A stretch of 64,000 bases of DNA from Micromonospora peucetia. GTDB lineage: Bacteria; Actinomycetota; Actinomycetes; Mycobacteriales; Micromonosporaceae. The notes beneath the pieces were generated by a model. It was not told the DNA's origin. It saw only the letters and a list, made by a program, of their open reading frames with translations, and made no database searches. Positions within the stretch are counted from its first letter, which is position 1, and every line of letters starts with the position of its first letter. The DNA lies in assembly GCF_900091625.1 (NCBI RefSeq), contig NZ_FMIC01000002.1:4774001-4838000 (forward strand), given 5' to 3'. Positions 1-64,000 of this stretch are shown in pieces. The position numbers and the translations under genes are program-made.

Positions 1-2
1 CG

Positions 3-3000
3 GCGCCGTGGAACATGTCCGTCGCCGCGGTCAGCCACGAGCGGGTCATCGCCCACCGGCTCGACGTGACGGCACCGGCGCCGGTCCCGGCCGCGCTCAC
101 CGGCGTCGCCGCCGTGATCGGGGAAGGCTCGCCGAGCCCGCCCATCGAGGGCGAGATCCGGTACTCGGGAACCGTCGACGCGGACAACGAGCAGGGCTGC
201 GAGCCCTTCCCGGCGGCGGCGTTCAGCGGCGGGGTCGCCCTGATCCCCAGAGGCGGCTGCGACTTCTCCGTGAAGGTCAGGAACGCCGCCACGGCCGGCG
301 CGACCGGTGTGGTCGTGCACACCCAGTACGGTGGCCCGCCGATCACCATGGGCGCGCTCACCGGAACCCCGATCCCCGCCGTGATGATCGGCCTCGCCGA
401 CGGGAAGCGGCTGCGCGACCACCTGGCCGCCACCGAGGGGCCCGTCACCGTGCGGGTCGGTGCCGGCAGTGAGGTGCTGCGCGACGGGGACTGGACCGAC
501 GTGGTGGCCGACTTCAGCTCGCGCGGGCCCAGCAAGTTCGACATGCTCGCGCCCACCGTCGCCGCCCCGGGCCGCAACATCCTCGCCGCCACGATGGGGA
601 CGAAGGACAACCCGGCGCCGTACACCTTCATGCAGGGCACGTCCATGGCGTCGCCGCACGTCGCCGGTGCCGGTGCGCTGCTGGCGGCACTGCACCCCGA
701 CTGGTCGCCGACGCGGATCCGTTCCGCGCTGGCGGTCACCGCGGACCGCGACGGCGTCGTCAAGGAGGACAGCACGACGCCCGCCGACGCCTTCGACATC
801 GGCTCCGGCCGGATCAACCTGGACAAGGCGGCCCGGACCGGCCTCGTGCTCGACGAGACCGCCGCGAACTTCGTCGCGGCCGACCCCGAGGCCGGCGGCG
901 ACCCGCAGACGCTGAACCTGCCGGCCGTCGTCGAACACCACTGCCTCAAGGTCTGCACGTTCACCCGGACGGTGTCCGGGGTGGCCAAGGTGACCGCGAC
1001 CTACCAGGTGGCGGCGCAGGCCCCGACCGGGGCGCGGATCACCGTCACGCCGACGCAGTTCACCCTGGCGCCCGGCGCCAGCCAGGAACTGACCGTCACC
1101 CTGGACGTCACCGGAACCGCCCGCAGGAACTGGCTCTTCGGCGCGATCAACCTGACCACCGACGCCCGGCACGCGCCGGACGGACCGCCGATCGCCCAGG
1201 CGCACTTCCCGGTCGCCGTCCTGCCCGCGGTCCCGGACCTGACCCTGGACAAGACCGCGCTGAGCTCCAGCATGGACGTGGCGCAGAACGAGAGCCACAC
1301 CGTCACGGTGGGCAACGCCGGTGGGGCCGAACTCACCTGGCGGGCGACCGGCGACGGCGCCGACTGCTCGTGGCCCTCGTGGGTGAAGGTGACGCCGGAC
1401 AGGGGAACGCTGGCCGCGTTCAAGAACCAGGAAATCCAGATCACCCTCGACTCCACGGGCCTGGACGACGGTGGCGTGTTCCGGGCCGACCTGTGCCTGG
1501 CCAGCAACGACCAGGACCAGCCGACAACCAGGATCGCGCTGGAACTGACGGTGGTGCCGGTGCCGAAGATCGAGGTGGCACCCCGGTCGCTCGCCGCCCG
1601 GCAGCCGGCCGGGATGGTCACCAGCAAGACGTTCGCGGTACGCAACTCCGGGCACGGGGTGCTGGACTGGCGCCTCGACGACCCGGACGCCGGCCCGGAC
1701 GACGAGCGGATCAGGCTGCTGCGCGAGGGCGTCCTGCTGATCCCCAACTCGGGCACCGCCACCCGTGGGGTGATGGCGTTCGACCCGCAGACCGGCAAGC
1801 TGATTGACCCGCGGTTCGTCCCGCACTTCCCGTACAACCCGTCCAACAGCCTGTACACGCCGTTCCAGATCATCGCCAAGCCGGACGGCAGCGGCTTCCT
1901 GATGTCCGACCAGGTGAACTCGATGATCACCGAGTACGGCCTGGACGGCAGTTTCCGGCGTGTCTTCGCGCCGGCCGACGGGGTGCGGAACCCGGCCATC
2001 ATGACCAACACCCGGGGGATGGCCCTCTCGCCGCGCGGCACTGTGCTGGTGACGGTCGCGTCCCAGGACAACGCCAACTCGGTGGTCGAGTTCGACGCCG
2101 ACGGCAGGTATCTGGGCACCTTCGTCGCACCGGGCGCCGACGGCCTCAAGGGACCGTGGGGGATCCTGTTCCGCGGCGACGACATGCTCGTCTCCGCCAG
2201 TGACAGCGACGCCATCCACAGCTTCAGCAAGGACGGCTCCCGTGCCAACGCCCGCTTCTTCGAGGGGCTCAGCTGGCCCGGCCAGCTCGCGGAACTGCCG
2301 AACGGCAACGTGCTCGCGGCGAGCTGGGGCAGCGGCTCCACCGCCGGGGTCTGGGAGATGGACCGCACCGGAAAGCTGGTCGGCGTCTACACGCCGCCCG
2401 GCGGCTCCGGATACCAGGGCGTGCACCCGCTCGGCAACGGCAACATCCTGACCACCAGCTCGAAGGGAGTCCACGAGATCGACCGGTCCGGCCGTCTCGT
2501 CGAGGTCGAGAACGACAAGGGGGCGGCCCGGTTCATCACCCACGTACGGCTGCCGGACCTCCAGCCGTGCGTGACGCCCGACGAGGTGCCGTGGCTGACG
2601 GCGTCGCGTACGGCGGCCGGCACCGGCGCCGGTAAGGCCAGCGAGGTGACGATCTCCATGAACAGCGCCGGGTTGGCCGCCGGTACGTACCGGGCCCAGC
2701 TCTGCGTCAGTAGCGACGACCCGTCCAATCCGCTGGTGACGCTGCCGGTGACGCTGGAGGTCACCGACCAGACCTGCGGCCAGGTGGTGAGCGGCGAGCG
2801 TCGCGGCCCGCTGCCGGTCCGTGCCGGGGTGACCTGCCTCGCGCCGGGTGCCAAGGTGTTCGGGCCGGTCAACGTCGAGAAGGGCGCGGGCCTGATCGCG
2901 CTCGACGCCGCCGTCAGCGGGCCGGTGAACGCCACCGGGGCCGCGGTGGTGGAGCTGACTGGCAGCAGGGTCGACGGCCCGCTGTCGGTCACCGGAGTCA

Positions 3001-3203
3001 CCGGCCGGGTCCTGATCAGCGGGACTCGGGTGAGCGGTCCGGTCAACGTGGTCGACAGCCGTACCGGCCACACGCCGGTCGTGGTGTCCGGCAACCGGAT
3101 CGACGGACCGCTGCGGTGCGTCGGCAACCAACCGCCGCCGGTGGACAACGGGGTGGCCAACACGGTCAGTGGCCCGAAGTCCGGCCAGTGCCGAGGGCTG
3201 TGA
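3..3203 (+). CDS. Secreted subtilisin-like (S8) serine peptidase, 5' end cut off
   Basis: The frame is open from base 3, so the true start lies upstream of the window. A protease-associated (PA) insert spans roughly residues 50-155, counting from the first in-frame Met at base 15. The catalytic Ser region GTSMASPHVAG follows, with the Ser at about residue 210. The catalytic Asp and His of the S8 triad should lie in the missing N-terminal part. Beyond residue 300 there are Ig/BACON-like beta-sandwich repeats, a propeller-like stretch (about 580-840) and a C-terminal series of short GPV/GPL repeats (about 945-1050) that could form a beta-solenoid. This layout fits a large secreted actinobacterial protease with carbohydrate- or wall-contacting modules. 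Its substrate is unknown. A perfect terminator hairpin follows 40 bp after the stop. Confidence 0.85.
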   Translation, partial: APWNMSVAAVSHERVIAHRLDVTAPAPVPAALTGVAAVIGEGSPSPPIEGEIRYSGTVDADNEQGCEPFPAAAFSGGVALIPRGGCDFSVKVRNAATAGATGVVVHTQYGGPPITMGALTGTPIPAVMIGLADGKRLRDHLAATEGPVTVRVGAGSEVLRDGDWTDVVADFSSRGPSKFDMLAPTVAAPGRNILAATMGTKDNPAPYTFMQGTSMASPHVAGAGALLAALHPDWSPTRIRSALAVTADRDGVVKEDSTTPADAFDIGSGRINLDKAARTGLVLDETAANFVAADPEAGGDPQTLNLPAVVEHHCLKVCTFTRTVSGVAKVTATYQVAAQAPTGARITVTPTQFTLAPGASQELTVTLDVTGTARRNWLFGAINLTTDARHAPDGPPIAQAHFPVAVLPAVPDLTLDKTALSSSMDVAQNESHTVTVGNAGGAELTWRATGDGADCSWPSWVKVTPDRGTLAAFKNQEIQITLDSTGLDDGGVFRADLCLASNDQDQPTTRIALELTVVPVPKIEVAPRSLAARQPAGMVTSKTFAVRNSGHGVLDWRLDDPDAGPDDERIRLLREGVLLIPNSGTATRGVMAFDPQTGKLIDPRFVPHFPYNPSNSLYTPFQIIAKPDGSGFLMSDQVNSMITEYGLDGSFRRVFAPADGVRNPAIMTNTRGMALSPRGTVLVTVASQDNANSVVEFDADGRYLGTFVAPGADGLKGPWGILFRGDDMLVSASDSDAIHSFSKDGSRANARFFEGLSWPGQLAELPNGNVLAASWGSGSTAGVWEMDRTGKLVGVYTPPGGSGYQGVHPLGNGNILTTSSKGVHEIDRSGRLVEVENDKGAARFITHVRLPDLQPCVTPDEVPWLTASRTAAGTGAGKASEVTISMNSAGLAAGTYRAQLCVSSDDPSNPLVTLPVTLEVTDQTCGQVVSGERRGPLPVRAGVTCLAPGAKVFGPVNVEKGAGLIALDAAVSGPVNATGAAVVELTGSRVDGPLSVTGVTGRVLISGTRVSGPVNVVDSRTGHTPVVVSGNRIDGPLRCVGNQPPPVDNGVANTVSGPKSGQCRGL

Positions 3204-3242
3204 GCGGACGGCCCCACCCGGCTCGTCGATGACGTAGCCACG

Positions 3243-3280
3243 CCCGCCGGTACGGTCGCTGTCGCGACCGTACCGGCGGG
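3243..3280 (+). terminator. Strong hairpin terminator after the S8 peptidase
   Basis: There is a perfect 17-bp inverted repeat: CCCGCCGGTACGGTCGC (3243-3259), loop TGTC, and its exact complement (3264-3280). It has no T-tract, as is usual for actinobacterial terminators. Confidence 0.8.
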
Positions 3281-3406
3281 TCGCCGTTTCGGGCGCAGGC
3301 CGGGCACCGTCGGGCTGACCCGGTTCACGGCCGCGCAGTTCCGGCCGGCATCCGGTGAGTACGCGTGCTCACGTCCCGCGGCTCAGGCCCGGCCAGGCTG
3401 TACGGC

Positions 3407-3829
3407 ATGACCTCGTCGACATCCGCCGCCCGGCCCCGGTATGCCATCGTGCTCCTGACAGTGCTCTGGTTGGTGGCCTCGCTGTCGGTGCTGTGGTGGT
3501 GTTTCACCATCGGCATGGAAGGGTGGGCCGACCAGCACTCGAACGGTGGCGGGCGGTCGGCGGAGTTCGGGCGCCGATCCGCGCGGGCGCTGGTGCTTCT
3601 GGCGGTGGTGGCAGCGGGCGGACCTGCCGTCGTCGCGTTGGTGGCGTTCGGCTGCCGGTATGTCCGTACCGGACTGGTCTACCTGTTCCTGGCCGTCGTG
3701 ATCGCGGCGGCCCTGATGCCGGCGGTCGTGGACGCGGCGCGGACACTCAGGCCGCCGGCCGCGCCCGTCCCGGTCCCGACGACCTGCCAGGAGCGCAGTG
3801 GCGGTGACACCCACTGCCCGGGCGGCTGA
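3407..3829 (+). CDS. Small hypothetical membrane protein
   Basis: The product is a 140-aa protein that I do not recognise. It has three hydrophobic stretches that look like transmembrane helices: residues about 11-36, 59-80 and 87-108. The stretches between them and the C-terminal tail are hydrophilic. The tail is Pro-rich and carries two Cys residues. The frame is also open from a GTG at 3365. I chose the ATG at 3407 because the residues before it look non-coding, but neither start has a clear ribosome binding site. The gene stands alone between a terminator upstream and the M23 gene downstream. Confidence 0.5.
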   Translation: MTSSTSAARPRYAIVLLTVLWLVASLSVLWWCFTIGMEGWADQHSNGGGRSAEFGRRSARALVLLAVVAAGGPAVVALVAFGCRYVRTGLVYLFLAVVIAAALMPAVVDAARTLRPPAAPVPVPTTCQERSGGDTHCPGG

Positions 3830-3962
3830 GCGATCCGGCGGTGCGGTTCCGGTCCGGGCACCGCCCCCTGGACACCGGCTGGAGTCATGGTCGACAAATT
3901 CACCTATGGCTATGTATTGTCACTGCCTCGACCAGCCCGCCCCGACCAGCCAGGGAGCACGT

Positions 3963-4838
3963 ATGGACCACCTCGACCCGCCCGGTTGCTGCGGTGCCGA
4001 CGACCAGGCAGCCACCGTCGGGATCGGCCGCCGCGCGGTGCTGCTCGGCGCCGCCCTCGGCACGGGCGCCCTGGCCGGCCTGACCGTTCCCGGCCGAGCC
4101 TTCGCCGCACCCGCCATCTACAACCCCTTCTCCGGGTACCCGATCACCGGCTCCTGGCAGGAACACCTGAACCGGGGCTCGCTCGGCGGCGTCGACTTCG
4201 CCATGTCGGTCGGCACCCGGCTGCCCGCCTGCGGCGCGGGCACCATCCAGAACATCCCGTACAACGGTACGGGCGGGCACACCGTCACCATCCACCACGC
4301 GGACGGGTACCGCAGCCAGTACATGCACCTGTCGCAGTTCCTGCTCGGCAACGGTGCGGCCGTGTCCGCCGGCACTGTCGTCGGTCTCTCCGGCGGCGCG
4401 GCCGGCGCGCCGGGCTCGGGCTCGTCCACCGGGCCGCACGTCCACTGGCACATGATCAATCCGGCCGGGGTACGCATCAACCCCCTCACCTACATCGGGC
4501 AACCCGCCCCCGGAGGGCTGCCCAAGACCTCCACCGAGCAGGACGGCATCCCCGGCACGATCTTCTACCGGCGTATGCAGAACTGGCTGCGGCTCACCGC
4601 CGGCTACACCGGCCCCATCGACGGCGCACCCGGGCCGAACACCTACGCCGCTCTCCAACGCGCCATGAGGGCGTACGGCTACACCGGCCCCATCGACGGG
4701 CAGCCCGGCCCGAACACCTGGCGCGCCGTGCAGCGTCTCGCCGCCGGCCACGGCTACACCGGCCCGATCGACGGGGTCATGGGGCCCAACTCGTGGCGCG
4801 GCTTCGCCCGCTTCCTCAACCAGGACAGGTGGAACTGA
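3963..4838 (+). CDS. Exported M23-family (LytM-like) protein with three C-terminal GYTGPIDG repeats
   Basis: The product is 291 aa. The ATG at 3963 follows an AGGGAG-like site. The N-terminus has a twin-arginine pattern (GRRAVLLG) and a hydrophobic stretch ending near AFA, so Tat export is likely. The LytM/M23 fold spans about residues 45-180. The distal zinc motif HVH is present in GPHVHWH. The proximal HxGxD motif reads LGGVD, with Leu where the first zinc ligand His is expected. The C-terminus holds three tandem copies of GYTGPIDG followed by GPN, typical of actinobacterial peptidoglycan-binding modules. A role in cell-wall binding or hydrolysis is likely, but the changed ligand makes classical endopeptidase activity uncertain. 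Confidence 0.8.
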   Translation: MDHLDPPGCCGADDQAATVGIGRRAVLLGAALGTGALAGLTVPGRAFAAPAIYNPFSGYPITGSWQEHLNRGSLGGVDFAMSVGTRLPACGAGTIQNIPYNGTGGHTVTIHHADGYRSQYMHLSQFLLGNGAAVSAGTVVGLSGGAAGAPGSGSSTGPHVHWHMINPAGVRINPLTYIGQPAPGGLPKTSTEQDGIPGTIFYRRMQNWLRLTAGYTGPIDGAPGPNTYAALQRAMRAYGYTGPIDGQPGPNTWRAVQRLAAGHGYTGPIDGVMGPNSWRGFARFLNQDRWN

Positions 4839-4887
4839 CCGCGCCAGCAGACATGATCAGACCCGGCCCACCTGTGTGGTCACAGCC

Positions 4888-6090
4888 CTAGCTCGGCGGG
4901 GCGTCCTTGACGAACACGATCCCGTCAAGGCCAGTCAGGTGGGTCGGGTCCAGCGGGGCGTAGCCGAACCAGGGGGACACGCGGGCAGTGGGCGTCACGT
5001 CGCCGAGGACAGCGGCCAGCCGGCGGGCGTCGACGACGTACCGGTCCTCCGGGAGCGCGTACAGGAGCCCTTCGACGGTGTCCGGAGGCGGGGTGTCCAC
5101 TCCCTGGTGGCGGATCGTGCCGAGGGCCGTGGCCAGGAAGGCGTACCGCTCTCCCAGATGGGCGCTGACGATCGCGCCGGCGCTCCACCACTCCACCGGC
5201 AGGTCGCCCATGCGCATCCTGCTCTTGTCCCGCTGGAGGTGGCTGTTGTGGGCGTTCACCAGCGCCGGGCCTCGCTCGGCGACGGCGAGCAGGTTGGCGG
5301 CCATCATCGAGTCCCGCACGCCGAGCAGCCGCGCCAGGCGGCTCGGTGACGTGTCGGCCATCCAGAAGTGGTAGCGCAGCAGCCCGGTGGCGGTACGCCC
5401 GTACATGCGTGCCCGGTCCCAGTCGTCCCGCGAGGACGCCGCGATCAGACCTGGCGTCTGCGCGTCGAGCAGGGCTACCAGGTCGTCGGCGAGCAGCCGC
5501 AACTGGTTGGCCTCGGGTGTCCGCCCCACGGACCGGGACGGGTCCATCATCGCGGCGGGATCGGTCCACCGATCGTCGGTGCCGCACAGGCCGTCGAGCG
5601 TTTCCGCGGCGCAGGGGAGCAGGCCGGCGTCGACCCGGGCGGTGAGGTAGGCGTGGAGTGCGGTGAGGGCCTGTCGAGGGCTCGCGGCGTTGGTGATCTC
5701 CAGCGGGCCGTCGAAACCGGCGAAGCGTAGCCGCTCGGACGCGGGCCGGCCGTCGTTGTACGCGCGCATCCAGCTCACCAGCTCGCGGTTGCCCGCGAAG
5801 GCGCCCCACCCGTGGCTGAACCCGCGCTCCATGACCTCGTCGAGGATGCCCGTGCCCGACGTGACGTAGTCATCCACGACCAGGCCCATCATGCAGTCGC
5901 TCTCGATCGTGATCGTCCGGTAGTGCTCCTGCTCGACGAGTTGCCGGAAGAGATCGTTGCGCAGGTCGAGCAGACCGTTTTCGCCGTGGGTGGGCTCACC
6001 CAGGGCGAGCAGCCGCGGCCTGGCCGTGAGCAGGCCCATGACGGCAGCAGCGTCGACGACATGGGCGGCGTCTTTGACAGCAGGATTCAT
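4888..6090 (-). CDS. Erythromycin esterase family protein
   Basis: The product is 400 aa, the normal length for this family (PF05139). The diagnostic GEPTHG motif lies near residue 31, followed by an acidic ESD segment near residue 63. Conserved FAGFD and NAHNSHLQ-type blocks follow. Family members include the macrolide-inactivating Ere enzymes, but most genomic homologues have unknown substrates. The start at 6090 has a GAGGGA directly against the ATG, too close for a normal Shine-Dalgarno. A TACCGT -10-like element 7 nt upstream suggests a leaderless mRNA. The gene is divergent from a MerR-type regulator, which may control it. Confidence 0.85.
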   Translation of the reverse strand: MNPAVKDAAHVVDAAAVMGLLTARPRLLALGEPTHGENGLLDLRNDLFRQLVEQEHYRTITIESDCMMGLVVDDYVTSGTGILDEVMERGFSHGWGAFAGNRELVSWMRAYNDGRPASERLRFAGFDGPLEITNAASPRQALTALHAYLTARVDAGLLPCAAETLDGLCGTDDRWTDPAAMMDPSRSVGRTPEANQLRLLADDLVALLDAQTPGLIAASSRDDWDRARMYGRTATGLLRYHFWMADTSPSRLARLLGVRDSMMAANLLAVAERGPALVNAHNSHLQRDKSRMRMGDLPVEWWSAGAIVSAHLGERYAFLATALGTIRHQGVDTPPPDTVEGLLYALPEDRYVVDARRLAAVLGDVTPTARVSPWFGYAPLDPTHLTGLDGIVFVKDAPPS

Positions 6091-6118
6091 TCCCTCAACG
6101 GTATCGTTGAACCAACGG
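6091..6118. promoter_or_regulatory. Compact divergent promoter/operator between the esterase and the MerR-type gene
   Basis: The gap is only 28 bp. It contains a perfect inverted repeat CAACG-GTAT-CGTTG (6096-6109) overlapping a second one, GTTG-AAC-CAAC (6106-6116). TANNNT-type -10 elements lie on both strands: TACCGT for the esterase (6103-6098) and TATCGT for the regulator (6102-6107). Both would start transcripts at or just before the ATGs. The dyad is a plausible MerR-family operator. Confidence 0.45.
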
Positions 6119-6871
6119 ATGAAACTTCCCCGCGGTATTGGCAGGAAAGTGACGCGAAACCTTCAAAGCGGCGGACAGCTCAGGCCGGTTGACCTGGCAC
6201 GTGGGCACGGCCTGTCCACGCAGGCGGTCAGGAACTACGAGGCGGCCGGCATCCTTCCGGGCGCCGAACGCACCGCGCATGGCTACCGCACCTACACGCC
6301 GTCGCACGCGCAGGCGCTGCGCGCGTTCCTCGCCCTCGTGCCCGGACACGGCCACCGGACGGCTACGTTGATCATGCAGGCGATCAGCCGGGGCACGACT
6401 GAGGACGCGTTCCGGCTCATCGACGAGAGTCATGCCCAGCTTCTCGACGACCGCCGCACCCTCCAGGCTGTCGAAGCCGCGCTTCGCGACCTCAGTCCCG
6501 TGCCGCGGGAACGCGGCGACACGTTCGTCGGCCCCCTGGCGAGAAGGCTCGGCATCCGCCCGGCCACCCTGCGCAAATGGGAACGCGCCGGCCTGGTCCA
6601 ACCGCGCCGCGACCCGCAGACGGGCTACCGGGTCTACAGCGCGGCCGACGTGCGCGACACCCAACTCGTCCACCAGCTCAGACGGGGCGGCTACCGGCTG
6701 GAGCAGATCGGCCCACTGATCGCGCAGGTCCACTCTGCCGGAGGCGTCGCACCCCTTGAGTCGACGCTGCACGACTGGCATGCCCGCCTCTCGGCCCGCA
6801 GCCGCGCCATGCTCACCGGCGCCGCAGCCCTGGACGCCTACCTCGGCTGCCGCCCGGACCCCGCCCGCTGA
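6119..6871 (+). CDS. TioE-like MerR-family transcriptional regulator with two HTH-type segments
   Basis: The product is 250 aa from the ATG at 6119; a GTG at 6149 is an alternative (240 aa). The N-terminal MerR-like winged helix reads LARGHGLSTQAVRNYE and then GYRTY. A second MerR-like segment, RRLGIRPATLRKWERAGL and then GYRVY, lies near residues 142-175. This duplicated arrangement matches the TioE family as I remember it. The helical stretch between and after these segments would form the dimer or effector region. The gene is divergent from the esterase-family gene and ends before a strong bidirectional terminator. No ligand can be inferred. The open frame continues upstream to 5957, but that part overlaps the esterase gene and looks non-coding. 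Confidence 0.8.
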   Translation: MKLPRGIGRKVTRNLQSGGQLRPVDLARGHGLSTQAVRNYEAAGILPGAERTAHGYRTYTPSHAQALRAFLALVPGHGHRTATLIMQAISRGTTEDAFRLIDESHAQLLDDRRTLQAVEAALRDLSPVPRERGDTFVGPLARRLGIRPATLRKWERAGLVQPRRDPQTGYRVYSAADVRDTQLVHQLRRGGYRLEQIGPLIAQVHSAGGVAPLESTLHDWHARLSARSRAMLTGAAALDAYLGCRPDPAR

Positions 6872-6934
6872 CCGGCGTGTCACCAACCCGGCCAACGCTC
6901 GTGGTCAGAGCACCGGGTACGCCCGACCCGGCCA

Positions 6935-6979
6935 TGCCGAGGGCCGTCCTCCCGACCCGGCGGAGGACGGCCCTCGGCA
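6935..6979. terminator. Bidirectional hairpin terminator between convergent genes
   Basis: There is a perfect 18-bp stem, TGCCGAGGGCCGTCCTCC (6935-6952), with a 9-nt loop and its exact complement at 6962-6979. It lies between the MerR-type gene (+) and the catalase gene (-). Confidence 0.85.
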
Positions 6980-6992
6980 GCGGATGAGCCGG

Positions 6993-9254
6993 TCAGGAGA
7001 CCGAGGCGGGGAACCTCTCCCACACCCGGTGGGTGGTCAGCAGCTGCTTCACGGCGGTGAAGACCTCGGCCCCGGAGTCACCCGTGACGACGCCGGGCGT
7101 GCCGGCCACCCCCGCCTGCCGCAGCACGCCGGCGCCTGCGCCCCACGCGCCGATTGCCTTGGCGTGCCGCCAGCATTCGTCGACCAGCAGCAGCACGCGC
7201 GGATCCACGGAGCCGGAGTCCGCCGCGCCCGCCTTGGCGTCGCGCGCCGGCATCGCGTCCGGTGCGGGCGCGGGCGCCCCGGCCAGCAGGAGCACGTCGA
7301 ACTCGACCGAGCGGCCGGTGGCGAAGGTCCGCTGCACCGGCAGGTTGCCGACCATGCCGCCGTGCGGGGCGATCAGCAGCGGCACCATGCCGGCGGCGAG
7401 AACCGCCCGGCGTACCTCGTCGACGTCGTCGAGCCCGGTGTGGGGGTCGACGACGATCCCCACCGTTCGGCCGTCGGCCGGCCACTGCCTGCCCACCTGC
7501 GACAGCGCGGGGCTGGGCGCGGCGTCGACGAGCGGCACGGTCGGCTCCGGTGCGGGAAGACCCAGCCCGGTGGCGACCTGCGCGCACAGCACCGGGTCGA
7601 TGTTGGCGAGACACTGGAGCTGGCGTTCCCGGATCGCCTGGTGGTAGCACTTGCCCAGCTCGAAGGTGTAGGCGCGGATGATGTGCTCCCTCTCGACCGG
7701 CGACATGCTCAGCCAGAACAGGCGGACCTGGCTGTAGTGGTCGTCGAACGAGACCGGGTTGGCGCGTACCTTGGGCGCCTGCGCCACCGTCACCGGCACG
7801 TCGACGAACGCGTCGTCCCCGTCGCCGGCCGGGAAGGGGTTGCCGCCGTCGAGCGAGTTCGGCCGGTACGGCGCCACCCCGGCGTGCACGGCCTGCTGGT
7901 GGAAGCCGTCACGCAGCATGTCGTTGACCGGGGCGTGCGGGCGGTTGATCGGGATCTGTGAGAAGTTCGGCCCGCCCAGCCGGGTGAGCTGCGTGTCGAC
8001 GTACGAGAACAGCCGGCCCTGCAACAGCGGATCGTTCGTGACGTCGATGCCCGGCGGCAGGTGGCCGACGTGGAAGGCGACCTGCTCGGTCTCGGCGAAG
8101 AAGTTCGTCGGCGTCCGGTTGAGCGTCAGCCTCCCGACCGGCTGCACCGGCGCCAGCTCCTCCGGCACGATCTTCGTCGGGTCGAGCAGGTCGATCCCGG
8201 CGAAGGTCTCCTCGGGGACGTCGGGGAAGACCTGGAGACCGAGCTCCCATTCGGGGAAGGCGCCGGCCTCGATGGCGTCGTACAGGTCCCGGCGGTGGAA
8301 GTCCGGGTCCATGCCGCCCAGCAACTGCGCCTCCTCCCAGGTCAGGGAGTGCACGCCCAGCCTGGGCTTCCAGTGGAACTTGACCAGCGCCGTCTCGCCG
8401 GCCGCGTTGACGAGCCGGAAGGTGTGGACGCCGAAGCCCTCCATCATCCGGAACGAGCGCGGGATGCCCCGGTCGGACATGTTCCACATGGTGTGGTGCT
8501 GCGCCTCGGTGTGCAGGGAGACGAAGTCCCAGAAGGTGTCGTGCGCGCTCTGGGCCTGCGGGATCTCCCGGTCGGGGTGCGGCTTGCCGGCGTGGATGAT
8601 GTCCGGGAACTTGATCGCGTCCTGGATGAAGAAGACCGGCATGTTGTTGGCGACCAGGTCGAAGGTGCCCTCGTCGGTGTAGAACTTCGTCGCGAAGCCA
8701 CGGGTGTCGCGGACCGTGTCGGCCGAGCCGCGCGAGCCGAGGACGGTGGAGAACCGTACGAAGACGTCCGTCGTCCTGCCCTTGGCCAGGAAGCCGGCCT
8801 TCGTCACCCGCTCGGCGGTGCCGTAGGCCTCGAAGACGCCGTGCGCCCCTGCCCCACGCGCGTGCACCACACGCTCGGGGATGCGTTCGTGGTCGAAGTG
8901 CGTGATCTTCTCGCGCAGGTGGTGGTCCTGGAGCAGGACCGGACCGCGCGGCCCGGCCTTCAGCGAATGGTCCGTGTCGCGCAGCCGCGCCCCCTGCGAC
9001 GTCGTGAGGAAGGCGCCCTGCTGACCGTTCGCCGTCGTCGGTGCGCCGGTCGGCGCGCCCGTCGGCGTACGGGTCTCGGGGGCGCCCTGTTCCTTCTTCG
9101 GCGGCAGCGGGTCGTGCGGCGTGGTCGGCTCCTCGACGGTTGGCGGTACGCTCCCCGGCGCGCCGGGGACATCCGGAGTCAGCGCGTCGGCCACCTTCCC
9201 GGCGGCGGCCTCCACGACGTCCTTGACCGCCTTGGCGGGCTTGCTGGCATCCAT
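6993..9254 (-). CDS. katE: Large-subunit monofunctional catalase (HPII/KatE type)
   Basis: The product is 753 aa, the size of the large-subunit clade. The ATG at 9254 has GGAGGA about 6 nt upstream; the frame runs on to 9350 but that part is not needed. After a Pro-rich N-terminal extension, the catalase core contains the distal His in RVVHARGAGAHG, the Asn in NMPVFFIQD and the proximal Tyr in RLFSYVDTQ. The C-terminal ~150 residues form the flavodoxin/DJ-1-like domain characteristic of this clade (GIVVDPHTGLDDVDEVRRA onward). It decomposes H2O2 in the cytoplasm. It stands alone, with a terminator just after its stop. Confidence 0.95.
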   Translation of the reverse strand: MDASKPAKAVKDVVEAAAGKVADALTPDVPGAPGSVPPTVEEPTTPHDPLPPKKEQGAPETRTPTGAPTGAPTTANGQQGAFLTTSQGARLRDTDHSLKAGPRGPVLLQDHHLREKITHFDHERIPERVVHARGAGAHGVFEAYGTAERVTKAGFLAKGRTTDVFVRFSTVLGSRGSADTVRDTRGFATKFYTDEGTFDLVANNMPVFFIQDAIKFPDIIHAGKPHPDREIPQAQSAHDTFWDFVSLHTEAQHHTMWNMSDRGIPRSFRMMEGFGVHTFRLVNAAGETALVKFHWKPRLGVHSLTWEEAQLLGGMDPDFHRRDLYDAIEAGAFPEWELGLQVFPDVPEETFAGIDLLDPTKIVPEELAPVQPVGRLTLNRTPTNFFAETEQVAFHVGHLPPGIDVTNDPLLQGRLFSYVDTQLTRLGGPNFSQIPINRPHAPVNDMLRDGFHQQAVHAGVAPYRPNSLDGGNPFPAGDGDDAFVDVPVTVAQAPKVRANPVSFDDHYSQVRLFWLSMSPVEREHIIRAYTFELGKCYHQAIRERQLQCLANIDPVLCAQVATGLGLPAPEPTVPLVDAAPSPALSQVGRQWPADGRTVGIVVDPHTGLDDVDEVRRAVLAAGMVPLLIAPHGGMVGNLPVQRTFATGRSVEFDVLLLAGAPAPAPDAMPARDAKAGAADSGSVDPRVLLLVDECWRHAKAIGAWGAGAGVLRQAGVAGTPGVVTGDSGAEVFTAVKQLLTTHRVWERFPASVS

Positions 9255-9465
9255 CTGACGAGTTCCTCCACGAAGCGCTGTTGAGCAGGCATTCTGGGCC
9301 GTACCCCGAGACGGGCGGGGGAAACGGGAACGCGCCGACGGCAGGGCCACCGGTGTGGCGCGGCCCGGTCCGCCGTCTGTGCGGCCCGGGCTGCCGGGGA
9401 CGGGTGCGGCCGGTGCCGGCGGTCCGGGTCGGCTGCCACCGTCCGGCGTCGCGTACCGTCCGTCC

Positions 9466-10365
9466 GTGAGCGCGGAACTTCTTGAGGACTTCGTGCGGGC
9501 GGAACGCGAGCGTGCGTTGGGTGTCTACGGCATCTGTGTGCATCGCGAGGGCCGCCCGCCGGTGGAACACCGCTTCCGGTCCGACGACCGGGTGAACCTG
9601 TACTCCGTGGCCAAGACGTTCACGTCCGTGGCGGTGGGGCTCGCGGAGGCGGAGGGGCGACTGAGCCTCGACGACCGTCTCCTGGACCATCTGCCCGAGC
9701 TGCGGCCGATCGCCGCCGACGGGTTCGCCGACGTCACGCTCCGTCAACTGCTGACGATGACCAGCGGCACCAGCCACCGCTGGTTCGCCGACGAGCGGAC
9801 AACCGCCGCCGACCTGCTCCACGAGATCGTCGCCGCGCCGCTCGTCGCCGCGCCCGGGGCCCGCTTCGCGTACACGGGTTCGGGCCCGTACGCCCTCGGC
9901 CGGGTGATCGCCCGGGTCACCGGGGCGGACCTGCGCTCGTACCTGCTGCCGCGCCTGTTCGCGCCGCTGGATCTGCACAACCCGGCCTGGCACACGTGTC
10001 CGCTGGGCCACCCCTTCGCGGAGAGCGACCTCTTCCTTCGTACCGAGGAACTCGCGCGGTTCGCGCGGTTGCTGGTGCAGGAGGGCCGGTGGGAGGGCCG
10101 GCAGGTCCTGCCGGCGGAGTACGTGCGGCGGATGACGGGGGACCGGGTCGACACGAGCACCATCACGTACGGCGAGCAGTACACCCACGGATACGGGCTG
10201 GGCGTGTGGATCGACCGGGCCGACACGTACCGGCTGGACGGCCGCTACGGTCAGTACGTGGTCGTCAGCCCCGCGCGCCGGGCCGCCGTCACGGTGACCG
10301 CGCACGCGGAGCGTGACGGGGAACTGCTCACCGCGATCCACAAGCTCGTCGTCGCCCGGTGCTGA
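9466..10365 (+). CDS. Serine hydrolase of the beta-lactamase/PBP4* family
   Basis: The product is 299 aa from a GTG at 9466; the upstream part of the open frame looks non-coding. The SxxK nucleophile motif is SVAK (near residue 50), followed by LRQLLTMTSGTS. A YTGSGPY segment takes the place of the YxN motif. The family includes esterases, D-aminopeptidases and beta-lactamases, and the substrate cannot be told. No signal peptide is evident, so it is probably cytoplasmic. The 211-bp gap upstream is shared with the divergent catalase gene; apart from the catalase ribosome binding site I see no clear element there. Confidence 0.75.
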   Translation: MSAELLEDFVRAERERALGVYGICVHREGRPPVEHRFRSDDRVNLYSVAKTFTSVAVGLAEAEGRLSLDDRLLDHLPELRPIAADGFADVTLRQLLTMTSGTSHRWFADERTTAADLLHEIVAAPLVAAPGARFAYTGSGPYALGRVIARVTGADLRSYLLPRLFAPLDLHNPAWHTCPLGHPFAESDLFLRTEELARFARLLVQEGRWEGRQVLPAEYVRRMTGDRVDTSTITYGEQYTHGYGLGVWIDRADTYRLDGRYGQYVVVSPARRAAVTVTAHAERDGELLTAIHKLVVARC

Positions 10366-10476
10366 CGCGGATCCCGTCCGCCCGTCGGCCCGGCACGCGA
10401 ACGGGATCTGCCGAGAGGAACAGCATCGTGGCACGCCGGGAATGAGGCCGTCGTGGTCGGCCGCGCAGCCGTCCTG

Positions 10477-10495
10477 CCGCCCGACGGTCGGGCGG
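10477..10495. terminator. Small GC hairpin between convergent genes
   Basis: CCGCCCGA, loop CGG and TCGGGCGG form a perfect 8-bp stem, 7 bp past the stop of the minus-strand oxidoreductase and about 110 bp past the serine hydrolase. It is likely a terminator. Confidence 0.5.
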
Positions 10496-10501
10496 GTGGC
10501 G

Positions 10502-11941
10502 TCACGACCCGCCGAGTCGGGGCGCGACCGGGCGGACCTCGACCGGGTCGCCCGGTCGCCCGCCCGCGCGCGACCGGTACTCCGGGACGCCCACGCAGGT
10601 GAAGAGCAACGCCGCGAGGTCGTCTGGCCCGGCCAGCAGCCCCGGGACCTCCGAGTCGAGGAAGGTCATGCCGGAGGCGCCCGCGCCCAGGGCGTACGCC
10701 GCGAGGTGCAGCCGGCCCTCGACGAGCCCGGCGGCGAGCTGGGCGTCGCGGTAGCCACGGTCGTCGAGGGTCGCCAGCGGCGCGGCGGCGATGACGACGT
10801 ACGCCGCGTCGCCGGCGAGTGCCTGGTCCAGGCAGACCCGGAGCAGCTCGTCGCGTAGGTCTCCGGTGCGCAGCGGCGTCGACAGGTCGGGCCACCAGTA
10901 GAGGCCGGGCGGCACGCCGTCGACCCCGTGCACGGCGACCCAGTGCGGAACCGGCACGCCGCGCAGGGCCGCTGCCAGGGACCATTCCAGCAGGGCGCGC
11001 GGCAGCGTCCGGGACCTGTCCATCCGTCGTTGCGAGCCGCGCCGGCGGACAACCTCGTCGAACGGGTCGGACGGCGGGAACGCCGACAGCGGCTCCGCCT
11101 GCGGCCAGGGCGCGCCGAGCACGTCGCGCTCTCCGGCGCGCTGCGCGGTGGTGCACAGCGGCAACTCGACCTGCGGAAGCTCACCGTGGACGGCCGGGCC
11201 GGTGGGCCCGATCGCCGGTGCGCCGTCGCCGAGGGACAGCAGGGCCAGCGGATACTCGTGCACCCCGTCCGCGCCGACCAGCGCGCGCACGGTGGCGTCC
11301 GGGAAGAGCGACCGCAGCCGCGGCGCGAGACCGGCGCTCGTTGCCGCCGCCGACAGTTGGGACAGCAGCGTGCCGGCGTCCCAGTAGAGGTGCCGCCACC
11401 CGCGCTCGGCGTAGCGCCACCCCGTCCGCCACGGCACGCCCGTCACCACGAGCGTCGTGACCGCCCCGGTGGCGGCGGGAGCCACCTGGACGAGCGCGTG
11501 CCGCCGTGCGTCGTACCAGTGCACGCCGTCCGGCACCCCGGCGACGCCCCTGGTGCTCGCGTAGACCTCCAGGGGGAACCGCGCCCCGGCCGAACCGGAG
11601 GCGCGGTAGAGGAAGGGGCGGCCGTTGCGCTCGGCCGTGCGCACGACGCCGGCCCCGAGGAAGAGCACGCGGCCGAGCTGCGCCGCGTCGAGGGGCTGTG
11701 CGGGGGACGCGACGCCGGCCAGCACGGCGGTCGCGGAGACGCCGGGGTCGGGCAGGTCGCGCGGCAGGGCGAGGACGGCAGGACCGTCCGGGTAGCCCTT
11801 CATGGGCGGCGGCAGGGTCTCGGGGTCGTTCGGGACGAGGTCGTGGCGGACGCGCGGATCGTCCACGGGCACGCTCCACTCACGGGCCGGCTCGTAGGAC
11901 GTCAGCCGGTGCAGCAGCCCGGCGCCGGTGTCGAGGTCCAT
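10502..11941 (-). CDS. SagB-type nitroreductase-fold flavoprotein (tandem nitroreductase domains)
   Basis: The product is 479 aa. It reads as two related nitroreductase-like halves. The C-terminal half carries the clearer pattern: SQRRMDRSRTLPRALLEWSL, later LAAYALGAGASGMTFLDSEV and LLFTCVGVPEY. This resembles the SagB/McbC (ThcOx) dehydrogenases that oxidise azolines in thiazole/oxazole peptides, although many members sit outside such clusters. FMN would be the expected cofactor. The start at 11941 has an AGGA site 8 nt upstream. It is the last gene of the minus-strand block after the LanM, the candidate precursor and the LuxR-type regulator, so it may tailor the same peptide. No YcaO cyclodehydratase is visible, which argues against an azole pathway. 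Confidence 0.7.
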   Translation of the reverse strand: MDLDTGAGLLHRLTSYEPAREWSVPVDDPRVRHDLVPNDPETLPPPMKGYPDGPAVLALPRDLPDPGVSATAVLAGVASPAQPLDAAQLGRVLFLGAGVVRTAERNGRPFLYRASGSAGARFPLEVYASTRGVAGVPDGVHWYDARRHALVQVAPAATGAVTTLVVTGVPWRTGWRYAERGWRHLYWDAGTLLSQLSAAATSAGLAPRLRSLFPDATVRALVGADGVHEYPLALLSLGDGAPAIGPTGPAVHGELPQVELPLCTTAQRAGERDVLGAPWPQAEPLSAFPPSDPFDEVVRRRGSQRRMDRSRTLPRALLEWSLAAALRGVPVPHWVAVHGVDGVPPGLYWWPDLSTPLRTGDLRDELLRVCLDQALAGDAAYVVIAAAPLATLDDRGYRDAQLAAGLVEGRLHLAAYALGAGASGMTFLDSEVPGLLAGPDDLAALLFTCVGVPEYRSRAGGRPGDPVEVRPVAPRLGGS

Positions 11942-11995
11942 CCGGTCATCCTGCCAGCACGCGCCGCCGGGCGATGGCCCCCACGGCGGTACCGC

Positions 11996-14974
11996 TCAGC
12001 CGCGCTCCACCTCGGCGGCGAACTCGCTCAGCGCGATCCGGTTCGGCAGGCCGGTCTTGCCGAGCAGGCTGGACACGTGCCGCTCCACGGTGCGTGGGGA
12101 CAGGTGCAGCCGGCCGGCTATCTCCCGGTTGCTGAGCCGCCCGACCAGCAGCCGCAGCACCTCGAACTCCCGCACCGTCACGCCCGCCGACCGCAGCCCG
12201 GCGGGGATGTCGCCGGCACCGGAGCGGCGCTGGTTCACGCGTACCCCCGCCTGGCGCAGCAGGGCCCGGCAGGCACTGGCCACGGCCGGCACGTCACCGC
12301 GGTGGAAGTGCTCCTCGGCGGCGCGCAGCCACTGCACCGGGTGTCCCCAGCCGTCGGCGAGGGCCGACTCACCCACCAGCCGCAACGCGAGGTGCCGGCC
12401 CATCGCGTACGGCTCGCCGGCCCGTATCGCCTCGGCCGCCGCCTCCTGCGCCGCGTCCGGCCGCCCCGACCGGCCGAGGAGTACCGCCTTGGCGAACAGT
12501 GCGAACTGGAGATCCCAGCGCAACCGGCTCGCCGAGTCGCCCTGCACCGCCTCGTAGGCCGGCCAGCCGGCCTCGCCGGACATCACCTGGAGCAGCAGGT
12601 GCAGGCCGTGCCGGCCGGAGAGGTGGAAGACCGTCGGGCTCCGCTCCTCGGCGCTGAACGCGCGGGCCAACTCGTCGAGGGCGCGGGGCCGGTCCTCCTC
12701 CAGCAGCGCGCAGAAAGCCCTCGCCAGCCCGTGCACGCGGGGAGCGTGCAGGGCCAGGTCGCCGCTCCACCGGCGGAACTCGGCCAGCGCGTGCTCCATC
12801 TCCCGGCGCCGCCCCTGGTGCCCTGCGAGCACCGCGCTGACCATCAGCACGTACTGGGTGGTCTCCAGCAGTTTCAGCCGGGTGGTCGCGGCCAGCACCT
12901 GCTGGACGAGGCTGTTCGCGGTGTCGAAGTCCCCCCGCAGCGCCGCGTGCAGGGCCAGGCTCGCCTCCGCCTGGTGGCGCGCGGTCACGGCGCCGGCCTG
13001 GGAGGCGCGTTCCCGGGCCTGTTCGAGCCGGTCCAGGCTGGCGTCGCGCAGCGCGTCGTCGTTGCCGAGCCGGATCAGCGCGTGGATCTCCCAGATCGGC
13101 AGCCGGTGCTGCGCGGCGATCACCAGGGCCCGTTCCAGGCACCGGGTCGCCTCCGTCGGGTCGCGGTGCCGGATCAGCGCGCCGAGCAGCTGCCACGCCT
13201 GGCAGGCCACCACCGGCAGCGGGACGGTCTCGGCGACGGTGGCGGCGCGGCGGGCCAGCGCCTCGGCGGTGGCGAGCTGGTCGTGTCCGGCGGTGTCCAG
13301 CACCAGGTGGGCGGCGATCACGTCGACCGGCGCGGTGTCCTCCGCGGCGGCGTCCGGGCCGAGCAGCGCCCGCGCCTGTTCCACCTGTGCCAGCCCTTCG
13401 GCCGAGCGACCGGCGACCGTCGCGGCCCAGGCCAGTCGGGTGTGCAGTTGCGCCCGCCGGCGCGGGTCGACGCCGCCGATCTGGTCGAGGATGCTGACCG
13501 ACGCGAGTGCCCGCTCGACCAGCCCCGCCTCGGCCAGGGCGTGTAGCAGGGCTTCGAGGGCGGCCGCGCGCGCCACCGGGTTGTTCTCGCCGAGCAGGCC
13601 GATAGCCCGGTCCAGCAGGGCGACCGCGGTGGTGGCGCCACCCTGTGCGATGGCCCGGCGGCCCGCCTCGGTGAACAGCCGGCCGGCGGCCTCCGGGTTG
13701 TCGGCCTCCAGGTGCAGGGTGGCTGCCACCTGGCACCACTCGCCCGGCAGACCGGGGAACACCTTCTCCACCGCGTCGGTCATCCGCCGGGCGAGCCGGG
13801 GCCGCTCACCCGGACCGAGGAGGGTGAGCAGCGCCTCCCGGGTGACCCGGTGCCGGAAGGCGTACCAGTCGGTGAGCTGGTCGTCGACAGTGACCAGTCG
13901 CCCCGCGACGTCCCCGCCCAGATGGTCGAGCACCGCGCGGTCACTCAGCCCGGTGGCCGCCTGCACCACCGTCAGCGGGAAGCGCTCGCCCAGCAGCGCG
14001 CCCATCGAGAGCAGCTCCCGGGTCTGCGGGTCGAGCTGCTCGACGCCCTGCACCATGCCCCGGGCCAGGGTGCTCGGCAGGGCGGCCGGCAGCTTCTCGG
14101 ACATCCGCCAGCCCTCCGGGCCACCGACCAGCAGCGCGCCGTCGATCATCCCGGCGACCAACTCCTCGATGAGGAAGGGGTTTCCGGAACTGCCTGTCGA
14201 GACGAGGGCGTGCACCGCCGCCGGCACCCGTTCCGGGGCGGCGCCGAGGCAGGCGCCGACCATCTGCCGCAGCCCGTCGTCGTCGAGCCGGCCCAGCTCG
14301 ATGAGGGTGCACTGACCACGTTGGGCGGCCGAGCGGGCGAGGGCCAGCGCCGCGCAGGACTCGGCCCGGATCGCCCCCAGCAACATGGTCGGTTGCAGGG
14401 CGACGTTGTCGATCAGATACTCCAGCACGGCCAACGTCTCCGTGTCGGCGTCCTGGAGGTCGTCCAACAGCATCAGGCAACCCCGCCCCGCACCGGCCAC
14501 CCCGGTCAGCCGGAGGACCGCCTCGGCGAGGATCACCAGGGACGCGTTCTCCTGGTCGGCCGGCGGCCGGCCCCAGTCGGGGACGAGCCGGCCGAGGATC
14601 GGGCCGTACGGCCCGAGCGCGGTGGGGTCGACCGGCCCGGCCCGGAGCAGCGACAGCAGCGCCTCGGTCAGGGGACGCAGCGGCACCGCGGTGCCGATCG
14701 TGCTGCCCCGGCCCCGCATCACCCGCATGCCCGCCACGGTGGCCAGCTCCGCGACCCTCGATGTGAGGCGGGACTTGCCGACGCCACTCTCGCCGACCAG
14801 GAACACCGCGCCACCCAGCCCGGCCTGGGCCGATTCGAGGCTGTCCAGCACCGCGCGGAGTTCGGCGTCCCGACCGATGAGCTTTGAGGAGCGGTACACA
14901 CTCCGCACGCTATCCGAGGCGGGAGGCGACAGCCCAACGCGGTGCTGTCGTCCCCTCCCGCCCCGGCCAACCAA
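11996..14974 (-). CDS. Large LuxR-family ATPase regulator (LAL/MalT type)
   Basis: The product is up to 992 aa, typical for this family. An AAA-type ATPase region near the N-terminus has Walker A GESGVGKS (near residue 67) and Walker B-like LMLLDDLQD. A long helical TPR-like region follows. The C-terminal LuxR HTH reads LRLLVGRLSNREIAGRLH, then SPRTVERHVSSLL. The start is uncertain: ATG 14974 gives the full frame, while GTG codons at 14908 and 14899 would begin directly before YRSSKLIGRDAEL, the usual N-terminus. No start has a strong Shine-Dalgarno. The gene lies 11 bp downstream of the candidate precursor gene on the same strand, so it is probably co-transcribed and may be the local activator. 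Confidence 0.85.
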   Translation of the reverse strand: MVGRGGRGRQHRVGLSPPASDSVRSVYRSSKLIGRDAELRAVLDSLESAQAGLGGAVFLVGESGVGKSRLTSRVAELATVAGMRVMRGRGSTIGTAVPLRPLTEALLSLLRAGPVDPTALGPYGPILGRLVPDWGRPPADQENASLVILAEAVLRLTGVAGAGRGCLMLLDDLQDADTETLAVLEYLIDNVALQPTMLLGAIRAESCAALALARSAAQRGQCTLIELGRLDDDGLRQMVGACLGAAPERVPAAVHALVSTGSSGNPFLIEELVAGMIDGALLVGGPEGWRMSEKLPAALPSTLARGMVQGVEQLDPQTRELLSMGALLGERFPLTVVQAATGLSDRAVLDHLGGDVAGRLVTVDDQLTDWYAFRHRVTREALLTLLGPGERPRLARRMTDAVEKVFPGLPGEWCQVAATLHLEADNPEAAGRLFTEAGRRAIAQGGATTAVALLDRAIGLLGENNPVARAAALEALLHALAEAGLVERALASVSILDQIGGVDPRRRAQLHTRLAWAATVAGRSAEGLAQVEQARALLGPDAAAEDTAPVDVIAAHLVLDTAGHDQLATAEALARRAATVAETVPLPVVACQAWQLLGALIRHRDPTEATRCLERALVIAAQHRLPIWEIHALIRLGNDDALRDASLDRLEQARERASQAGAVTARHQAEASLALHAALRGDFDTANSLVQQVLAATTRLKLLETTQYVLMVSAVLAGHQGRRREMEHALAEFRRWSGDLALHAPRVHGLARAFCALLEEDRPRALDELARAFSAEERSPTVFHLSGRHGLHLLLQVMSGEAGWPAYEAVQGDSASRLRWDLQFALFAKAVLLGRSGRPDAAQEAAAEAIRAGEPYAMGRHLALRLVGESALADGWGHPVQWLRAAEEHFHRGDVPAVASACRALLRQAGVRVNQRRSGAGDIPAGLRSAGVTVREFEVLRLLVGRLSNREIAGRLHLSPRTVERHVSSLLGKTGLPNRIALSEFAAEVERG

Positions 14975-14985
14975 CTAGTGTCCCG

Positions 14986-15222
14986 TCACCACGGGCGTTC
15001 GGGGCAGCAGGTGGTCATGGGTGCGGCCTCCGCCCCCGCCCCGCCGCCACCGACGAGACCGCCGACCACCATGCCCACGGGCACGACCAGGCTGGCCAGG
15101 GCGGCTGCGCGGATCCCGAACGTCACAACGGGCTGTACCCACATCGCCCCGACGGGATCGCCGACCGGCGCTGCGGAGTCGGTCTCGTCGGCACGACGCG
15201 GGGAGAGCTGGTTCTCGGACAA
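14986..15222 (-). CDS. Small peptide with Thr-Thr-Cys-Cys tail; candidate lanthipeptide precursor
   Basis: The product is 78 aa. It starts at a TTG, chosen because AGGAGG lies exactly 8 nt upstream; the in-frame alternatives lack such a site. The N-terminal 25 residues are polar and acidic (ENQLSP, ADETDS). A hydrophobic, Gly-rich stretch (about residues 28-60) follows, ending in GGLVGGGGAGAEAAP, and the last nine residues are TTCCPERPW. The only Cys and the last two Thr are in that tail, as expected for a small (methyl)lanthionine core. The Gly-rich or AEA site could be the leader cleavage point. It lies 86 bp after lanM on the same strand. The long hydrophobic stretch is unusual for a LanM leader, so a small membrane protein is the main alternative. 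Confidence 0.5.
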   Translation of the reverse strand: MSENQLSPRRADETDSAAPVGDPVGAMWVQPVVTFGIRAAALASLVVPVGMVVGGLVGGGGAGAEAAPMTTCCPERPW

Positions 15223-15230
15223 CTGTCATT

Positions 15231-15236
15231 CCTCCT
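15231..15236 (-). promoter_or_regulatory. Ribosome binding site that fixes the TTG start at 15222
   Basis: On the minus strand AGGAGG is followed by the 8-nt spacer AATGACAG and then TTG. The ATG inside the spacer is only 1 nt from the site and reads into a different, Arg-rich frame, so TTG is the better start. Confidence 0.65.
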
Positions 15237-15308
15237 GTTGGTGTTCTGATGGGTGTTTCCGGGAGCAGATCACTCCACTGGAGACGGTGTTCACCCGCCC
15301 GGTGGTCC

Positions 15309-18300
15309 TCAGCCCGAGGCCGGCGGTTCAGCGGTGGGCTCCAGCAGCAGCACCGACGGAACTCGTGCGGTCCCGGCGAGCCGGAGCAGTTCGTATCCGA
15401 TGCCGGCCAGCCCGGTGAGCAGGCCGGGGGTGGGCACATTGCCCGGCGTCCCGCAGGACGGCCCGTACCGGTCGACGGCGTCGAGGACCCGGCCGAGATG
15501 CCGCCGCACCGCGCTCCCGGGTGCGATGCCGTGCACCGCCTCCGCGACGCCCAGCTCGCCGTGGCAGAGGCTGAGGTCGCCGAGCAGCGGGCGGTCGGTG
15601 AGCAGGCGTACCGCCTCGTCGGGGCAAAAAGCGGGCCCCGGTCCGCCGTCGGGCGGGTGCGGGTCGCCGGGGGCGGGGATGTGCCGGGTCGGCGCGTCGG
15701 GGGCGAGGGCGCTGTGGGCGAGCGCCAGGCCGGCCGCGCCGCGACACCAGCCGTACCCGGCCCGCCCGGCGGTGGAGAGGGTGCCGGCCCGCCGCAGCGC
15801 GAGCCGGCCGGCCTGTGCGTACCGGGTGCCGCCGGTCCGGGCGTACCGGTCCAGTGCCCAGCCGATGCCGGCCAGTCCGTCGGCGAAACCCATCTTCCCG
15901 GGTGGGTCGTCCCGCTCGATCGTGTCGACGAGCCGGTCGGCGCAGCGCCGGGCGAGCGATCCCGCCGGCGGGTAACCCAGCTCGGCGTGCACCGCGTCCA
16001 TGGCGGCGAGGCAGCCCGCGCTGCCGTCGGCCCAGCCCAGGGCCGGGGACTCCGCACCGGCGACGGCGAGGTCGACCGCGGTGCGGGCCTGCCCGGCGAG
16101 GCCGGGGTCGGCCAGCAAAGTGGACAGCCGGGCGAGCCCGTACGCGATGCCACCGAGGCCGTGCAGCCCGCCGGGCCCGATCGCGGCGACCAGGTCCGGG
16201 CGCGTGTCGAGCAGCTGGAACAGTCCCGGCACCGCGCCGACGGCCCGGTGGGCCAGCTCGGCGTGGCGGGCGGTGCCGGTCACCGCGGTGAGCTGGGCGA
16301 GGAAGAGCGCGACACCGAGGTGGCCGTCGGCCAGCCCGGCGCCCATCGGCAGGACCAGCCACTGCCGATCGTCGACCAGCTCCAGGCCGAGCCAGTTCAC
16401 CCGGTCCGTGCCGACCACGCCGCGGGCCTGGATCTCGTCGGCGATAGCGCACGCCGTGGCGAGCAGGCGTTCCGGCGACGCGTCGGTGTCCGTGACCGCC
16501 CGCGACACCGGTGTGGCGGTGTGCCGCCCGTCGACCGGGTGCCGGGTGGCCAGTGTCGCCGCGACGATCCACTCCTGGTGCTGCCGGTCGGTGTCGCCCA
16601 ACGTGGCTGTCTTCTCCAGCGCGGTGTCGAGCCCGCAGCGGGCCAGCGGCACGGGCAGCGGCCCGCCGCCGGCGACCCGGACGGTCCGGCTGCCGGCGGT
16701 GCTCTCGAACAGCGGGACGTCGCCCTCCCACAGTGCGGCGACCTCGTGCCCGGGGAGCTGGGCGAGGAACGGGTGCGTGCCGACGCTCGACCAGAGGACG
16801 CCGAACGCGCGGTCCCGCTCCAGCGCGTCGCCGAGGACGTCCGGGTGGGTGGTCTCGGTGAGCAGCGTGTGGTAGCCCGAGGTGGGGCGGGCGACCACCC
16901 GTACCGGGACGGTGGCGCAGGAGGAGACCAGCTCGGTGAACTCCCGCCGGTGCGTCCGGATCGTCTCGTACGCCAGCCGGAACCCCGCCCGCAGCGCCGG
17001 CTCGTGGGCCGTGGGGTCGATGTCGGTGTCGCCGACGCGCGGGCGGTTGCGGGCGCCGACGAAGTCGACCGCGCGCCGGGTCAACCGCATCCGGTCGGTG
17101 CCCGGGTCGGTCCAGTCGATCGCGCTGGCGGGTGCGGTCCCGCCACGGTCGCCGCCGATGCCGGACAGGTCCATCACCCCCTGGTCGCCCACGACGATCA
17201 TCGGCATCAGGCCGGTCCGGTGCACCGAGGCGGCCAGCAGGTCCGCCGCCGGATCGCCGGTGCCCGCCGGCTCACCCAGCGCGGGATGGAAGAGCGTCTC
17301 GGTGTCCACCACGACCGGCGTCGCGCCGGCGGCGATCAGGTTCTCGTAGTGCATGTCCGTGGCGTGCAGGGCGTGCAGCAGCGCGAGCAGGGCGCCCTGC
17401 CGGCGGTAGAACCCGTCCGCCTGCTCCGGGCTGCTCAGCGGCGCCGCGTCGATGTGCTCCGACCAGCCGTGACCCGGCCGGGTCAGGGCCGCGACCCCGC
17501 GCAGCCCCAGCCCCGGCGTCCGCTGCTCCAGCCAGTCGACGAACCCGGTGAACCGGACCTGGGAGGCCAGGTCGCGTGGTTTGTAGACGACGCGTCGGCC
17601 GTCCGCGAAACGCAGCACGGCGGTCGTACGGCCACCGGCGTGGGCGTCACCCAGATTGCTGTGGACCGCGATCAGCGGGCCCGGATCGCTGTCGCCGAGC
17701 AGGGTGCGGACCAGGTCGTCGCGGTCGGCGACGAACCGGGTCAGCAGCTCGATCCCGGCCCGGGCGGCCGTCGTGGCGGTCTGCGCCAGCAGGCGGGCCA
17801 GGGTGGGGTAGCGGTCGACCAGTTCGGCCAGCCCGGCGGGGTCGCAAAGCTGCGCCACGAAGTCGGCGAACCGGGCCCGGCTGTCGACGCCGGCGAGCCG
17901 GCCGGCCTCCCGACGTCGATGCAGCTCCGAGACCAGTGTGCGGGCCGCGACGGAGAGCAGGCGACGAGCCAGCTCGGTGGCGAGATGGTCGGTGAGGGCG
18001 GGCAGGTCCACCGTCCGCCCCGTCGCGATTCGGTCAGAATTGGCGACGATTCGGTCAGCGGCGGTGACGAATCGGTCCACTGCGACCTGGACGAACGTCC
18101 TCAGGGGCGCGGAGAGGGCCTCCCGCCAGTCCGACGGGTTCGTAGGTGGGCGCGGCGCCGCCGCGGCGTACAGCGCCGCCTCAACGGTGTCCGCCCAGGC
18201 CGGACGGGGGATCCTGGCCGCGATGGCGGAGCGCTCCTCCGCCAGCAGGTCGAGCAACCCCGACTCGTCCAGGCCGACCTCGGCGAGCCGCGCCACCAGG

Positions 18301-18527
18301 CCCGCCCCGTGTCCGGACCGCCAGGCGGCCAGCAGACGATCCGTGTCGTCCCTACTGTTCGTGCCGTTCGTGCTGCGCGACGCGCGGTCGCGCTGGCGGC
18401 CCGGCGTGCCGCCGGCCCGGCCGGGCGCCCGTTCGTGCAGCGCGAGCCCCGACGCCCACCAGTGCGGGGCCAGCCGCACGTCGGAGCAGGCGCCCGCGGT
18501 GGCGCCGGCCAGGGGAGTCGAGGTCAC
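15309..18527 (-). CDS. lanM: Class II lanthipeptide synthetase LanM
   Basis: The product is 1072 aa from GTG 18527; the frame is open to an ATG at 18581, giving 1090 aa at most. The N-terminal dehydratase half (DUF4135-like) has VYKPRDLASQVRFTGF, DMHYENL and VDTETLFHP, the kinase-like motifs used to phosphorylate and eliminate Ser/Thr. The C-terminal LanC-like cyclase half has repeated GxGG/GLAGIGW motifs and the zinc ligands in YGWCRG and LCHGELG. It should dehydrate Thr/Ser in a precursor and add Cys to form lanthionines. Starts are ambiguous because no candidate has a clear Shine-Dalgarno. GTG 18527 overlaps the stop of a 12-codon leaderless-looking ORF. No LanT transporter is adjacent. 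The nearest candidate substrate is the TTG-start gene just downstream. Confidence 0.93.
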   Translation of the reverse strand: MTSTPLAGATAGACSDVRLAPHWWASGLALHERAPGRAGGTPGRQRDRASRSTNGTNSRDDTDRLLAAWRSGHGAGLVARLAEVGLDESGLLDLLAEERSAIAARIPRPAWADTVEAALYAAAAPRPPTNPSDWREALSAPLRTFVQVAVDRFVTAADRIVANSDRIATGRTVDLPALTDHLATELARRLLSVAARTLVSELHRRREAGRLAGVDSRARFADFVAQLCDPAGLAELVDRYPTLARLLAQTATTAARAGIELLTRFVADRDDLVRTLLGDSDPGPLIAVHSNLGDAHAGGRTTAVLRFADGRRVVYKPRDLASQVRFTGFVDWLEQRTPGLGLRGVAALTRPGHGWSEHIDAAPLSSPEQADGFYRRQGALLALLHALHATDMHYENLIAAGATPVVVDTETLFHPALGEPAGTGDPAADLLAASVHRTGLMPMIVVGDQGVMDLSGIGGDRGGTAPASAIDWTDPGTDRMRLTRRAVDFVGARNRPRVGDTDIDPTAHEPALRAGFRLAYETIRTHRREFTELVSSCATVPVRVVARPTSGYHTLLTETTHPDVLGDALERDRAFGVLWSSVGTHPFLAQLPGHEVAALWEGDVPLFESTAGSRTVRVAGGGPLPVPLARCGLDTALEKTATLGDTDRQHQEWIVAATLATRHPVDGRHTATPVSRAVTDTDASPERLLATACAIADEIQARGVVGTDRVNWLGLELVDDRQWLVLPMGAGLADGHLGVALFLAQLTAVTGTARHAELAHRAVGAVPGLFQLLDTRPDLVAAIGPGGLHGLGGIAYGLARLSTLLADPGLAGQARTAVDLAVAGAESPALGWADGSAGCLAAMDAVHAELGYPPAGSLARRCADRLVDTIERDDPPGKMGFADGLAGIGWALDRYARTGGTRYAQAGRLALRRAGTLSTAGRAGYGWCRGAAGLALAHSALAPDAPTRHIPAPGDPHPPDGGPGPAFCPDEAVRLLTDRPLLGDLSLCHGELGVAEAVHGIAPGSAVRRHLGRVLDAVDRYGPSCGTPGNVPTPGLLTGLAGIGYELLRLAGTARVPSVLLLEPTAEPPASG

Positions 18528-18834
18528 GGTTGCAAGGTGCCAGAGCGGGACGCGGAGTTCATGCGTGGAAACTACCCACATTCATGTCGCTCGTGCTGGC
18601 GGGGCCGGTGCGCGCAGGGCGGGCGGTGCCGTCAGAGGGCGGGCAGTCGCGTCGGGTGGCACTCGTGGCCGACGTACGGGCCGCCACATTGTAGTAACAA
18701 TCAGTGATCAAGTGAATGGCGAGCGTGACACCGGTGGGAATTTGAGTGCCGCTCCCGCATGTGGACGGTGCCGGTGCCGATGAGTCTTCGGACGACTGTT
18801 CTGACCCGGGGCGGCGCGATGAACGGAGCCAGGC
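18524..18834. promoter_or_regulatory. Divergent control region between lanM and the SARP gene
   Basis: This region holds no convincing protein gene and is locally less GC-rich (18685-18745). On the minus strand a TAGTTT -10-like element (18574-18569) sits 6 nt before an ATG (18562). That ATG opens a 12-codon ORF (MNSASRSGTLQP) whose TGA overlaps the GTG at 18527. On the plus strand there is a perfect dyad at 18688-18701, and GGAG precedes the SARP ATG by about 8 nt. Promoters for both directions must lie here. Confidence 0.4.
18688..18701. repeat. Perfect 14-bp dyad ATTGT-AGTA-ACAAT
   Basis: This is a perfect inverted repeat with 5-bp arms and a 4-bp spacer in the AT-richer centre of the lanM/SARP intergenic region. 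It could be an operator for either gene. Its function is inferred from position only. Confidence 0.4.
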
Positions 18835-20658
18835 ATGGAGTTTCGGGTGCTAGGGCCGGTGGGGGCCTGGAGAGGCGACGTGGAGGTGGCACTGGACGGC
18901 GCGAAGCAGCGGACGGTGCTCGCGGCGTTGCTGCTCGCCGAAGGGCGTACCGTGCCGGACACCCGGCTGTGCGAGCTGCTCTGGGGGGAGCGCCCGCCGG
19001 CCACCTTCGCCGCCCAGCTCTACAACTACGTCTCGCGGCTGCGTAAGTATCTCGGCGCCGGAGTGGACATCGTCCGGCAGTGGTCGGGGTACCAGATCCG
19101 GATCGGGACCGCCCGGCTCGACCTGGACGACTTCGAGCGCCTGGCCGAGGCCGGGCGTGAGTCGCTGCACGGCGGACGCCACGCCGAGGCCGCCGAGCGG
19201 CTGCACGCCGCCATGTCGCTGTGGCGTGGTCCGGCGCTGTCCAACGTGACCGAACGCCTCGCCGCGACCGAGTCGCACCGGATGGCAGAGCTCCGGATGG
19301 CGGTCCTGGAGAGCCGGATCGAGGCTGATCTGCTGCTGGGACGCCATGTCCGGCTGGTTCCCGAGATCACCCAGCTCGTCGCCGAACACCCGCTGCACGA
19401 GGGGCTGCGAGGGCAGCTGATGACCGCCCTGGTCCGCTGCGACCGGCAGGCCGACGCGCTGGCCACCTACCACGAGGGGCGACGGGCGCTCGCCGACGAG
19501 CTGGGTGTCGACCCGGGGCCGTTGCTCACCGAGGCGTACCGGGCGATCCTCGCCGGCCCATCGGCCCCGGCCCCGGCAGTCGTCGCGGAGCCGAGCTGGC
19601 ACGGTGTGCGGCCCGCGATGCTCCCGCCCGGTGTCGGCGACTTCGCCGGTCGGGACGAGGAACTGGGCCGGCTGATCCGGGCGCTGACCGCCGCGCCGGC
19701 GGCCCGCCAGTCGGTCGCGGTGATCACCGGGATGGCCGGGGTCGGCAAGAGCACGCTCGCCCTGCACGCCGCCCATTTGTCCCGGGCCACCTTCCCCGAC
19801 GGCCAGCTCTACGCCGACCTCGGCGGCGCCCGGGGCAACGCCGTCGAGCCGTACGACGTGCTCGGCTGGTTCCTGCGCAGCCTCGGCCACGCCGAGTCGA
19901 CGATTCCGAAAGGGCTCGACGAGCGGGTCCGGCTCTACCGCAGCCAACTCGCCGGCCGGCGGCTGCTGGTCATGCTCGACGGCACCGCGGACTACGCGCA
20001 GGTGGCTCCGCTGCTGCCCGGCGACCCCGGCTGTCAGGTCGTCGTCACCAGCCGGCTGCGGATGCCCGAACTGACCGGCGCCACGTCGATCGAGGTCGGC
20101 ACCCTGAACCGGGAACAGGCGCTCGCGCTGCTGGGCCGCATCATCGGGGCGGATCGGGTCGCCGAGGAGGCCGACGCGGCCGACCGGATCGTCGAGCTGT
20201 GCGGTCGGCTCTCGCTCGGCGTACGGGTCACCGGTTCCCGGCTTCTGGCCCGCCCGCACTGGTCGCTCGGGTACCTGGCGGACCGGCTCGCCGACGAGCG
20301 GTACCGGCTCGACGAGCTGCGCCTGGGCTCGATGGACGTCCGGGAACGACTGGACAGCAGCTACCACCAACTGGCCGACCTGGGACAGCTCGCCCTGCGC
20401 CGGCTGGCGCTGCTGCGGGCGCCGGCCTTCCCGAGCTGGTGCACGGCCGAGGTGCTGGGAGTGTCCCGGCATGCCGGCGAGGAGGTCGGGGAGAACCTGG
20501 TCGACGCCCGGCTGCTGGAGATCGTCGAGTCCGACGGCGGCCGGCGACAGCGGTTCCGCTTCCACGACCTGGTCCGCGTCTTCGCGCGGGAGAAGGCCGA
20601 CCAGGCGGACCGGATGCTGGTGGCCGGTGCCGGTGCGCTGAGCGGGGTGGGCAGCTGA
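18835..20658 (+). CDS. SARP-family (AfsR-like) pathway activator, DNA-binding + BTAD + NB-ARC
   Basis: The product is 607 aa, starting at the ATG after a GGAG site. The N-terminal OmpR-type winged helix begins MEFRVLGPVGAWRG and contains the KQRTVLAALLL helix and YNYVSRLRKYL. The bacterial transcriptional activator domain (about 95-240) follows. An NB-ARC ATPase has Walker A GMAGVGKST (about residue 300) and MLDG. It ends shortly after the FHDLVRVFARE motif, so it lacks the TPR region that makes AfsR about 950-1000 aa. Such short NB-ARC SARPs are common cluster-situated activators. It sits at the 5' edge of the acyl/NRPS genes and is the most likely activator of that cluster. It is divergent from lanM. 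Confidence 0.9.
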   Translation: MEFRVLGPVGAWRGDVEVALDGAKQRTVLAALLLAEGRTVPDTRLCELLWGERPPATFAAQLYNYVSRLRKYLGAGVDIVRQWSGYQIRIGTARLDLDDFERLAEAGRESLHGGRHAEAAERLHAAMSLWRGPALSNVTERLAATESHRMAELRMAVLESRIEADLLLGRHVRLVPEITQLVAEHPLHEGLRGQLMTALVRCDRQADALATYHEGRRALADELGVDPGPLLTEAYRAILAGPSAPAPAVVAEPSWHGVRPAMLPPGVGDFAGRDEELGRLIRALTAAPAARQSVAVITGMAGVGKSTLALHAAHLSRATFPDGQLYADLGGARGNAVEPYDVLGWFLRSLGHAESTIPKGLDERVRLYRSQLAGRRLLVMLDGTADYAQVAPLLPGDPGCQVVVTSRLRMPELTGATSIEVGTLNREQALALLGRIIGADRVAEEADAADRIVELCGRLSLGVRVTGSRLLARPHWSLGYLADRLADERYRLDELRLGSMDVRERLDSSYHQLADLGQLALRRLALLRAPAFPSWCTAEVLGVSRHAGEEVGENLVDARLLEIVESDGGRRQRFRFHDLVRVFAREKADQADRMLVAGAGALSGVGS

Positions 20659-20724
20659 GCCGGTGCGGAACTGCTCGCCGTGGGCCGGCCGGGCACCGCT
20701 GACCGCCAGCATTCGACGTTCAGG

Positions 20725-20730
20725 TATAGA
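20725..20730 (+). promoter_or_regulatory. -10 element of a probably leaderless promoter
   Basis: TATAGA lies 6 nt upstream of the ATG at 20737 and there is no Shine-Dalgarno, which fits a leaderless transcript for the VOC-family gene. Confidence 0.4.
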
Positions 20731-20736
20731 TGCTCC

Positions 20737-21171
20737 ATGACTGTCGTCTGGGGCATGACTGTGGACTGTGCCGATCCGGCCCGCCTGGCCGCGTTCTGGC
20801 GCGAGGCCCTCGGCTACGTGGACGCCCCGGTGCCGGGAGGCTTCGCGAGCTGGGAGGAGTGGCTGGTCCGCTGGGAGGTGCCGCGCGAGGAGTGGAACGA
20901 CGGCGCCTACCTGGTCGACCCGCGGGGGGTGGGACCGAGTGTCTCGTTCCTGAGGGTGCCGGAACCGAAGGTCGTCAAGAACCGGTTGCACATCGACATC
21001 AAGGCAGGCGGCCGGGACGAGCCGCAGGAGGTCCGGTGGCCCCGCGTCACCGAGACCGTGCGGCGGCTGACCGAGGCGGGCGCGACGGTGGTGAGTCAGG
21101 ACGTGGTGGACGGCGTCCCCAGCCACGTCGTGATGGCCGATCCCGAGGGCAACGAGTTCTGCGTCGTGTGA
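20737..21171 (+). CDS. VOC-family (glyoxalase/bleomycin-resistance fold) protein
   Basis: The product is 144 aa. It has the VOC pattern: an N-terminal DCADPARLAAFWREALGY, a central HIDIKA strand and a C-terminal MADPEGNEFCVV. This resembles the actinobacterial Glyoxalase_6-type subgroup, most of which are uncharacterised metal-dependent or binding proteins. Between the SARP and the hot-dog genes, it could be a small-molecule binding or resistance protein of the cluster, but nothing in the sequence proves that. The frame continues upstream to 20680, but the ATG at 20737 directly precedes the conserved start. Confidence 0.75.
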   Translation: MTVVWGMTVDCADPARLAAFWREALGYVDAPVPGGFASWEEWLVRWEVPREEWNDGAYLVDPRGVGPSVSFLRVPEPKVVKNRLHIDIKAGGRDEPQEVRWPRVTETVRRLTEAGATVVSQDVVDGVPSHVVMADPEGNEFCVV

Positions 21172-21224
21172 ACCGGCGCGGCAGCCGCTCGCCCGGGTGC
21201 CGTGCCTGATGTGACCCGCCGTGT

Positions 21225-21241
21225 TGTAGAGAAGATATAGC
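21225..21241 (+). promoter_or_regulatory. Promoter box shared with the KAS III gene (TGTAGAGAAGNTAT)
   Basis: TGTAGAGAAGATATAGC lies 22 bp before the GTG at 21263. The same box, TGTAGAGAAGCTATGAG, lies before the KAS III gene at 23811-23827. The first ten bases are identical and the TATAGC/TATGAG part could serve as the -10. It is likely a common promoter or activator site for the two plus-strand acyl operons. Confidence 0.45.
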
Positions 21242-21262
21242 TGGTCGCCGCATGGTGACCGG

Positions 21263-21628
21263 GTGAACACCCTGACAACGGCCGACTGCGCGACGACGGT
21301 ACCCGTCGACGTGGAGCATATCGCCCCTGACACGATCGTGGCCCGAATCCGCCCCGACCTTGACGATCCGGTCTTCGCCGGCCACTACCCCGGATTCCCG
21401 CTGCTGCCGGGGGTGCACATCTTCGAGTTCGTGCACCGGGCGGTCCGCGCGGTGGCCCCCGAGCTGGTGCTGACCGAGATCGTCAGCTGCCGCTTCCTGC
21501 TGCCCTTCCGGGGCGACGACGAACTCGTCGTGACGATCCGCCGGACCGGCGACCTGTGGCGCGGCGAGGTCGCGGTCGCGGCCGTACCGGTCGCCGAGGT
21601 GCTGCTGCGCTACGGGAACGAGGAGTGA
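21263..21628 (+). CDS. FabZ-like hot-dog dehydratase subunit carrying the catalytic His
   Basis: The product is 121 aa from a GTG. It contains FAGHYPGFPLLPGVHIFEF, matching the FabZ HFPGxPxxPGVLxxE block with both the catalytic His and the following Glu. It lacks the N-terminal LPHRxPxLLVDRV segment of normal FabZ. That missing piece is present in the next gene, so the two may form one heterodimeric 3-hydroxyacyl-ACP dehydratase. The predicted role is to dehydrate the 3-hydroxyacyl intermediate of the lipopeptide starter acid. It is first in a three-gene run: the next gene starts 5 bp after its stop. It is preceded by the TGTAGAGAAG box. Confidence 0.75.
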   Translation: MNTLTTADCATTVPVDVEHIAPDTIVARIRPDLDDPVFAGHYPGFPLLPGVHIFEFVHRAVRAVAPELVLTEIVSCRFLLPFRGDDELVVTIRRTGDLWRGEVAVAAVPVAEVLLRYGNEE

Positions 21629-21633
21629 GCCCC

Positions 21634-22167
21634 ATGATGGGTATCGAGGAGATCAGAAAGATCATCCCCCACCGGCCGCCGATGCTGCTGGTGGACCGGG
21701 TCACCGAGCTGGTGCCCCGGCGGCGGCTGGTGGGTTCGCTCACCGTCACCGGTGACCGGCCGCTGCCGATGTCGCTGCTTCTGGAGTCCTGGGGGCAGGC
21801 GGCGTTGGTGCTTATCCGCCACGACCGGCCGATGCCGGACGTGCTCACCGACGGCGTGCCGGTGGCCGGGGTGTTCGAGCACATCCGGTTCGGTCGGCCG
21901 GTGCTGCCCGGGGAGACGGTGGAGCACCACGTCACCATGAACAGGCTGGTCGCCGACACCGCCTTCGTCACCGGTGAGAGCTTCGTCGGGGCCACCGTGG
22001 TGCTGCGGGTCGGTCGGCTGGTCGGGGCGATGCGGTCGGTGGAGTCGCTGCGCGCGTCCCTGGACGCGGCGGCCCTGGAACGGCAGGCAGCCGCGGATCG
22101 GGAGGCGGCCCCGGGACACCCGGCGGCGGTTGTCTCCGGGACAGCGACGTCCGGGGTGGCGCGGTGA
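21634..22167 (+). CDS. FabZ-like hot-dog protein lacking the catalytic His segment
   Basis: The product is 177 aa. The ATG at 21634 is chosen because GGAG lies 8 nt upstream, at the end of the preceding gene. It begins with the FabZ N-terminal block IPHRPPMLLVDRVTELVP. The region that should contain HFPG instead reads TGDRPLPMSLLLESWGQAA: the Glu-like position is kept but the catalytic His is gone. A hot-dog core and a low-complexity Ala-rich tail follow. The preceding gene has the reverse pattern. FabZ active sites form across a dimer interface, so a heterodimer of the two is plausible. Alternatively this is a non-catalytic partner. Confidence 0.75.
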   Translation: MMGIEEIRKIIPHRPPMLLVDRVTELVPRRRLVGSLTVTGDRPLPMSLLLESWGQAALVLIRHDRPMPDVLTDGVPVAGVFEHIRFGRPVLPGETVEHHVTMNRLVADTAFVTGESFVGATVVLRVGRLVGAMRSVESLRASLDAAALERQAAADREAAPGHPAAVVSGTATSGVAR

Positions 22168-22910
22168 GCGCCGGTGGGCGTCCGGTCGCCCTGGTCACCG
22201 GTGGCTCGCGGGGCATCGGCCGGGCGGTGGTGCAGCAGCTCGTCCGGGACGGCTACGACGTGGCCATGTGCTACCAGTCCAGCAAGGACGCCGCCGACGA
22301 GGTGGTCGCGGAGGCGGCCCTGGCCGGCGGGCGCGTGCTCGCGATGATGGTCGACGTCGCCGACCCCGCGGCCGTTCGGGAGTTCGTGTCGACCGCCGAG
22401 CGGGAACTGGGCGACGCCGACGCGGTGGTCAGCGTCGCCGGCATCATCCGGGACAAGCCGCTGGCCCTGATGTCCGACGCCGACTGGCGCTCGGTCATGG
22501 AGGTGAACCTGGACGGCACCTACCACCTCTGCCGCGCCGTGGTCCGCCGGATGATGCGCCGCCGCGCCGGGGCGATCGTCACGGTCTCCTCGGTGTCCGG
22601 GGTGGCCGGAAACCCGATGCAGACCAACTACTCCGCCTCCAAGGCCGGCGTCATCGGCTTCACCAAGGCGCTCGCGAAGGAGGTCGGCCGGTACGGCATC
22701 CGGGCGAACGTGGTCGCGCCGGGCTACATCGACACCGACATGATCGCCGCCCTCTCCGGCGAGCTGGGTGCCATCGCCCGGGACCGGGTGGCCCTGGGCC
22801 GGCTCGGACGCAGCGAGGAGATTGCCGAGGTGGTCTCGTTCCTGCTCTCGTCCCGCGCGTCGTACCTGACCGGACAGGTGATCACCGTGGACGGCGGCCT
22901 GTCGATGTGA
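22164..22910 (+). CDS. fabG: 3-oxoacyl-ACP reductase, FabG-type SDR
   Basis: The product is 248 aa, the standard FabG length. The NADP-binding TGGSRGIGR is near residue 12 and the catalytic SSVSG, then YSASK, are near 140-160. The C-terminal GQVITVDGGLSM is typical. It starts at a GTG overlapping the TGA of the hot-dog gene (GTGA), so it is translationally coupled. It should reduce the 3-oxoacyl-ACP made by the KAS III to the 3-hydroxyacyl form, which the hot-dog pair could dehydrate. Its 3' end overlaps the convergent SDR gene by 29 bp. Confidence 0.9.
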   Translation: MSAGGRPVALVTGGSRGIGRAVVQQLVRDGYDVAMCYQSSKDAADEVVAEAALAGGRVLAMMVDVADPAAVREFVSTAERELGDADAVVSVAGIIRDKPLALMSDADWRSVMEVNLDGTYHLCRAVVRRMMRRRAGAIVTVSSVSGVAGNPMQTNYSASKAGVIGFTKALAKEVGRYGIRANVVAPGYIDTDMIAALSGELGAIARDRVALGRLGRSEEIAEVVSFLLSSRASYLTGQVITVDGGLSM

Positions 22911-23718
22911 CCGGCCGCCGGCCACCACCGGCGACGACCCTCAGATACCAGGGGCCGAGCAGCCGGGTCAGGATGTCGGTGCGGTACGCGTCCGCCCCGA
23001 TCAGGATCCGGGCCCGGTTGCGCGCCACCCCGCGCAGGATGGCCCGGGCGGCGTACTCCGCCGAGATGTCGACCGTCCGATCGAACTGCTCCCGGACGGC
23101 CTGGTAGTCCCGCTGCCCGTCGTTGCGGGCGTTGTGCATGATGTTCGTCCTGATCCGGCCGGGGTGCACGCAGCTCACCCCGACCGGCACCCCGTCGGCC
23201 CGCAGCTCCTGCGCCACCGCCTCCGTGAAGCCCCGGACGGCGAACTTGGCGGCGTTGTACCCGCTCTGCATCGGCGCGCCGGCCAGCCCCAGCACGCTGG
23301 AGACGTTGACCAGGTGACCGCGCGACTCGGTCAGCAGCGGCAGGAACGCCCGGGTGCCGTGCACGACACCCCAGAAGTCGACGTTCATCACCCATTCGAG
23401 GTCTTCCCAGGACCCGTCCGCGACCGAGGCGAGCAGGGTCACCCCGGCGTTGTTGACGAGCAGGTCGACGCGGCCGAAGTCGGCGCCCACCTGCTCGGCG
23501 TGCGCCAGCACCGCCACCCGGTCCGCGACGTCCAACCGGTACCCGTGCACCTGGCCCCCGTGACCCGCGCAGCCCCGCACGGTCTCCCGCAGCCCCTCGT
23601 CGTCCACGTCGGAGAGGGCGAGCCGGGCACCCCGGGCGGCAAGCTCGACGGCGAGCGCCCGGCCGATGCCGGACCCGGCGCCGGTGATCACGGCCACCTT
23701 GTCAGTGAAGTCTCTCAT
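22882..23718 (-). CDS. SDR-family oxidoreductase
   Basis: The product is 278 aa. It has the nucleotide-binding TGAGSGIGR near residue 13, NNAG near 90, and the catalytic Ser and YNAAK (near 155). The long C-terminal segment (FDRTVDISAEYAARAIL, then RILIGADAYRTDILTRLL) resembles actinobacterial SDRs of acyl or steroid metabolism rather than FabG. A GGAAAGG site precedes the ATG. It is the only minus-strand gene inside the cluster. Its promoter shares a 179-bp gap with the KAS III gene, and its 3' end overlaps fabG. It could modify the acyl starter or be an older resident gene. Confidence 0.8.
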   Translation of the reverse strand: MRDFTDKVAVITGAGSGIGRALAVELAARGARLALSDVDDEGLRETVRGCAGHGGQVHGYRLDVADRVAVLAHAEQVGADFGRVDLLVNNAGVTLLASVADGSWEDLEWVMNVDFWGVVHGTRAFLPLLTESRGHLVNVSSVLGLAGAPMQSGYNAAKFAVRGFTEAVAQELRADGVPVGVSCVHPGRIRTNIMHNARNDGQRDYQAVREQFDRTVDISAEYAARAILRGVARNRARILIGADAYRTDILTRLLGPWYLRVVAGGGRRPVTSTGRRPR

Positions 23719-23782
23719 TATGGACCTTTCCGATCGCCTTCGGGCCTCGGCGGTCCGTGCCCGGCGCAGAGTTCCCCGGCCG

Positions 23783-23827
23783 GCTATGGCTTTCCTATGT
23801 CGGGTCGATATGTAGAGAAGCTATGAG
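23783..23827 (+). promoter_or_regulatory. Promoter of the KAS III operon with SARP-type direct repeats
   Basis: GCTATGG (23783-23789) and CCTATGT (23794-23800) share CTATG exactly 11 bp apart. Eight bases downstream is a TATGTA -10-like hexamer (23809-23814). Heptamers 11 bp apart with the second 8 bp before the -10 is the known SARP operator geometry. The TGTAGAGAAGCTATGAG box (23811-23827) overlaps the end of this region, so TATGAG is an alternative -10. Confidence 0.5.
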
Positions 23828-23897
23828 GCGGATGCCCGAGCCTTTCTCCCGGCAGTCCTCGACCTGGCTGCCGGCCGGGTTGACGAAAGGGAGAACG

Positions 23898-24854
23898 ATG
23901 TCGGACACCTTCGGTTCGGCGATCACCGGGCTCGGCGCCTACCGGCCCACCCGCGTGGTCACCAACCCGGACATCGCACTGCGTACGGAGGTGACCCCGG
24001 AATGGATCGAGGAGCGCACCGGGATCAAGACCCGGCACAGCGCCGGTCCGGGGGAGACCGTGCCGGTGATGTCGGCCGAGGCCGGCGCGAAGGCGCTGGC
24101 CATGGCGAACGTCGACCCCTCCGAGGTTGACCTGCTCATCCTGGCCACCGCCACCAAGCGGGACCGGATCCCGGGCGGCGCGCCGGAGGTCGCGCACCGG
24201 ATCGGCATCCCGGCCACCGGCGCGTTCGACCTGAACGCCGCCTGCGCCGGGTTCGCCTACTCGGTCTCGGTCGCGTCCAACGCGGTCCGCCTCGGCGAGG
24301 CGCGCAACGTGCTGGTCATCGGCGCCGAACACCTCACCGAGTTCATCGACCCCGAGGACCCCGCGACCTACGTCATCTTCGGCGACGGCGCCGGCGCCGC
24401 GGTCATCTCCCGCTCCGAGACCCAGGGCATCGGCCCCGTGGTGTGGGGCAGCGACGGCCGCCGGGCCCCGATCCTCGGCACGAAGTGGGCGAAGGACGGC
24501 AAGGAGTACGCCTCGATGAACGGGCCGCTGGTCTACCGGTGGTCCACCAAGAACATCCCCCCGGTCGCGCGGGAGGTTTGCGCCCGCGCGGGAATCGACC
24601 TGTCGGAGATCGACTGGTTCGTGCCACACCAGGCGAACCTGCGGATCATCGAGCAGCTCGCCGAGATCCTGGAGATCCCGGAGGAGAAGGTCGCCCGGGA
24701 CGTGGTCGACACGGGGAACACCTCGGCGGCCTCGGTGCCGCTGGCCCTGAGCCGGCTGCACGAGAGCGGCCGTACCAAGCCCGGCGACAAGGCGCTGCTG
24801 CTCGGGTTCGGTGCCGGCCTCGCCTACGCCGGCCAGATCGTCCGGATGCCCTGA
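23898..24854 (+). CDS. 3-oxoacyl-ACP synthase III (KAS III, FabH-like)
   Basis: The product is 318 aa, the normal length. The Cys-His-Asn triad is visible in LNAACAGFAYS (near residue 115), PHQANLRI and GNTSAAS; GFGAGLAYAGQIVRMP closes the fold. The ATG at 23898 follows GGGAG. KAS III enzymes condense an acyl-CoA with malonyl-ACP. With the fabG, hot-dog pair and ACP here it probably makes a short 3-oxoacyl-ACP that becomes the N-terminal acyl group of the peptide. No second ketosynthase or chain-length factor is present, so perhaps only one dedicated elongation takes place. An ACP gene follows 23 bp downstream. Confidence 0.9.
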   Translation: MSDTFGSAITGLGAYRPTRVVTNPDIALRTEVTPEWIEERTGIKTRHSAGPGETVPVMSAEAGAKALAMANVDPSEVDLLILATATKRDRIPGGAPEVAHRIGIPATGAFDLNAACAGFAYSVSVASNAVRLGEARNVLVIGAEHLTEFIDPEDPATYVIFGDGAGAAVISRSETQGIGPVVWGSDGRRAPILGTKWAKDGKEYASMNGPLVYRWSTKNIPPVAREVCARAGIDLSEIDWFVPHQANLRIIEQLAEILEIPEEKVARDVVDTGNTSAASVPLALSRLHESGRTKPGDKALLLGFGAGLAYAGQIVRMP

Positions 24855-24877
24855 ACACCCTTCGAAAGGACACTGAC

Positions 24878-25117
24878 ATGACCGTTGACCAGGTGGCCGC
24901 CGACATCGAGCAGCTGACCCGCAAGCTGATGACCGAGGACCCGGAGCGGCCGATCTCCGCCGACGACACCTTCGTGGACCTGGGCCTCGACTCGCTCAAG
25001 CTGGTCGACCTTCTCGGCGCCGCGGAGGTCCACTTCGACATCGAGGTCCCGGACGAGGAGGTCGGCAACTTCGTCCGCGTCCAGGACCTGACCGACTTCG
25101 TGCTCGCCGCCAAGTGA
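24878..25117 (+). CDS. Acyl carrier protein
   Basis: The product is 79 aa, with the phosphopantetheine attachment motif LGLDSLKLVDLL (Ser near residue 39) and an acidic four-helix ACP profile. AAAGGA lies 7 nt before the ATG. Its stop overlaps the GTG of the free-standing condensation gene (GTGA). Placed between the KAS III and that condensation protein, it is the likely carrier that hands the acyl chain to the NRPS. Confidence 0.93.
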   Translation: MTVDQVAADIEQLTRKLMTEDPERPISADDTFVDLGLDSLKLVDLLGAAEVHFDIEVPDEEVGNFVRVQDLTDFVLAAK

Positions 25118-26475
25118 GCGCCGGCGACGGGGACGCCCGGGAGCTGTCCGTCGGTCAGGCCGCGCAGTGGGCGCTGTACCGACTCGCGCCCGAGAGCTCG
25201 ACCAGCAACGTGGTGACGGCCGTGCTCGCCGAGCCGGCTTTCGACCTCGATGTGCTGCGGGCCGCCCTCGTCGCCGTGCAGGATCGGCACGATCTGCTCC
25301 GGTCCCGGTTCACCGAGACCGGCGTGGAGCCGGTGCGGCTGGTCGACAAGGCCGGCTCGGGCGCACTCGAGGTACGTGACGTCGGCGACGTGGACGACGA
25401 AGCCCTGCGGACGTTGATCCGTGCCGTCGGCGAGCAGCCGCTCCGGCTCGGATCCGACGGCCCGCTGCGGGCGGTGTTGCTGCGCCGTCGCACGGACTGC
25501 GCGCTGGTGCTGGTGATCCACCACATCGCCACCGACGGGCTGTCCCAGCGGCTGATCTGGCGGGATCTCAGCGACGCGTACCAGGTGCTGCGGGGTGGCG
25601 GCGCGGTGGACTGGCCGACGCGGCCCAGCTACGACGAGTTCGTCGCGCGTGAGCAGGCCATGCTGGCCGGCCCCCGGCGCGCCGAACTGGCCGAGCACTG
25701 GGCAGGCACCTGCGCCGGGGCCACGGCCGCCACCCTGTCCACCGACCGGCCCCGCCCCGCCCTCCGGTCCTACCGGGGCGCGGCCGTCGCCCGGATGCTG
25801 CCGGACGAGGTCGCCCGGCAGGTGCGCGCCACGGCCGCCGACCTGGCGGTGACCCCGTTCAGCGTCCTGGTCGGCGTCTTCGAGGCGCTGCTGCACCGCT
25901 GCACCGGGCAGGGCGAGTTCACCATCGGCTGCCCGGTGTCGGTGCGGCGGGGGCGGGCGCTGCGGGAGGTGGTAGGGATACTGGTGAACCTGGTCGTGCT
26001 GCGGTCGTCGTTCGTTCCCGGCACCACCTTCGCGTCGGCGATCGCCGACGCGGGACGCCAGCTCTCCGACGGCGTGGCACGGGCCGCCTACCCGTTCTCC
26101 CTGGTCCAGGCGGCCCGCCGGGACCGGGACCCGCTGGTGCGGGTCACCATCACCCTGCTCACCCGGCAGCACGACGACACCATGTCCGACACCAGCAACG
26201 GTTTCGTCGGGCACCGGACCCGTCAGCTGATGGTGCCCTACGACGAGGGCCAGTTCGACCTCGCCGTGACGATCCACCAGCTGCCGGACCTGGCCCTGCG
26301 CACCGAGTTCAACTACGACACGGACCTGCTCGACCGGGCCACCGTCGAGCGGCTCTTCGACCAGTACCTGGCCCTGCTCGGCGCCGCCTGCGCCGACCCG
26401 GCCGCGATCGTCGCCGACGCCCCCATGGCGGGCGACTCCGAGCAGCGGATGCTGCTCGAACTCGGCATGAGCTGA
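25114..26475 (+). CDS. Free-standing condensation-domain protein, candidate N-acylating (starter C) enzyme
   Basis: The product is 453 aa, one complete condensation domain with no adenylation or carrier domain. It has the intact HHxxxDG motif as HHIATDG (near residue 137), a TIGCPVSVRRGR latch-type region and a FNYDTDLLD C-terminal block. It starts at a GTG overlapping the ACP stop, so it is coupled to it. The first NRPS begins directly with an A domain and has no starter C domain. This protein therefore probably joins the ACP-bound acyl chain to the first carrier-bound amino acid. An alternative role is condensation elsewhere in trans. Confidence 0.85.
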   Translation: MSAGDGDARELSVGQAAQWALYRLAPESSTSNVVTAVLAEPAFDLDVLRAALVAVQDRHDLLRSRFTETGVEPVRLVDKAGSGALEVRDVGDVDDEALRTLIRAVGEQPLRLGSDGPLRAVLLRRRTDCALVLVIHHIATDGLSQRLIWRDLSDAYQVLRGGGAVDWPTRPSYDEFVAREQAMLAGPRRAELAEHWAGTCAGATAATLSTDRPRPALRSYRGAAVARMLPDEVARQVRATAADLAVTPFSVLVGVFEALLHRCTGQGEFTIGCPVSVRRGRALREVVGILVNLVVLRSSFVPGTTFASAIADAGRQLSDGVARAAYPFSLVQAARRDRDPLVRVTITLLTRQHDDTMSDTSNGFVGHRTRQLMVPYDEGQFDLAVTIHQLPDLALRTEFNYDTDLLDRATVERLFDQYLALLGAACADPAAIVADAPMAGDSEQRMLLELGMS

Positions 26476-26520
26476 GCACCTGGCAGACCCGGCACCCGTC
26501 TCGCGGCGCCGGCGACACAG

Positions 26521-26542
26521 CGCCCGCACGTGACTGCGGGCG
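26521..26542 (+). terminator. Hairpin between the condensation gene and sbnA
   Basis: CGCCCGCA, loop CGTGAC and TGCGGGCG form a perfect 8-bp stem in the 97-bp gap. It could end part of the upstream transcript or act as an attenuator. No T-tract follows. Confidence 0.4.
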
Positions 26543-26572
26543 GCATTCCGTCAGCCCGGAGAGGGGGTTGAA

Positions 26573-27553
26573 ATGGATCAGGGAATTCTCTCCACGGTCG
26601 GCAATACGCCTCTGGTACGACTGGACCGGTTGTTTCCCGAGTTTCCCGCCCGGGCGTACGCGAAACTCGAACAGTTCAATCCGGGTGGGAGCATCAAGGA
26701 CCGGGCGGCGCTGAACATGCTGCGCGGAAAGATCGAATCCGGTGAACTGGCGCCGGGACGTTCCGTGGTGGTGGAGTCCAGCTCCGGCAACCTCGCCATC
26801 GGCCTGGCCCAGATCTGCGCGTACTTCGGTATCCGGTTCATCTGCGTGGTGGACCCGAAGACGACCCGGCAGAACCTGGCGGTGCTTGCCGCGTACCAGG
26901 CCGAGATCGACATGATCGAGCACCCCGACCCGGTGACCGGCGAGTACCTCGCGGTCCGGCGGCGCCGGGTGCGCGAGCTGGTCGAGACGGTGCCCGGCGC
27001 CTACCGCCCGGACCAGTACACGAACCCGCTCAACGCCCAGGCCCAGCGGCAGACCATGGCCGAGATCATGACCGAACTGGACGGCCGGGTCGACTATCTG
27101 TTCTGCTCCACCGGCACCTGCGGCACCCTGGTCGGCTGCGCCGACTACCTGCGCGAGGGCGGACACCACACCCGGATCATCGCGGTCGACGCGGTCGGCA
27201 GCGCGATCTTCGGTCATCCGCCCGCCCCCCGGCTGATCCCCGGGCACGGCGCCTCGGTCGTGCCACCGCTGGCCGCCAGCGCCAGGCCGGACGAGGTGCT
27301 GCACGTGTCCGACCTGGACTGCGTGGTCGGGTGCCGGCTGCTGGCCGTCCGGGAGGCCATTCTCGCCGGCGGGTCGTCCGGGGCGACGGTGGCCGCGCTG
27401 CGCCGCCGGATGGCGGACCTTCCCGCCGGGAGCACCAGCGTCCTGATCTTCCCGGACAACGGCGACCGCTACCTCGACACCATCTACTCCGATCGCTGGG
27501 TGACCGAACAGTTCGGCGAGGTCAGCCACCTGTGGAAAGGCGACAAATGCTGA
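26573..27553 (+). CDS. sbnA: 2,3-diaminopropionate biosynthesis protein SbnA-like (PLP-dependent)
   Basis: The product is 326 aa of the cysteine synthase/CBS fold. The PLP-binding Lys lies in GGSIKDRAA (near residue 43), followed by ESSSGNLAIGLA and the STGTCGTLVGC loop. In the staphyloferrin B pathway SbnA joins O-phospho-L-serine and glutamate to give N-(1-amino-1-carboxyethyl)-glutamate, the first step to L-2,3-diaminopropionate. The end of the gene overlaps sbnB by 7 nt, and SbnB does the second step, which makes the assignment firm. It supplies Dap to the NRPSs downstream. Confidence 0.92.
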   Translation: MDQGILSTVGNTPLVRLDRLFPEFPARAYAKLEQFNPGGSIKDRAALNMLRGKIESGELAPGRSVVVESSSGNLAIGLAQICAYFGIRFICVVDPKTTRQNLAVLAAYQAEIDMIEHPDPVTGEYLAVRRRRVRELVETVPGAYRPDQYTNPLNAQAQRQTMAEIMTELDGRVDYLFCSTGTCGTLVGCADYLREGGHHTRIIAVDAVGSAIFGHPPAPRLIPGHGASVVPPLAASARPDEVLHVSDLDCVVGCRLLAVREAILAGGSSGATVAALRRRMADLPAGSTSVLIFPDNGDRYLDTIYSDRWVTEQFGEVSHLWKGDKC

Positions 27554-28584
27554 TCATCGGCCATGCCGTGGTCCGGGACGTGCTCGACGGCGACGAGGCG
27601 CGGGTCATCGACATCGTCCGACAGGCGTACCTCCTGCACGAGCAGGGCCGCACGAGTGTGCCCCACTCGGTCTTCCTGCGCTTCCCCGACAACGCCCGCA
27701 ACCGGATCATCGGACTGCCCGCGTACCTGGGCGCCGACCCGCCGGCCGCGGGCATGAAGTGGATCTCCTCGTTCCCGGCGAACATCGAGCGGGGCCTGGA
27801 CCGTGCCAGCGCCGCCATCGTGCTCAACTCGCTCGACACCGGTCAGCCCGACGCGGTGATCGAGGGGTCGGTCATTTCCGCCGCGAGGACCGCGGCCGGC
27901 GCGGCCCTCGCCGCGCAACTGCTGACCGCCGACCGTCGCCCCGACGGCCTGGCGCTGATCGGCTGTGGGCTGATCAACCAGCAGGTGCTGCGCTTCCTGA
28001 CCGTGGCTCTGGCGCCGCCGGCCTCGCTCGTGCTGCACGACTCCGACCCGCGACGGGCCGAGGCGTTCGCCACCAGGGCGGCAGCCCTGCTGCCGGCCAC
28101 GACGATCAGTGTGGTGGGCAGCGCCGAGGAGGCTCTGGCCGCCCACCGGCTGGTCTCGATCGCCACCACCGCCAGCGATCCGCACCTGGAGCTGACCGCC
28201 TGCCAGCCGGAGAGCGTGGTGCTGCACCTGTCGCTGCGCGACCTGCACCCCCGGGCGGTCCTGTCGGCTCGCAACGTCGTCGACGACCCCGACCACGTGT
28301 GCCGCGAGCGCACCTCGCTGCACCTCGCCGAACAGCTCACCGGCGGCCGGGACTTCATCCACACCACCATCGGCCGGCTGGCCGGCGGTGCGGCGCTGCC
28401 CTCCGCCGACGTTCCCGGCCCGGTGGTGGTCTCGCCGTTCGGGCTGGGCGTCCTGGACATCGCGCTGGCCCAACACGTCCGCGACACGGCGGCCCGGCGG
28501 GGCCTCGGCGTGCGGATCGACGACTTCACACCCGTACCGGCCGCCGCCGTGGCGACCGCGGAACCTACGAGGGAGAAACCATGA
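27547..28584 (+). CDS. sbnB: 2,3-diaminopropionate biosynthesis protein SbnB-like dehydrogenase
   Basis: The product is 345 aa of the ornithine cyclodeaminase/mu-crystallin fold. It has GMKWISSFPANI, the Rossmann LIGCGLINQQ and the HLSLRDLHP segment typical of SbnB. SbnB oxidatively splits the SbnA product to L-Dap, 2-oxoglutarate and NADH. The ATG at 27547 lies inside the end of sbnA, and its own stop overlaps the MbtH gene (ATGA). The pair indicates one or more Dap or Dap-derived residues in the peptide. Confidence 0.92.
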   Translation: MLIIGHAVVRDVLDGDEARVIDIVRQAYLLHEQGRTSVPHSVFLRFPDNARNRIIGLPAYLGADPPAAGMKWISSFPANIERGLDRASAAIVLNSLDTGQPDAVIEGSVISAARTAAGAALAAQLLTADRRPDGLALIGCGLINQQVLRFLTVALAPPASLVLHDSDPRRAEAFATRAAALLPATTISVVGSAEEALAAHRLVSIATTASDPHLELTACQPESVVLHLSLRDLHPRAVLSARNVVDDPDHVCRERTSLHLAEQLTGGRDFIHTTIGRLAGGAALPSADVPGPVVVSPFGLGVLDIALAQHVRDTAARRGLGVRIDDFTPVPAAAVATAEPTREKP

Positions 28585-28787
28585 GCGACGACGACCGCAG
28601 CTACCTGGTGGTGCTCAACGACGAGGAGCAGTACTCGATCTGGTGGAGCGACCGGGCGCTGCCGGCCGGCTGGCGGGCCGAGGGCACCGAGGGCACCAGG
28701 GAGCAGTGCCTCAGCCGGATCAACGAGCTCTGGACCGACATGCGGCCGAAGAGCCTGCGCTTGCGGATGGACGGCGCGTCCGTCTGA
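28581..28787 (+). CDS. mbtH: MbtH-like protein
   Basis: The product is 68 aa, with the family signature: YLVVLNDEEQYSIWW, LPAGW and then WTDMRP. MbtH proteins bind A domains and help them fold and activate amino acids. It overlaps the sbnB stop (ATGA) and lies 62 bp before the first NRPS, which it probably serves together with the second NRPS. Confidence 0.96.
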   Translation: MSDDDRSYLVVLNDEEQYSIWWSDRALPAGWRAEGTEGTREQCLSRINELWTDMRPKSLRLRMDGASV

Positions 28788-28849
28788 CGGGCCCGCCGGA
28801 GGTGTGACTCCGGCCGTCCGCGCTCAAACCCCACCCCGGAGGAGCACCG

Positions 28850-31800
28850 ATGAGCACCCCTCTGTCCACCCTGCCGGCCGCCGGAGCGGGCGCGGTCGAT
28901 CCGATCGTCCTACCCGGACTGATCGCCCGTCAGGCCGCGGCGACGCCCGACGCGACCGCGGTGCTCGCCGGCGACGTGCGGGTCGGCTACGCCGAACTCG
29001 ACCGCCGCGCCAACCAGCTCGCCCAGCACCTGGTCGGGCTCGGTGTCGGACCGGAGTCGACGGTCGGCGTGTACCTGCGCCGGGGGGTCGACCTCGTGGT
29101 CGCCCTGCTCGGGGTGTGGCGGGCCGGCGGCGCGTACCTGCCGCTGGACCCGGCGCACCCGGTGGACCGGCGACGGTGGATCGTCGCGGACACCGGGGTG
29201 GACGTCGTGCTCACCCAGGCCGACCTGCTCGACGACAGCCTGGCCGGGCCGTCGCACGTGGTCTGCCTGGACGCCGACCGGTCCCGGATCGCGGCCGGGC
29301 CGGACACCGCGCCGCCGGTGCGGATCGACCCCGACAACGCCGCGTACGTCATCTACACCTCCGGTTCCACCGGCCGGCCGAAGGGCGTGGTCGTCACCCA
29401 TCGGGCCATCGGGAACCGGGTGGCCTGGACGGTCCGGCAGCACGGCCTGTCGGCGGCGGACCGGGTGTTGCAGAAGACCGCGGTGAGCTTCGACGCCGCC
29501 GGCTGGGAGTTCTTCGCCCCGCTGATCTGCGGGGCGACGGTGGCGCTCGCGCCGGACGGCGCCGAACGCGATCCCGCCGCCCTGGTGGCGGCGGTCATCT
29601 GGTCCGGGGCGACCGTGCTCCAGGGCGTCCCGTCGGTGCTGCAGCTGGTGACGGAGGAGCCGGACTGGCCGCGGTGCACCTCGCTGCGGCTGGTCTTCTC
29701 CGCTGGCGAGCCGCTGCACGCCGAGCTGTGTCAGCGGCTGGCGGCGGTGCCCGGGGTGCGGGTGTGGAACACGTACGGCCCGACCGAGTGTGCCATCGAC
29801 GTCACCGCCCAGCCGGTCGACCTCGACCAGCGCACCGGCGCGGTGCCGATCGGCCGGCCGCTGGAGAACCTCCGCCTCCAGGTGCTGGACGCGAACCGGC
29901 GACCGGTGCCGATCGGCGTGGTCGGCGATCTCTACGTAGGTGGGGCGGGGCTCGGCCGCGGGTACGTCAACCGGCCCGACCTGACCGCCGAACGGTTCGT
30001 GCCGGACGAGTACGGGCCGGCCGGCGCACGGCTCTACCGCACCGGTGACCAGGTCCGGTGGCGCTCCGACCGGAGCCTGGAGTTCGTCGGCCGCGCCGAC
30101 GACCAACTCAAGATCAACGGAGTGCGGATCGAGCCGGGCGAGGTGGAGGCCGCGCTGGCCGCCCACCCCGACGTCCGGCGGGCGGTGGTCGTCAGCTTCG
30201 CCGAGCCCGCCGGCCGTCCCCGGCTGGCCGCGTACGTCTCCAGCCGGCGCCCGCTGACCACCGTGATGCTGCGCTCCTTCCTGACCGACCGGCTGCCCGA
30301 CGCCCTGGTGCCGGCCGTGTTCGTCCCGGTGGCGGAGTTCCCGCTCACCACCGGCGGCAAGGTCGACCGGGCCGCGCTGCCGCCGGTCGAGACCGTCGAC
30401 GGCTCGGCCTACCTGGCCCCGCGCACGGATGCCGAACGCCTGGTCGCCCGGCTCTGGCAGGAGCTGCTCGACGTCGACCGGGTGGGGGCGCACGACGACC
30501 TCTTCCAACTCGGCGGCTCGTCGCTGGTGACCATCAGGCTCGCCAGCCGCCTCGCCGCCGAGTCCGGCGTGCGGATCGAGCTCAGGGAACTGCTCACCGC
30601 GAGCACCGTCGAGGCGCAGGCCGCCCTGCTGACCGGCGGAGCCCCCGCGACGTCGCCGGTGGTCCCGACACCCCGGACCGGAGCACTGCCGCTCTCTCCG
30701 GCCCAGCGGCGGCTGTGGCTGCTGGACCAACTGCACCCGAACAGCCCCGAGTGGGTGGTGCCGCTCTACCTCCGCCTACCCGGCTCGCTGACGCCGGACA
30801 CCGTACGGTCGGCGCTGACCGCGCTCGAAGCCCGGCACGAGGCGTTGCGTACCCGCTACCTGACCCGCGACGGCGAGCCGCAGCAGCGGATCGCCCCGCC
30901 CGGCCCGGTCGACCTCACGGTCCGCGACGCGGCCGAGGTCCCGCTCGTCGACCTCGTCGACGAGCAGCTCGGCCAGGGCTTCGACCTGCGCACCGGGCCG
31001 CTGTGGCGGGCCACCCTGGTCACCTCGGCCGGGGCGGACCACCTGCTGCTGGTGGCGCTGCACCACATCGCCTCCGACGCCACCACCGCCGCCGTCCTGG
31101 AGCGCGACCTGCGGGAACTCTGCGCGGCCCGCGCCGCCGGCCGGGAGCCCGACCTGCCGGAGCTGACGGTGCACTACGCCGACTACGCGGCCTGGCAGCA
31201 CCGGCACCTCACCGACGACCGGGTCGAGCGGGAACTCGGCTTCTGGCGCGAGCAACTGGCCGGGGTGCCCGAGCTGGCCCTCCCGCTGGACCGGCCACGG
31301 CCGGCCGAACGCGATCCGCGCGGCGCGCACGTCGAGTTCGAGGTGCCGGCGGAGCTGGCGGAGCAGCTGACCGCACTGGGCCGGCGCTGCTCGGCGACCC
31401 CGTTCATGACCATGCTGGCGGGCTTCGCCACGCTGCTGGCCCGCTACAGCGGACAGTGGGACGTCGCGGTCGGCGCGCCCACCTCCGGGCGACGGCCACT
31501 GGAGACGGAACAGATCGCCGGGGTCTTCCTCAACCCCGTGGTGGTGCGCTGCACCCTGGACCCGTCCGCCCCCTTCGAGGATGCCCTGCGGGCGGTCCGG
31601 TCCCGCACCCTGACCGCCCTCGCCCACCAGGACCTGCCCTTCGAGCGGGTGGTCAACGACCTCGTCGACGTCCGGGACCTTTCCCGCACCCCGCTCTACC
31701 AGGTGATGCTCAACGCCCAGGAGGGCGGCATCACCGGCCAGTCAACCGACGACGGGACCCTGCTGGACGCCCTGCGCCGGGCGGCCCGGATCGCCAAGAC

Positions 31801-33862
31801 CGACCTCACCATGCACGTCTGGCCCCGCCCGGACGGCACGCTGGCCGGCAGCCTGGAGTACGCCACCGCTCTCTTCGACGAGCGGACCGTCCGGCGGATG
31901 GCCGACCACTTCGTCCGGCTGCTCGCCGCGGCGGTGGCCGAGCCGCGGACCCCGCTCGACGACCTCGACCTGCTCGCGCCGGCCGAGCGCCACCAACTCC
32001 TGCACGAGGTCCACGGGCCGACCGTGCCCCGCCCCGCCGCGACCGTCTGCGACCTCTTCGAGGCCCAGCGGCACCGTACGCCGGACGCGGTCGCGCTGCG
32101 GCACGGCGACCTCACCACGAGCTACGCGGCGCTGGACAACCGGGCCAACCAGTTCGCCCAACACCTGCGGCGCTCCGGCGTGAGCCGGGGCGCGGTGGTG
32201 GCCGTGCTGCTGGACCGGGGCGTCGACCTGGTCGCGGCGATCCTCGGCATCTGGAAGGCGGGGGCGGCCGTGCTGCCGCTCGACCCGTCGTACCCCGCCG
32301 AGCGGATCGGGCACATGCTCGCCACCGCCGGCGTGGAGCTGGGCGTCACCCAGGCGACGCACGCCCCGCGGTTCACCGTGCCGACCCTGCACGTGGACAC
32401 CCACCGGCTGATGATCTGCGCCGGCCCCGGCAGCCGGCCGGACCGGGACACCGACCCGCTGGAGACGGCTTACGTGCTGTTCACCTCCGGCTCGACCGGC
32501 CGCCCCAAGGGCGTGGCCCTGCCGCACCGCGCGGTGTCCAACTTCCTCGCCTGCGCCGTGGAGACCGAGGCCCTGGGCGACCGGGGCGCACGGGCCGGGC
32601 AGGGTGACGGCGCACCGCTGTTCACCACCATCGCCTTCGACCTGTCCATCCCCAACCTGTTCAGCCCGTTGGTCTCCGGCCAGGCGGTGACCCTGCTGCC
32701 CGCCGCCCTCGACGTCGCCGAGCTGGGCGGCCTGCTCGCCAAGGCCGGTCCGTTCGACCGGTTCATCATGACCCCGCCGCACCTGGAGCTGCTCACCGAG
32801 CAGCTCGACGACGAGCAGGCGGGCCAGCTCTCCGGTCTGATCTGGACAGCGGGGGCGGCGCTGCACAGGGACCTCGCCAACCGGTGGCTGGACCGGCTCG
32901 GGCCGGGCGGCCTCACCAACAGCTACGGGCCGACCGAGACCACCGTGATCATGACGGCCCACCCGGTCGACACGCCGCAGACCACCGACATCGTGCCGAT
33001 CGGCCGCGCGATGGCCAACACCACCGTCCGGGTGCTCGACGACACGCAGCGCCTGCTGCCCGTCGGGGTCGTCGGTGAGCTGTACATCGGAGGAGACTGC
33101 CTGGCCACCGGCTACGCCGGTCGACCGGACCTCACCGCCGAGAAGTTCGTGCCCGACCCGTACGGGCCGCCGGGCAGCCGGCTGTACCGCAGCGGGGATC
33201 TGGTCCGGATGCGCCCGGACGGGGTGATGGACTTCGTCGGCCGGGCCGACGACCAGGTCAAGATTCGCGGCTACCGGATCGAACTCGGCGAGATCCGGGC
33301 GGTCGTCGAGGAGCACCCCGGGGTGGACCGGTGCGTGGTCATCGTCCACGAGGACCGGCTGGTCGCCTTCCACCGGGGCGAGGCGCCCGACCTGGCCGCC
33401 CACTGCGCCCGGCTGCTGCCCGACTACATGACGCCGAGCCTGCTCGTACCGGTGTCCGAGATCCCACTCAACACGAACGGCAAGGTGGACCGGGCGGCGC
33501 TGCTCGACCTGCTCTCCCGCGCCGTGTCGACGGGTGTCGCCGGCACCGAGGACGCCCTCGTCGCGCCGCGCACGGTCGTCGAGGAACGCCTCTGCGCGAT
33601 CTGGAGCGATCTGCTGGGCGTGCCCGTCGGCGTGCGGCACAACTTCTTCGCCATGGGCGGGCACTCCGTGCTGGCGGGCCGGCTGGCCGCCGGCATACAG
33701 GAGGAGTTCGACCTCGACGTGTCGCTGCGGCTCGTCTTCGAGCACCCGACCGTCGAGGCGATGGCGGGTGCGGTGGAGGACCTCATCCGGGCCGAGGTGG
33801 ACGCACTCTCCGACGCCGAGCTGACCGACGACCTGCGCCAGACCAAGGAGCACCAGGCATGA
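28850..33862 (+). CDS. Nonribosomal peptide synthetase 1: A-T-C-A-T
   Basis: The product is 1670 aa. Domains are A1 (about 25-515), T1 (527-594, GGSS), C (614-1047, active motif HHIASDA), A2 (1062-1554) and T2 (1577-1647, GGHS). Both A domains have intact TSGSTGRPKG and GKVDRAAL motifs. My by-eye specificity residues are DAWQFATID-K for A1, near Glu/Gln codes, and DLPIWASVI-K for A2, with no match I know. There is no starter C domain, so the free-standing condensation protein at 25114-26475 should load the acyl group onto T1. An ideal GGAGG precedes the ATG. The stop overlaps NRPS2 (ATGA). It should make the acyl-dipeptide and pass it to the first C domain of NRPS2. Confidence 0.95.
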   Translation: MSTPLSTLPAAGAGAVDPIVLPGLIARQAAATPDATAVLAGDVRVGYAELDRRANQLAQHLVGLGVGPESTVGVYLRRGVDLVVALLGVWRAGGAYLPLDPAHPVDRRRWIVADTGVDVVLTQADLLDDSLAGPSHVVCLDADRSRIAAGPDTAPPVRIDPDNAAYVIYTSGSTGRPKGVVVTHRAIGNRVAWTVRQHGLSAADRVLQKTAVSFDAAGWEFFAPLICGATVALAPDGAERDPAALVAAVIWSGATVLQGVPSVLQLVTEEPDWPRCTSLRLVFSAGEPLHAELCQRLAAVPGVRVWNTYGPTECAIDVTAQPVDLDQRTGAVPIGRPLENLRLQVLDANRRPVPIGVVGDLYVGGAGLGRGYVNRPDLTAERFVPDEYGPAGARLYRTGDQVRWRSDRSLEFVGRADDQLKINGVRIEPGEVEAALAAHPDVRRAVVVSFAEPAGRPRLAAYVSSRRPLTTVMLRSFLTDRLPDALVPAVFVPVAEFPLTTGGKVDRAALPPVETVDGSAYLAPRTDAERLVARLWQELLDVDRVGAHDDLFQLGGSSLVTIRLASRLAAESGVRIELRELLTASTVEAQAALLTGGAPATSPVVPTPRTGALPLSPAQRRLWLLDQLHPNSPEWVVPLYLRLPGSLTPDTVRSALTALEARHEALRTRYLTRDGEPQQRIAPPGPVDLTVRDAAEVPLVDLVDEQLGQGFDLRTGPLWRATLVTSAGADHLLLVALHHIASDATTAAVLERDLRELCAARAAGREPDLPELTVHYADYAAWQHRHLTDDRVERELGFWREQLAGVPELALPLDRPRPAERDPRGAHVEFEVPAELAEQLTALGRRCSATPFMTMLAGFATLLARYSGQWDVAVGAPTSGRRPLETEQIAGVFLNPVVVRCTLDPSAPFEDALRAVRSRTLTALAHQDLPFERVVNDLVDVRDLSRTPLYQVMLNAQEGGITGQSTDDGTLLDALRRAARIAKTDLTMHVWPRPDGTLAGSLEYATALFDERTVRRMADHFVRLLAAAVAEPRTPLDDLDLLAPAERHQLLHEVHGPTVPRPAATVCDLFEAQRHRTPDAVALRHGDLTTSYAALDNRANQFAQHLRRSGVSRGAVVAVLLDRGVDLVAAILGIWKAGAAVLPLDPSYPAERIGHMLATAGVELGVTQATHAPRFTVPTLHVDTHRLMICAGPGSRPDRDTDPLETAYVLFTSGSTGRPKGVALPHRAVSNFLACAVETEALGDRGARAGQGDGAPLFTTIAFDLSIPNLFSPLVSGQAVTLLPAALDVAELGGLLAKAGPFDRFIMTPPHLELLTEQLDDEQAGQLSGLIWTAGAALHRDLANRWLDRLGPGGLTNSYGPTETTVIMTAHPVDTPQTTDIVPIGRAMANTTVRVLDDTQRLLPVGVVGELYIGGDCLATGYAGRPDLTAEKFVPDPYGPPGSRLYRSGDLVRMRPDGVMDFVGRADDQVKIRGYRIELGEIRAVVEEHPGVDRCVVIVHEDRLVAFHRGEAPDLAAHCARLLPDYMTPSLLVPVSEIPLNTNGKVDRAALLDLLSRAVSTGVAGTEDALVAPRTVVEERLCAIWSDLLGVPVGVRHNFFAMGGHSVLAGRLAAGIQEEFDLDVSLRLVFEHPTVEAMAGAVEDLIRAEVDALSDAELTDDLRQTKEHQA

Positions 33863-36800
33863 CCTCCACCGCGAACCAGCCGAACCTGCGCGAGTCGCTC
33901 ATCCAACGCCGGCTGGCGGGCAGGGCCGCCGGTCGGCGCAACGTGATCCCGGCCGTCGACCGCTCGGGTGATCTGCCGCTCTCCTTCGGCCAGCAGCAGA
34001 TGTGGTTCCTCAACCGGCTGGACACCACCAGCCCGGAGTACCTGGTCTCCTCGGCGCTGCGCCTGCGCGGCCCGCTGGACCGGGCCGCGCTGACCCGGGC
34101 GTGGGACGCCCTGATCGCCCGGCACGAGATCCTGCGCACCCGGTACGAGCTGGCCGACCTGACGCCGGTGCAGGTCATCGACGAGCCCCGCCCGCAGGAG
34201 CTGCCGCTGGTCGACCTGGCCGCCGTGCCGCAGGCCGAGCGGGAGGAGCGCGCCGCCGCGCTGCTGGCCGAGCTGGCCGCCACCGGCTTCGACCTGGCAG
34301 CCGAGTGGCCGGTACGGGCGACGCTGCTGCGACTGGGCCCGGCCGAGCACCTCCTGGTGCTGGTGATCCACCACATCGCCTGCGACGCGCCCTCCACGGC
34401 GGTGCTCCTCGGCGACCTGGCCGAGTTGTACGGCGCGTTCGTCCGCGACGAGCCGTCACCGCTGACGCCGCCGGCCGTGCAGTTCGCCGACTTCGCGGCC
34501 TGGCAGCGCGACCGGCTCCGCGGCGACCTGCTGGAGCGGCACCTGGAGCACTGGCGCGACCGGCTCGCCGGCATCGCCCCGTTGGAGCTGCCCGCCGACC
34601 GGCCCCGGCCCCGGGTACGCGACTGGCGGGGCGCGTCGGTTCCCTTCGCGCTCCCGGCCGACGTCTCGGCCGCGCTGCGCGAGATCGCCCGTGGCGCGGA
34701 GACCACTCTCTTCGTCACCCTGCTGACCGCCTTCCAGGCGCTGCTGTCGCGCTACACCGGCCGCACCGACATCCCCGTGGGCAGTGTGACGTCCGTGCGT
34801 GACCGCGCCGAGCTGCGCAACCTGGTCGGGTACGGGATCGACAATATGGTCGTCCGGGGCAGCTGGACGGGGGATCCGGCCTTCGCCGACCTGCTGCGCG
34901 CCAGCCGAGCCACCGTGCGGGACGCCTTCGCACACGCCGACGTGCCCTTCGCGCTGCTGGTTGACGAGTTCGAGCCGGAGCGGGACCTGTCCCGTACGCC
35001 GCTCTACCAGGTCGCCTTCACGCTGGGCGACGACACTCCCACCGGCACCTGGCCGGCCGGCCTCACCGCCGAGCCGCTCTGGCTGCCCACCCAGGTCGCC
35101 AAGGTCGACCTGCAACTGCACGTAGTCGAGGGCGCCGACGGCCAGCTGCGCGGGCACCTGGAGTACGCGACCGCGCTGTTCGACCCGGCCACCGTGCGGC
35201 GGATGGCCGACCACCTCGGCCGGCTGCTGCACCACGTGGCCGCTCACCCGGACGCCCGGATCTCCGAGCTGCGTATCCTCGACGACGCCGAGCTGGCGGC
35301 CGTCACCCCCGCGCCGGCCCGCCCCGCCGCCGCGGTGACCCGGACGGTGCACGGCGTCTTCGCCGCCACCGCCGCCGCCCACCCCGGCGCGACCGCTGTC
35401 GTGGCCGGCGCGCGACGCCTCACGTACGCCGAACTGGACGCCACCGCGAACCGGCTGGCGCACCACCTGCGGGCCCTCGGCGCCGGCCCGGAGCGGCTGG
35501 TCGCGGTCTGCCTGGACCGTGGCGCGGAGCTGGTCTGCACCCTGCTGGGCGTGCTCAAGTCCGGATCGGCGTACCTGCCGGTGGAGCCCGGCGTCCCGGC
35601 CGACCGGGTCGACTTCATGCTGGCCGACGCCGGCGCGCGGATCGTGGTGACCACCGAGGCCCACCGGGCGCGGTTCGCCGACTTCGACGGCGTCCTGGTG
35701 GTGCTGGACGACCCCGCGCACGCCGGGGAGATCGCCGGACGCCCCGGCACCGACCCGGGCGTCGCCGTCGACCCCGAGAACCTGATCTACGTCATCTACA
35801 CCTCCGGGTCGACCGGCCGCCCCAAGGGCGTCTTCCTGACCCACGCCAACGTGCTGCGGCTGATGACCGTGGCGCAGGACGACCTGAAGTTCGGCCCCGC
35901 CGACGTGTGGCCGCTGTTCCACTCGTACGCCTTCGACGTGTCGGTGTGGGAGCTGTGGGGCGCGTTGCTGCACGGCGGTCGGCTGGTGGTGGTGCCCCGC
36001 GAGGTCACCCGTTCCCCCGGGGACCTGCTCGACCTGCTGGTCGAGGAGCAGGTCACCGTGCTCAACCAGACCCCGACGGCGTTCCGCGGCCTGGTGGGGC
36101 TGGCCCGCGACGGCGACCCGCGCATCGACCGGCTCGCGCTACGCGCGGTCATCTTCGCCGGGGAGAAGCTGGAGTACGGCGACCTCGGCCCCTGGGTGGC
36201 CCGTCGAGGGCTGGCCGCGCCCCGGCTGCTCAACCTCTACGGGATCACCGAGATCACGGTGCACGCCACCTACTACGAGGTGGGCCCGGACGACCTGGCC
36301 GGCACCGCCGCCAACCCGATCGGCGTCCCGCTGGCCGACCTGAGCATCCACCTGCTCGACCCGTACGGCAATCCGGTGCCGGTCGGCGTCACCGGCGAGA
36401 TCCACGTCGGCGGCCCCGGCGTGGCCCGCGGCTACCTGAACCGGCCCGAGCTGACCGCCCAGCGGTTCGTGCCCGACCCGTTCGGCCCGGCCGGCGCCCG
36501 GCTGTACCGCAGCGGCGACCTGGCCCGCCGGCGCGCCGACGGCAGCCTGGAGTTCGTCGGCCGGATCGACGACCAGGTGAAGATCCGGGGCTACCGGGTC
36601 GAGCTGGGCGAGATCGAGGCCGCCATCTCGGCCCTGCCCGGGGTCCGGGAGGCGGTGGTCGTCGTCCGTGAGGACACCCCCGGCGACCGGCGGCTGGTGG
36701 CGTACTCGGTCGTCGACGAGCAGGTGGAGCTGCCCCGGCCGGGGCAGGTGCGCGCGGCGCTGGCCCGCACCCTGCCCGAGTACATGATCCCGTCGGCGTT

Positions 36801-39800
36801 CGTCCCGCTGGCCCGGCTGCCGTTGACCGTCAACGGCAAGCTCGACAAGCGGGCGTTGCCGGCGCCCGACCGCACGGTGACCGCCACCGACCGGCCGTAC
36901 CTGGCGCCGCGTACCGAGGTGGAGGAGCGGCTCGCCGCGATCTGGGCCGAGCTGCTCGGCCTGGAACGGATCGGCGTCGAGGACGGCTTCTTCGACGTCG
37001 GCGGCGACTCGATCCGCGCCGTGGCGCTCGCCGGGGCCATCCGGGCCGCCGGCCTCGACGTGCAGGTGCGCGACCTCTTCGAGCGTCGCAGCATCGCCGA
37101 GCTGGCGGAGTTCCTCACCGGCCGCCCCGCACCGGCCGACCCGGAGCCGGCCGTCGCCCCGTTCGCGCTGATCGCCGAGGCCGACCGGACCACGCTGCCG
37201 GACGGCGTCGTCGACGCGTACCCGTGCACCCAGGTGCAGCTCGGCATGCTGGCGGAAATGCTCGCCGGGGAGCACAACCACTACCTCAACGCCACCACCT
37301 ACCGGGTCCCCGACCGGGGCGAGTTCTCGTTCGACGCGTTCCGGGAGGCCGCCGCGCTGCTGGTACGGCGCCACGAGGTGCTGCGTACCTCGTTCGACCT
37401 GACCGGCTACTCGGTGCCGATGCAGCTCGTGCACGCGACCGCCGAGATGCGGGTCGGCATGGACCGGGCCCGCGCCGAGGACCGGGACGGCCTGGAGCGG
37501 GAGCTGCGCGACTTCATCGCCGCCGAGCGGGCCGAGATGTTCGACCTCGGCCAGCCGGCGCTGTTCCGGCTGCACGCGCGGGTCTGCGCGGACGGCAGCT
37601 GGTGGCTGACCCTCACCGAGTGCCACCCGATCATGGACGGCTGGAGCTACCACTCGCTGATGATGGAGCTGGTCGGCGCGTACCACCGGATCCGCGACGG
37701 GCTGGCGGTCGAGCCCCGCCCCGCCCCGCCGGTGCGGTTCGCCGACGCCGTCGCCGCCGAGCTGCGCTCGACCGGCGACGGGTCGGACCGCGCCTTCTGG
37801 CACGACAGGGTCGCCGGCCGGGACCGGTTCGTCCTGCCCGAGGGCTGGGGCGACCCGACCGCCGAGGAGGGCGCGCAGTACGACCACTGGGTGCCGCTGC
37901 ACGACCTGGAGCCCGGACTGCGGGCGTTGGCCCGGGAGACCGGGGTGCCGTTCAAGTCGGTGATGCTGGCCGCGCACCTGAAGGTGATGAGCCAGCTCAC
38001 CGGGTCGCAGTCCTTCTTCAGCGGGCTGGTGTCCAACATCCGTCCGGAGGTCGCCGGCGCGGACCGCGTCTACGGGATGCACCTGAACACGGTGCCGTTC
38101 GTGCACGACGTGGACGCCCGGACCTGGCGGGAGCTGATCGGCCGGACGTTCGCCGGGGAACTGGAGCTGTGGCCGCACCGCCGGTACCCGCTGCCGGTGC
38201 TGCAGCGGGAGGTCGGCGACGGTGGCCGGATGCTGGACGTCCGGTTCAGCTTCCACGACTTCCACCAGATCGACACCGACGAGATCGACTACACCGACTC
38301 CATCGACGACAGCCCGAACGAGTTCCCGCTGGGCGTGATCAGCCGGCTCGGCTTCATCACGCTGGAGGCCAACCTGCGCCACCTCGGCGTGCCGCAGGTG
38401 GCCCGCCTGGGTGGCATGTACCGGGCGGTGTTGGAGGCGATGGTCGCCGATGTGGATGGTGACGCGTCGGTGGTGTGTCTGCCGGCGGGTGAGGTGTCGG
38501 TGGTGTTGGCGGACGGGGTGTCGGCGGTGCAGCCGGTGTCGCGTTCGGTGTTGGTGGAGTTCGAGGCGCGGGTGGCGGAGACGCCGTCGGCGGAGGCGGT
38601 GTCGGTCCCGGGCGATCGGGGGGTGGACTTCGCCGAGTTGGACTCGCGGGCTGGGCAGGTCGCCCGGTGGTTGGCTGCCCGGGGTGTGGGTGCCGGTGCG
38701 GTGGTGGGTGTGCTGCTGGATCGGGGTGTGGATCTGGTGGCGTCGATGTTGGGGGTGTGGAAGGCGGGTGCGGCGTTCGTGCCGGTGGATCCGTCGTATC
38801 CGCCGGGTCGGATCGCCGCCATGTTGGCCGACGCGGGTGCCCGCGTCGCGGTGACCTCGGGCCGGTACGCCGACCGGTTCGCTCCCGTCGGGGTGGAGGT
38901 GGTGCGCGTCGAGGAGATCGGCGAGACCGACTCGCCCCTACCGGCCCGCGCCACGGATCTCGACGAGTTGGCGTATGTGATTTTCACGTCGGGTTCGACG
39001 GGGCGTCCGAAGGGTGTGCAGGTTACGCATCGGGGTTTGGCGAATCATGTGCGGTGGGCGGCGGGTGAGTTGGCGTCGCGTGGTGCGGGTGGTTGTGCGG
39101 TGTTTTCGTCGGTGGCGTTTGATTTGCAGGTGCCGAATTTGTGGGCGCCGTTGGTTGCGGGTCAGCGGGTGGTGATGGTGGGTCAGGATGTGGATCTGGC
39201 TGAGTTGGGTGTGGTGTTGGCGGGTGCGGGGCCGTTCAGTTTCTTGAAGTTGACGCCGGGTCATCTGGAGATTCTGGGTCGGCAGTTGTCGGATGAGGCG
39301 TTGGCGTCGTTGGCGTCGGTGGTGGTGGTTGCGGGTGAGGCGTTGCCGGCGGCGTTGGCGAACCGGTGGCTGACGTTGTTGGGTCCGGGTGGTCTGGTCA
39401 ACGAGTACGGGCCGACTGAGGCGAGTGTGGGCACGTGCATCTTCCCGATCGAGGGGGAGCAGCCGGGTCCGGTGGTGCCGATCGGTCGCGCCCTGCCGGG
39501 CATGACGATGTACGTGCTCAACCGGGATCTGCAGCTGTCCCCGGTCGGTGTCGTGGGTGAGTTGTACGTGGGCGGCGTGGGTGTCGCCCGTGGCTATGCG
39601 AACCAGCCGGGTTTGACGGCGGAGCGGTTCGTGCCGGACCCGTTCGCCGGAACCGGAACCGCGGCCGGAACCGGAACCGGGGCGCGGTTGTATCGGACCG
39701 GGGACCTGGTGCGCCGGATGGCGGACGGGGCGGTGGAGTTCGTCGGCCGCGTCGACCACCAGGTGAAGATCCGGGGTTACCGGATCGAGCTGGGCGAGAT

Positions 39801-42800
39801 CGAGTCGGTCGTCGAGGGCACCGACGGTGTCGCGGACGCGGTCGCCCTGGTCGGCGAGTCGGACCGGCTGGTGGTGTTCTACCGGCCGACCGCGCCGGGC
39901 ACGGAGCTGGCGGAGCGGCTGCGGCAGCGGTGTGCGGAGCAACTGCCGGAATACATGATTCCGGCCGAGTTCGTCGCGGTCGAGGCGATCCCGCTGAACG
40001 CCAACGGCAAGGTCGACCGGGCTGCCCTGTGGGACACCTCGGTGCCGACGCACCGGGCGTACGTCGCCCCGGCGACCGAGTTGGAGACGCAGCTCGCCGG
40101 GATCTGGGGCCAGGTGCTCAACCTGGAACAGGTCAGCACCCAGGAGAGCTTCTTCGACCTCGGCGGGCACTCCATCAGCGCCATCGCGCTCGTCGGCGCG
40201 CTGCGCGGCGCCGGGCACGCGGTCTCGGTGCGTGACGTCTTCGTACACCGCACCGTCGCCGCCCTGGCCGCGCACCTCACCGCCGGGGACGGCGTCGAGG
40301 CGGCGCCCGCCTTCCAGGCGGTCGCCCCGTTCGGCCTGCTCGACGACGCCGACCGGGCCGCCCTGCCCGCCGGGATCGCCGACGCGTACCCGTGTGCGCA
40401 GGTGCAGCTCGCCATGCTCGTGGTCACCCTCTCCGACTCCGATCGACGCACCTACCACAACGTGTCCGCGTTCCCGATCCGCGACGAGCGCGCCTTTGAC
40501 GGCGACGCACTGCGCGGGGCCGTGCAGACCGTGGTGGCGCGGCACGAGATCCTGCGTACCTCGTTCGACCTGACCGGCTACTCGGTGCCCATGCAGCTCG
40601 TGCACACCGAGGTGCCCGTCGACGTCACCGTGCTCGACCTGGGCGACGGCACGGACGAGGAGGCCGAGAACCAGCTGCGGGCATACCTGGCCGCCGAGCG
40701 GACTCGGCCGTTCACCCCCGACCAGGTCCCGCAGATGCGGGTCGCCGGAGCGGCCGGCCGCAACGACACGTGGTGGTTCGTGCTGACCATGTCGCACGGC
40801 ATCCTCGAGGGCTGGAGCCACCACTCGCTGCTGATGGAGATCCTCGACAACTACCGCAGTCTGCGGGACACCGGCGCACCGGCCGCGTTCGAGGCCACGC
40901 CGGTCCGCTACGCCGACTTCGTCGCGGGCGAGCTCGAGGCGCTGTCGTCGACCGAGGACCGCGACTACTGGCAGGGCGTCGTGGCGCAGCCGATCTTCGA
41001 GCTGCCCGCCGGCTGGGGCGAGGACGAGTCCGTCCCCGAGTACGAGTGCGGCACCCAGGTCCCGCTGCACGACCTGATGGACGACCTGCGCGAGCTGGCC
41101 AGCCGGACCGACACGTCGCTGAAGAGCGTGCTGCTGGCCGCGCACCTGAAGGTGATGAGCCAGCTCACCGCCGAGCCGGTGTTCACCAGCGGGCTGGTCA
41201 GCCACGGCCGGCCCGAGGTGACCGGCGCCGACCGGGTGTACGGGATGCACCTGAACACGCTGCCGTTCGTGCACGACGCCGGCGCGCGGACCTGGCGGGA
41301 GCTGATCCGGGGGACGTTCGCCGGGGAGTTGGAGCTGTGGCCGCACCGCCGGTACCCGCTGCCGGCCGTGCAGCGCCTCGGCGACGGCCGACGGCCGATC
41401 GAGATCCTCTTCAACTACCTCGACTTCGAGCAGGTCGACACCGAGCGGGTCGACTTCGACGACGCCATCTACGAGGCCAGCGGCGAGTTCGGCCTGCACG
41501 TCTCCACGCTCGGCGGCGTACTCAACATCCTGGCCCGGCCGCACCAGGTCAGCTACCCCAACGTCCTGCGGCTCGGTGGCATGTACCGGGTGGTGTTGGA
41601 GGCGATGGTCGCCGATGTGGATGGTGACGCGTCGGTGGTGTGTCTGCCGGCGGGTGAGGTGTCGGTGGTGTTGGCGGACGGGGTGTCGGCGGTGCAGCCG
41701 GTGTCGCGTTCGGTGTTGGTGGAGTTCGAGGCGCGGGTGGCGGAGACGCCGTCGGCGGAGGCGGTGTCCGTGCCGGGCGGCCGGGGAGCCGGCTTTGCGG
41801 AGCTCGACGCCCGTGCGGCGGCGATCGGGCGGCGTCTGGTCGGCCGGGGTGTGGGTGCCGGTGCGGTGGTGGGTGTGCTGCTGGATCGGGGTGTGGATCT
41901 GGTGGCGTCGATGTTGGGGGTGTGGAAGGCGGGTGCGGCGTTCGTGCCGGTGGATCCGTCGTATCCGCCGGGTCGGATCGCCGCCATGTTGGCCGACGCG
42001 GGTGCCCGCGTCGCGGTGACCTCGGGCCGCTATGCCGACCGGTTCACCGGCGCCGGGGTCGACGTGCTCCGGGTCGAGGACGTCGAGGACGACGGTGACG
42101 TGCGTGCGGCCCTGCCCGGGCCAGCCGACCTCGACGAGTTGGCGTATGTGATTTTCACGTCGGGTTCGACGGGGCGTCCGAAGGGTGTGCAGGTTACGCA
42201 TCGGGGTTTGGCGAATCATGTGCGGTGGGCGGCGGGTGAGTTGGCGTCGCGTGGTGCGGGTGGTTGTGCGGTGTTTTCGTCGGTGGCGTTTGATTTGCAG
42301 GTGCCGAATTTGTGGGCGCCGTTGGTTGCGGGTCAGCGGGTGGTGATGGTGGGTCAGGATGTGGATCTGGCTGAGTTGGGTGTGGTGTTGGCGGGTGCGG
42401 GGCCGTTCAGTTTCTTGAAGTTGACGCCGGGTCATCTGGAGATTCTGGGTCGGCAGTTGTCGGATGAGGCGTTGGCGTCGTTGGCGTCGGTGGTGGTGGT
42501 TGCGGGTGAGGCGTTGCCGGCGGCGTTGGCGAACCGGTGGCTGACGTTGTTGGGTCCGGGTGGTCTGGTCAACGAGTACGGGCCGACTGAGGCGAGTGTG
42601 GGCACCTGTATCTTCCCGATCGAGGGGGAGCAGCCGGGTCCGGTGGTGCCGATCGGTCGCGCCCTGCCGGGCATGACGATGTACGTGCTGAACCGCGACG
42701 GTGAACTGTCGCCGGTGGGCGTCGTCGGCGAGTTGTACGTCGGTGGAGTCGGCGTCGCCCGTGGGTACGCGAACCAGCCCGGTTTGACCGCGGAGCGGTT

Positions 42801-45800
42801 CGTGCCGGATCCGTTCGGGGCGGCCGGGGCGCGGTTGTATCGGACCGGGGACCTGGTGCGCCGGATGGCGGACGGGGCGGTGGAGTTCGTCGGCCGCGTC
42901 GACCACCAGGTGAAGATCCGGGGTTACCGGATCGAGCTGGGCGAGATCGAGTCGGCCCTGGAGGCAACCGAGGGCGTCGGCGACGCGGTCGCCCTGGTCT
43001 CGGGCTCGGCCGCCGACGGCGACGCCCGACTGGTGGCCTTCTACCGGCCGACCCCGCCGGCGACCCCCGGCCTGCTGGACCGGATCCGGTCGCGATGCGC
43101 GGAGCAGCTGCCGGAGTACATGATCCCGGCCGAGTTCGTCGCGGTCGAGGCGATCCCGCTGAACGCCAACGGCAAGGTCGACCGGGCTGCCCTGTGGGAC
43201 AGCGCGGTACCGGTCGAGCGGGTGCACGTCGCCCCGGCGACCGAGTTGGAGACGCAACTGGCCGGGATCTGGGGCCAGGTGCTCAACCTGGAACAGGTCA
43301 GCACCGACGCCAGCTTCTTCGACCTCGGCGGTGACTCGCTGCGTGCGGTCGCCCTGGTCGGCGCGCTGCGCGCGGCCGGCCTCGGGGTGGCCGTGCGGGA
43401 CGTCTTCCTGCACCGCACCGTCGCCGCCCTGGCCGCGCACCTCTCCGGCAAGGACGCCGCGCCGGCGGCACCGGCCTTCCAGGCAGTCGCGCCCTTCTCC
43501 CTGCTGTCGGCCGCCGACCGGGCCGCCCTGCCCGCCGGCCTCGTGGACGCCTACCCGGCTGTGCAGGCGCAGGTCGGCATGACCGTGGAGATCCAGAAGG
43601 ATCCCGACAAGTCGCTGTACCACATCGTCCGCTGCTTCCGGGTGAACAGTGGACGGCCGTTCTCGGCCGACGCGCTACGGGCCGCCGTGCGGGACGTGGT
43701 CGGCCGGCACGAGACGCTGCGCACCTCGTTCGACTTCACCAGCTACTCGGTGCCGATGCAGCTCGTGCACGCCGAGGCGCCGCTCGACGTACGGGTGACG
43801 GAGCTGACCGGCGGGGACGTCGAGGCCCGGCTGCGGGCGTACGTCGACACCGAGCGGGCCCGGCCCTTCGAGCTGGACCAGCCGGCGCCGCTGCTGCGGG
43901 TCGCCGCGCACCGCACCGACGGCCACGGCTGGTGGCTCACCGTCGCGGTGAGTCACCTGGTCACCGGCGGCTGGGACCTGAACACCCTCCTGGTCGAGTT
44001 GATCGGCTGCTACGAGCGGCGCAGTGCCGGCATGGTGCCCGAGTCGCCGGAGCCGACCGCCGTCCGGTACGCCGACTTCGTCGCCGCCGAACTGACGGCG
44101 CTGAAGGCGGGCGAGGACGAGGCGTACTGGCGGGGCGTCGTCGACGGGTACGCCAGCTTCACCACGCCGGACGGCTGGGGCCGGACCGACGGCCCACGGG
44201 AGAGCCTGCGGACCCGGGTCAGCTACCAGGACCTGGAGCCGAAGCTGCGCGCGCTCGCGTCGACCCTCGACGTGTCACCCAAGTCGGTGCTGCACGCCGC
44301 GCACCTGAAGGTGATGAGCCAGCTCACCGACCAGGGGCGCTTCTACACCGGCCTGGTGTGTGACGCGCGTCCGGAGGTGCGGGGCGCGGAGCGGGTGCAC
44401 GGGATGTACATCAACGTGCTGCCGTTCGCGTACGCCCGTGGTGCGGGCACCTGGCGGGAACTGGTGCGGTCGGTCTTCGACCGTGAGGTGGAGCTGTGGC
44501 CGCACCGGCGTTACCCGTTGCCGGCGGTGCAGCGGATGGCCGGTGCCGGGTCCCGCCCGATCGACGTCGTCTTCGACTACACCGAGTTCCGCCGGGCCGG
44601 GGCGGTCGCCGACGAGTCCGTCGACTTCGAGGCCATCGGCGGTGAGGGCGGCACCGAGTTCGCCCTCCAGGTGACCGCCGCCGGCGGCTTCCTCGACCTG
44701 GTCGGCGACAGCCACCTCTTCGGTTCCGCCGCGCTGGCCCGGGTGGGGGCGATGTTCCGTCAGGTGCTCACGGCGATGGTGGCCGACCCGGACGGCGACG
44801 CGGTCGCCGTCCGGCTGCCGGAGGCCGAGCGCGCCGAGATCGAGGGCTGGTCGGCCGGCGACACCGCCGAGGTCGGCGGGTACGTGCCGGCGGCGTTCGA
44901 GGCGCAGGCGGCCCGGCGGCCGGACGCGGTGGCGATCACCTGCGACGACATCCGGGTCAGCTACCGGGACCTGAACGGTCGGGCGAACCGGTTGGCGCAT
45001 CACCTGCGTGAGCTGGGGGTGGGGCCGGAGGTCCTGGTCGGGGTGTGTGCGCACCGGTCGGTCGAGCAGGTCGTGGCGATGTTGGCGGTGCACAAGGCGG
45101 GTGGGGTGTATCTGCCGTTGGATCCGTCGTATCCGGCGGAGCGGTTGGCGTTCATGCTGGCCGACGCGGCGGCACCGGTGCTGCTCACCACCGCCGAGCT
45201 GCGCGGTCAACTCCCGGCGGCCGAGGCGGTCACCGTGCTGCTGGACGGCCCGGACACCTGGGCCGGCCTGCCGGCCACCGACCCGGCGCAGCTCACCGGG
45301 GCGGACAGCGGCTGCTACGTCATCTACACCTCCGGCTCGACCGGGCAGCCCAAGGGCGTCGTCGTACCGCACCGGGCCCTGGTCAACCGCTCGGCGTACG
45401 CCGGCCGGCAGATCAACCGCCTCGACGAGCAGGCGGTGCTGCTCCAGAAGACCGAGATCGGCTTCGACGTCTCCCCGGCCGAGGTCTACGCGGCCCTGTC
45501 GGCGGGCGCCCGGATCGTGGTGGCCCGCCCCGGCGGGCACCGCGACCCCGCGTACCTGCGCGACCTGATCGTCCGCGAGGGCGTCACCGCCGTGGAACTG
45601 GTGCCGAGCATGCTGTCGGCGTTGCTGGCCGAGGGGATCGGCGGCTGCCGGTCGCTGCGGTCGGTGGCGGTCGGCGGCGAGGAGATCGCCCTCGACGTGG
45701 CCCGGTCCTTCCTGGCCGCGCTGCCCGGTTGCGAGCTGCACAACACGTACGGTCCGGCTGAGACCACCGTCGACGTCACCAGTTGGCTGTGCAGCACCGA

Positions 45801-48800
45801 CGCCCTGCGCGGGCTGTCCCGGGTGCCGCTCGGCACCCCGTTCACCAACCTCACCGTCCGGGTGCTCGACGAGCACCTGCAACCGGTGCCGGTCGGGGTG
45901 CGCGGCGAGCTGTGCATCGGCGGAGTGGGGCTGGCCCGGGGCTACCTCGGGGCGCCCGGACTGACCGCGCAGCGGTTCGTGCCGGACCCGTACGGCGCAC
46001 CCGGGTCGCGGTTGTACCGCACCGGGGACGCGGCGGCGTGGCGGGCCGACGGCACGGTCGACTTCCTGGGCCGCATCGACTCGCAGGTCAAGCTGCACGG
46101 CGTACGGATCGAGCTGGGGGAGATCGAGACGGCCCTGCGGGCCTGCCCCGGGGTGACCGACGCGGTCGCCGCCATCCGCGAGCAGGACGGCCGGCGCACC
46201 CTGGTCGGCTACCTCGTCACCGACGGCGGGCCCGCGCCCACCCCCGGTGAGCTGCGGGAACGGCTGCTGGCCGAGCTGCCCGAGGCGATGGTGCCGGCCG
46301 CCTACGTCAGCATCGACGCCATCCCCGTGGATCCGCACGGCAAGGTCGACCGGCGGCAACTGCCGGCACCGGACGCGCGGTCCTACGCCCGGGGCCGCTA
46401 CGAGCGGCCCAACGGCCCGGTGGAGTCGGCGATGGCCGGCGTCTGGTCGTGGGTGCTCGACCTCGACCGGGTCAGCGTCACCGAGAGCTTCTTCGACCTG
46501 GGCGGCGACTCGATGACGGCGGTGACCCTGGTCGGGTCGCTGCGGGCCGCCGGCCACGAGGTCACCGTGCGGGACATCTTCGCGCACCGCACGATCCGCC
46601 GCCTGGTCACCGCGCTCGCCGAGGCCGACACCGCCAAGGAGGGGGCCTTTCGCCCCGTCGAGCCGTACGCGCTGATCGGTGCCGCCGACCGGGCCGCCCT
46701 GCCGGCCGGGCTGGTCGACGCGTACCCGGCGACGCAGGCCCAGGTCGGCATGGCAGTGGAGATCCAGAAGGATCCCGGCAAGTCGCTGTACCACATCGTG
46801 CAGTCGATCCGGGTCGACGACGGCCGGCCGTTCGACGCCGACGCGCTCCAGGCGACGGTCGACGCGCTGGTCGCCCGGCACGAGACGCTGCGCACCTCGG
46901 TCGACCTGACCGGCTATTCGGTGCCGATGCAACTGGTGCGCGTGAGCACCGTCGTGCCGGTCGCCGTGCATCCGGCCGCCGGTTACGCCGAGCACCTGGC
47001 CGCCGAGCGGCGTACCCCGTTCGACCTGGAGTCGGACTCCCCGCTGCTGCGGGTGGCCGCGCACGTCGACGGCGCCGGAGCCTGGTGGCTGACCCTCGCG
47101 GTGAGCCACCTGGTCACCGGCGGCTGGGACCTCAACGCCCTGCTCGCCGAGCTGCTCGGCGGGTACGGGCGGCGCAGCCGCGGCGAGGCGCCGACGCAGG
47201 TCGAGCCCCCTGCCGTCCGGTACGCCGACCACGTCGCCGGCGAGTTGGAGGCGCTGCGTTCACCGGAGACCGCCGAGCACTGGCGGGCGGTGGTGACCGG
47301 CCGGCCGAAGCTGACCCTCCCGGACACCTTCGGCGACCGGTCCGGCGCGGCGGCGGTCTGCCGGTACACGGTGGACGTGCATGACCTGGACGCGGCGGTC
47401 CGACGCCTCGCCAGCGACACCGGCACCTCGGTCAAGGCGGTGCTGCACGCCGCGCACCTGAAGGTGATGAGCCAGCTCACCAACGAGTCCGCCTTCTACA
47501 CGGGCCTGGTGTGTGACGCGCGTCCGGAGGTGCGGGGCGCGGAGCGGGTGCACGGCATGTACATCAACGTGTTGCCGTTCGCACACGCCCGGTCGGCGGG
47601 CACGTGGCGGGAGCTGGTGCGGTCGGTGTTCGACCGTGAGGTGGAGCTGTGGCCGCACCGGCGGTATCCGTTGCCGGCGGTGGCACGGATGGCCGACGCC
47701 GGGTCCCGTCCGATCGACGTCGTCTTCGGCTACGTCGAGACCCGGCAGGACGGCGGCGGGGCCGTCGAGGCGTCCGACGCCGTCGAGGTAGGCGGCCCCG
47801 GGGCCACCGAGTTCGGCCTGTCGGTCGGGGCCGGCGGCGGTACCGTCCGCCTGGTCAGCGACAGCCGGACCGCCGACCCGACCGCCCTGGTACGGATCGG
47901 GGCGATGTTCCGCGAGGTGCTGGCGGCGATGGTGACCGACCCGGGCGGGGACGCGGCGGCGCTGCGTCTGCCGGCCGGGGAGCGGGCCGACCTCGCCCGG
48001 TTCACCCCGGGCCGCACCGCCGAGGTCGGCGGGTACCTGCCGGCGGCGTTCGAGGCGCAGGCGGCCCGGCGGCCGGACGCGGTGGCGGTCACCTCCGAGG
48101 GCGTGTCGTTCTCGTACGGGCAGTTGAACGGTCGGGCGAACCGGTTGGCGCATCACCTTCGGGAGCTGGGGGTGGGGCCGGAGGTCCTGGTCGGGGTGTG
48201 CGCACATCGGTCGGTCGAGCAGGTCGTGGCGATGTTGGCGGTGCACAAGGCGGGTGGGGTGTATCTGCCGTTGGATCCGTCGTACCCGGCGGAGCGGTTG
48301 GCGTTCATGCTGGCCGACGCGGCGGCCCCGGTGCTGCTCACCACCGCCGAACTGCGGGCGCAACTGCCCCCGGTCGAGGCCACGGTGGTGCTGCTGGACG
48401 ACCCGGACGCCTGGGCCGGCCAGCCGCCGACCGACCCGGAACCGCTCACCGACCCGGACAACGGCAGCGTGGTCATCTACACGTCCGGCTCCACCGGGCG
48501 CCCCAAGGGCTCGCTGATGTCCCACCGGGCCCTGGTCAACCGCACCGACCACGTCGGCGCGCAGGTCTACCGGTTGGCCGCCGACGCCGTCGTGCTCCAG
48601 AAGACCGAGATCGGCTTCGACGTCTCCCCGGCCGAGGTCTACGCGGCCCTGTCGGCGGGCGCCCGGATCGTGGTGGCCCGCCCCGGCGGGCACCGCGACC
48701 CCGCGTACCTGCGCGAGCTGATGGCCCGCGAGGGCGTCACCACCGTCCACTTCGTGCCGTCGATGCTCCCGGCGCTGCTGGCCGAGGGGCTGGCCGGGTG

Positions 48801-51800
48801 CCGGTCGCTGCGGTCGGTGGCGGTGGGCGGCGAGGAGATCGCCCTCGACGTGGCGCGGGCGTTCCTGGCCGCGCTGCCCGGCTGCGAGCTGCACAACACG
48901 TACGGCCCGGCCGAGGCCACCGTCGACGTGAGCAGCTGGCGGTGCACCACCGAGGCGCTGGCCGGGCTGTCCCGGGTGCCGCTCGGCACGCCCCACCCGA
49001 ACCTGCGCCTGTACGTCCTCGACGAGCGCCTCGGCCTCGTACCGGTCGGCGTGCCCGGTGAGCTGTGCATCGGCGGGACGGGGCTGGCCCGGGGCTACCT
49101 GGGGCGACCCGGACTGACCGCCGAGAGGTTCGTGCCGGACCCGTACGGCTCGCCCGGCTCACGGCTCTACCGCACCGGGGACGCGGCGGCGTGGCGGGCC
49201 GACGGCACCGTGGACTTCCTGGGCCGGCTCGACTCGCAGGTCAAGCTGCACGGCGTACGGATCGAGCTGGGGGAGATCGAGACGGCCCTGCGGGCCTGCC
49301 CCGGCGTGACCGACGCGGTCGCCGCGGTCCGCGAGCACGACGGCCGACGCACCCTCGTCGGGTACGTGCTGCCGGCCACCGGCGACGCGCCGACCCCGGC
49401 CAGGCTGCGGGAACGGCTGCTGGCCGAGCTGCCCGAGGCGATGGTGCCGGCCGCCTACGTCACCGTCGACGCCATCCCGAAGGACCCGAACGGCAAGGTC
49501 GACCGCCGGCAGTTGCCGGCCCCCGACGCCAGCTCGTACGCCACCGGGGCCTACCAGGCGCCGGCCGGCGACGTGGAGGCGGAGATCGCCGCTATCTGGG
49601 CGCGGGTGCTCGGCGTCGCGCAGGTCAGCGTCACCGACAGCTTCTTCGACCTGGGCGGCGACTCGATGCTCGCGGTCACCCTGGTCGGCACCCTGCGGGC
49701 CGCCGGCCACCCGACCAGCGTGCGGGACGTCTTCGCGCACCGCACCGTACGCCGGCTGGCCGCCGCACTGGCCGACGCCGACGCCGAGGTCTTCCGGCCG
49801 GTCGCGCCGTACGCGCTGATCGGCGCCGCCGACCGGGCCAGGCTCCCGGCCGGCGTGGTCGACGCCTACCCGGCGTCGCGCACCCAGCTCGGCATGCTGG
49901 TGGAGTCGGCGGTCAGCGGGGACCGCGCCGTCTACCACAGTGTCCTCGCCCACCAGGTCCGCGACGGGCGGCCGTTCGACGCCGAGGCGCTGCGCGGCGC
50001 GGTCCGGGCCGTGGTCGCCCGGCACGAGATCCTGCGCACCTCGTTCGACCTGGTCAGCTACTCGGTGCCGATGCAGCTGGTGCACGCCGACGTCGCACCC
50101 GACGTGCACGTCGAGGACGGCCGGGGCATCCCGGCACAGCGGCACGCCGCGCTCTTCGCGGAGTTCGTCGCCGCCGAGCGGGCCCGCCCGTTCGACGTCT
50201 CCACCGCGCCGCTGCTGCGGGTCACGGCGCACGTGGACGGCGCCGAGAGCTGGTGGTTCACCTTCACCATCAGCCACGTCGTCACCGAGGGCTGGAGCAG
50301 CGCCCGGCTGGTCACCGAGGTGCTCAACGGCTACGCCGCGCTGGCCGACGGCCGCGCCCCGTCGTCGGCCGACCTGCCGGCCGTGCGCTACGCCGACTTC
50401 ATCGCCGCCGAGATCGCCGCGCTGGAGTCGACCACCGACCGGGAGCACTGGCGGTCGGTGTGGGACGGGCGCGCGCCGTTCGCCCTGCCCGCCGGCTGGG
50501 GTGAGGCGGACACGCCGGACGCCACGGTCGACGCGACGGTCGACTTCACCGACCTGGACGAGGCGCTGCGGGCCCTGGCCCGTGACGGTGACGTGTCGGT
50601 GAAGGCGGTGCTGCACGCCGCGCACCTGAAGGTGCTCAGCCAGCTCACCGGTGAGCCGGGCTTCCACGCCGGTCTCGTCTGCGACGCCCGGCCCGAGGTG
50701 CTCGGCGCCGACGAGGTGCACGGCATGTACCTCAACACCGTGCCGTTCCCGTACGACCGGTCGGCCCGCAGCTGGCGGGACCTCGTCGCCGCGGTGTTCG
50801 ACCGGGAGGTCGAGCTGTGGCCGCACCGGCGGTTCCCGCTGGCCGAGATGCAGCGCGAGGCCGGGCACCGGCTGCTGCACGTCCTGTTCAACTACCAGGA
50901 CTTCACCCGCGCGGCGCAGGGCGACGGGTCCGCTCCGGTGGTCACCGGCGCCGCCGGCGAGGGGGCGACCGAGTTCGACCTCTCCTGCTTCGCCCAGCGG
51001 GGCCGCTACGCGCTCTCCGCCCGGGCGGGGCTGGTCAGCCAGGCCAACCTGGACCGGATCGCCGGCATGTACCGGGCGGTGCTGGAGGCGATGGTCGCCG
51101 ACCCCGACGGCGACTGCCAGGCGGTCTGCGTGCCCGGCGGGGAACGCGACCGACTGCTCGGCGTCACCGACACCGGCGCGGACGAGCCGGTCACCGGCAG
51201 CATGGTCGCGCTGTTCCAGGCCCAACTGGCCCGGGACCCGCGGGCGGTGGCGGTGGTGGCCGGTGGGGTCGAGCTGACGTACGCCCAGGTCGACGCGGCG
51301 GCCAACCGGCTGGCGCACCACCTGCGGGCGGCCGGCGTTGGCCGGGAGACCGTGGTCGGGGTCTGCCTCGACCGGGACGCCGACCTGGTGCCCGCGCTGC
51401 TCGGCGTGCTCAAGGCGGGAGCGGCGTACCTGCCGCTGGACCCGGCCCAGCCCGCCGAGCGGATCAGCTACATGCTGGCCGACGCCGGGGTGCGGACCGT
51501 GGTCACCACCTGCGCGCAGGCGGACCCGCTCGCCGACTTCGACGGGCTGCGGGTGCTGCTGGACGCCGGCGACCTGGACGGGCACCCGGAGACCGATCCA
51601 GGGATCGTCCGTGACCCGGACGACCTGGTGTACGTCATCTACACCTCCGGCTCGACCGGCCGCCCCAAGGGCGTGTGCGTGAGCGACGCCAACGTGCTGC
51701 GCCTGCTCGACGCCGCGCAGGAGCACTACGCGGTGGACGAGACCGACGTGTGGGCGCTGTTCCACTCGTACGCCTTCGACGTCTCCGTCTGGGAGCTGTG

Positions 51801-54800
51801 GGGTGCGCTGCTGCACGGCAGCCGGCTGGTGCTGGTGCCCCGCGAGGTGGCCCGGGTGCCGCAGGACCTGCTGGACCTGCTGGTGACGCAGCGGGTCACC
51901 ATGCTGGCGCAGACCCCGACGGCGTTGCGCGGGCTCGTCCGGCTCGCCGCCGAGGACGCCCCCGGCATCCGGGACCTGTCGCTGCGCGCGGTGGTGATCG
52001 CGGGGGAGAAGCTCGACTTCACCGAGCTCGCGCCGTGGGCAACCCGCCTCGGGCTGGCCCGGGTGGCGCTGGTCAACATGTACGGGATCACCGAGACCAC
52101 CGTCTACTCCACCTACCACCGGATCACCCGGGCCGACCTGGCGCCCGGGGTGGGCAGCCGGATCGGCCGGCCGCTGTCCGGGGTCCGGATGTACGTGCTC
52201 GACCAGTACGGCCACCCGGCGCCCATCGGGGTGCCCGGCGAGGTCTACCTGGCCGGCCACGGGGTGGCGAGGGGCTACCTCAACCAGCCCGAGCTGACCG
52301 CGACGCGGTTCCTGCCCGACCCGTACGGCCCGCCCGGCAGCCGGATGTACCGCACCGGTGACCTGGCCAGCCGGCTGCCCGACGGCAGCGTGGAGTTCCT
52401 TGGCCGCCTTGACGACCAGGTGAAGGTCCGTGGCTACCGGATCGAGCCAGGCGAGATCGAGGCGGCGCTGACCGCCGTGCCCGGCGTCGAGGAGGCGGTC
52501 GTCGTGCTCCGCGCCGACGACCCGGCCGACCCTCGACTGACCGCGTACCTGGTGACCGGTGACGGGCACCTGCCGGAGGTCGGGCCGCTGCGCGCGCGGC
52601 TGGCGCTCGGCCTGCCGGAGTACATGATCCCGGCGGCGTTCGTGGTGCTGGACCAGTTGCCCCGCAACAACAGCGGCAAGCTGGACCGGCGGGCCCTGCC
52701 CGCGCCGACGGGCGGCACCCCGGTCTCCGGCCGGGACCTCGTCGGACCGGCCGGGCCGCTGGAAGAGCGGGTCGCCGGCATCTGGGCCGACGTGCTGGGC
52801 CTGCCGGCGGTCAGCGTCTGCGACGGCTTCTTCGACCTCGGCGGGCACTCGATCACGGCGCTCGTGCTGGCCAGCACGATGCGCGCGGCCGGGCTGGACG
52901 TGACGGTGGCGGACATCTTCCGGCACCCGACCGTCCGGGCGCTCTGCGAGGTGCTGGCGAGCCGGGACGCGCCGGAGCCGACCGAACGCCCGGTCGAGCC
53001 CTTCGAGCTGGTCGCCCCCGCCGACCTTCCGCTGCTGCCGGACGGGCTGGGCGACGCGTACCCGCTGTCGCGGGTGCAGCTCGGGATGCTGCTGGAGATG
53101 CTGGCGGACAACGGCCAGAACCACTACCACAACGTCGTCTCGTTCCTCATCCCCGACGGCGAGCCGTTCGACCTGGTGACGCTGCGGGCCGCCGTCAACG
53201 AGGTGGTGGCCCGGCACGACGTGCTACGTACCTCGGTGGACACCACCAGCTACTCGGTGCCCATGCAACTGGTGCACCGCACGGTGGACGTCCCGGTCCG
53301 CACCAGCGACCTGCGCGGGCTGGCCGAGGCGGACCGGGTGTCCCTGGTGCGCCGGCTCGTCGGTGAGGAGTACAACGAGCTGTTCGACGTCGAGCGGGCG
53401 CCGTTGCTGCGGTTCACCGTGTGCCTGGAGACGGACCGGAGCTGGCGGCTGGTGCTCACCATCTGCCACGTGATCATCGAGGGCTGGAGCCTGCACGCCC
53501 TGGTGATGGAGATCCTCGACCGGTACCACGCCCGACGGGCGGGCGCCGGCCCCGACGCCACCACCACCCCGCCCGGGGTGCGGTTCGCCGACTTCGTCGC
53601 CGGCGAGCTGAGCGCCCTGGCCTCGGCGGACGACCAGCGGTACTGGCAGGACGTGGTGGAACGCCACCCGAGGTTCCTGCTTCCCGCAGGCTGGACGCCG
53701 TCGGCGCCGGCCACCCGGGAGCCGTACACCGAGGTGGTGTCCTACGCGGACCTGGAGCCTCGGCTGCGGGCCCTGGCCTCGGCGGCCCGGGTGTCGCTCA
53801 AGGCGGTGCTGCACGCCGCGCACCTGAAGGTGCTCAGCCAGCTCACCGACGAGCCGGTCTTCTACAGCGGGCTGGTCTGCAACACCCGGCCCGACGTGGT
53901 GGGCAGCGAGCGGGTCTACGCCATGTCGCTGAACACCCTGCCGTTCCCGCACGACCGGCGGGCGACCAGCTGGCGGGAGCTGGTCCAGCGGGTACACGCC
54001 CGGGAGGCCGACCTGTGGCCGCACCGGCGCTACCCGGCGCCGGCCATCCGCACCCCCGGCCGCGGCGCCCGCCTCACCGACGTCTACTTCAGCTACCTGG
54101 ACTTCACGCAGGTGGACGGCGGGCGCACCGCGCCGGTGCAGCGGATCGGCGCGAGCACCTCCGAGTTCGCGCTCGCCGTCGCCGCGGGCGCCGGCCGGCT
54201 CGAACTGAGCACCGACAGCCACGCCATGGGCCGGGCCGACGCGGCGCGGCTGGCCGGCATGTACCGGCTGGTGCTGGAGGCCATGGTGGCCGACCCCGAC
54301 GGCGACCCCCGCGAGGCGTACCTGCCCGCCGGGGAGCGCGACGACATGCTGGTGGGCTGGAACTACTCGGCCACTCCGGGGTGCGTCGACCTGGTGCCGG
54401 CCCGGGTGGCGGCGCGGGCCGCGGCGACCCCCGACGCCGAGGCCGTCGACGGCACGACCTACGCCGAACTGGACGCGGCGGCCAACCGGATCGGCCACCA
54501 CCTGCGCGGCGCCGGGGTCGGCCCGGAGCGGGTCGTGGGGGTGCTGCTGGAGAGGGGCGTCGACCTCGTCGCCGCCCTGCTCGGGGTCTGGCGGGCCGGC
54601 GGCGCGTACCTGCCGATCGATCCGGCACACCCGGCCGAGCGGGTGGCCGCGATGCTCGCCGACGCCGGGGCGACGGTGGTGGTGACCTCGGCCGGCTACG
54701 CCGACCGGTTCGCCGGGGTGGAGCTGGTGCTGCTCGACCGCGACGCCGACAAGATCGCGGGGCTGCCCGTCGACCCGCCGGCCGGCCGGCCCGACCCGGA

Positions 54801-57180
54801 CCACCTCGCGTACGTCATCTTCACCTCCGGCTCGACCGGCCGGCCCAACGGGGTGCAGATCAGCCACCGGAGCCTCGCCAACTATCTCGGCTGGGCGGCG
54901 GAGGAACTGGTCGGGGACCGCACCGGCGGCGCCGCGCTCTTCTCGTCGGTGGCGTACGACATGGTGGTGACCAGCATCTGGGCGCCGCTGGTCACCGGGC
55001 AGCGGCTGTGGCTGCTGCCGCCCGACGCCGACCTGGACGAGCTGGGCCCACGGTTGGCCGACGCCGGCCCATTCAGCTTCGTCAAGCTGACCCCCGGCCA
55101 CCTCGACCTGCTGACCAGCCAGCTCGGCGCGGAACAGGCCGCCGCCCTGACCCCGCTGCTGGTGCTGGGGGGCGAGGCGCTGACCCGGCAGGTCTGCGAC
55201 CGCTGGCACGCGCTCGCGCCGGGCAGCGTGCTGCTCAACGAGTACGGGCCGACCGAGGCGACCGTGGCGGTCAGCCGGTACCCGGTCACCGGGCCGCTGC
55301 CCGGCGACGTCGCGCCGATCGGCCGGCCGCTGGGCGGGATGCGGACCTACGTCCTCGACGCCGACCTGCGACCGGTGCCGGTGGGCGTGGTCGGCCACGT
55401 CCACCTCGGCGGTCCTGGTCTCGCCCGGGGCTACGCCGGCCGGCCGGCCCTGACCGCCGACCGGTTCGTGCCCGATCCGTTCGACGCGGACGGTGGGCGG
55501 CTGTACCGCACCGGCGACCTGGGCCGCTGGTTGCCCGACGGGCAGCTGGACCTGCTCGGCCGGGTCGACGACCAGGTGAAGATCCGTGGTCACCGGGTGG
55601 AACCCGGAGAGGTCAGGGCGGTACTGGTCGCGCATCCGGCCGTACGGGACGCGGTGGTGACCGTCGAGTCGACGGGCCCGGGCGGGCCCCGGCTGGTGGC
55701 CTACCACGTCGGCGACGCGCCGGACCTGGCCGAGCACTGCGCCCGGTGGCTGCCGAGCCAACTGGTCCCGAGCGTCTTCATCCCGGTGCCGGCCATCCCG
55801 CTCAACGCCAACGGCAAGGTCGACCGTGGGGCGCTGCCCCCGGTGGACCTCGCCGGGGCGGCCGGCCACACCCCGCCCCGCCCGGGGCCGGAGCAGCTGA
55901 TCGCCGACATCTGGGCCGGGGTCCTGGAGATCGACAGGGTCGGCCGGCACGACCGGTTCTTCGCCCTGGGCGGGCACTCGCTGCTGGTCGTACCGGTGGT
56001 CACGGCGGCCCGGCAGGCCGGTGTCCCGCTGACGCTGCGGGCGGCGATGCTCGACCGGACCCTGGCCGAGCTGGCCGCATCGCTCACCCCGGCCGATCCG
56101 GCGGCGTCCGTCGACCCGCCGACACCGGCCGATCCGGCGGTACGGTCCGGCGCGGCGCGTACGGCGGCGGTGCTGCCGCCGATCGAGCCGATGCTCGCCG
56201 CCCACCGGGTGCCCGGCGCGTCGCTGGCCCTGCTCAGGGACGGTGAGCTGGTGGAGGTCCGTGCCGCCGGGCACTGCACGGCCGGCGGCGGCGCTCCGGT
56301 GACTCCGGCGACCATCTTCCAGGTCGGCTCGGTCAGCAAGCTGGTCACCGCGGTGGGTGCGCTGGCCCTGGTCCGGCGGGGGCAGCTCCAGCTCGACGCG
56401 GACGTCAACGCGTACCTGAAGGGCTGGCAGTTGCCCACCGACCGGCCGGTGAGCCTGCGCCAACTGCTCTGCCACGTCGCCGGACTGACCCCGACGGGCA
56501 GCACCGGCCACCCGCGGGGCGGTCCCGTGCCGACGTTGTCGGACCTGCTGCACGGCCGTGGCGTGCCCACCGCCCCGATCCGGGCGCAGGACGGGCCCGA
56601 CCCGGTCGCGGTGGAACGCAACAGCCACTTCGTGGTGGTGCAGCAGCTCATGGAGGACGCCACCGCGACGCCCTTCGCCGCCCTGATGGCCGAGCTGGTC
56701 TTCGAACCGTTGGGCATGACCGGCAGCAGCTTCGACCAGGGCTTCCCGGAGACATCCGGCCGGCCGGTGGCCGTCGGGCACGACGAGCGGGGCGAATCGC
56801 TCCCGGGCGGCTGGGAGGTGCGGGCGGATCCGGCGGCGGCCGGTCTCTGGACCACCGCGACCGACCTGGCCCAGCTCACCAGGGAGATCCATACCGCCTA
56901 CCAGGGGCGCTCGGCCCTGCTGAACCAGGAGTTGGCCGTGGCGCAACTGACCGCCGGCCCGGGCGGGACCTTCGGTCTCGGCTGCATGGTGGACCGCATC
57001 GAGGGGCCGGCCGGAGCGCGGGTGGAGTTCACCCACCGGGGCCGGACCACCGGCTACCGGGCGCTCACCGCCGGCCGGGTCCCCGACGGGTCCGGGCTGG
57101 TGCTGCTGACCAACGGCGACGCGGGCTACGAGGTCATGTCCCGGCTGGCGTCTGACACCGGACTCACGGAGGAAATGTGA
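33859..57180 (+). CDS. Nonribosomal peptide synthetase 2: seven C-A-T modules plus a C-terminal beta-lactamase-like release domain
   Basis: The product is 7773 aa (about 0.8 MDa). The start overlaps the NRPS1 stop (ATGA); the frame runs further upstream but that part is non-coding. Approximate A-domain spans, my by-eye specificity residues and the preceding C motif are as follows. M1: 498-995, DVWNIALVH, Thr-like, C motif HHIACDA. M2: 1558-2051, DLPKVAEVG, Asn-like, CHPIMDG. M3: 2615-3111, same code, SHGILEG. M4: 3678-4168, DVAEAGTVD, Orn/diamino-acid-like, SHLVTGG. M5: 4725-5221, DVAHAGTVD, SHLVTGG. M6: 5781-6281, DVWAVAMVY, unknown, SHVVTEG. M7: 6845-7328, DMTKVGEVA, Asn-like, CHVIIEG. Each module has a GGDS or GGHS carrier. 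No separate epimerisation domain is visible. Residues about 7441-7768 form a serine-hydrolase domain instead of a classical thioesterase. Modules 2/3 and 4/5 look like tandem duplicates with periods of about 3.17 and 3.15 kb. With NRPS1, a nonapeptide is expected. Confidence 0.95.
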   Translation: MTSTANQPNLRESLIQRRLAGRAAGRRNVIPAVDRSGDLPLSFGQQQMWFLNRLDTTSPEYLVSSALRLRGPLDRAALTRAWDALIARHEILRTRYELADLTPVQVIDEPRPQELPLVDLAAVPQAEREERAAALLAELAATGFDLAAEWPVRATLLRLGPAEHLLVLVIHHIACDAPSTAVLLGDLAELYGAFVRDEPSPLTPPAVQFADFAAWQRDRLRGDLLERHLEHWRDRLAGIAPLELPADRPRPRVRDWRGASVPFALPADVSAALREIARGAETTLFVTLLTAFQALLSRYTGRTDIPVGSVTSVRDRAELRNLVGYGIDNMVVRGSWTGDPAFADLLRASRATVRDAFAHADVPFALLVDEFEPERDLSRTPLYQVAFTLGDDTPTGTWPAGLTAEPLWLPTQVAKVDLQLHVVEGADGQLRGHLEYATALFDPATVRRMADHLGRLLHHVAAHPDARISELRILDDAELAAVTPAPARPAAAVTRTVHGVFAATAAAHPGATAVVAGARRLTYAELDATANRLAHHLRALGAGPERLVAVCLDRGAELVCTLLGVLKSGSAYLPVEPGVPADRVDFMLADAGARIVVTTEAHRARFADFDGVLVVLDDPAHAGEIAGRPGTDPGVAVDPENLIYVIYTSGSTGRPKGVFLTHANVLRLMTVAQDDLKFGPADVWPLFHSYAFDVSVWELWGALLHGGRLVVVPREVTRSPGDLLDLLVEEQVTVLNQTPTAFRGLVGLARDGDPRIDRLALRAVIFAGEKLEYGDLGPWVARRGLAAPRLLNLYGITEITVHATYYEVGPDDLAGTAANPIGVPLADLSIHLLDPYGNPVPVGVTGEIHVGGPGVARGYLNRPELTAQRFVPDPFGPAGARLYRSGDLARRRADGSLEFVGRIDDQVKIRGYRVELGEIEAAISALPGVREAVVVVREDTPGDRRLVAYSVVDEQVELPRPGQVRAALARTLPEYMIPSAFVPLARLPLTVNGKLDKRALPAPDRTVTATDRPYLAPRTEVEERLAAIWAELLGLERIGVEDGFFDVGGDSIRAVALAGAIRAAGLDVQVRDLFERRSIAELAEFLTGRPAPADPEPAVAPFALIAEADRTTLPDGVVDAYPCTQVQLGMLAEMLAGEHNHYLNATTYRVPDRGEFSFDAFREAAALLVRRHEVLRTSFDLTGYSVPMQLVHATAEMRVGMDRARAEDRDGLERELRDFIAAERAEMFDLGQPALFRLHARVCADGSWWLTLTECHPIMDGWSYHSLMMELVGAYHRIRDGLAVEPRPAPPVRFADAVAAELRSTGDGSDRAFWHDRVAGRDRFVLPEGWGDPTAEEGAQYDHWVPLHDLEPGLRALARETGVPFKSVMLAAHLKVMSQLTGSQSFFSGLVSNIRPEVAGADRVYGMHLNTVPFVHDVDARTWRELIGRTFAGELELWPHRRYPLPVLQREVGDGGRMLDVRFSFHDFHQIDTDEIDYTDSIDDSPNEFPLGVISRLGFITLEANLRHLGVPQVARLGGMYRAVLEAMVADVDGDASVVCLPAGEVSVVLADGVSAVQPVSRSVLVEFEARVAETPSAEAVSVPGDRGVDFAELDSRAGQVARWLAARGVGAGAVVGVLLDRGVDLVASMLGVWKAGAAFVPVDPSYPPGRIAAMLADAGARVAVTSGRYADRFAPVGVEVVRVEEIGETDSPLPARATDLDELAYVIFTSGSTGRPKGVQVTHRGLANHVRWAAGELASRGAGGCAVFSSVAFDLQVPNLWAPLVAGQRVVMVGQDVDLAELGVVLAGAGPFSFLKLTPGHLEILGRQLSDEALASLASVVVVAGEALPAALANRWLTLLGPGGLVNEYGPTEASVGTCIFPIEGEQPGPVVPIGRALPGMTMYVLNRDLQLSPVGVVGELYVGGVGVARGYANQPGLTAERFVPDPFAGTGTAAGTGTGARLYRTGDLVRRMADGAVEFVGRVDHQVKIRGYRIELGEIESVVEGTDGVADAVALVGESDRLVVFYRPTAPGTELAERLRQRCAEQLPEYMIPAEFVAVEAIPLNANGKVDRAALWDTSVPTHRAYVAPATELETQLAGIWGQVLNLEQVSTQESFFDLGGHSISAIALVGALRGAGHAVSVRDVFVHRTVAALAAHLTAGDGVEAAPAFQAVAPFGLLDDADRAALPAGIADAYPCAQVQLAMLVVTLSDSDRRTYHNVSAFPIRDERAFDGDALRGAVQTVVARHEILRTSFDLTGYSVPMQLVHTEVPVDVTVLDLGDGTDEEAENQLRAYLAAERTRPFTPDQVPQMRVAGAAGRNDTWWFVLTMSHGILEGWSHHSLLMEILDNYRSLRDTGAPAAFEATPVRYADFVAGELEALSSTEDRDYWQGVVAQPIFELPAGWGEDESVPEYECGTQVPLHDLMDDLRELASRTDTSLKSVLLAAHLKVMSQLTAEPVFTSGLVSHGRPEVTGADRVYGMHLNTLPFVHDAGARTWRELIRGTFAGELELWPHRRYPLPAVQRLGDGRRPIEILFNYLDFEQVDTERVDFDDAIYEASGEFGLHVSTLGGVLNILARPHQVSYPNVLRLGGMYRVVLEAMVADVDGDASVVCLPAGEVSVVLADGVSAVQPVSRSVLVEFEARVAETPSAEAVSVPGGRGAGFAELDARAAAIGRRLVGRGVGAGAVVGVLLDRGVDLVASMLGVWKAGAAFVPVDPSYPPGRIAAMLADAGARVAVTSGRYADRFTGAGVDVLRVEDVEDDGDVRAALPGPADLDELAYVIFTSGSTGRPKGVQVTHRGLANHVRWAAGELASRGAGGCAVFSSVAFDLQVPNLWAPLVAGQRVVMVGQDVDLAELGVVLAGAGPFSFLKLTPGHLEILGRQLSDEALASLASVVVVAGEALPAALANRWLTLLGPGGLVNEYGPTEASVGTCIFPIEGEQPGPVVPIGRALPGMTMYVLNRDGELSPVGVVGELYVGGVGVARGYANQPGLTAERFVPDPFGAAGARLYRTGDLVRRMADGAVEFVGRVDHQVKIRGYRIELGEIESALEATEGVGDAVALVSGSAADGDARLVAFYRPTPPATPGLLDRIRSRCAEQLPEYMIPAEFVAVEAIPLNANGKVDRAALWDSAVPVERVHVAPATELETQLAGIWGQVLNLEQVSTDASFFDLGGDSLRAVALVGALRAAGLGVAVRDVFLHRTVAALAAHLSGKDAAPAAPAFQAVAPFSLLSAADRAALPAGLVDAYPAVQAQVGMTVEIQKDPDKSLYHIVRCFRVNSGRPFSADALRAAVRDVVGRHETLRTSFDFTSYSVPMQLVHAEAPLDVRVTELTGGDVEARLRAYVDTERARPFELDQPAPLLRVAAHRTDGHGWWLTVAVSHLVTGGWDLNTLLVELIGCYERRSAGMVPESPEPTAVRYADFVAAELTALKAGEDEAYWRGVVDGYASFTTPDGWGRTDGPRESLRTRVSYQDLEPKLRALASTLDVSPKSVLHAAHLKVMSQLTDQGRFYTGLVCDARPEVRGAERVHGMYINVLPFAYARGAGTWRELVRSVFDREVELWPHRRYPLPAVQRMAGAGSRPIDVVFDYTEFRRAGAVADESVDFEAIGGEGGTEFALQVTAAGGFLDLVGDSHLFGSAALARVGAMFRQVLTAMVADPDGDAVAVRLPEAERAEIEGWSAGDTAEVGGYVPAAFEAQAARRPDAVAITCDDIRVSYRDLNGRANRLAHHLRELGVGPEVLVGVCAHRSVEQVVAMLAVHKAGGVYLPLDPSYPAERLAFMLADAAAPVLLTTAELRGQLPAAEAVTVLLDGPDTWAGLPATDPAQLTGADSGCYVIYTSGSTGQPKGVVVPHRALVNRSAYAGRQINRLDEQAVLLQKTEIGFDVSPAEVYAALSAGARIVVARPGGHRDPAYLRDLIVREGVTAVELVPSMLSALLAEGIGGCRSLRSVAVGGEEIALDVARSFLAALPGCELHNTYGPAETTVDVTSWLCSTDALRGLSRVPLGTPFTNLTVRVLDEHLQPVPVGVRGELCIGGVGLARGYLGAPGLTAQRFVPDPYGAPGSRLYRTGDAAAWRADGTVDFLGRIDSQVKLHGVRIELGEIETALRACPGVTDAVAAIREQDGRRTLVGYLVTDGGPAPTPGELRERLLAELPEAMVPAAYVSIDAIPVDPHGKVDRRQLPAPDARSYARGRYERPNGPVESAMAGVWSWVLDLDRVSVTESFFDLGGDSMTAVTLVGSLRAAGHEVTVRDIFAHRTIRRLVTALAEADTAKEGAFRPVEPYALIGAADRAALPAGLVDAYPATQAQVGMAVEIQKDPGKSLYHIVQSIRVDDGRPFDADALQATVDALVARHETLRTSVDLTGYSVPMQLVRVSTVVPVAVHPAAGYAEHLAAERRTPFDLESDSPLLRVAAHVDGAGAWWLTLAVSHLVTGGWDLNALLAELLGGYGRRSRGEAPTQVEPPAVRYADHVAGELEALRSPETAEHWRAVVTGRPKLTLPDTFGDRSGAAAVCRYTVDVHDLDAAVRRLASDTGTSVKAVLHAAHLKVMSQLTNESAFYTGLVCDARPEVRGAERVHGMYINVLPFAHARSAGTWRELVRSVFDREVELWPHRRYPLPAVARMADAGSRPIDVVFGYVETRQDGGGAVEASDAVEVGGPGATEFGLSVGAGGGTVRLVSDSRTADPTALVRIGAMFREVLAAMVTDPGGDAAALRLPAGERADLARFTPGRTAEVGGYLPAAFEAQAARRPDAVAVTSEGVSFSYGQLNGRANRLAHHLRELGVGPEVLVGVCAHRSVEQVVAMLAVHKAGGVYLPLDPSYPAERLAFMLADAAAPVLLTTAELRAQLPPVEATVVLLDDPDAWAGQPPTDPEPLTDPDNGSVVIYTSGSTGRPKGSLMSHRALVNRTDHVGAQVYRLAADAVVLQKTEIGFDVSPAEVYAALSAGARIVVARPGGHRDPAYLRELMAREGVTTVHFVPSMLPALLAEGLAGCRSLRSVAVGGEEIALDVARAFLAALPGCELHNTYGPAEATVDVSSWRCTTEALAGLSRVPLGTPHPNLRLYVLDERLGLVPVGVPGELCIGGTGLARGYLGRPGLTAERFVPDPYGSPGSRLYRTGDAAAWRADGTVDFLGRLDSQVKLHGVRIELGEIETALRACPGVTDAVAAVREHDGRRTLVGYVLPATGDAPTPARLRERLLAELPEAMVPAAYVTVDAIPKDPNGKVDRRQLPAPDASSYATGAYQAPAGDVEAEIAAIWARVLGVAQVSVTDSFFDLGGDSMLAVTLVGTLRAAGHPTSVRDVFAHRTVRRLAAALADADAEVFRPVAPYALIGAADRARLPAGVVDAYPASRTQLGMLVESAVSGDRAVYHSVLAHQVRDGRPFDAEALRGAVRAVVARHEILRTSFDLVSYSVPMQLVHADVAPDVHVEDGRGIPAQRHAALFAEFVAAERARPFDVSTAPLLRVTAHVDGAESWWFTFTISHVVTEGWSSARLVTEVLNGYAALADGRAPSSADLPAVRYADFIAAEIAALESTTDREHWRSVWDGRAPFALPAGWGEADTPDATVDATVDFTDLDEALRALARDGDVSVKAVLHAAHLKVLSQLTGEPGFHAGLVCDARPEVLGADEVHGMYLNTVPFPYDRSARSWRDLVAAVFDREVELWPHRRFPLAEMQREAGHRLLHVLFNYQDFTRAAQGDGSAPVVTGAAGEGATEFDLSCFAQRGRYALSARAGLVSQANLDRIAGMYRAVLEAMVADPDGDCQAVCVPGGERDRLLGVTDTGADEPVTGSMVALFQAQLARDPRAVAVVAGGVELTYAQVDAAANRLAHHLRAAGVGRETVVGVCLDRDADLVPALLGVLKAGAAYLPLDPAQPAERISYMLADAGVRTVVTTCAQADPLADFDGLRVLLDAGDLDGHPETDPGIVRDPDDLVYVIYTSGSTGRPKGVCVSDANVLRLLDAAQEHYAVDETDVWALFHSYAFDVSVWELWGALLHGSRLVLVPREVARVPQDLLDLLVTQRVTMLAQTPTALRGLVRLAAEDAPGIRDLSLRAVVIAGEKLDFTELAPWATRLGLARVALVNMYGITETTVYSTYHRITRADLAPGVGSRIGRPLSGVRMYVLDQYGHPAPIGVPGEVYLAGHGVARGYLNQPELTATRFLPDPYGPPGSRMYRTGDLASRLPDGSVEFLGRLDDQVKVRGYRIEPGEIEAALTAVPGVEEAVVVLRADDPADPRLTAYLVTGDGHLPEVGPLRARLALGLPEYMIPAAFVVLDQLPRNNSGKLDRRALPAPTGGTPVSGRDLVGPAGPLEERVAGIWADVLGLPAVSVCDGFFDLGGHSITALVLASTMRAAGLDVTVADIFRHPTVRALCEVLASRDAPEPTERPVEPFELVAPADLPLLPDGLGDAYPLSRVQLGMLLEMLADNGQNHYHNVVSFLIPDGEPFDLVTLRAAVNEVVARHDVLRTSVDTTSYSVPMQLVHRTVDVPVRTSDLRGLAEADRVSLVRRLVGEEYNELFDVERAPLLRFTVCLETDRSWRLVLTICHVIIEGWSLHALVMEILDRYHARRAGAGPDATTTPPGVRFADFVAGELSALASADDQRYWQDVVERHPRFLLPAGWTPSAPATREPYTEVVSYADLEPRLRALASAARVSLKAVLHAAHLKVLSQLTDEPVFYSGLVCNTRPDVVGSERVYAMSLNTLPFPHDRRATSWRELVQRVHAREADLWPHRRYPAPAIRTPGRGARLTDVYFSYLDFTQVDGGRTAPVQRIGASTSEFALAVAAGAGRLELSTDSHAMGRADAARLAGMYRLVLEAMVADPDGDPREAYLPAGERDDMLVGWNYSATPGCVDLVPARVAARAAATPDAEAVDGTTYAELDAAANRIGHHLRGAGVGPERVVGVLLERGVDLVAALLGVWRAGGAYLPIDPAHPAERVAAMLADAGATVVVTSAGYADRFAGVELVLLDRDADKIAGLPVDPPAGRPDPDHLAYVIFTSGSTGRPNGVQISHRSLANYLGWAAEELVGDRTGGAALFSSVAYDMVVTSIWAPLVTGQRLWLLPPDADLDELGPRLADAGPFSFVKLTPGHLDLLTSQLGAEQAAALTPLLVLGGEALTRQVCDRWHALAPGSVLLNEYGPTEATVAVSRYPVTGPLPGDVAPIGRPLGGMRTYVLDADLRPVPVGVVGHVHLGGPGLARGYAGRPALTADRFVPDPFDADGGRLYRTGDLGRWLPDGQLDLLGRVDDQVKIRGHRVEPGEVRAVLVAHPAVRDAVVTVESTGPGGPRLVAYHVGDAPDLAEHCARWLPSQLVPSVFIPVPAIPLNANGKVDRGALPPVDLAGAAGHTPPRPGPEQLIADIWAGVLEIDRVGRHDRFFALGGHSLLVVPVVTAARQAGVPLTLRAAMLDRTLAELAASLTPADPAASVDPPTPADPAVRSGAARTAAVLPPIEPMLAAHRVPGASLALLRDGELVEVRAAGHCTAGGGAPVTPATIFQVGSVSKLVTAVGALALVRRGQLQLDADVNAYLKGWQLPTDRPVSLRQLLCHVAGLTPTGSTGHPRGGPVPTLSDLLHGRGVPTAPIRAQDGPDPVAVERNSHFVVVQQLMEDATATPFAALMAELVFEPLGMTGSSFDQGFPETSGRPVAVGHDERGESLPGGWEVRADPAAAGLWTTATDLAQLTREIHTAYQGRSALLNQELAVAQLTAGPGGTFGLGCMVDRIEGPAGARVEFTHRGRTTGYRALTAGRVPDGSGLVLLTNGDAGYEVMSRLASDTGLTEEM
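38959..39434 (+). repeat. 476-bp identical A-domain core, copy 1 (module 2)
   Basis: By eye this is base-for-base identical to 42130-42605. It runs from just before the IFTSGSTGRPKG motif to just after NEYGPTE, so it covers the whole substrate pocket. Codons end in T or G far more often than in the flanks (TTG, GGT, GTG, TTT, AAT), unlike the C-ending codons around it. Shorter identical blocks also lie upstream (38427-38603 against 41592-41768). Confidence 0.9.
42130..42605 (+). repeat. 476-bp identical A-domain core, copy 2 (module 3)
   Basis: This is the second copy of the block at 38959-39434, offset by 3171 bp, with the same unusual codon use. The flanks on both sides have diverged, which points to recent duplication or gene conversion. 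Confidence 0.9.
56180..57177 (+). other. Beta-lactamase/PBP-like domain fused to the NRPS C-terminus (candidate release domain)
   Basis: After the last carrier domain and a Pro/Ala-rich linker (about 56090-56150), this ~330-residue domain has the SxxK nucleophile SVSK (Ser codon 56329-56331, residue about 7491), SLRQLLCHVAGL, FEPLGMTGSSF and a final HRGRTTGYRAL/VLLTNGD block. All are typical of the class C beta-lactamase/D-Ala-D-Ala peptidase fold. The YxN position reads NSHF. Stand-alone enzymes of this fold (PBP-type thioesterases such as SurE) release and cyclise nonribosomal peptides, so a chain-release role is inferred. Confidence 0.8.
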
Positions 57181-58163
57181 TGACGACCGTATCGAGCACT
57201 CCCGCAGCGGTCACCGACCCGCCGGCCCGGCAGGTGCGGCACCTGGTGTCGATCCGCGACCTGGCCGACGACGATCTCTACTCGATCGTGGCCCGGGGGG
57301 CGAGGTTCGCCGCCGGCGAGTCCGCCAACTCGCTGGCCGACCGGGTGGTGGGCACCTATTTCGTGAAGACGTCGACCCGGACCCGGACCGCGTTCACCGT
57401 CGCCGCGCTGCGGCTCGGCGCGAAGACCATCCAGTACGGGCCGAACGACCTCCAGGTCAACACGGGGGAGTCCAGCGCGGACACCGGCCGGGTGCTGTCC
57501 GGCATGCTCGACGTGCTGGTGGCGCGTACCGCCGCCGACCCGGGGGAGATGCGCGACTGGTCGCAGCAGGACCGGATGGCCGTGGTCAACGCGATGAGCG
57601 CCGAGGAACACCCGACGCAGGCGCTGGCCGACCTGACCACGCTGCTGCGGCGCTTCGGCCGGATCGAGCACCTGCGGCTGCTCTACCTGGGCGAGGCGAA
57701 CAACACCGCGACCGCGCTGGCCCTGGCGCTGACCCGCTTCCCCGGCGTGGAGCTGGAGCTGCGCACCCCGGCGGGGTACGGGCTGCCGGCCGACATCGCG
57801 GCTGACGCGCGGACGCAGGCGCAGCGCTGCGGTGCCCGGATCGTCGAACGGCACGACATGGACGACCTGCCGGGCGACGTGGACGCCATCTACACCACCC
57901 GCTGGCAGACCACCGGCACCAGCAAGCCCGACCCGGACTGGCGGGCGCACTTCGCCCCGTTCCAGGTGGACCTGGAGCTGTGGCGGCGTAGCCCGCACGC
58001 GGTCTTCATGCACGACCTCCCGGCACACCGGGGGGAGGAGGTGACCGCCGAGGTGCTCGACGGGCCGGCCAGCATCGCCTTCCAACAGGCGGAGAACAAG
58101 CTCTACAGTGCGATGGCCGTGCTCGACTGGTGCCTGGCCACGCCCGCCGGACATTCGTCGTGA
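57180..58163 (+). CDS. Ornithine-carbamoyltransferase-like enzyme with altered substrate motif
   Basis: The product is 327 aa. The ATG at 57180 overlaps the NRPS2 stop by one base, with GGAGG 7 nt upstream. The carbamoyl-phosphate sites are intact: STRTRTAF near residue 62 and HPTQALADL near 142. The usual OTC ornithine motif HCLPAHRGEEV reads HDLPAHRGEEV, and the SMG-loop region reads RWQTTGTSKPD. The enzyme should transfer a carbamoyl group, but probably not to ornithine. In a Dap-making NRPS operon the likely product is a ureido group on Dap (beta-ureidoalanine), either as free amino acid or later. Ordinary OTC activity is the alternative. Confidence 0.88.
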   Translation: MTTVSSTPAAVTDPPARQVRHLVSIRDLADDDLYSIVARGARFAAGESANSLADRVVGTYFVKTSTRTRTAFTVAALRLGAKTIQYGPNDLQVNTGESSADTGRVLSGMLDVLVARTAADPGEMRDWSQQDRMAVVNAMSAEEHPTQALADLTTLLRRFGRIEHLRLLYLGEANNTATALALALTRFPGVELELRTPAGYGLPADIAADARTQAQRCGARIVERHDMDDLPGDVDAIYTTRWQTTGTSKPDPDWRAHFAPFQVDLELWRRSPHAVFMHDLPAHRGEEVTAEVLDGPASIAFQQAENKLYSAMAVLDWCLATPAGHSS

Positions 58164-59521
58164 GCGCGGTCGGGCACCCGACGGCCACGTCCGGGCAGCC
58201 GGGCCGCCTGACCGGCAACCGTGACTTCCTGCTGCTCTGGGTCGGCTCGGGGGTCTCCGCGCTGGGTTCCCGGGCCACCTCGATCGGCTACACCCTGCTG
58301 GTCTTCTGGTCCACCGGATCGGCCACGGCGGCCAGTCTGGTCACCTTCGCCGCGCTGCTGCCCAACCTGGTCACCCAACTGCCGGCGGGGGCGCTGGTCG
58401 ACCGCTGGGACCGCCGCCGGACGATGGTGCTCTGCAACGTCGGGCGGATCATCGCGATCGGCAGCGTCGCGGTCGCCGTCGCCCGGGACTCGGTGTGGCT
58501 GCCGCACCTGATGGTGGTCGCGTTCGTGGAGGCCAGCCTGGGCATCTGTTACGCCCTGGCCGAACGCGCCGCGGTGTTCAACGTGGTGCCGTCCGACCAG
58601 TACGGCGCCGCCACGGCGGCCAACGAGTCGCGGGCCAACGCGGCCAGCATCCTCGGCCAGCCGGCCGGCACCCTGCTGTACGCGCTGACCCGCTGGGCGC
58701 CGTTCGGCTTCGCCGTGCTGATGCACGTGATCTCGCTGGTCACCCTGCTGTTCGTGCGGCGGGACCTGCAGGCGCCGAAGGCGCGCGCGGACGAGCCCGG
58801 TGGCCTGCTGGCCCGGGTGCGGGAGGGCTTCGTCTTCGTCTGGAGCCAGGTCTACCTGCGCCGCGCCCTCGGTCTCTTCGCGGCGAGCAACATCCTGTTC
58901 CAGGTGCTGGGCCTGGGCCTCGTGGTGATCGTCAAGAATCAGGGCGGCTCGCCACCCACGGTCGGCATCCTGCTGGTGGTGAACAGCGTCTTCGGCATGG
59001 CCGGCGCGATGACCAGCAACTTCTACCTGGGACGCTGGGGGATCCGCCGGATCATCATGGGGGTCAACATCGCCTGGGCGGTGCTGATGCCGCTGCTCGC
59101 GCTGGCACCGGGACTCGTCGTCATCGGTGCGATCTTCGCGTTGATCCACTACGGCGCCGGCATCAGCAACGTGGCCGGGATGTTGTACGTGCTCCAGGCC
59201 GCGCCGGACCACCTGCGCGGGCGGGCCGGCTCGATCGTCATGCTGCTCAGCTCGGGAGCCAACTCGCTGGGGGCGCTGTTCGCGGGCTTCCTGCTCGACT
59301 CGACAAGCATCACCAAGGCCATGCTGATCGTGGGCGGGGCGATGGGGGTGATCGCGGTGCTCGCGGTGCTCGGCTTCGGCGGTCGCGCCCGTGCCGAGGA
59401 GGAGCGGGCCGACGCCGAGCGGGCTGCGACTGAGCGGGCTGAAGCCGAGCGGGCCGAAGCCGCCGCCGAGGCTGGGCGGGCCGAGGCCGAGCCTGCGGTG
59501 GGGAAGACGCCCGCCGGGTGA
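58160..59521 (+). CDS. MFS exporter, likely for the peptide product
   Basis: The product is 453 aa from a GTG overlapping the previous stop (GTGA). About 12 hydrophobic helices are seen, with the loop motif VDRWDRRRTMV between helices 2 and 3. It resembles drug-exporter MFS proteins of the MFS_3/EntS type, which often export siderophores or peptides. The last ~40 residues are an unusual Ala/Glu/Arg tail built of AEAERAEA-like repeats, probably a helical cytoplasmic tail. Its coupling to the NRPS operon points to export or self-protection. Confidence 0.88.
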   Translation: MSAVGHPTATSGQPGRLTGNRDFLLLWVGSGVSALGSRATSIGYTLLVFWSTGSATAASLVTFAALLPNLVTQLPAGALVDRWDRRRTMVLCNVGRIIAIGSVAVAVARDSVWLPHLMVVAFVEASLGICYALAERAAVFNVVPSDQYGAATAANESRANAASILGQPAGTLLYALTRWAPFGFAVLMHVISLVTLLFVRRDLQAPKARADEPGGLLARVREGFVFVWSQVYLRRALGLFAASNILFQVLGLGLVVIVKNQGGSPPTVGILLVVNSVFGMAGAMTSNFYLGRWGIRRIIMGVNIAWAVLMPLLALAPGLVVIGAIFALIHYGAGISNVAGMLYVLQAAPDHLRGRAGSIVMLLSSGANSLGALFAGFLLDSTSITKAMLIVGGAMGVIAVLAVLGFGGRARAEEERADAERAATERAEAERAEAAAEAGRAEAEPAVGKTPAG

Positions 59522-59542
59522 GCCGGGCGGCCCCGGTGGCTG

Positions 59543-59563
59543 GCGATATCGACGAAATATAGC
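59543..59563 (+). promoter_or_regulatory. Possible internal promoter before the dioxygenase gene
   Basis: The gap between the MFS gene and the dioxygenase gene has an AT-richer stretch, GCGATATCGACGAAATATAGC. It shares ATATAGC with the promoter box at 21235-21241 and so may carry a -10 (TATAGC, 59558-59563). Evidence is weak. Confidence 0.3.
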
Positions 59564-59618
59564 GACATGGCAGAGCCTGGGAGAGATCGTGGAGCCTGGG
59601 ACGGTGAGGAGCGCTGGA

Positions 59619-60554
59619 ATGAACGAGCACGCGAGCTGGAAGCCGTTGGAGATCACCCCGGAGAGCGCGGGCTGTGCGCCGAGCGCCGACGGCCTGGTCG
59701 GCCACCTGCGCGAGTTGAACCTGGCGGAGGTGCTCACCGCGGAGAAGGCGCTCGTCTTCCGTGGCTTCGGCGTCCGGCCGGAGACCCTGGACCCGGTGAT
59801 GGACCTGCTGCTGCCGAGGCGACTGGCCTATGTGCACGGCAACTCGCCCCGCACCAAGGTGGGGCGCAACGTCTACACCTCCACCGAGTACCCGGCTCGG
59901 TACACCATCTCCATGCACAACGAGCTGTCGTACGCCGCGCAGTGGCCGGCCCGGCTGCTCTTCTTCTGCCAGATCGCCGCCGAGACGGGCGGCGCCACCC
60001 CGGTCGTCGACGCCGAGTTGTGGCTCAACTCGCTGGACCCGCAGCTGCGCGCCGACTTCGCCGGTGGACTGCGTTACCAGCAGAACCTGCATGACGGCAT
60101 GGGGCTGGGCAAGAGCTGGCGGGACACCTTCGAGACCGACAGCCGCGACGAGGTCGAGGAGTTCCTCGCCGGCGCCGGTGCCACCTGGGAGTGGACCGCC
60201 GACGGGCTGCGCGTGATCCAGCTCCGCCCGGCCACCCTGCGGCACCCGGTCACCGGGGTCGAGGTGTGGTTCAACCAGGCGGACCAGTGGCACCCGGCCG
60301 GCCTGGACGACGACATCGCCCGGGTGATGACGCAGGTGATGGGCCCGGACGAGCTTCCCCAGTCGGTGACCTTCGCCGACGGCTCACCGATCCCCGACGA
60401 GTACGTCACCCAGATCCGCGACCGTGGTCTGGAGGCCGCGGTCGACGTCGACTGGCGGGTCGGCGACCTGCTGCTGATCGACAACGTGCTCACCGCGCAC
60501 GGCCGGCGCCCGTACACGGGTGACCGTCGGGTGCTGGTGGCGATGTCGGACTGA
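59619..60554 (+). CDS. TauD/TfdA-family Fe(II)/2-oxoglutarate dioxygenase (SyrP-like)
   Basis: The product is 311 aa. The ATG at 59619 has GGAG 8 nt upstream. The iron-binding HxE pair is in SMHNELSYAA (near residue 99) and the distal His in LTAHGRRPYTGDRR; the Arg residues after it should bind 2-oxoglutarate. The WFNQADQWHP region matches the SyrP/clavaminate-synthase-like group, whose members hydroxylate amino acids free or on carrier proteins, for example Asp by SyrP. With three Asn-like A domains in NRPS2, beta-hydroxylation of an Asn or Asp residue is the leading guess. Hydroxylation of a Dap-derived residue is also possible. Confidence 0.87.
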   Translation: MNEHASWKPLEITPESAGCAPSADGLVGHLRELNLAEVLTAEKALVFRGFGVRPETLDPVMDLLLPRRLAYVHGNSPRTKVGRNVYTSTEYPARYTISMHNELSYAAQWPARLLFFCQIAAETGGATPVVDAELWLNSLDPQLRADFAGGLRYQQNLHDGMGLGKSWRDTFETDSRDEVEEFLAGAGATWEWTADGLRVIQLRPATLRHPVTGVEVWFNQADQWHPAGLDDDIARVMTQVMGPDELPQSVTFADGSPIPDEYVTQIRDRGLEAAVDVDWRVGDLLLIDNVLTAHGRRPYTGDRRVLVAMSD

Positions 60555-60581
60555 CGGGCGGGGCCGAGAGAGGTGACCCAG

Positions 60582-61376
60582 ATGTCCCTGCTCCGCCGCC
60601 CGGTCGGCGGCGATCCGTGGCTGCGGGTGTTCCGGGGCGGCGGTGACGCCGGGGTGCGGTTGGTGTGTGTGCCGCACGCCGGCGGGGCGGCCGGCTTCTT
60701 CCAGTCGTGGGCGGCCCGGCTGCCGGACTCCGTCGACCTGCTCGCCGTCCGCTACCCCGGCCGGCAGGACCGGCTCTCCGAGCCGTGCGTCGAGCGGATG
60801 GACCCACTCGCCGACCGGATCACCGAATCGCTCACCCCGTACCTGGACCGCCCGCTCGCGCTGTTCGGGCACAGCATGGGCGCGTCGGTCGCCTACGAGG
60901 TGGCCATCCGGCTCGAGGAGCGGTTCGGGATCGTGCCGACCGTCCTGTTCGTCTCGGGGCACGGCGCACCACACGTCACGCGCATCGACCAGGATCCGGA
61001 CGACTTCGACGACGAGGAGTTCCTCGCCCGGATCGCCGCGCTCGGCGAGGTGGACGCGGCGGTCTTCCGCTCGGCGAAGCTGCGGGAACTGGTGGTGCCG
61101 GCGCTCCGCGCGGACCTGCGGCTGATCCACGGCTACCTGCCGCGCGCGCCGCGAAAGGTGTCCGCGCCGATCGCGGCGTACCTCGGCACCGGGGACCCGG
61201 CCTGCGACCGGGAGTCGGTCTCCGCCTGGGCGGAGCTGACCACCGGCGGCTTCCGGCTGCGGGCGTTTCCCGGTGACCACTTCTACCTGGTGCCGGCGCA
61301 GGCGGACCTGCTCGCGGATCTGACCGCGCAGCTCGGCGGCCTGCTGACCGCACCACGGGCGGCGGCGCCTTGGTGA
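60582..61376 (+). CDS. Type II thioesterase
   Basis: The product is 264 aa from the ATG at 60582, with GAGAGG about 9 nt upstream; the GTG at 60573 is too close to that site. It has the N-terminal VCVPHAGGAAGFFQSW oxyanion region, the nucleophile motif GHSMGA (near residue 98) and the C-terminal GDHFYL with the catalytic His. Enzymes of this kind remove wrongly loaded groups from carrier domains. Since NRPS2 lacks a classical thioesterase, a role in release cannot be excluded. Confidence 0.92.
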   Translation: MSLLRRPVGGDPWLRVFRGGGDAGVRLVCVPHAGGAAGFFQSWAARLPDSVDLLAVRYPGRQDRLSEPCVERMDPLADRITESLTPYLDRPLALFGHSMGASVAYEVAIRLEERFGIVPTVLFVSGHGAPHVTRIDQDPDDFDDEEFLARIAALGEVDAAVFRSAKLRELVVPALRADLRLIHGYLPRAPRKVSAPIAAYLGTGDPACDRESVSAWAELTTGGFRLRAFPGDHFYLVPAQADLLADLTAQLGGLLTAPRAAAPW

Positions 61377-61429
61377 CCGCCCGCCTGACCTGACCGGCAC
61401 CACCGTAGTCGCACCATGGAGGGCACACC

Positions 61430-62608
61430 GTGACCGAACTGGACGTCGAGGCGACGCCGTCGCCGCTCGTTGACCTGGACCAGGATCGCTACGCGCGGTT
61501 CCGGATCTCCTTCGAGGCGGTGACAAACTTCGGCCGCCAGCTGCTGGCAGCCCGGTTGGCGGCGATGGACGTCCTGCCCGCTCACGGCGCCACAGCCGGC
61601 CGGGGTGAGATCCTGGCCCGGCTCGCGGTGGCTCCCGAATACCAGCGGCTCGGCGACGCCCTGCTCGACATCCTGGAGCGCGCCGACCTCCTGCGCCGGC
61701 ACGGCGACCGGCTCGCCGTGACGGACCGGGTCGCCGAGGTGGCCGGGCTCGCCGAGGACGATGCGGTCGACGCGGCGGCGACGGCGCTGCGGCGGGAGCA
61801 TCCGGAGGCGGCCGGGTACGTGCCGCTGCTGGTCGCCTGCCAGACGCAGCTGGTCGAGGTGGTCCGGGGCGAGCGGCCGGCGAACGAGGTGCTCTTCCCG
61901 GGCGGCTCGGCGGACCTGGTCTCCGCGATCTACCAGGACAACATCCAACTGGACTTCTACAACCGGCTCTGCGCGGCGCGGGTGCACGAACACGTGGGGC
62001 AGTTCCTCCGGCGCTACCCCCGCTCCTACGCCCAGGTCCTGGAGGTGGGGGCGGGGACCGGTGGCACCACCGGCCCGGTGCTGGACGCACTGGCTGACCG
62101 GGCCGAGCGGTTGCGCTACTTCTACACCGACGTGGGCCCGGCGTTCCTGCGGCTGGGGCGGAGGAGCCTCGGCGCCACCCGGCCCTACCTGGACTTCGCC
62201 CGGTACAACGTGGAGAGCGCGCCCGAGGAGCAGGGCTTCGAACCCGGCTCCATGGAGGTCGTCCTGGCCAGCAACGTCCTGCACGCCACCCTGCGGATCT
62301 CCACCGCGCTGCGGCACTGCCACTCGCTGCTCAAGCCGGGCGGCATCCTGGTGGTCAACGAGATGACCAGCCGCCTCGACTACAACACGTCGACCTTCGG
62401 GCTGGCCGAGGGCTGGTGGCGGCACGCCGACGACGAGCCGCGCGTCGAGTCGTCCCCACTGCTGGACGTGGCCGGCTGGCAGGCCGCCCTGCGCGAGGCG
62501 GGCTTCGTCGACGTGCGGGCGCACGGTGTGCCGGGACTGGACGACGGCGAGCAGGTGCAGACCGTGTTCGTGGCGACGGCCACCGGCCAGGCGGGGCCGC
62601 CCCGCTGA
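61430..62608 (+). CDS. SAM-dependent methyltransferase related to PKS/NRPS methyltransferase domains
   Basis: The product is 392 aa from a GTG with AGGG upstream. The SAM motif I is LEVGAGTGGTT (near residue 206), followed by YTDVGPAFL, VLASNVLHAT and the post-motif FGLAEGWW, which resembles C-methyltransferase domains of reducing polyketide synthases. The N-terminal ~180 residues look like the usual helical cap of such domains. It stands free and is the last gene of the plus-strand run. It may methylate the acyl starter, consistent with a C-methyltransferase type, or a residue of the peptide. Confidence 0.82.
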   Translation: MTELDVEATPSPLVDLDQDRYARFRISFEAVTNFGRQLLAARLAAMDVLPAHGATAGRGEILARLAVAPEYQRLGDALLDILERADLLRRHGDRLAVTDRVAEVAGLAEDDAVDAAATALRREHPEAAGYVPLLVACQTQLVEVVRGERPANEVLFPGGSADLVSAIYQDNIQLDFYNRLCAARVHEHVGQFLRRYPRSYAQVLEVGAGTGGTTGPVLDALADRAERLRYFYTDVGPAFLRLGRRSLGATRPYLDFARYNVESAPEEQGFEPGSMEVVLASNVLHATLRISTALRHCHSLLKPGGILVVNEMTSRLDYNTSTFGLAEGWWRHADDEPRVESSPLLDVAGWQAALREAGFVDVRAHGVPGLDDGEQVQTVFVATATGQAGPPR

Positions 62609-62723
62609 CGTTCCGACCGCTTCGCACGCCCCGGACCCGGGCCGCGTCCGTCGCGCCGTGACCGCTGGTCGGCGTACGGTCGGGGCCCCGGGCCGGGGCG
62701 CGCGCAACCCCTGCCCAGGGACC

Positions 62724-62743
62724 TACCGGTACGGGAACCGGTA
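62724..62743. repeat. Perfect 20-bp dyad TACCGGT-N6-ACCGGTA
   Basis: This dyad has 7-bp arms and a 6-bp spacer, 115 bp after the methyltransferase stop. It could be an operator or a weak terminator. Confidence 0.45.
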
Positions 62744-62789
62744 AGTCGTTGCCAGCACCCCTAACTTACTCGGCAAGATCTTTCGCTCG

Positions 62790-62809
62790 TTGATATTTAG
62801 TGATATCAA
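62790..62809. promoter_or_regulatory. Perfect 20-bp dyad TTGATAT-N6-ATATCAA before the SGNH hydrolase
   Basis: This is an AT-rich inverted repeat with 7-bp arms and a 6-bp spacer, 35 bp before the GTG at 62845, in the position expected for promoter or operator sequences. Confidence 0.5.
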
Positions 62810-62844
62810 TCTCGCACTCGATTCCCCAACCCCCGGAGTGCGAC

Positions 62845-63648
62845 GTGCGGAAGACCCGTCTCGTTTCCCTCGCCCTGAGCCTGGCCACGGCTCTCGGCGT
62901 CAGCCTCACCCTGGCCGCGCCCGCCCAGGCCGCGCCCGCCGACCGCTACGTGGCGCTCGGCGACTCGTACGCCTCGGGCGTGGGTGCTGGCAGCTACACC
63001 AGCGAGAGCGGCTCCTGCCAGCGCAGCACCAACGCCTACCCGGCGCTGTACGCCGCCGCCGTCAAGCCCGCGTCGTACCGTTCGGTCGCCTGCTCCGGCG
63101 CCACCACCACCAGCCTGATCAACACGCAGCTCTCGGCGCTCAGCTCCACCACCACCCTGGTCAGCGTCACGGTCGGCGGCAACGACGTCGGCTTCTCCAG
63201 CATCCTGAGCACCTGCGTGCTCCAGGGCACCACCCAGTGTGTCGCCGCCGTGCAGGCCGCCCAGGACAAGGCCCGCGCCCAGCTTCCCGGCCTGCTGCGC
63301 AACGTCTACAACGGAATCAAGACCCGGTCGCCCAACGCCCGCGTCGTGGTGGTCGGTTACCCCGTCTTCTACCAGCTCGGCACCGTCTGCGTCGGGCTGA
63401 GCGCCACCTCGCGCGCGAAGATCAACGAGGGCATCAACCTGATCGACAACCTCACCCGCACCGCCGCCGTCTCCGCCGGCTTCACCTTCGCCGACGTGCG
63501 TTCCTCCTTCGTCGGGCACCAGCTGTGCAGCTACGGCGAGAAGTGGATGCACGCCCTCAACTTCGCCACCCTCGGCGTCTCCTACCACCCCACCGCGGCC
63601 GGCCAGGTCGGCGGCTACCTCCCGGTCTTCCGCGCCGCCGCGGACTGA
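62845..63648 (+). CDS. Secreted SGNH/GDSL hydrolase (lipase or esterase)
   Basis: The product is 267 aa from the GTG at 62845, with GGAG 6 nt upstream; the frame is open from 62800. The signal peptide has RKTR, a hydrophobic core and an APAQAAPA cleavage region. SGNH blocks are GDSYASGVG with the nucleophile Ser, VACSGATT, VGGNDVGFS and SYHPTAAGQ with the catalytic His. Paired Cys residues suit an extracellular enzyme like the Streptomyces lipases of this family. It has its own control region and seems unrelated to the NRPS cluster. Confidence 0.93.
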   Translation: MRKTRLVSLALSLATALGVSLTLAAPAQAAPADRYVALGDSYASGVGAGSYTSESGSCQRSTNAYPALYAAAVKPASYRSVACSGATTTSLINTQLSALSSTTTLVSVTVGGNDVGFSSILSTCVLQGTTQCVAAVQAAQDKARAQLPGLLRNVYNGIKTRSPNARVVVVGYPVFYQLGTVCVGLSATSRAKINEGINLIDNLTRTAAVSAGFTFADVRSSFVGHQLCSYGEKWMHALNFATLGVSYHPTAAGQVGGYLPVFRAAAD

Positions 63649-63712
63649 CCGGCGCGCTCCGCGTCCGGGTGGACCTCGCCCCGCCCCTCGGGCCGGGACC
63701 GCCCGGGCGAAA

Positions 63713-63754
63713 GGACGGGGCGCGGTTCGCCCGCCCGGCGTCCGCGCCCCGTCC
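63713..63754. terminator. Bidirectional terminator between convergent genes
   Basis: GGACGGGGCGCGG (63713-63725), a 16-nt loop and the exact complement (63742-63754) give a perfect 13-bp stem between the SGNH hydrolase (+) and the partial gene (-). Confidence 0.75.
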
Positions 63755-63831
63755 GATCGTCTGGCACCCTGGTCGACCGAGATGCCGGACGATCGGCCGC
63801 CCCGCCGGACGACAGCGCCGGGACGGCCCGG

Positions 63832-64000
63832 TCAGCAGCGGCTGATCGTGGAGTTGCTCAGGCCGACGTTGCTGATGGTCAGGTTGTCCGCGCAGGGGTT
63901 CTCCACGATCCGGCTGTTCACCAGGGTGAAGTTGCGCAGGGTGATGTCCCGGTTGCCGGGGAACTCGGTGCGCTCGGCCAGCCGCACCTCACCGCCGCGG
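63832..64000 (-). CDS. 3' end of a beta-helix-like protein gene, cut by the window edge
   Basis: The frame from the window end to the TGA at 63832-63834 codes for about 55 residues and is open throughout. It contains ITLRNFTLVNSRIVENPC and ISNVGLSNSTISRC. These Asn/Ser-rich short repeats with strand-turn periodicity and two Cys are typical of right-handed parallel beta-helix proteins such as pectate-lyase-like enzymes. The function is unknown because only the C-terminus is present. A terminator lies just past the stop, which supports the reading. Confidence 0.65.
   Translation of the reverse strand, partial: RGGEVRLAERTEFPGNRDITLRNFTLVNSRIVENPCADNLTISNVGLSNSTISRC

Follow-up and report, generated by a model that had tools for sequence, protein, structure and literature searches.

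Transcarbamylases that act on diaminopropionate (Dap) or Dab are marked by an HDLP motif and a missing DxxxSMG motif, according to the available part of the published description (PMC4581275). Acyl-peptides with related residues have been reported from two other settings. Rotihibin of Streptomyces scabies, in the excerpt of its description available to us (PMC8552735), is an acyl-peptide with citrulline, a ureido residue, at position 1 and a diamino acid, and is associated with an MbtH protein and an Asn oxygenase. For Dap lipopeptides of Bacteroidetes, the chitinopeptins among them, the accessible sections of the source (PMC9248904) place sbnA and sbnB within a lipopeptide NRPS cluster. A third point of reference is the PBP-type thioesterases, to which a review, in the portion available, assigns a tetrad of Ser, His, Asn and Lys and which it knows only as stand-alone enzymes; the rule given there for the known members is a stand-alone protein, head-to-tail closure and a C-terminal D residue.

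Here we analyze a 64,000-nucleotide stretch of Micromonospora peucetia DNA (contig NZ_FMIC01000002.1, positions 4,774,001 to 4,838,000), referred to as the window, in whose numbering all coordinates are given. It holds a lipopeptide gene set consisting of acyl-starter genes, SbnA/SbnB, an MbtH gene, a free condensation (C) domain, two NRPSs, a carbamoyltransferase, an MFS exporter, a TauD-family protein and a type II thioesterase. The same genes are found in the same order in five other genomes, where the layout of the nine modules is identical and their A-domain codes are near-identical, making a chance origin far-fetched. We conclude that this bacterial gene cluster is genuine: it is of the lipopeptide NRPS type and is conserved within Micromonospora and, judged by its parts, also in at least one more genus of the family. 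Six further genomes resemble it, as judged by A1 and the carbamoyltransferase. The enzyme families are already known. The sequence-only reading of this DNA recognized no product, and literature searches on product, residues and release domain, and on a LanM adjoining an NRPS, likewise named none that matches.

Gene content and conservation

Gene content, domain order, family membership and conservation can be read directly from the window and its relatives. Unless stated otherwise, the genes lie on the plus strand. The acyl starter set opens with an ApeI/FabZ-like dehydratase (21263..21628; PF22818, 28.1 bits, just below the cut-off of 28.5) and a FabA-like dehydratase (21625..22167, GTG start; PF07977, 20.6 bits, just below the cut-off of 23), both conserved. 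These are followed by a FabG-like ketoreductase (22164..22910; PF13561; TIGR01830, 288.2 bits, cut-off 297.75), a FabH-like KASIII (23898..24854; PF08541/PF08545; NF006829, 361.3 bits, cut-off 249), a free-standing acyl carrier protein (24878..25117, ATG start; PF00550) and a free-standing C domain with an intact HHIATDG motif (25114..26475; PF00668). On the opposite strand, an SDR gene (22882..23718, minus; PF00106) is present in G226, G246, G285, G273 and G222; in G324 the SDR search gave a match only at the place of FabG. The Dap biosynthesis genes, SbnA (26573..27553; TIGR03945, 402.6 bits, cut-off 349.95) and SbnB (27547..28584, ATG start; TIGR03944, 387.3 bits, cut-off 326.9), both score above the curated cut-offs. 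Next to them lies a conserved MbtH-like gene (about 28581..28787, with an inferred start; PF03621).

NRPS1 (28850..33862) has the order A-T-C-A-T, with codes DAWQFATID for A1 and DLPIWASVI for A2. By domain order and A-domain codes, NRPS2 comprises seven C-A-T modules (33859..56133, the whole protein extending to 57180), with codes DVWNIALVH (A3), DLPKVAEVG (A4 and A5), DVAEAGTVD (A6), DVAHAGTVD (A7), DVWAVAMVY (A8) and DMTKVGEVA (A9). Nine A3 motifs, two in NRPS1 and seven in NRPS2, give nine A domains, which together with nine T and nine C-family domains account for nine modules. A search for a dual C/E motif in NRPS2 found none, and with no epimerization domain the chain is predicted to be all-L. 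The C-terminus of NRPS2 is a beta-lactamase/PBP-like release domain (56134..57180; PF00144, 149 bits, cut-off 27). Downstream lie the carbamoyltransferase (57177..58163), an MFS exporter (58130..59521; PF07690), a TauD-family Fe/2OG oxygenase (about 59619..60554, with an inferred start; PF02668), a type II thioesterase (60573..61376; PF00975) and a methyltransferase-like gene (61430..62608; PF08242). The last of these is found in two of the five relatives with the same gene order; it occurs in G226, G246, G320 and G324 and does not adjoin the cluster in G285, G273 and G222. The TauD protein carries HNE and a distal His, and its motifs MHNELSY and AHGRR fit the HxE/D...H pattern of SyrP-type aspartyl hydroxylases; family and motif would place it in that group, with a putative activity on carrier-bound Asp.

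Conserved neighbors stretch to the left of the cluster as far as about 11996. They include a LuxR-type regulator with AAA_16 (11996..14974, minus; PF13191, PF00196), whose identity is 92% in G226 and G246 and 63-68% in G285, G222 and G324, and a SARP/BTAD regulator (18835..20658; PF03704), present in G226, G246, G285, G273, G222, G324 and G322. A glyoxalase-like gene (20680..21171; PF18029) is shared with G226 and absent from the other four relatives examined.

The sequence-only reading had described one run of coupled genes with a dedicated acyl starter set, SbnA/SbnB for Dap, nine adenylation domains, an OTC-like carbamoyltransferase, a SyrP-like dioxygenase and an exporter. All of these components were recovered, the starter set with both dehydratases, FabG, FabH, the carrier protein and the free C domain, and the genes lie near the coordinates it gave, but the run does not have a single direction, as the minus-strand SDR lies inside it. 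The MbtH gene, the type II thioesterase, the PF00144 domain ending NRPS2 in cis and the LanA/LanM neighbor were absent from that reading.

Transcarbamylase and predicted residues

The carbamoyltransferase contains the carbamoyl-phosphate motifs STRT (SxRT) and HPTQ (HPxQ). It has HDLP where ArgF has HCLP, lacks DxxxSMG and scores 237.9 bits with TIGR00658, below the cut-off of 280.85. The genome encodes a separate ArgF with HCLP and DTWTSMG that scores 362.9 bits, above the cut-off, and we reject an ArgF identity for the cluster enzyme. The HDLP motif is found in 86 of 87 transcarbamylase rows (some genes were fetched twice); three Bacillota enzymes combine it with DxxxSMG, so HDLP by itself is not decisive. 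We predict that the enzyme is a Dap-type transcarbamylase of the OTC superfamily; the motif, common to Dab enzymes too, does not set a preference for Dap over Dab or Orn.

We surveyed 354 Micromonosporaceae genomes. The transcarbamylase (E <= 1e-90) is present in 63 and SbnA above cut-off in 83, with both in 53 (hypergeometric 3e-31 at the level of genomes, a value that ignores kinship among counts that share ancestry). Ten of the 63 transcarbamylase carriers have no SbnA above cut-off, and 30 of the 83 SbnA genomes have no transcarbamylase. With scoring limited to the top four candidates of each genome, A1-like domains (E <= 1e-150) were found in 34 genomes and A4-like domains (E <= 1e-135) in 27, and every one of these (34/34 and 27/27) also has the transcarbamylase and SbnA above cut-off. 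That all 34 genomes with close relatives of A1, whose own code is Gln-like, also have the transcarbamylase suggests that the substrate of A1 is ureido-Dap. The transcarbamylase was found at 73 places, and the surrounding stretches were examined for 67 sites, the six left out being in G150, G213, G224, G134 and G258 and one of those in G175. A DA[WF]Q code was read in the fetched stretch at 34 of the 67 sites, and a further 16 have an A1-like match on the same contig, the code itself not being read. Another 15 have A domains of other types and two have no A domain (several stretches are incomplete), indicating that the link between A1 and ureido-Dap is not universal.

For the remaining positions, the pocket of A6 has an acidic residue, Glu, at 278 and is diamino-acid-like; A7 differs from it by E278H. 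A6 shares only 4-5 of its nine positions with the codes for Orn or Dab. The A4/A5 pair is Asn-like and could load Asn. With DLPKVAEVG and DMTKVGEVA both similar to Asn codes, the peptide may contain little Dap. From these codes we infer which residues are Dap or ureido-Dap.

We think it probable that the cluster makes a fatty-acid-capped nine-residue peptide with Dap and carbamoylated Dap, ended by the PBP-like release domain. FabH, FabG and the two dehydratases would assemble a chain with a short extension, probably of the beta-hydroxy or 2-enoyl type, on the free carrier protein. The free C domain would then transfer this chain to the first residue on NRPS1, a protein that starts with an A domain. 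SbnA and SbnB would supply L-Dap, part of which the transcarbamylase would convert to ureido-Dap (beta-ureidoalanine). For the nine A domains, our best prediction is ureido-Dap as the substrate of A1 (Gln-like pocket) and Thr as that of A3; A4, A5 and A9 would take Asn-like residues or ureido-Dap, whereas A6 and perhaps A7 would take Dap or a related diamino acid. We make no assignment for positions 2 and 8. The TauD enzyme would hydroxylate one residue, the fused serine domain would free the chain by hydrolysis or by ring closure on a side chain, and the MFS pump would export the product. The acyl-nonapeptide with Dap and possibly ureido-Dap proposed earlier stands as far as Dap supply, the carbamoyltransferase and nine lipo-initiated modules are concerned; what each A domain loads, how the chain is released and the product itself are predictions. 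If they are correct, DAWQ[FC]ATID is a candidate A-domain code for ureido-Dap, a residue that to our knowledge is missing from specificity predictors.

The same cluster can also be read with Gln at A1, Asn at A4, A5 and A9, and Dap only at A6 (and A7), with the transcarbamylase modifying a Dap residue only once the peptide is complete, as reportedly happens in viomycin. DAWQFATID differs from the Gln code DAWQFGLID at two of nine positions, as does DLPKVAEVG from the Asn code DLTKVGEVG, and Glu at 278 favors entry of Dap at A6. In the available part of PMC12283262, DLTKIGEVGK is discussed alongside Asn/cyano-Ala codes. Plain Gln or Asn domains would not need a transcarbamylase, so the confinement of A1-like and A4-like domains to transcarbamylase genomes counts against this reading, which we judge rather unlikely.

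Release domain and neighboring lanthipeptide genes

NRPS2 stops directly after the PBP-like part, which has 348 residues with PF00144 spanning 17-331. Ser, Lys, Asn and His are retained at aligned places (SVSK, ERN and THRG). Across the domain rows, SxxK is kept in 27/27 that reach that site, Asn in 26/28 and His in 27/28. The Tyr of YxN, a motif residue of the PBP family, is found in 0/28 rows (some rows are the same gene), and the window domain has Glu. Because the tetrad is kept, the missing Tyr is a weaker sign of altered chemistry than it would otherwise be. The 6ksu chain, described as an Alpha/beta hydrolase and presumably SurE, matches the domain over residues 6-334 (E 3.2e-11); a structure model from a four-row alignment reached a pLDDT of 37.1, too low to be usable. 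Head-to-tail closure is impossible for an N-acylated chain.

Beside the cluster lies what its sequence identifies as a class II lanthipeptide pair. LanM (15309..18581, minus; TIGR03897, 621.1 bits, cut-off 304) probably starts further inside the ORF. It adjoins a LanA-like precursor of 78 residues (14986..15222, minus) with a hydrophobic segment, for which the best 19-residue hydrophobicity mean is 2.2 (three LanA-like peptides were checked), followed by the tail APMTTCCPERPW. The peptide has no NCBIfam match at E <= 1 and no Pfam match above cut-off, and its membership in the lipopeptide cluster is uncertain. The SHG motif of the LanM cyclase, in which the role of His is known from NisC, reads ADG in the window. 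This His is replaced in 16/16 LanMs near a transcarbamylase cluster and kept in 2/2 controls. A LanA search matched 23 genomes, and the His is replaced at all 12 loci that were read among the matches listed, including two that have no transcarbamylase close by.

These observations raise the question whether LanA/LanM and the NRPS work in a single pathway or yield co-produced compounds, as opposed to being two neighboring clusters. In 12/12 close cluster genomes, LanA shares a contig with A1, at a distance of 12.8-15.0 kb, and LanM directly adjoins a second transcarbamylase in the M. peucetia genome, G246, G226 and G263. However, LanA homologues lie megabases from the transcarbamylase on the same contig in G174 and G038, on another contig in G028, and in G198 and G014 without any transcarbamylase match. 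The altered cyclase motif also occurs in G174 and G198, so the change is independent of the NRPS, and in G322, which has related starter genes, the 16 kb upstream contain no LanM. By the Pfam family DUF4135, at least one LanM is present in 45 of 160 genomes of the genus, and most LanM genes are away from such clusters. We consider a functional link a tentative and rather unlikely proposal.

Still more doubtful is a combined model in which the cis PBP-like domain, with Ser, Lys, Asn and His kept and Tyr lost, would cyclize the all-L acyl-nonapeptide onto an internal side chain, such as a Dap beta-amine, giving a ureido-Dap product co-produced with a ribosomal TTCCP peptide from a LanM without the usual cyclase His. 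Such a ring closure would fall outside the rule for known members. A lipopeptide siderophore, with hydroxylated Asp/Asn-type residues binding iron and an EntS-like MFS exporter, is very unlikely: the cluster has a TauD hydroxylase, the MFS protein has a weak match to the enterobactin exporter EntS (41.4 bits against a cut-off of 324) and SbnA/SbnB serve staphyloferrin B as well (available part of PMC4668381), but no hydroxamate, catechol or siderophore uptake genes are found among the window proteins scanned, and the residues that we predict (Asn-like, Thr and Dap) are poor ligands for iron.

Comparison with known systems

The favored product, an acylated nonapeptide with Dap and ureido-Dap, would resemble rotihibin in being an acyl-peptide with a ureido residue at position 1 and a diamino acid, made with an MbtH protein and an oxygenase. 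In the excerpt available (PMC8552735), rotihibin starts with a FAAL, has six modules with E and reductase domains and contains Dab in place of Dap, and its gene table has no carbamoyltransferase; we reject a close resemblance. Chitinopeptins share sbnA/sbnB in a lipopeptide NRPS cluster; theirs come from another phylum and have E and TE domains, and the accessible sections mention no transcarbamylase (PMC9248904).

The carbamoyltransferase resembles the DPTCases of the viomycin, capreomycin and zwittermicin A clusters by its motifs (OTC superfamily, HDLP, no DxxxSMG) and in being accompanied by SbnA/SbnB-type Dap genes and an NRPS; in contrast to these, it sits in a lipopeptide cluster. A search of the genome for the capreomycidine synthase VioD (TIGR03947) gave no match above cut-off and 19 below, and a tuberactinomycin (viomycin/capreomycin) cluster is rejected on this ground; nor does the TauD protein aid it, matching only a trimethyllysine-dioxygenase model far below cut-off. 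If our assignment is correct, a recognizable gene, the HDLP transcarbamylase of 63/354 Micromonosporaceae genomes, becomes linked to ureido-Dap peptides.

The release domain belongs to the same PBP/beta-lactamase family as the PBP-type thioesterases SurE, PenA, Ulm16, FlkO and WolJ and has counterparts of their Ser, Lys, Asn and His. Unlike them, it is fused in cis to NRPS2, leaves no room for a C-terminal lipocalin-like domain, has the YxN Tyr replaced, follows modules without an E domain, so that no C-terminal D residue is provided, and would act on a chain predicted to be N-acylated. If this reading holds, the cis-fused domain offers a test case for side-chain ring closure or for action on L residues.

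Modular layout and conservation of the cluster

The window (G000:C2:4774001-4838000, in a genome of 7.37 Mb on two contigs) encodes nine adenylation domains, two in NRPS1 (28850–33862, + strand) and seven in NRPS2 (33859–57180, + strand), each followed by a carrier motif as judged by motif reading. The sequence-only reading had also claimed nine, and the cluster as it described it is confirmed. Nine condensation domains match the Pfam family in the window; one stands free, NRPS1 has one and NRPS2 the other seven. Because all nine are accounted for, no spare domain is left for epimerisation, and a dual C/E motif was looked for in NRPS2 but none was seen.

Of the seven C domains in NRPS2 (37600–53480), six no longer carry the first His of HHxxxDG. 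These motifs read CHPIMDG, SHGILEG, SHLVTGG (twice), SHVVTEG and CHVIIEG, with both SHLVTGG motifs also lacking the Asp; the seventh domain reads HHIACDA and the NRPS1 C domain HHIASDA. Since the second His is kept, we assume that the altered domains are active. The cluster is found in the same gene order in five genomes, whose nine codes match those of the window position by position with few substitutions. Altered C motifs were caught by pattern in all five (six each in G226 and G246, five in G285, four each in G273 and G222). Six further genomes (G150, G175, G213, G258, G320 and G324, the last two from another genus) resemble the window in A1 (69–81% identity) and the carbamoyltransferase (78–83%). 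Methyltransferase and glyoxalase genes are found in some relatives, not in every one.

The A domains of modules 4 and 5 have identical codes and 90% protein identity, possibly the result of a recent module duplication. GC skew in the region of these modules (38000–44000) is 0.24 at 38–40 kb, 0.13 at 42–44 kb and 0.05 between. To the left of the cluster, all on the − strand, lie genes for an erythromycin-esterase family protein (4888–6090), a long catalase (6993–9350) and a nitroreductase-family protein (10502–11941).

Carbamoyltransferase and proposed residue assignments

Against the ornithine model, with a cut-off of 280.85 bits, the carbamoyltransferase (57177–58163, + strand) falls short at 237.9 bits; ArgF of the same genome reaches 362.9 bits. 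The window protein has HDLP and lacks DxxxSMG, and ArgF has HCLP and DTWTSMG. PMC4581275, a review of transcarbamylases, ascribes HDLP to Dap and Dab enzymes as a characteristic motif and DxxxSMG to those acting on ornithine, and states that enzymes of the viomycin and zwittermicin clusters convert Dap to beta-ureidoalanine. Of 87 aligned rows, in which some genes occur twice, 86 have HDLP; the motif is not decisive by itself, because three Bacillota rows combine it with DxxxSMG. Among named genomes the carbamoyltransferase query gave nine loci, six of them at 64–79% identity (two Micromonospora, two Amycolatopsis, one Streptomyces and one Catenulispora MAG). Identity is 77.8% in M. orduensis and 79.4% in M. 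arida, with the same figures in G213 and G150, two genomes of the window's own genus; this agreement points to Micromonospora as that genus. Matches at E <= 1e-90 occur in 63 of the 354 Micromonosporaceae genomes.

Adenylation codes were obtained by aligning the domains with a GrsA fragment. By comparison with standard codes, A1 (DAWQFATID) is Gln-like, A3 (DVWNIALVH) Thr-like, and A4 and A5 (DLPKVAEVG each) and A9 (DMTKVGEVA) Asn-like; the counterpart of A3 in three relatives reads DFW[SC]TGMVH. Ureido-Dap (albizziine) is a Gln look-alike. A6 (DVAEAGTVD) has an acidic residue 278, as in diamino-acid domains, and the remaining codes are DLPIWASVI (A2), DVAHAGTVD (A7) and DVWAVAMVY (A8). Two Dap codes are 80% identical to Dab codes, according to PMC12283262.

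With the best four candidates per genome scored, and related genomes not being independent, A1-like domains (E <= 1e-150) occur in 34 of 354 genomes and A4-like domains (E <= 1e-135) in 27; all 34 and all 27 also have the carbamoyltransferase and SbnA over cut-off. Surroundings were fetched for 67 of 73 carbamoyltransferase places. A DA[WF]Q code lies inside the fetched stretch at 34 of the 67, an A1-like match with its code unread is on the same contig at 16 more, 15 have other A domains only and two have none. The proposal of a Dap- and possibly ureido-Dap-containing acyl-nonapeptide stands in part: the Dap carbamoylation gene set is well supported, and the co-occurrence of A1-like domains with the carbamoyltransferase across genomes and sites supports, short of proof, ureido-Dap at position 1.

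The same genome carries another NRPS cluster (L034–L036, G000:C2:4565000-4624999) with SbnA (62%), SbnB (58%), TauD (39%) and an HDLP carbamoyltransferase (63%) directly followed by a LanM; the small LanA-like peptide of this cluster ends in GTGGHSSA, without Cys. NRPS clusters linked to a carbamoyltransferase also form a third family (L092, L093, L142, L145, L147 and L152), with the codes DAFQVGVIN, DLPKVAEVG, DFFSVGMVH and DVFS[IV]AMVH in alternation.

The neighbouring LanA/LanM pair

Left of the SARP gene (18835–20658, + strand) are a LanM, a 78-residue precursor-like ORF and a LuxR-type regulator. The LanA-like precursor and LanM occupy 14986–18581 (− strand), and LanM matches TIGR03897 at 621 bits. 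For the precursor-like ORF, whose tail is APMTTCCPERPW, NCBIfam gave no match and Pfam gave none that passed its cut-off. Homologues were found in 23 of 354 genomes: in all 12 close-cluster genomes, on the same contig and 12.8–15.0 kb from A1; in G149 and G210, about 10 kb from the carbamoyltransferase of another cluster type; in G174, G198, G028, G038 and G014 (E <= 1e-7), away from any carbamoyltransferase (in G028 on another contig); and as four weak matches. The pair therefore accompanies the cluster yet can stand alone.

The cyclase motif SHG reads ADG in the window LanM. It is replaced in 16 of 16 LanMs near carbamoyltransferase clusters and kept in two control LanMs; all 18 retain the zinc-ligand motifs. 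All 12 precursor loci listed have TTCCP or ITCCP within the tail and a replaced SHG. G174 and G198 are among them, which argues that the cyclase change is a trait of the pair and not of the NRPS link. The pair may act as a signal or a partner, or give a second product.

The release domain and comparison with known systems

The C-terminal 348 residues of NRPS2 match PF00144 (149 bits) as well as solved PBP-related enzymes, including 6ksu, which we take to be SurE. Twenty-eight rows from this cluster and related ones were aligned, some of them the same gene. SxxK is present in each of the 27 rows that extend to it, the YxN Asn in 26 and the later His in 27, and none of the 28 has the Tyr of YxN, its place being taken by Glu, Lys, Arg, Leu or Pro. 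A 2024 review (PMC11735501) gives Ser, His, Asn and Lys as the tetrad that PBP-type thioesterases use in catalysis, and all four are retained in NRPS2. Judging by literature listings, no paper was recognisable as describing NRPS-fused PBP-like domains. Unlike the PBP-type thioesterases described in that review, the window domain is short and fused to the NRPS, and it would act on a chain predicted to be N-acylated, in a cluster that showed no E domain. The cluster is of known kinds and departs from them in two real respects: its release domain is PBP-like and in cis, and a LanA/LanM pair is linked to it.
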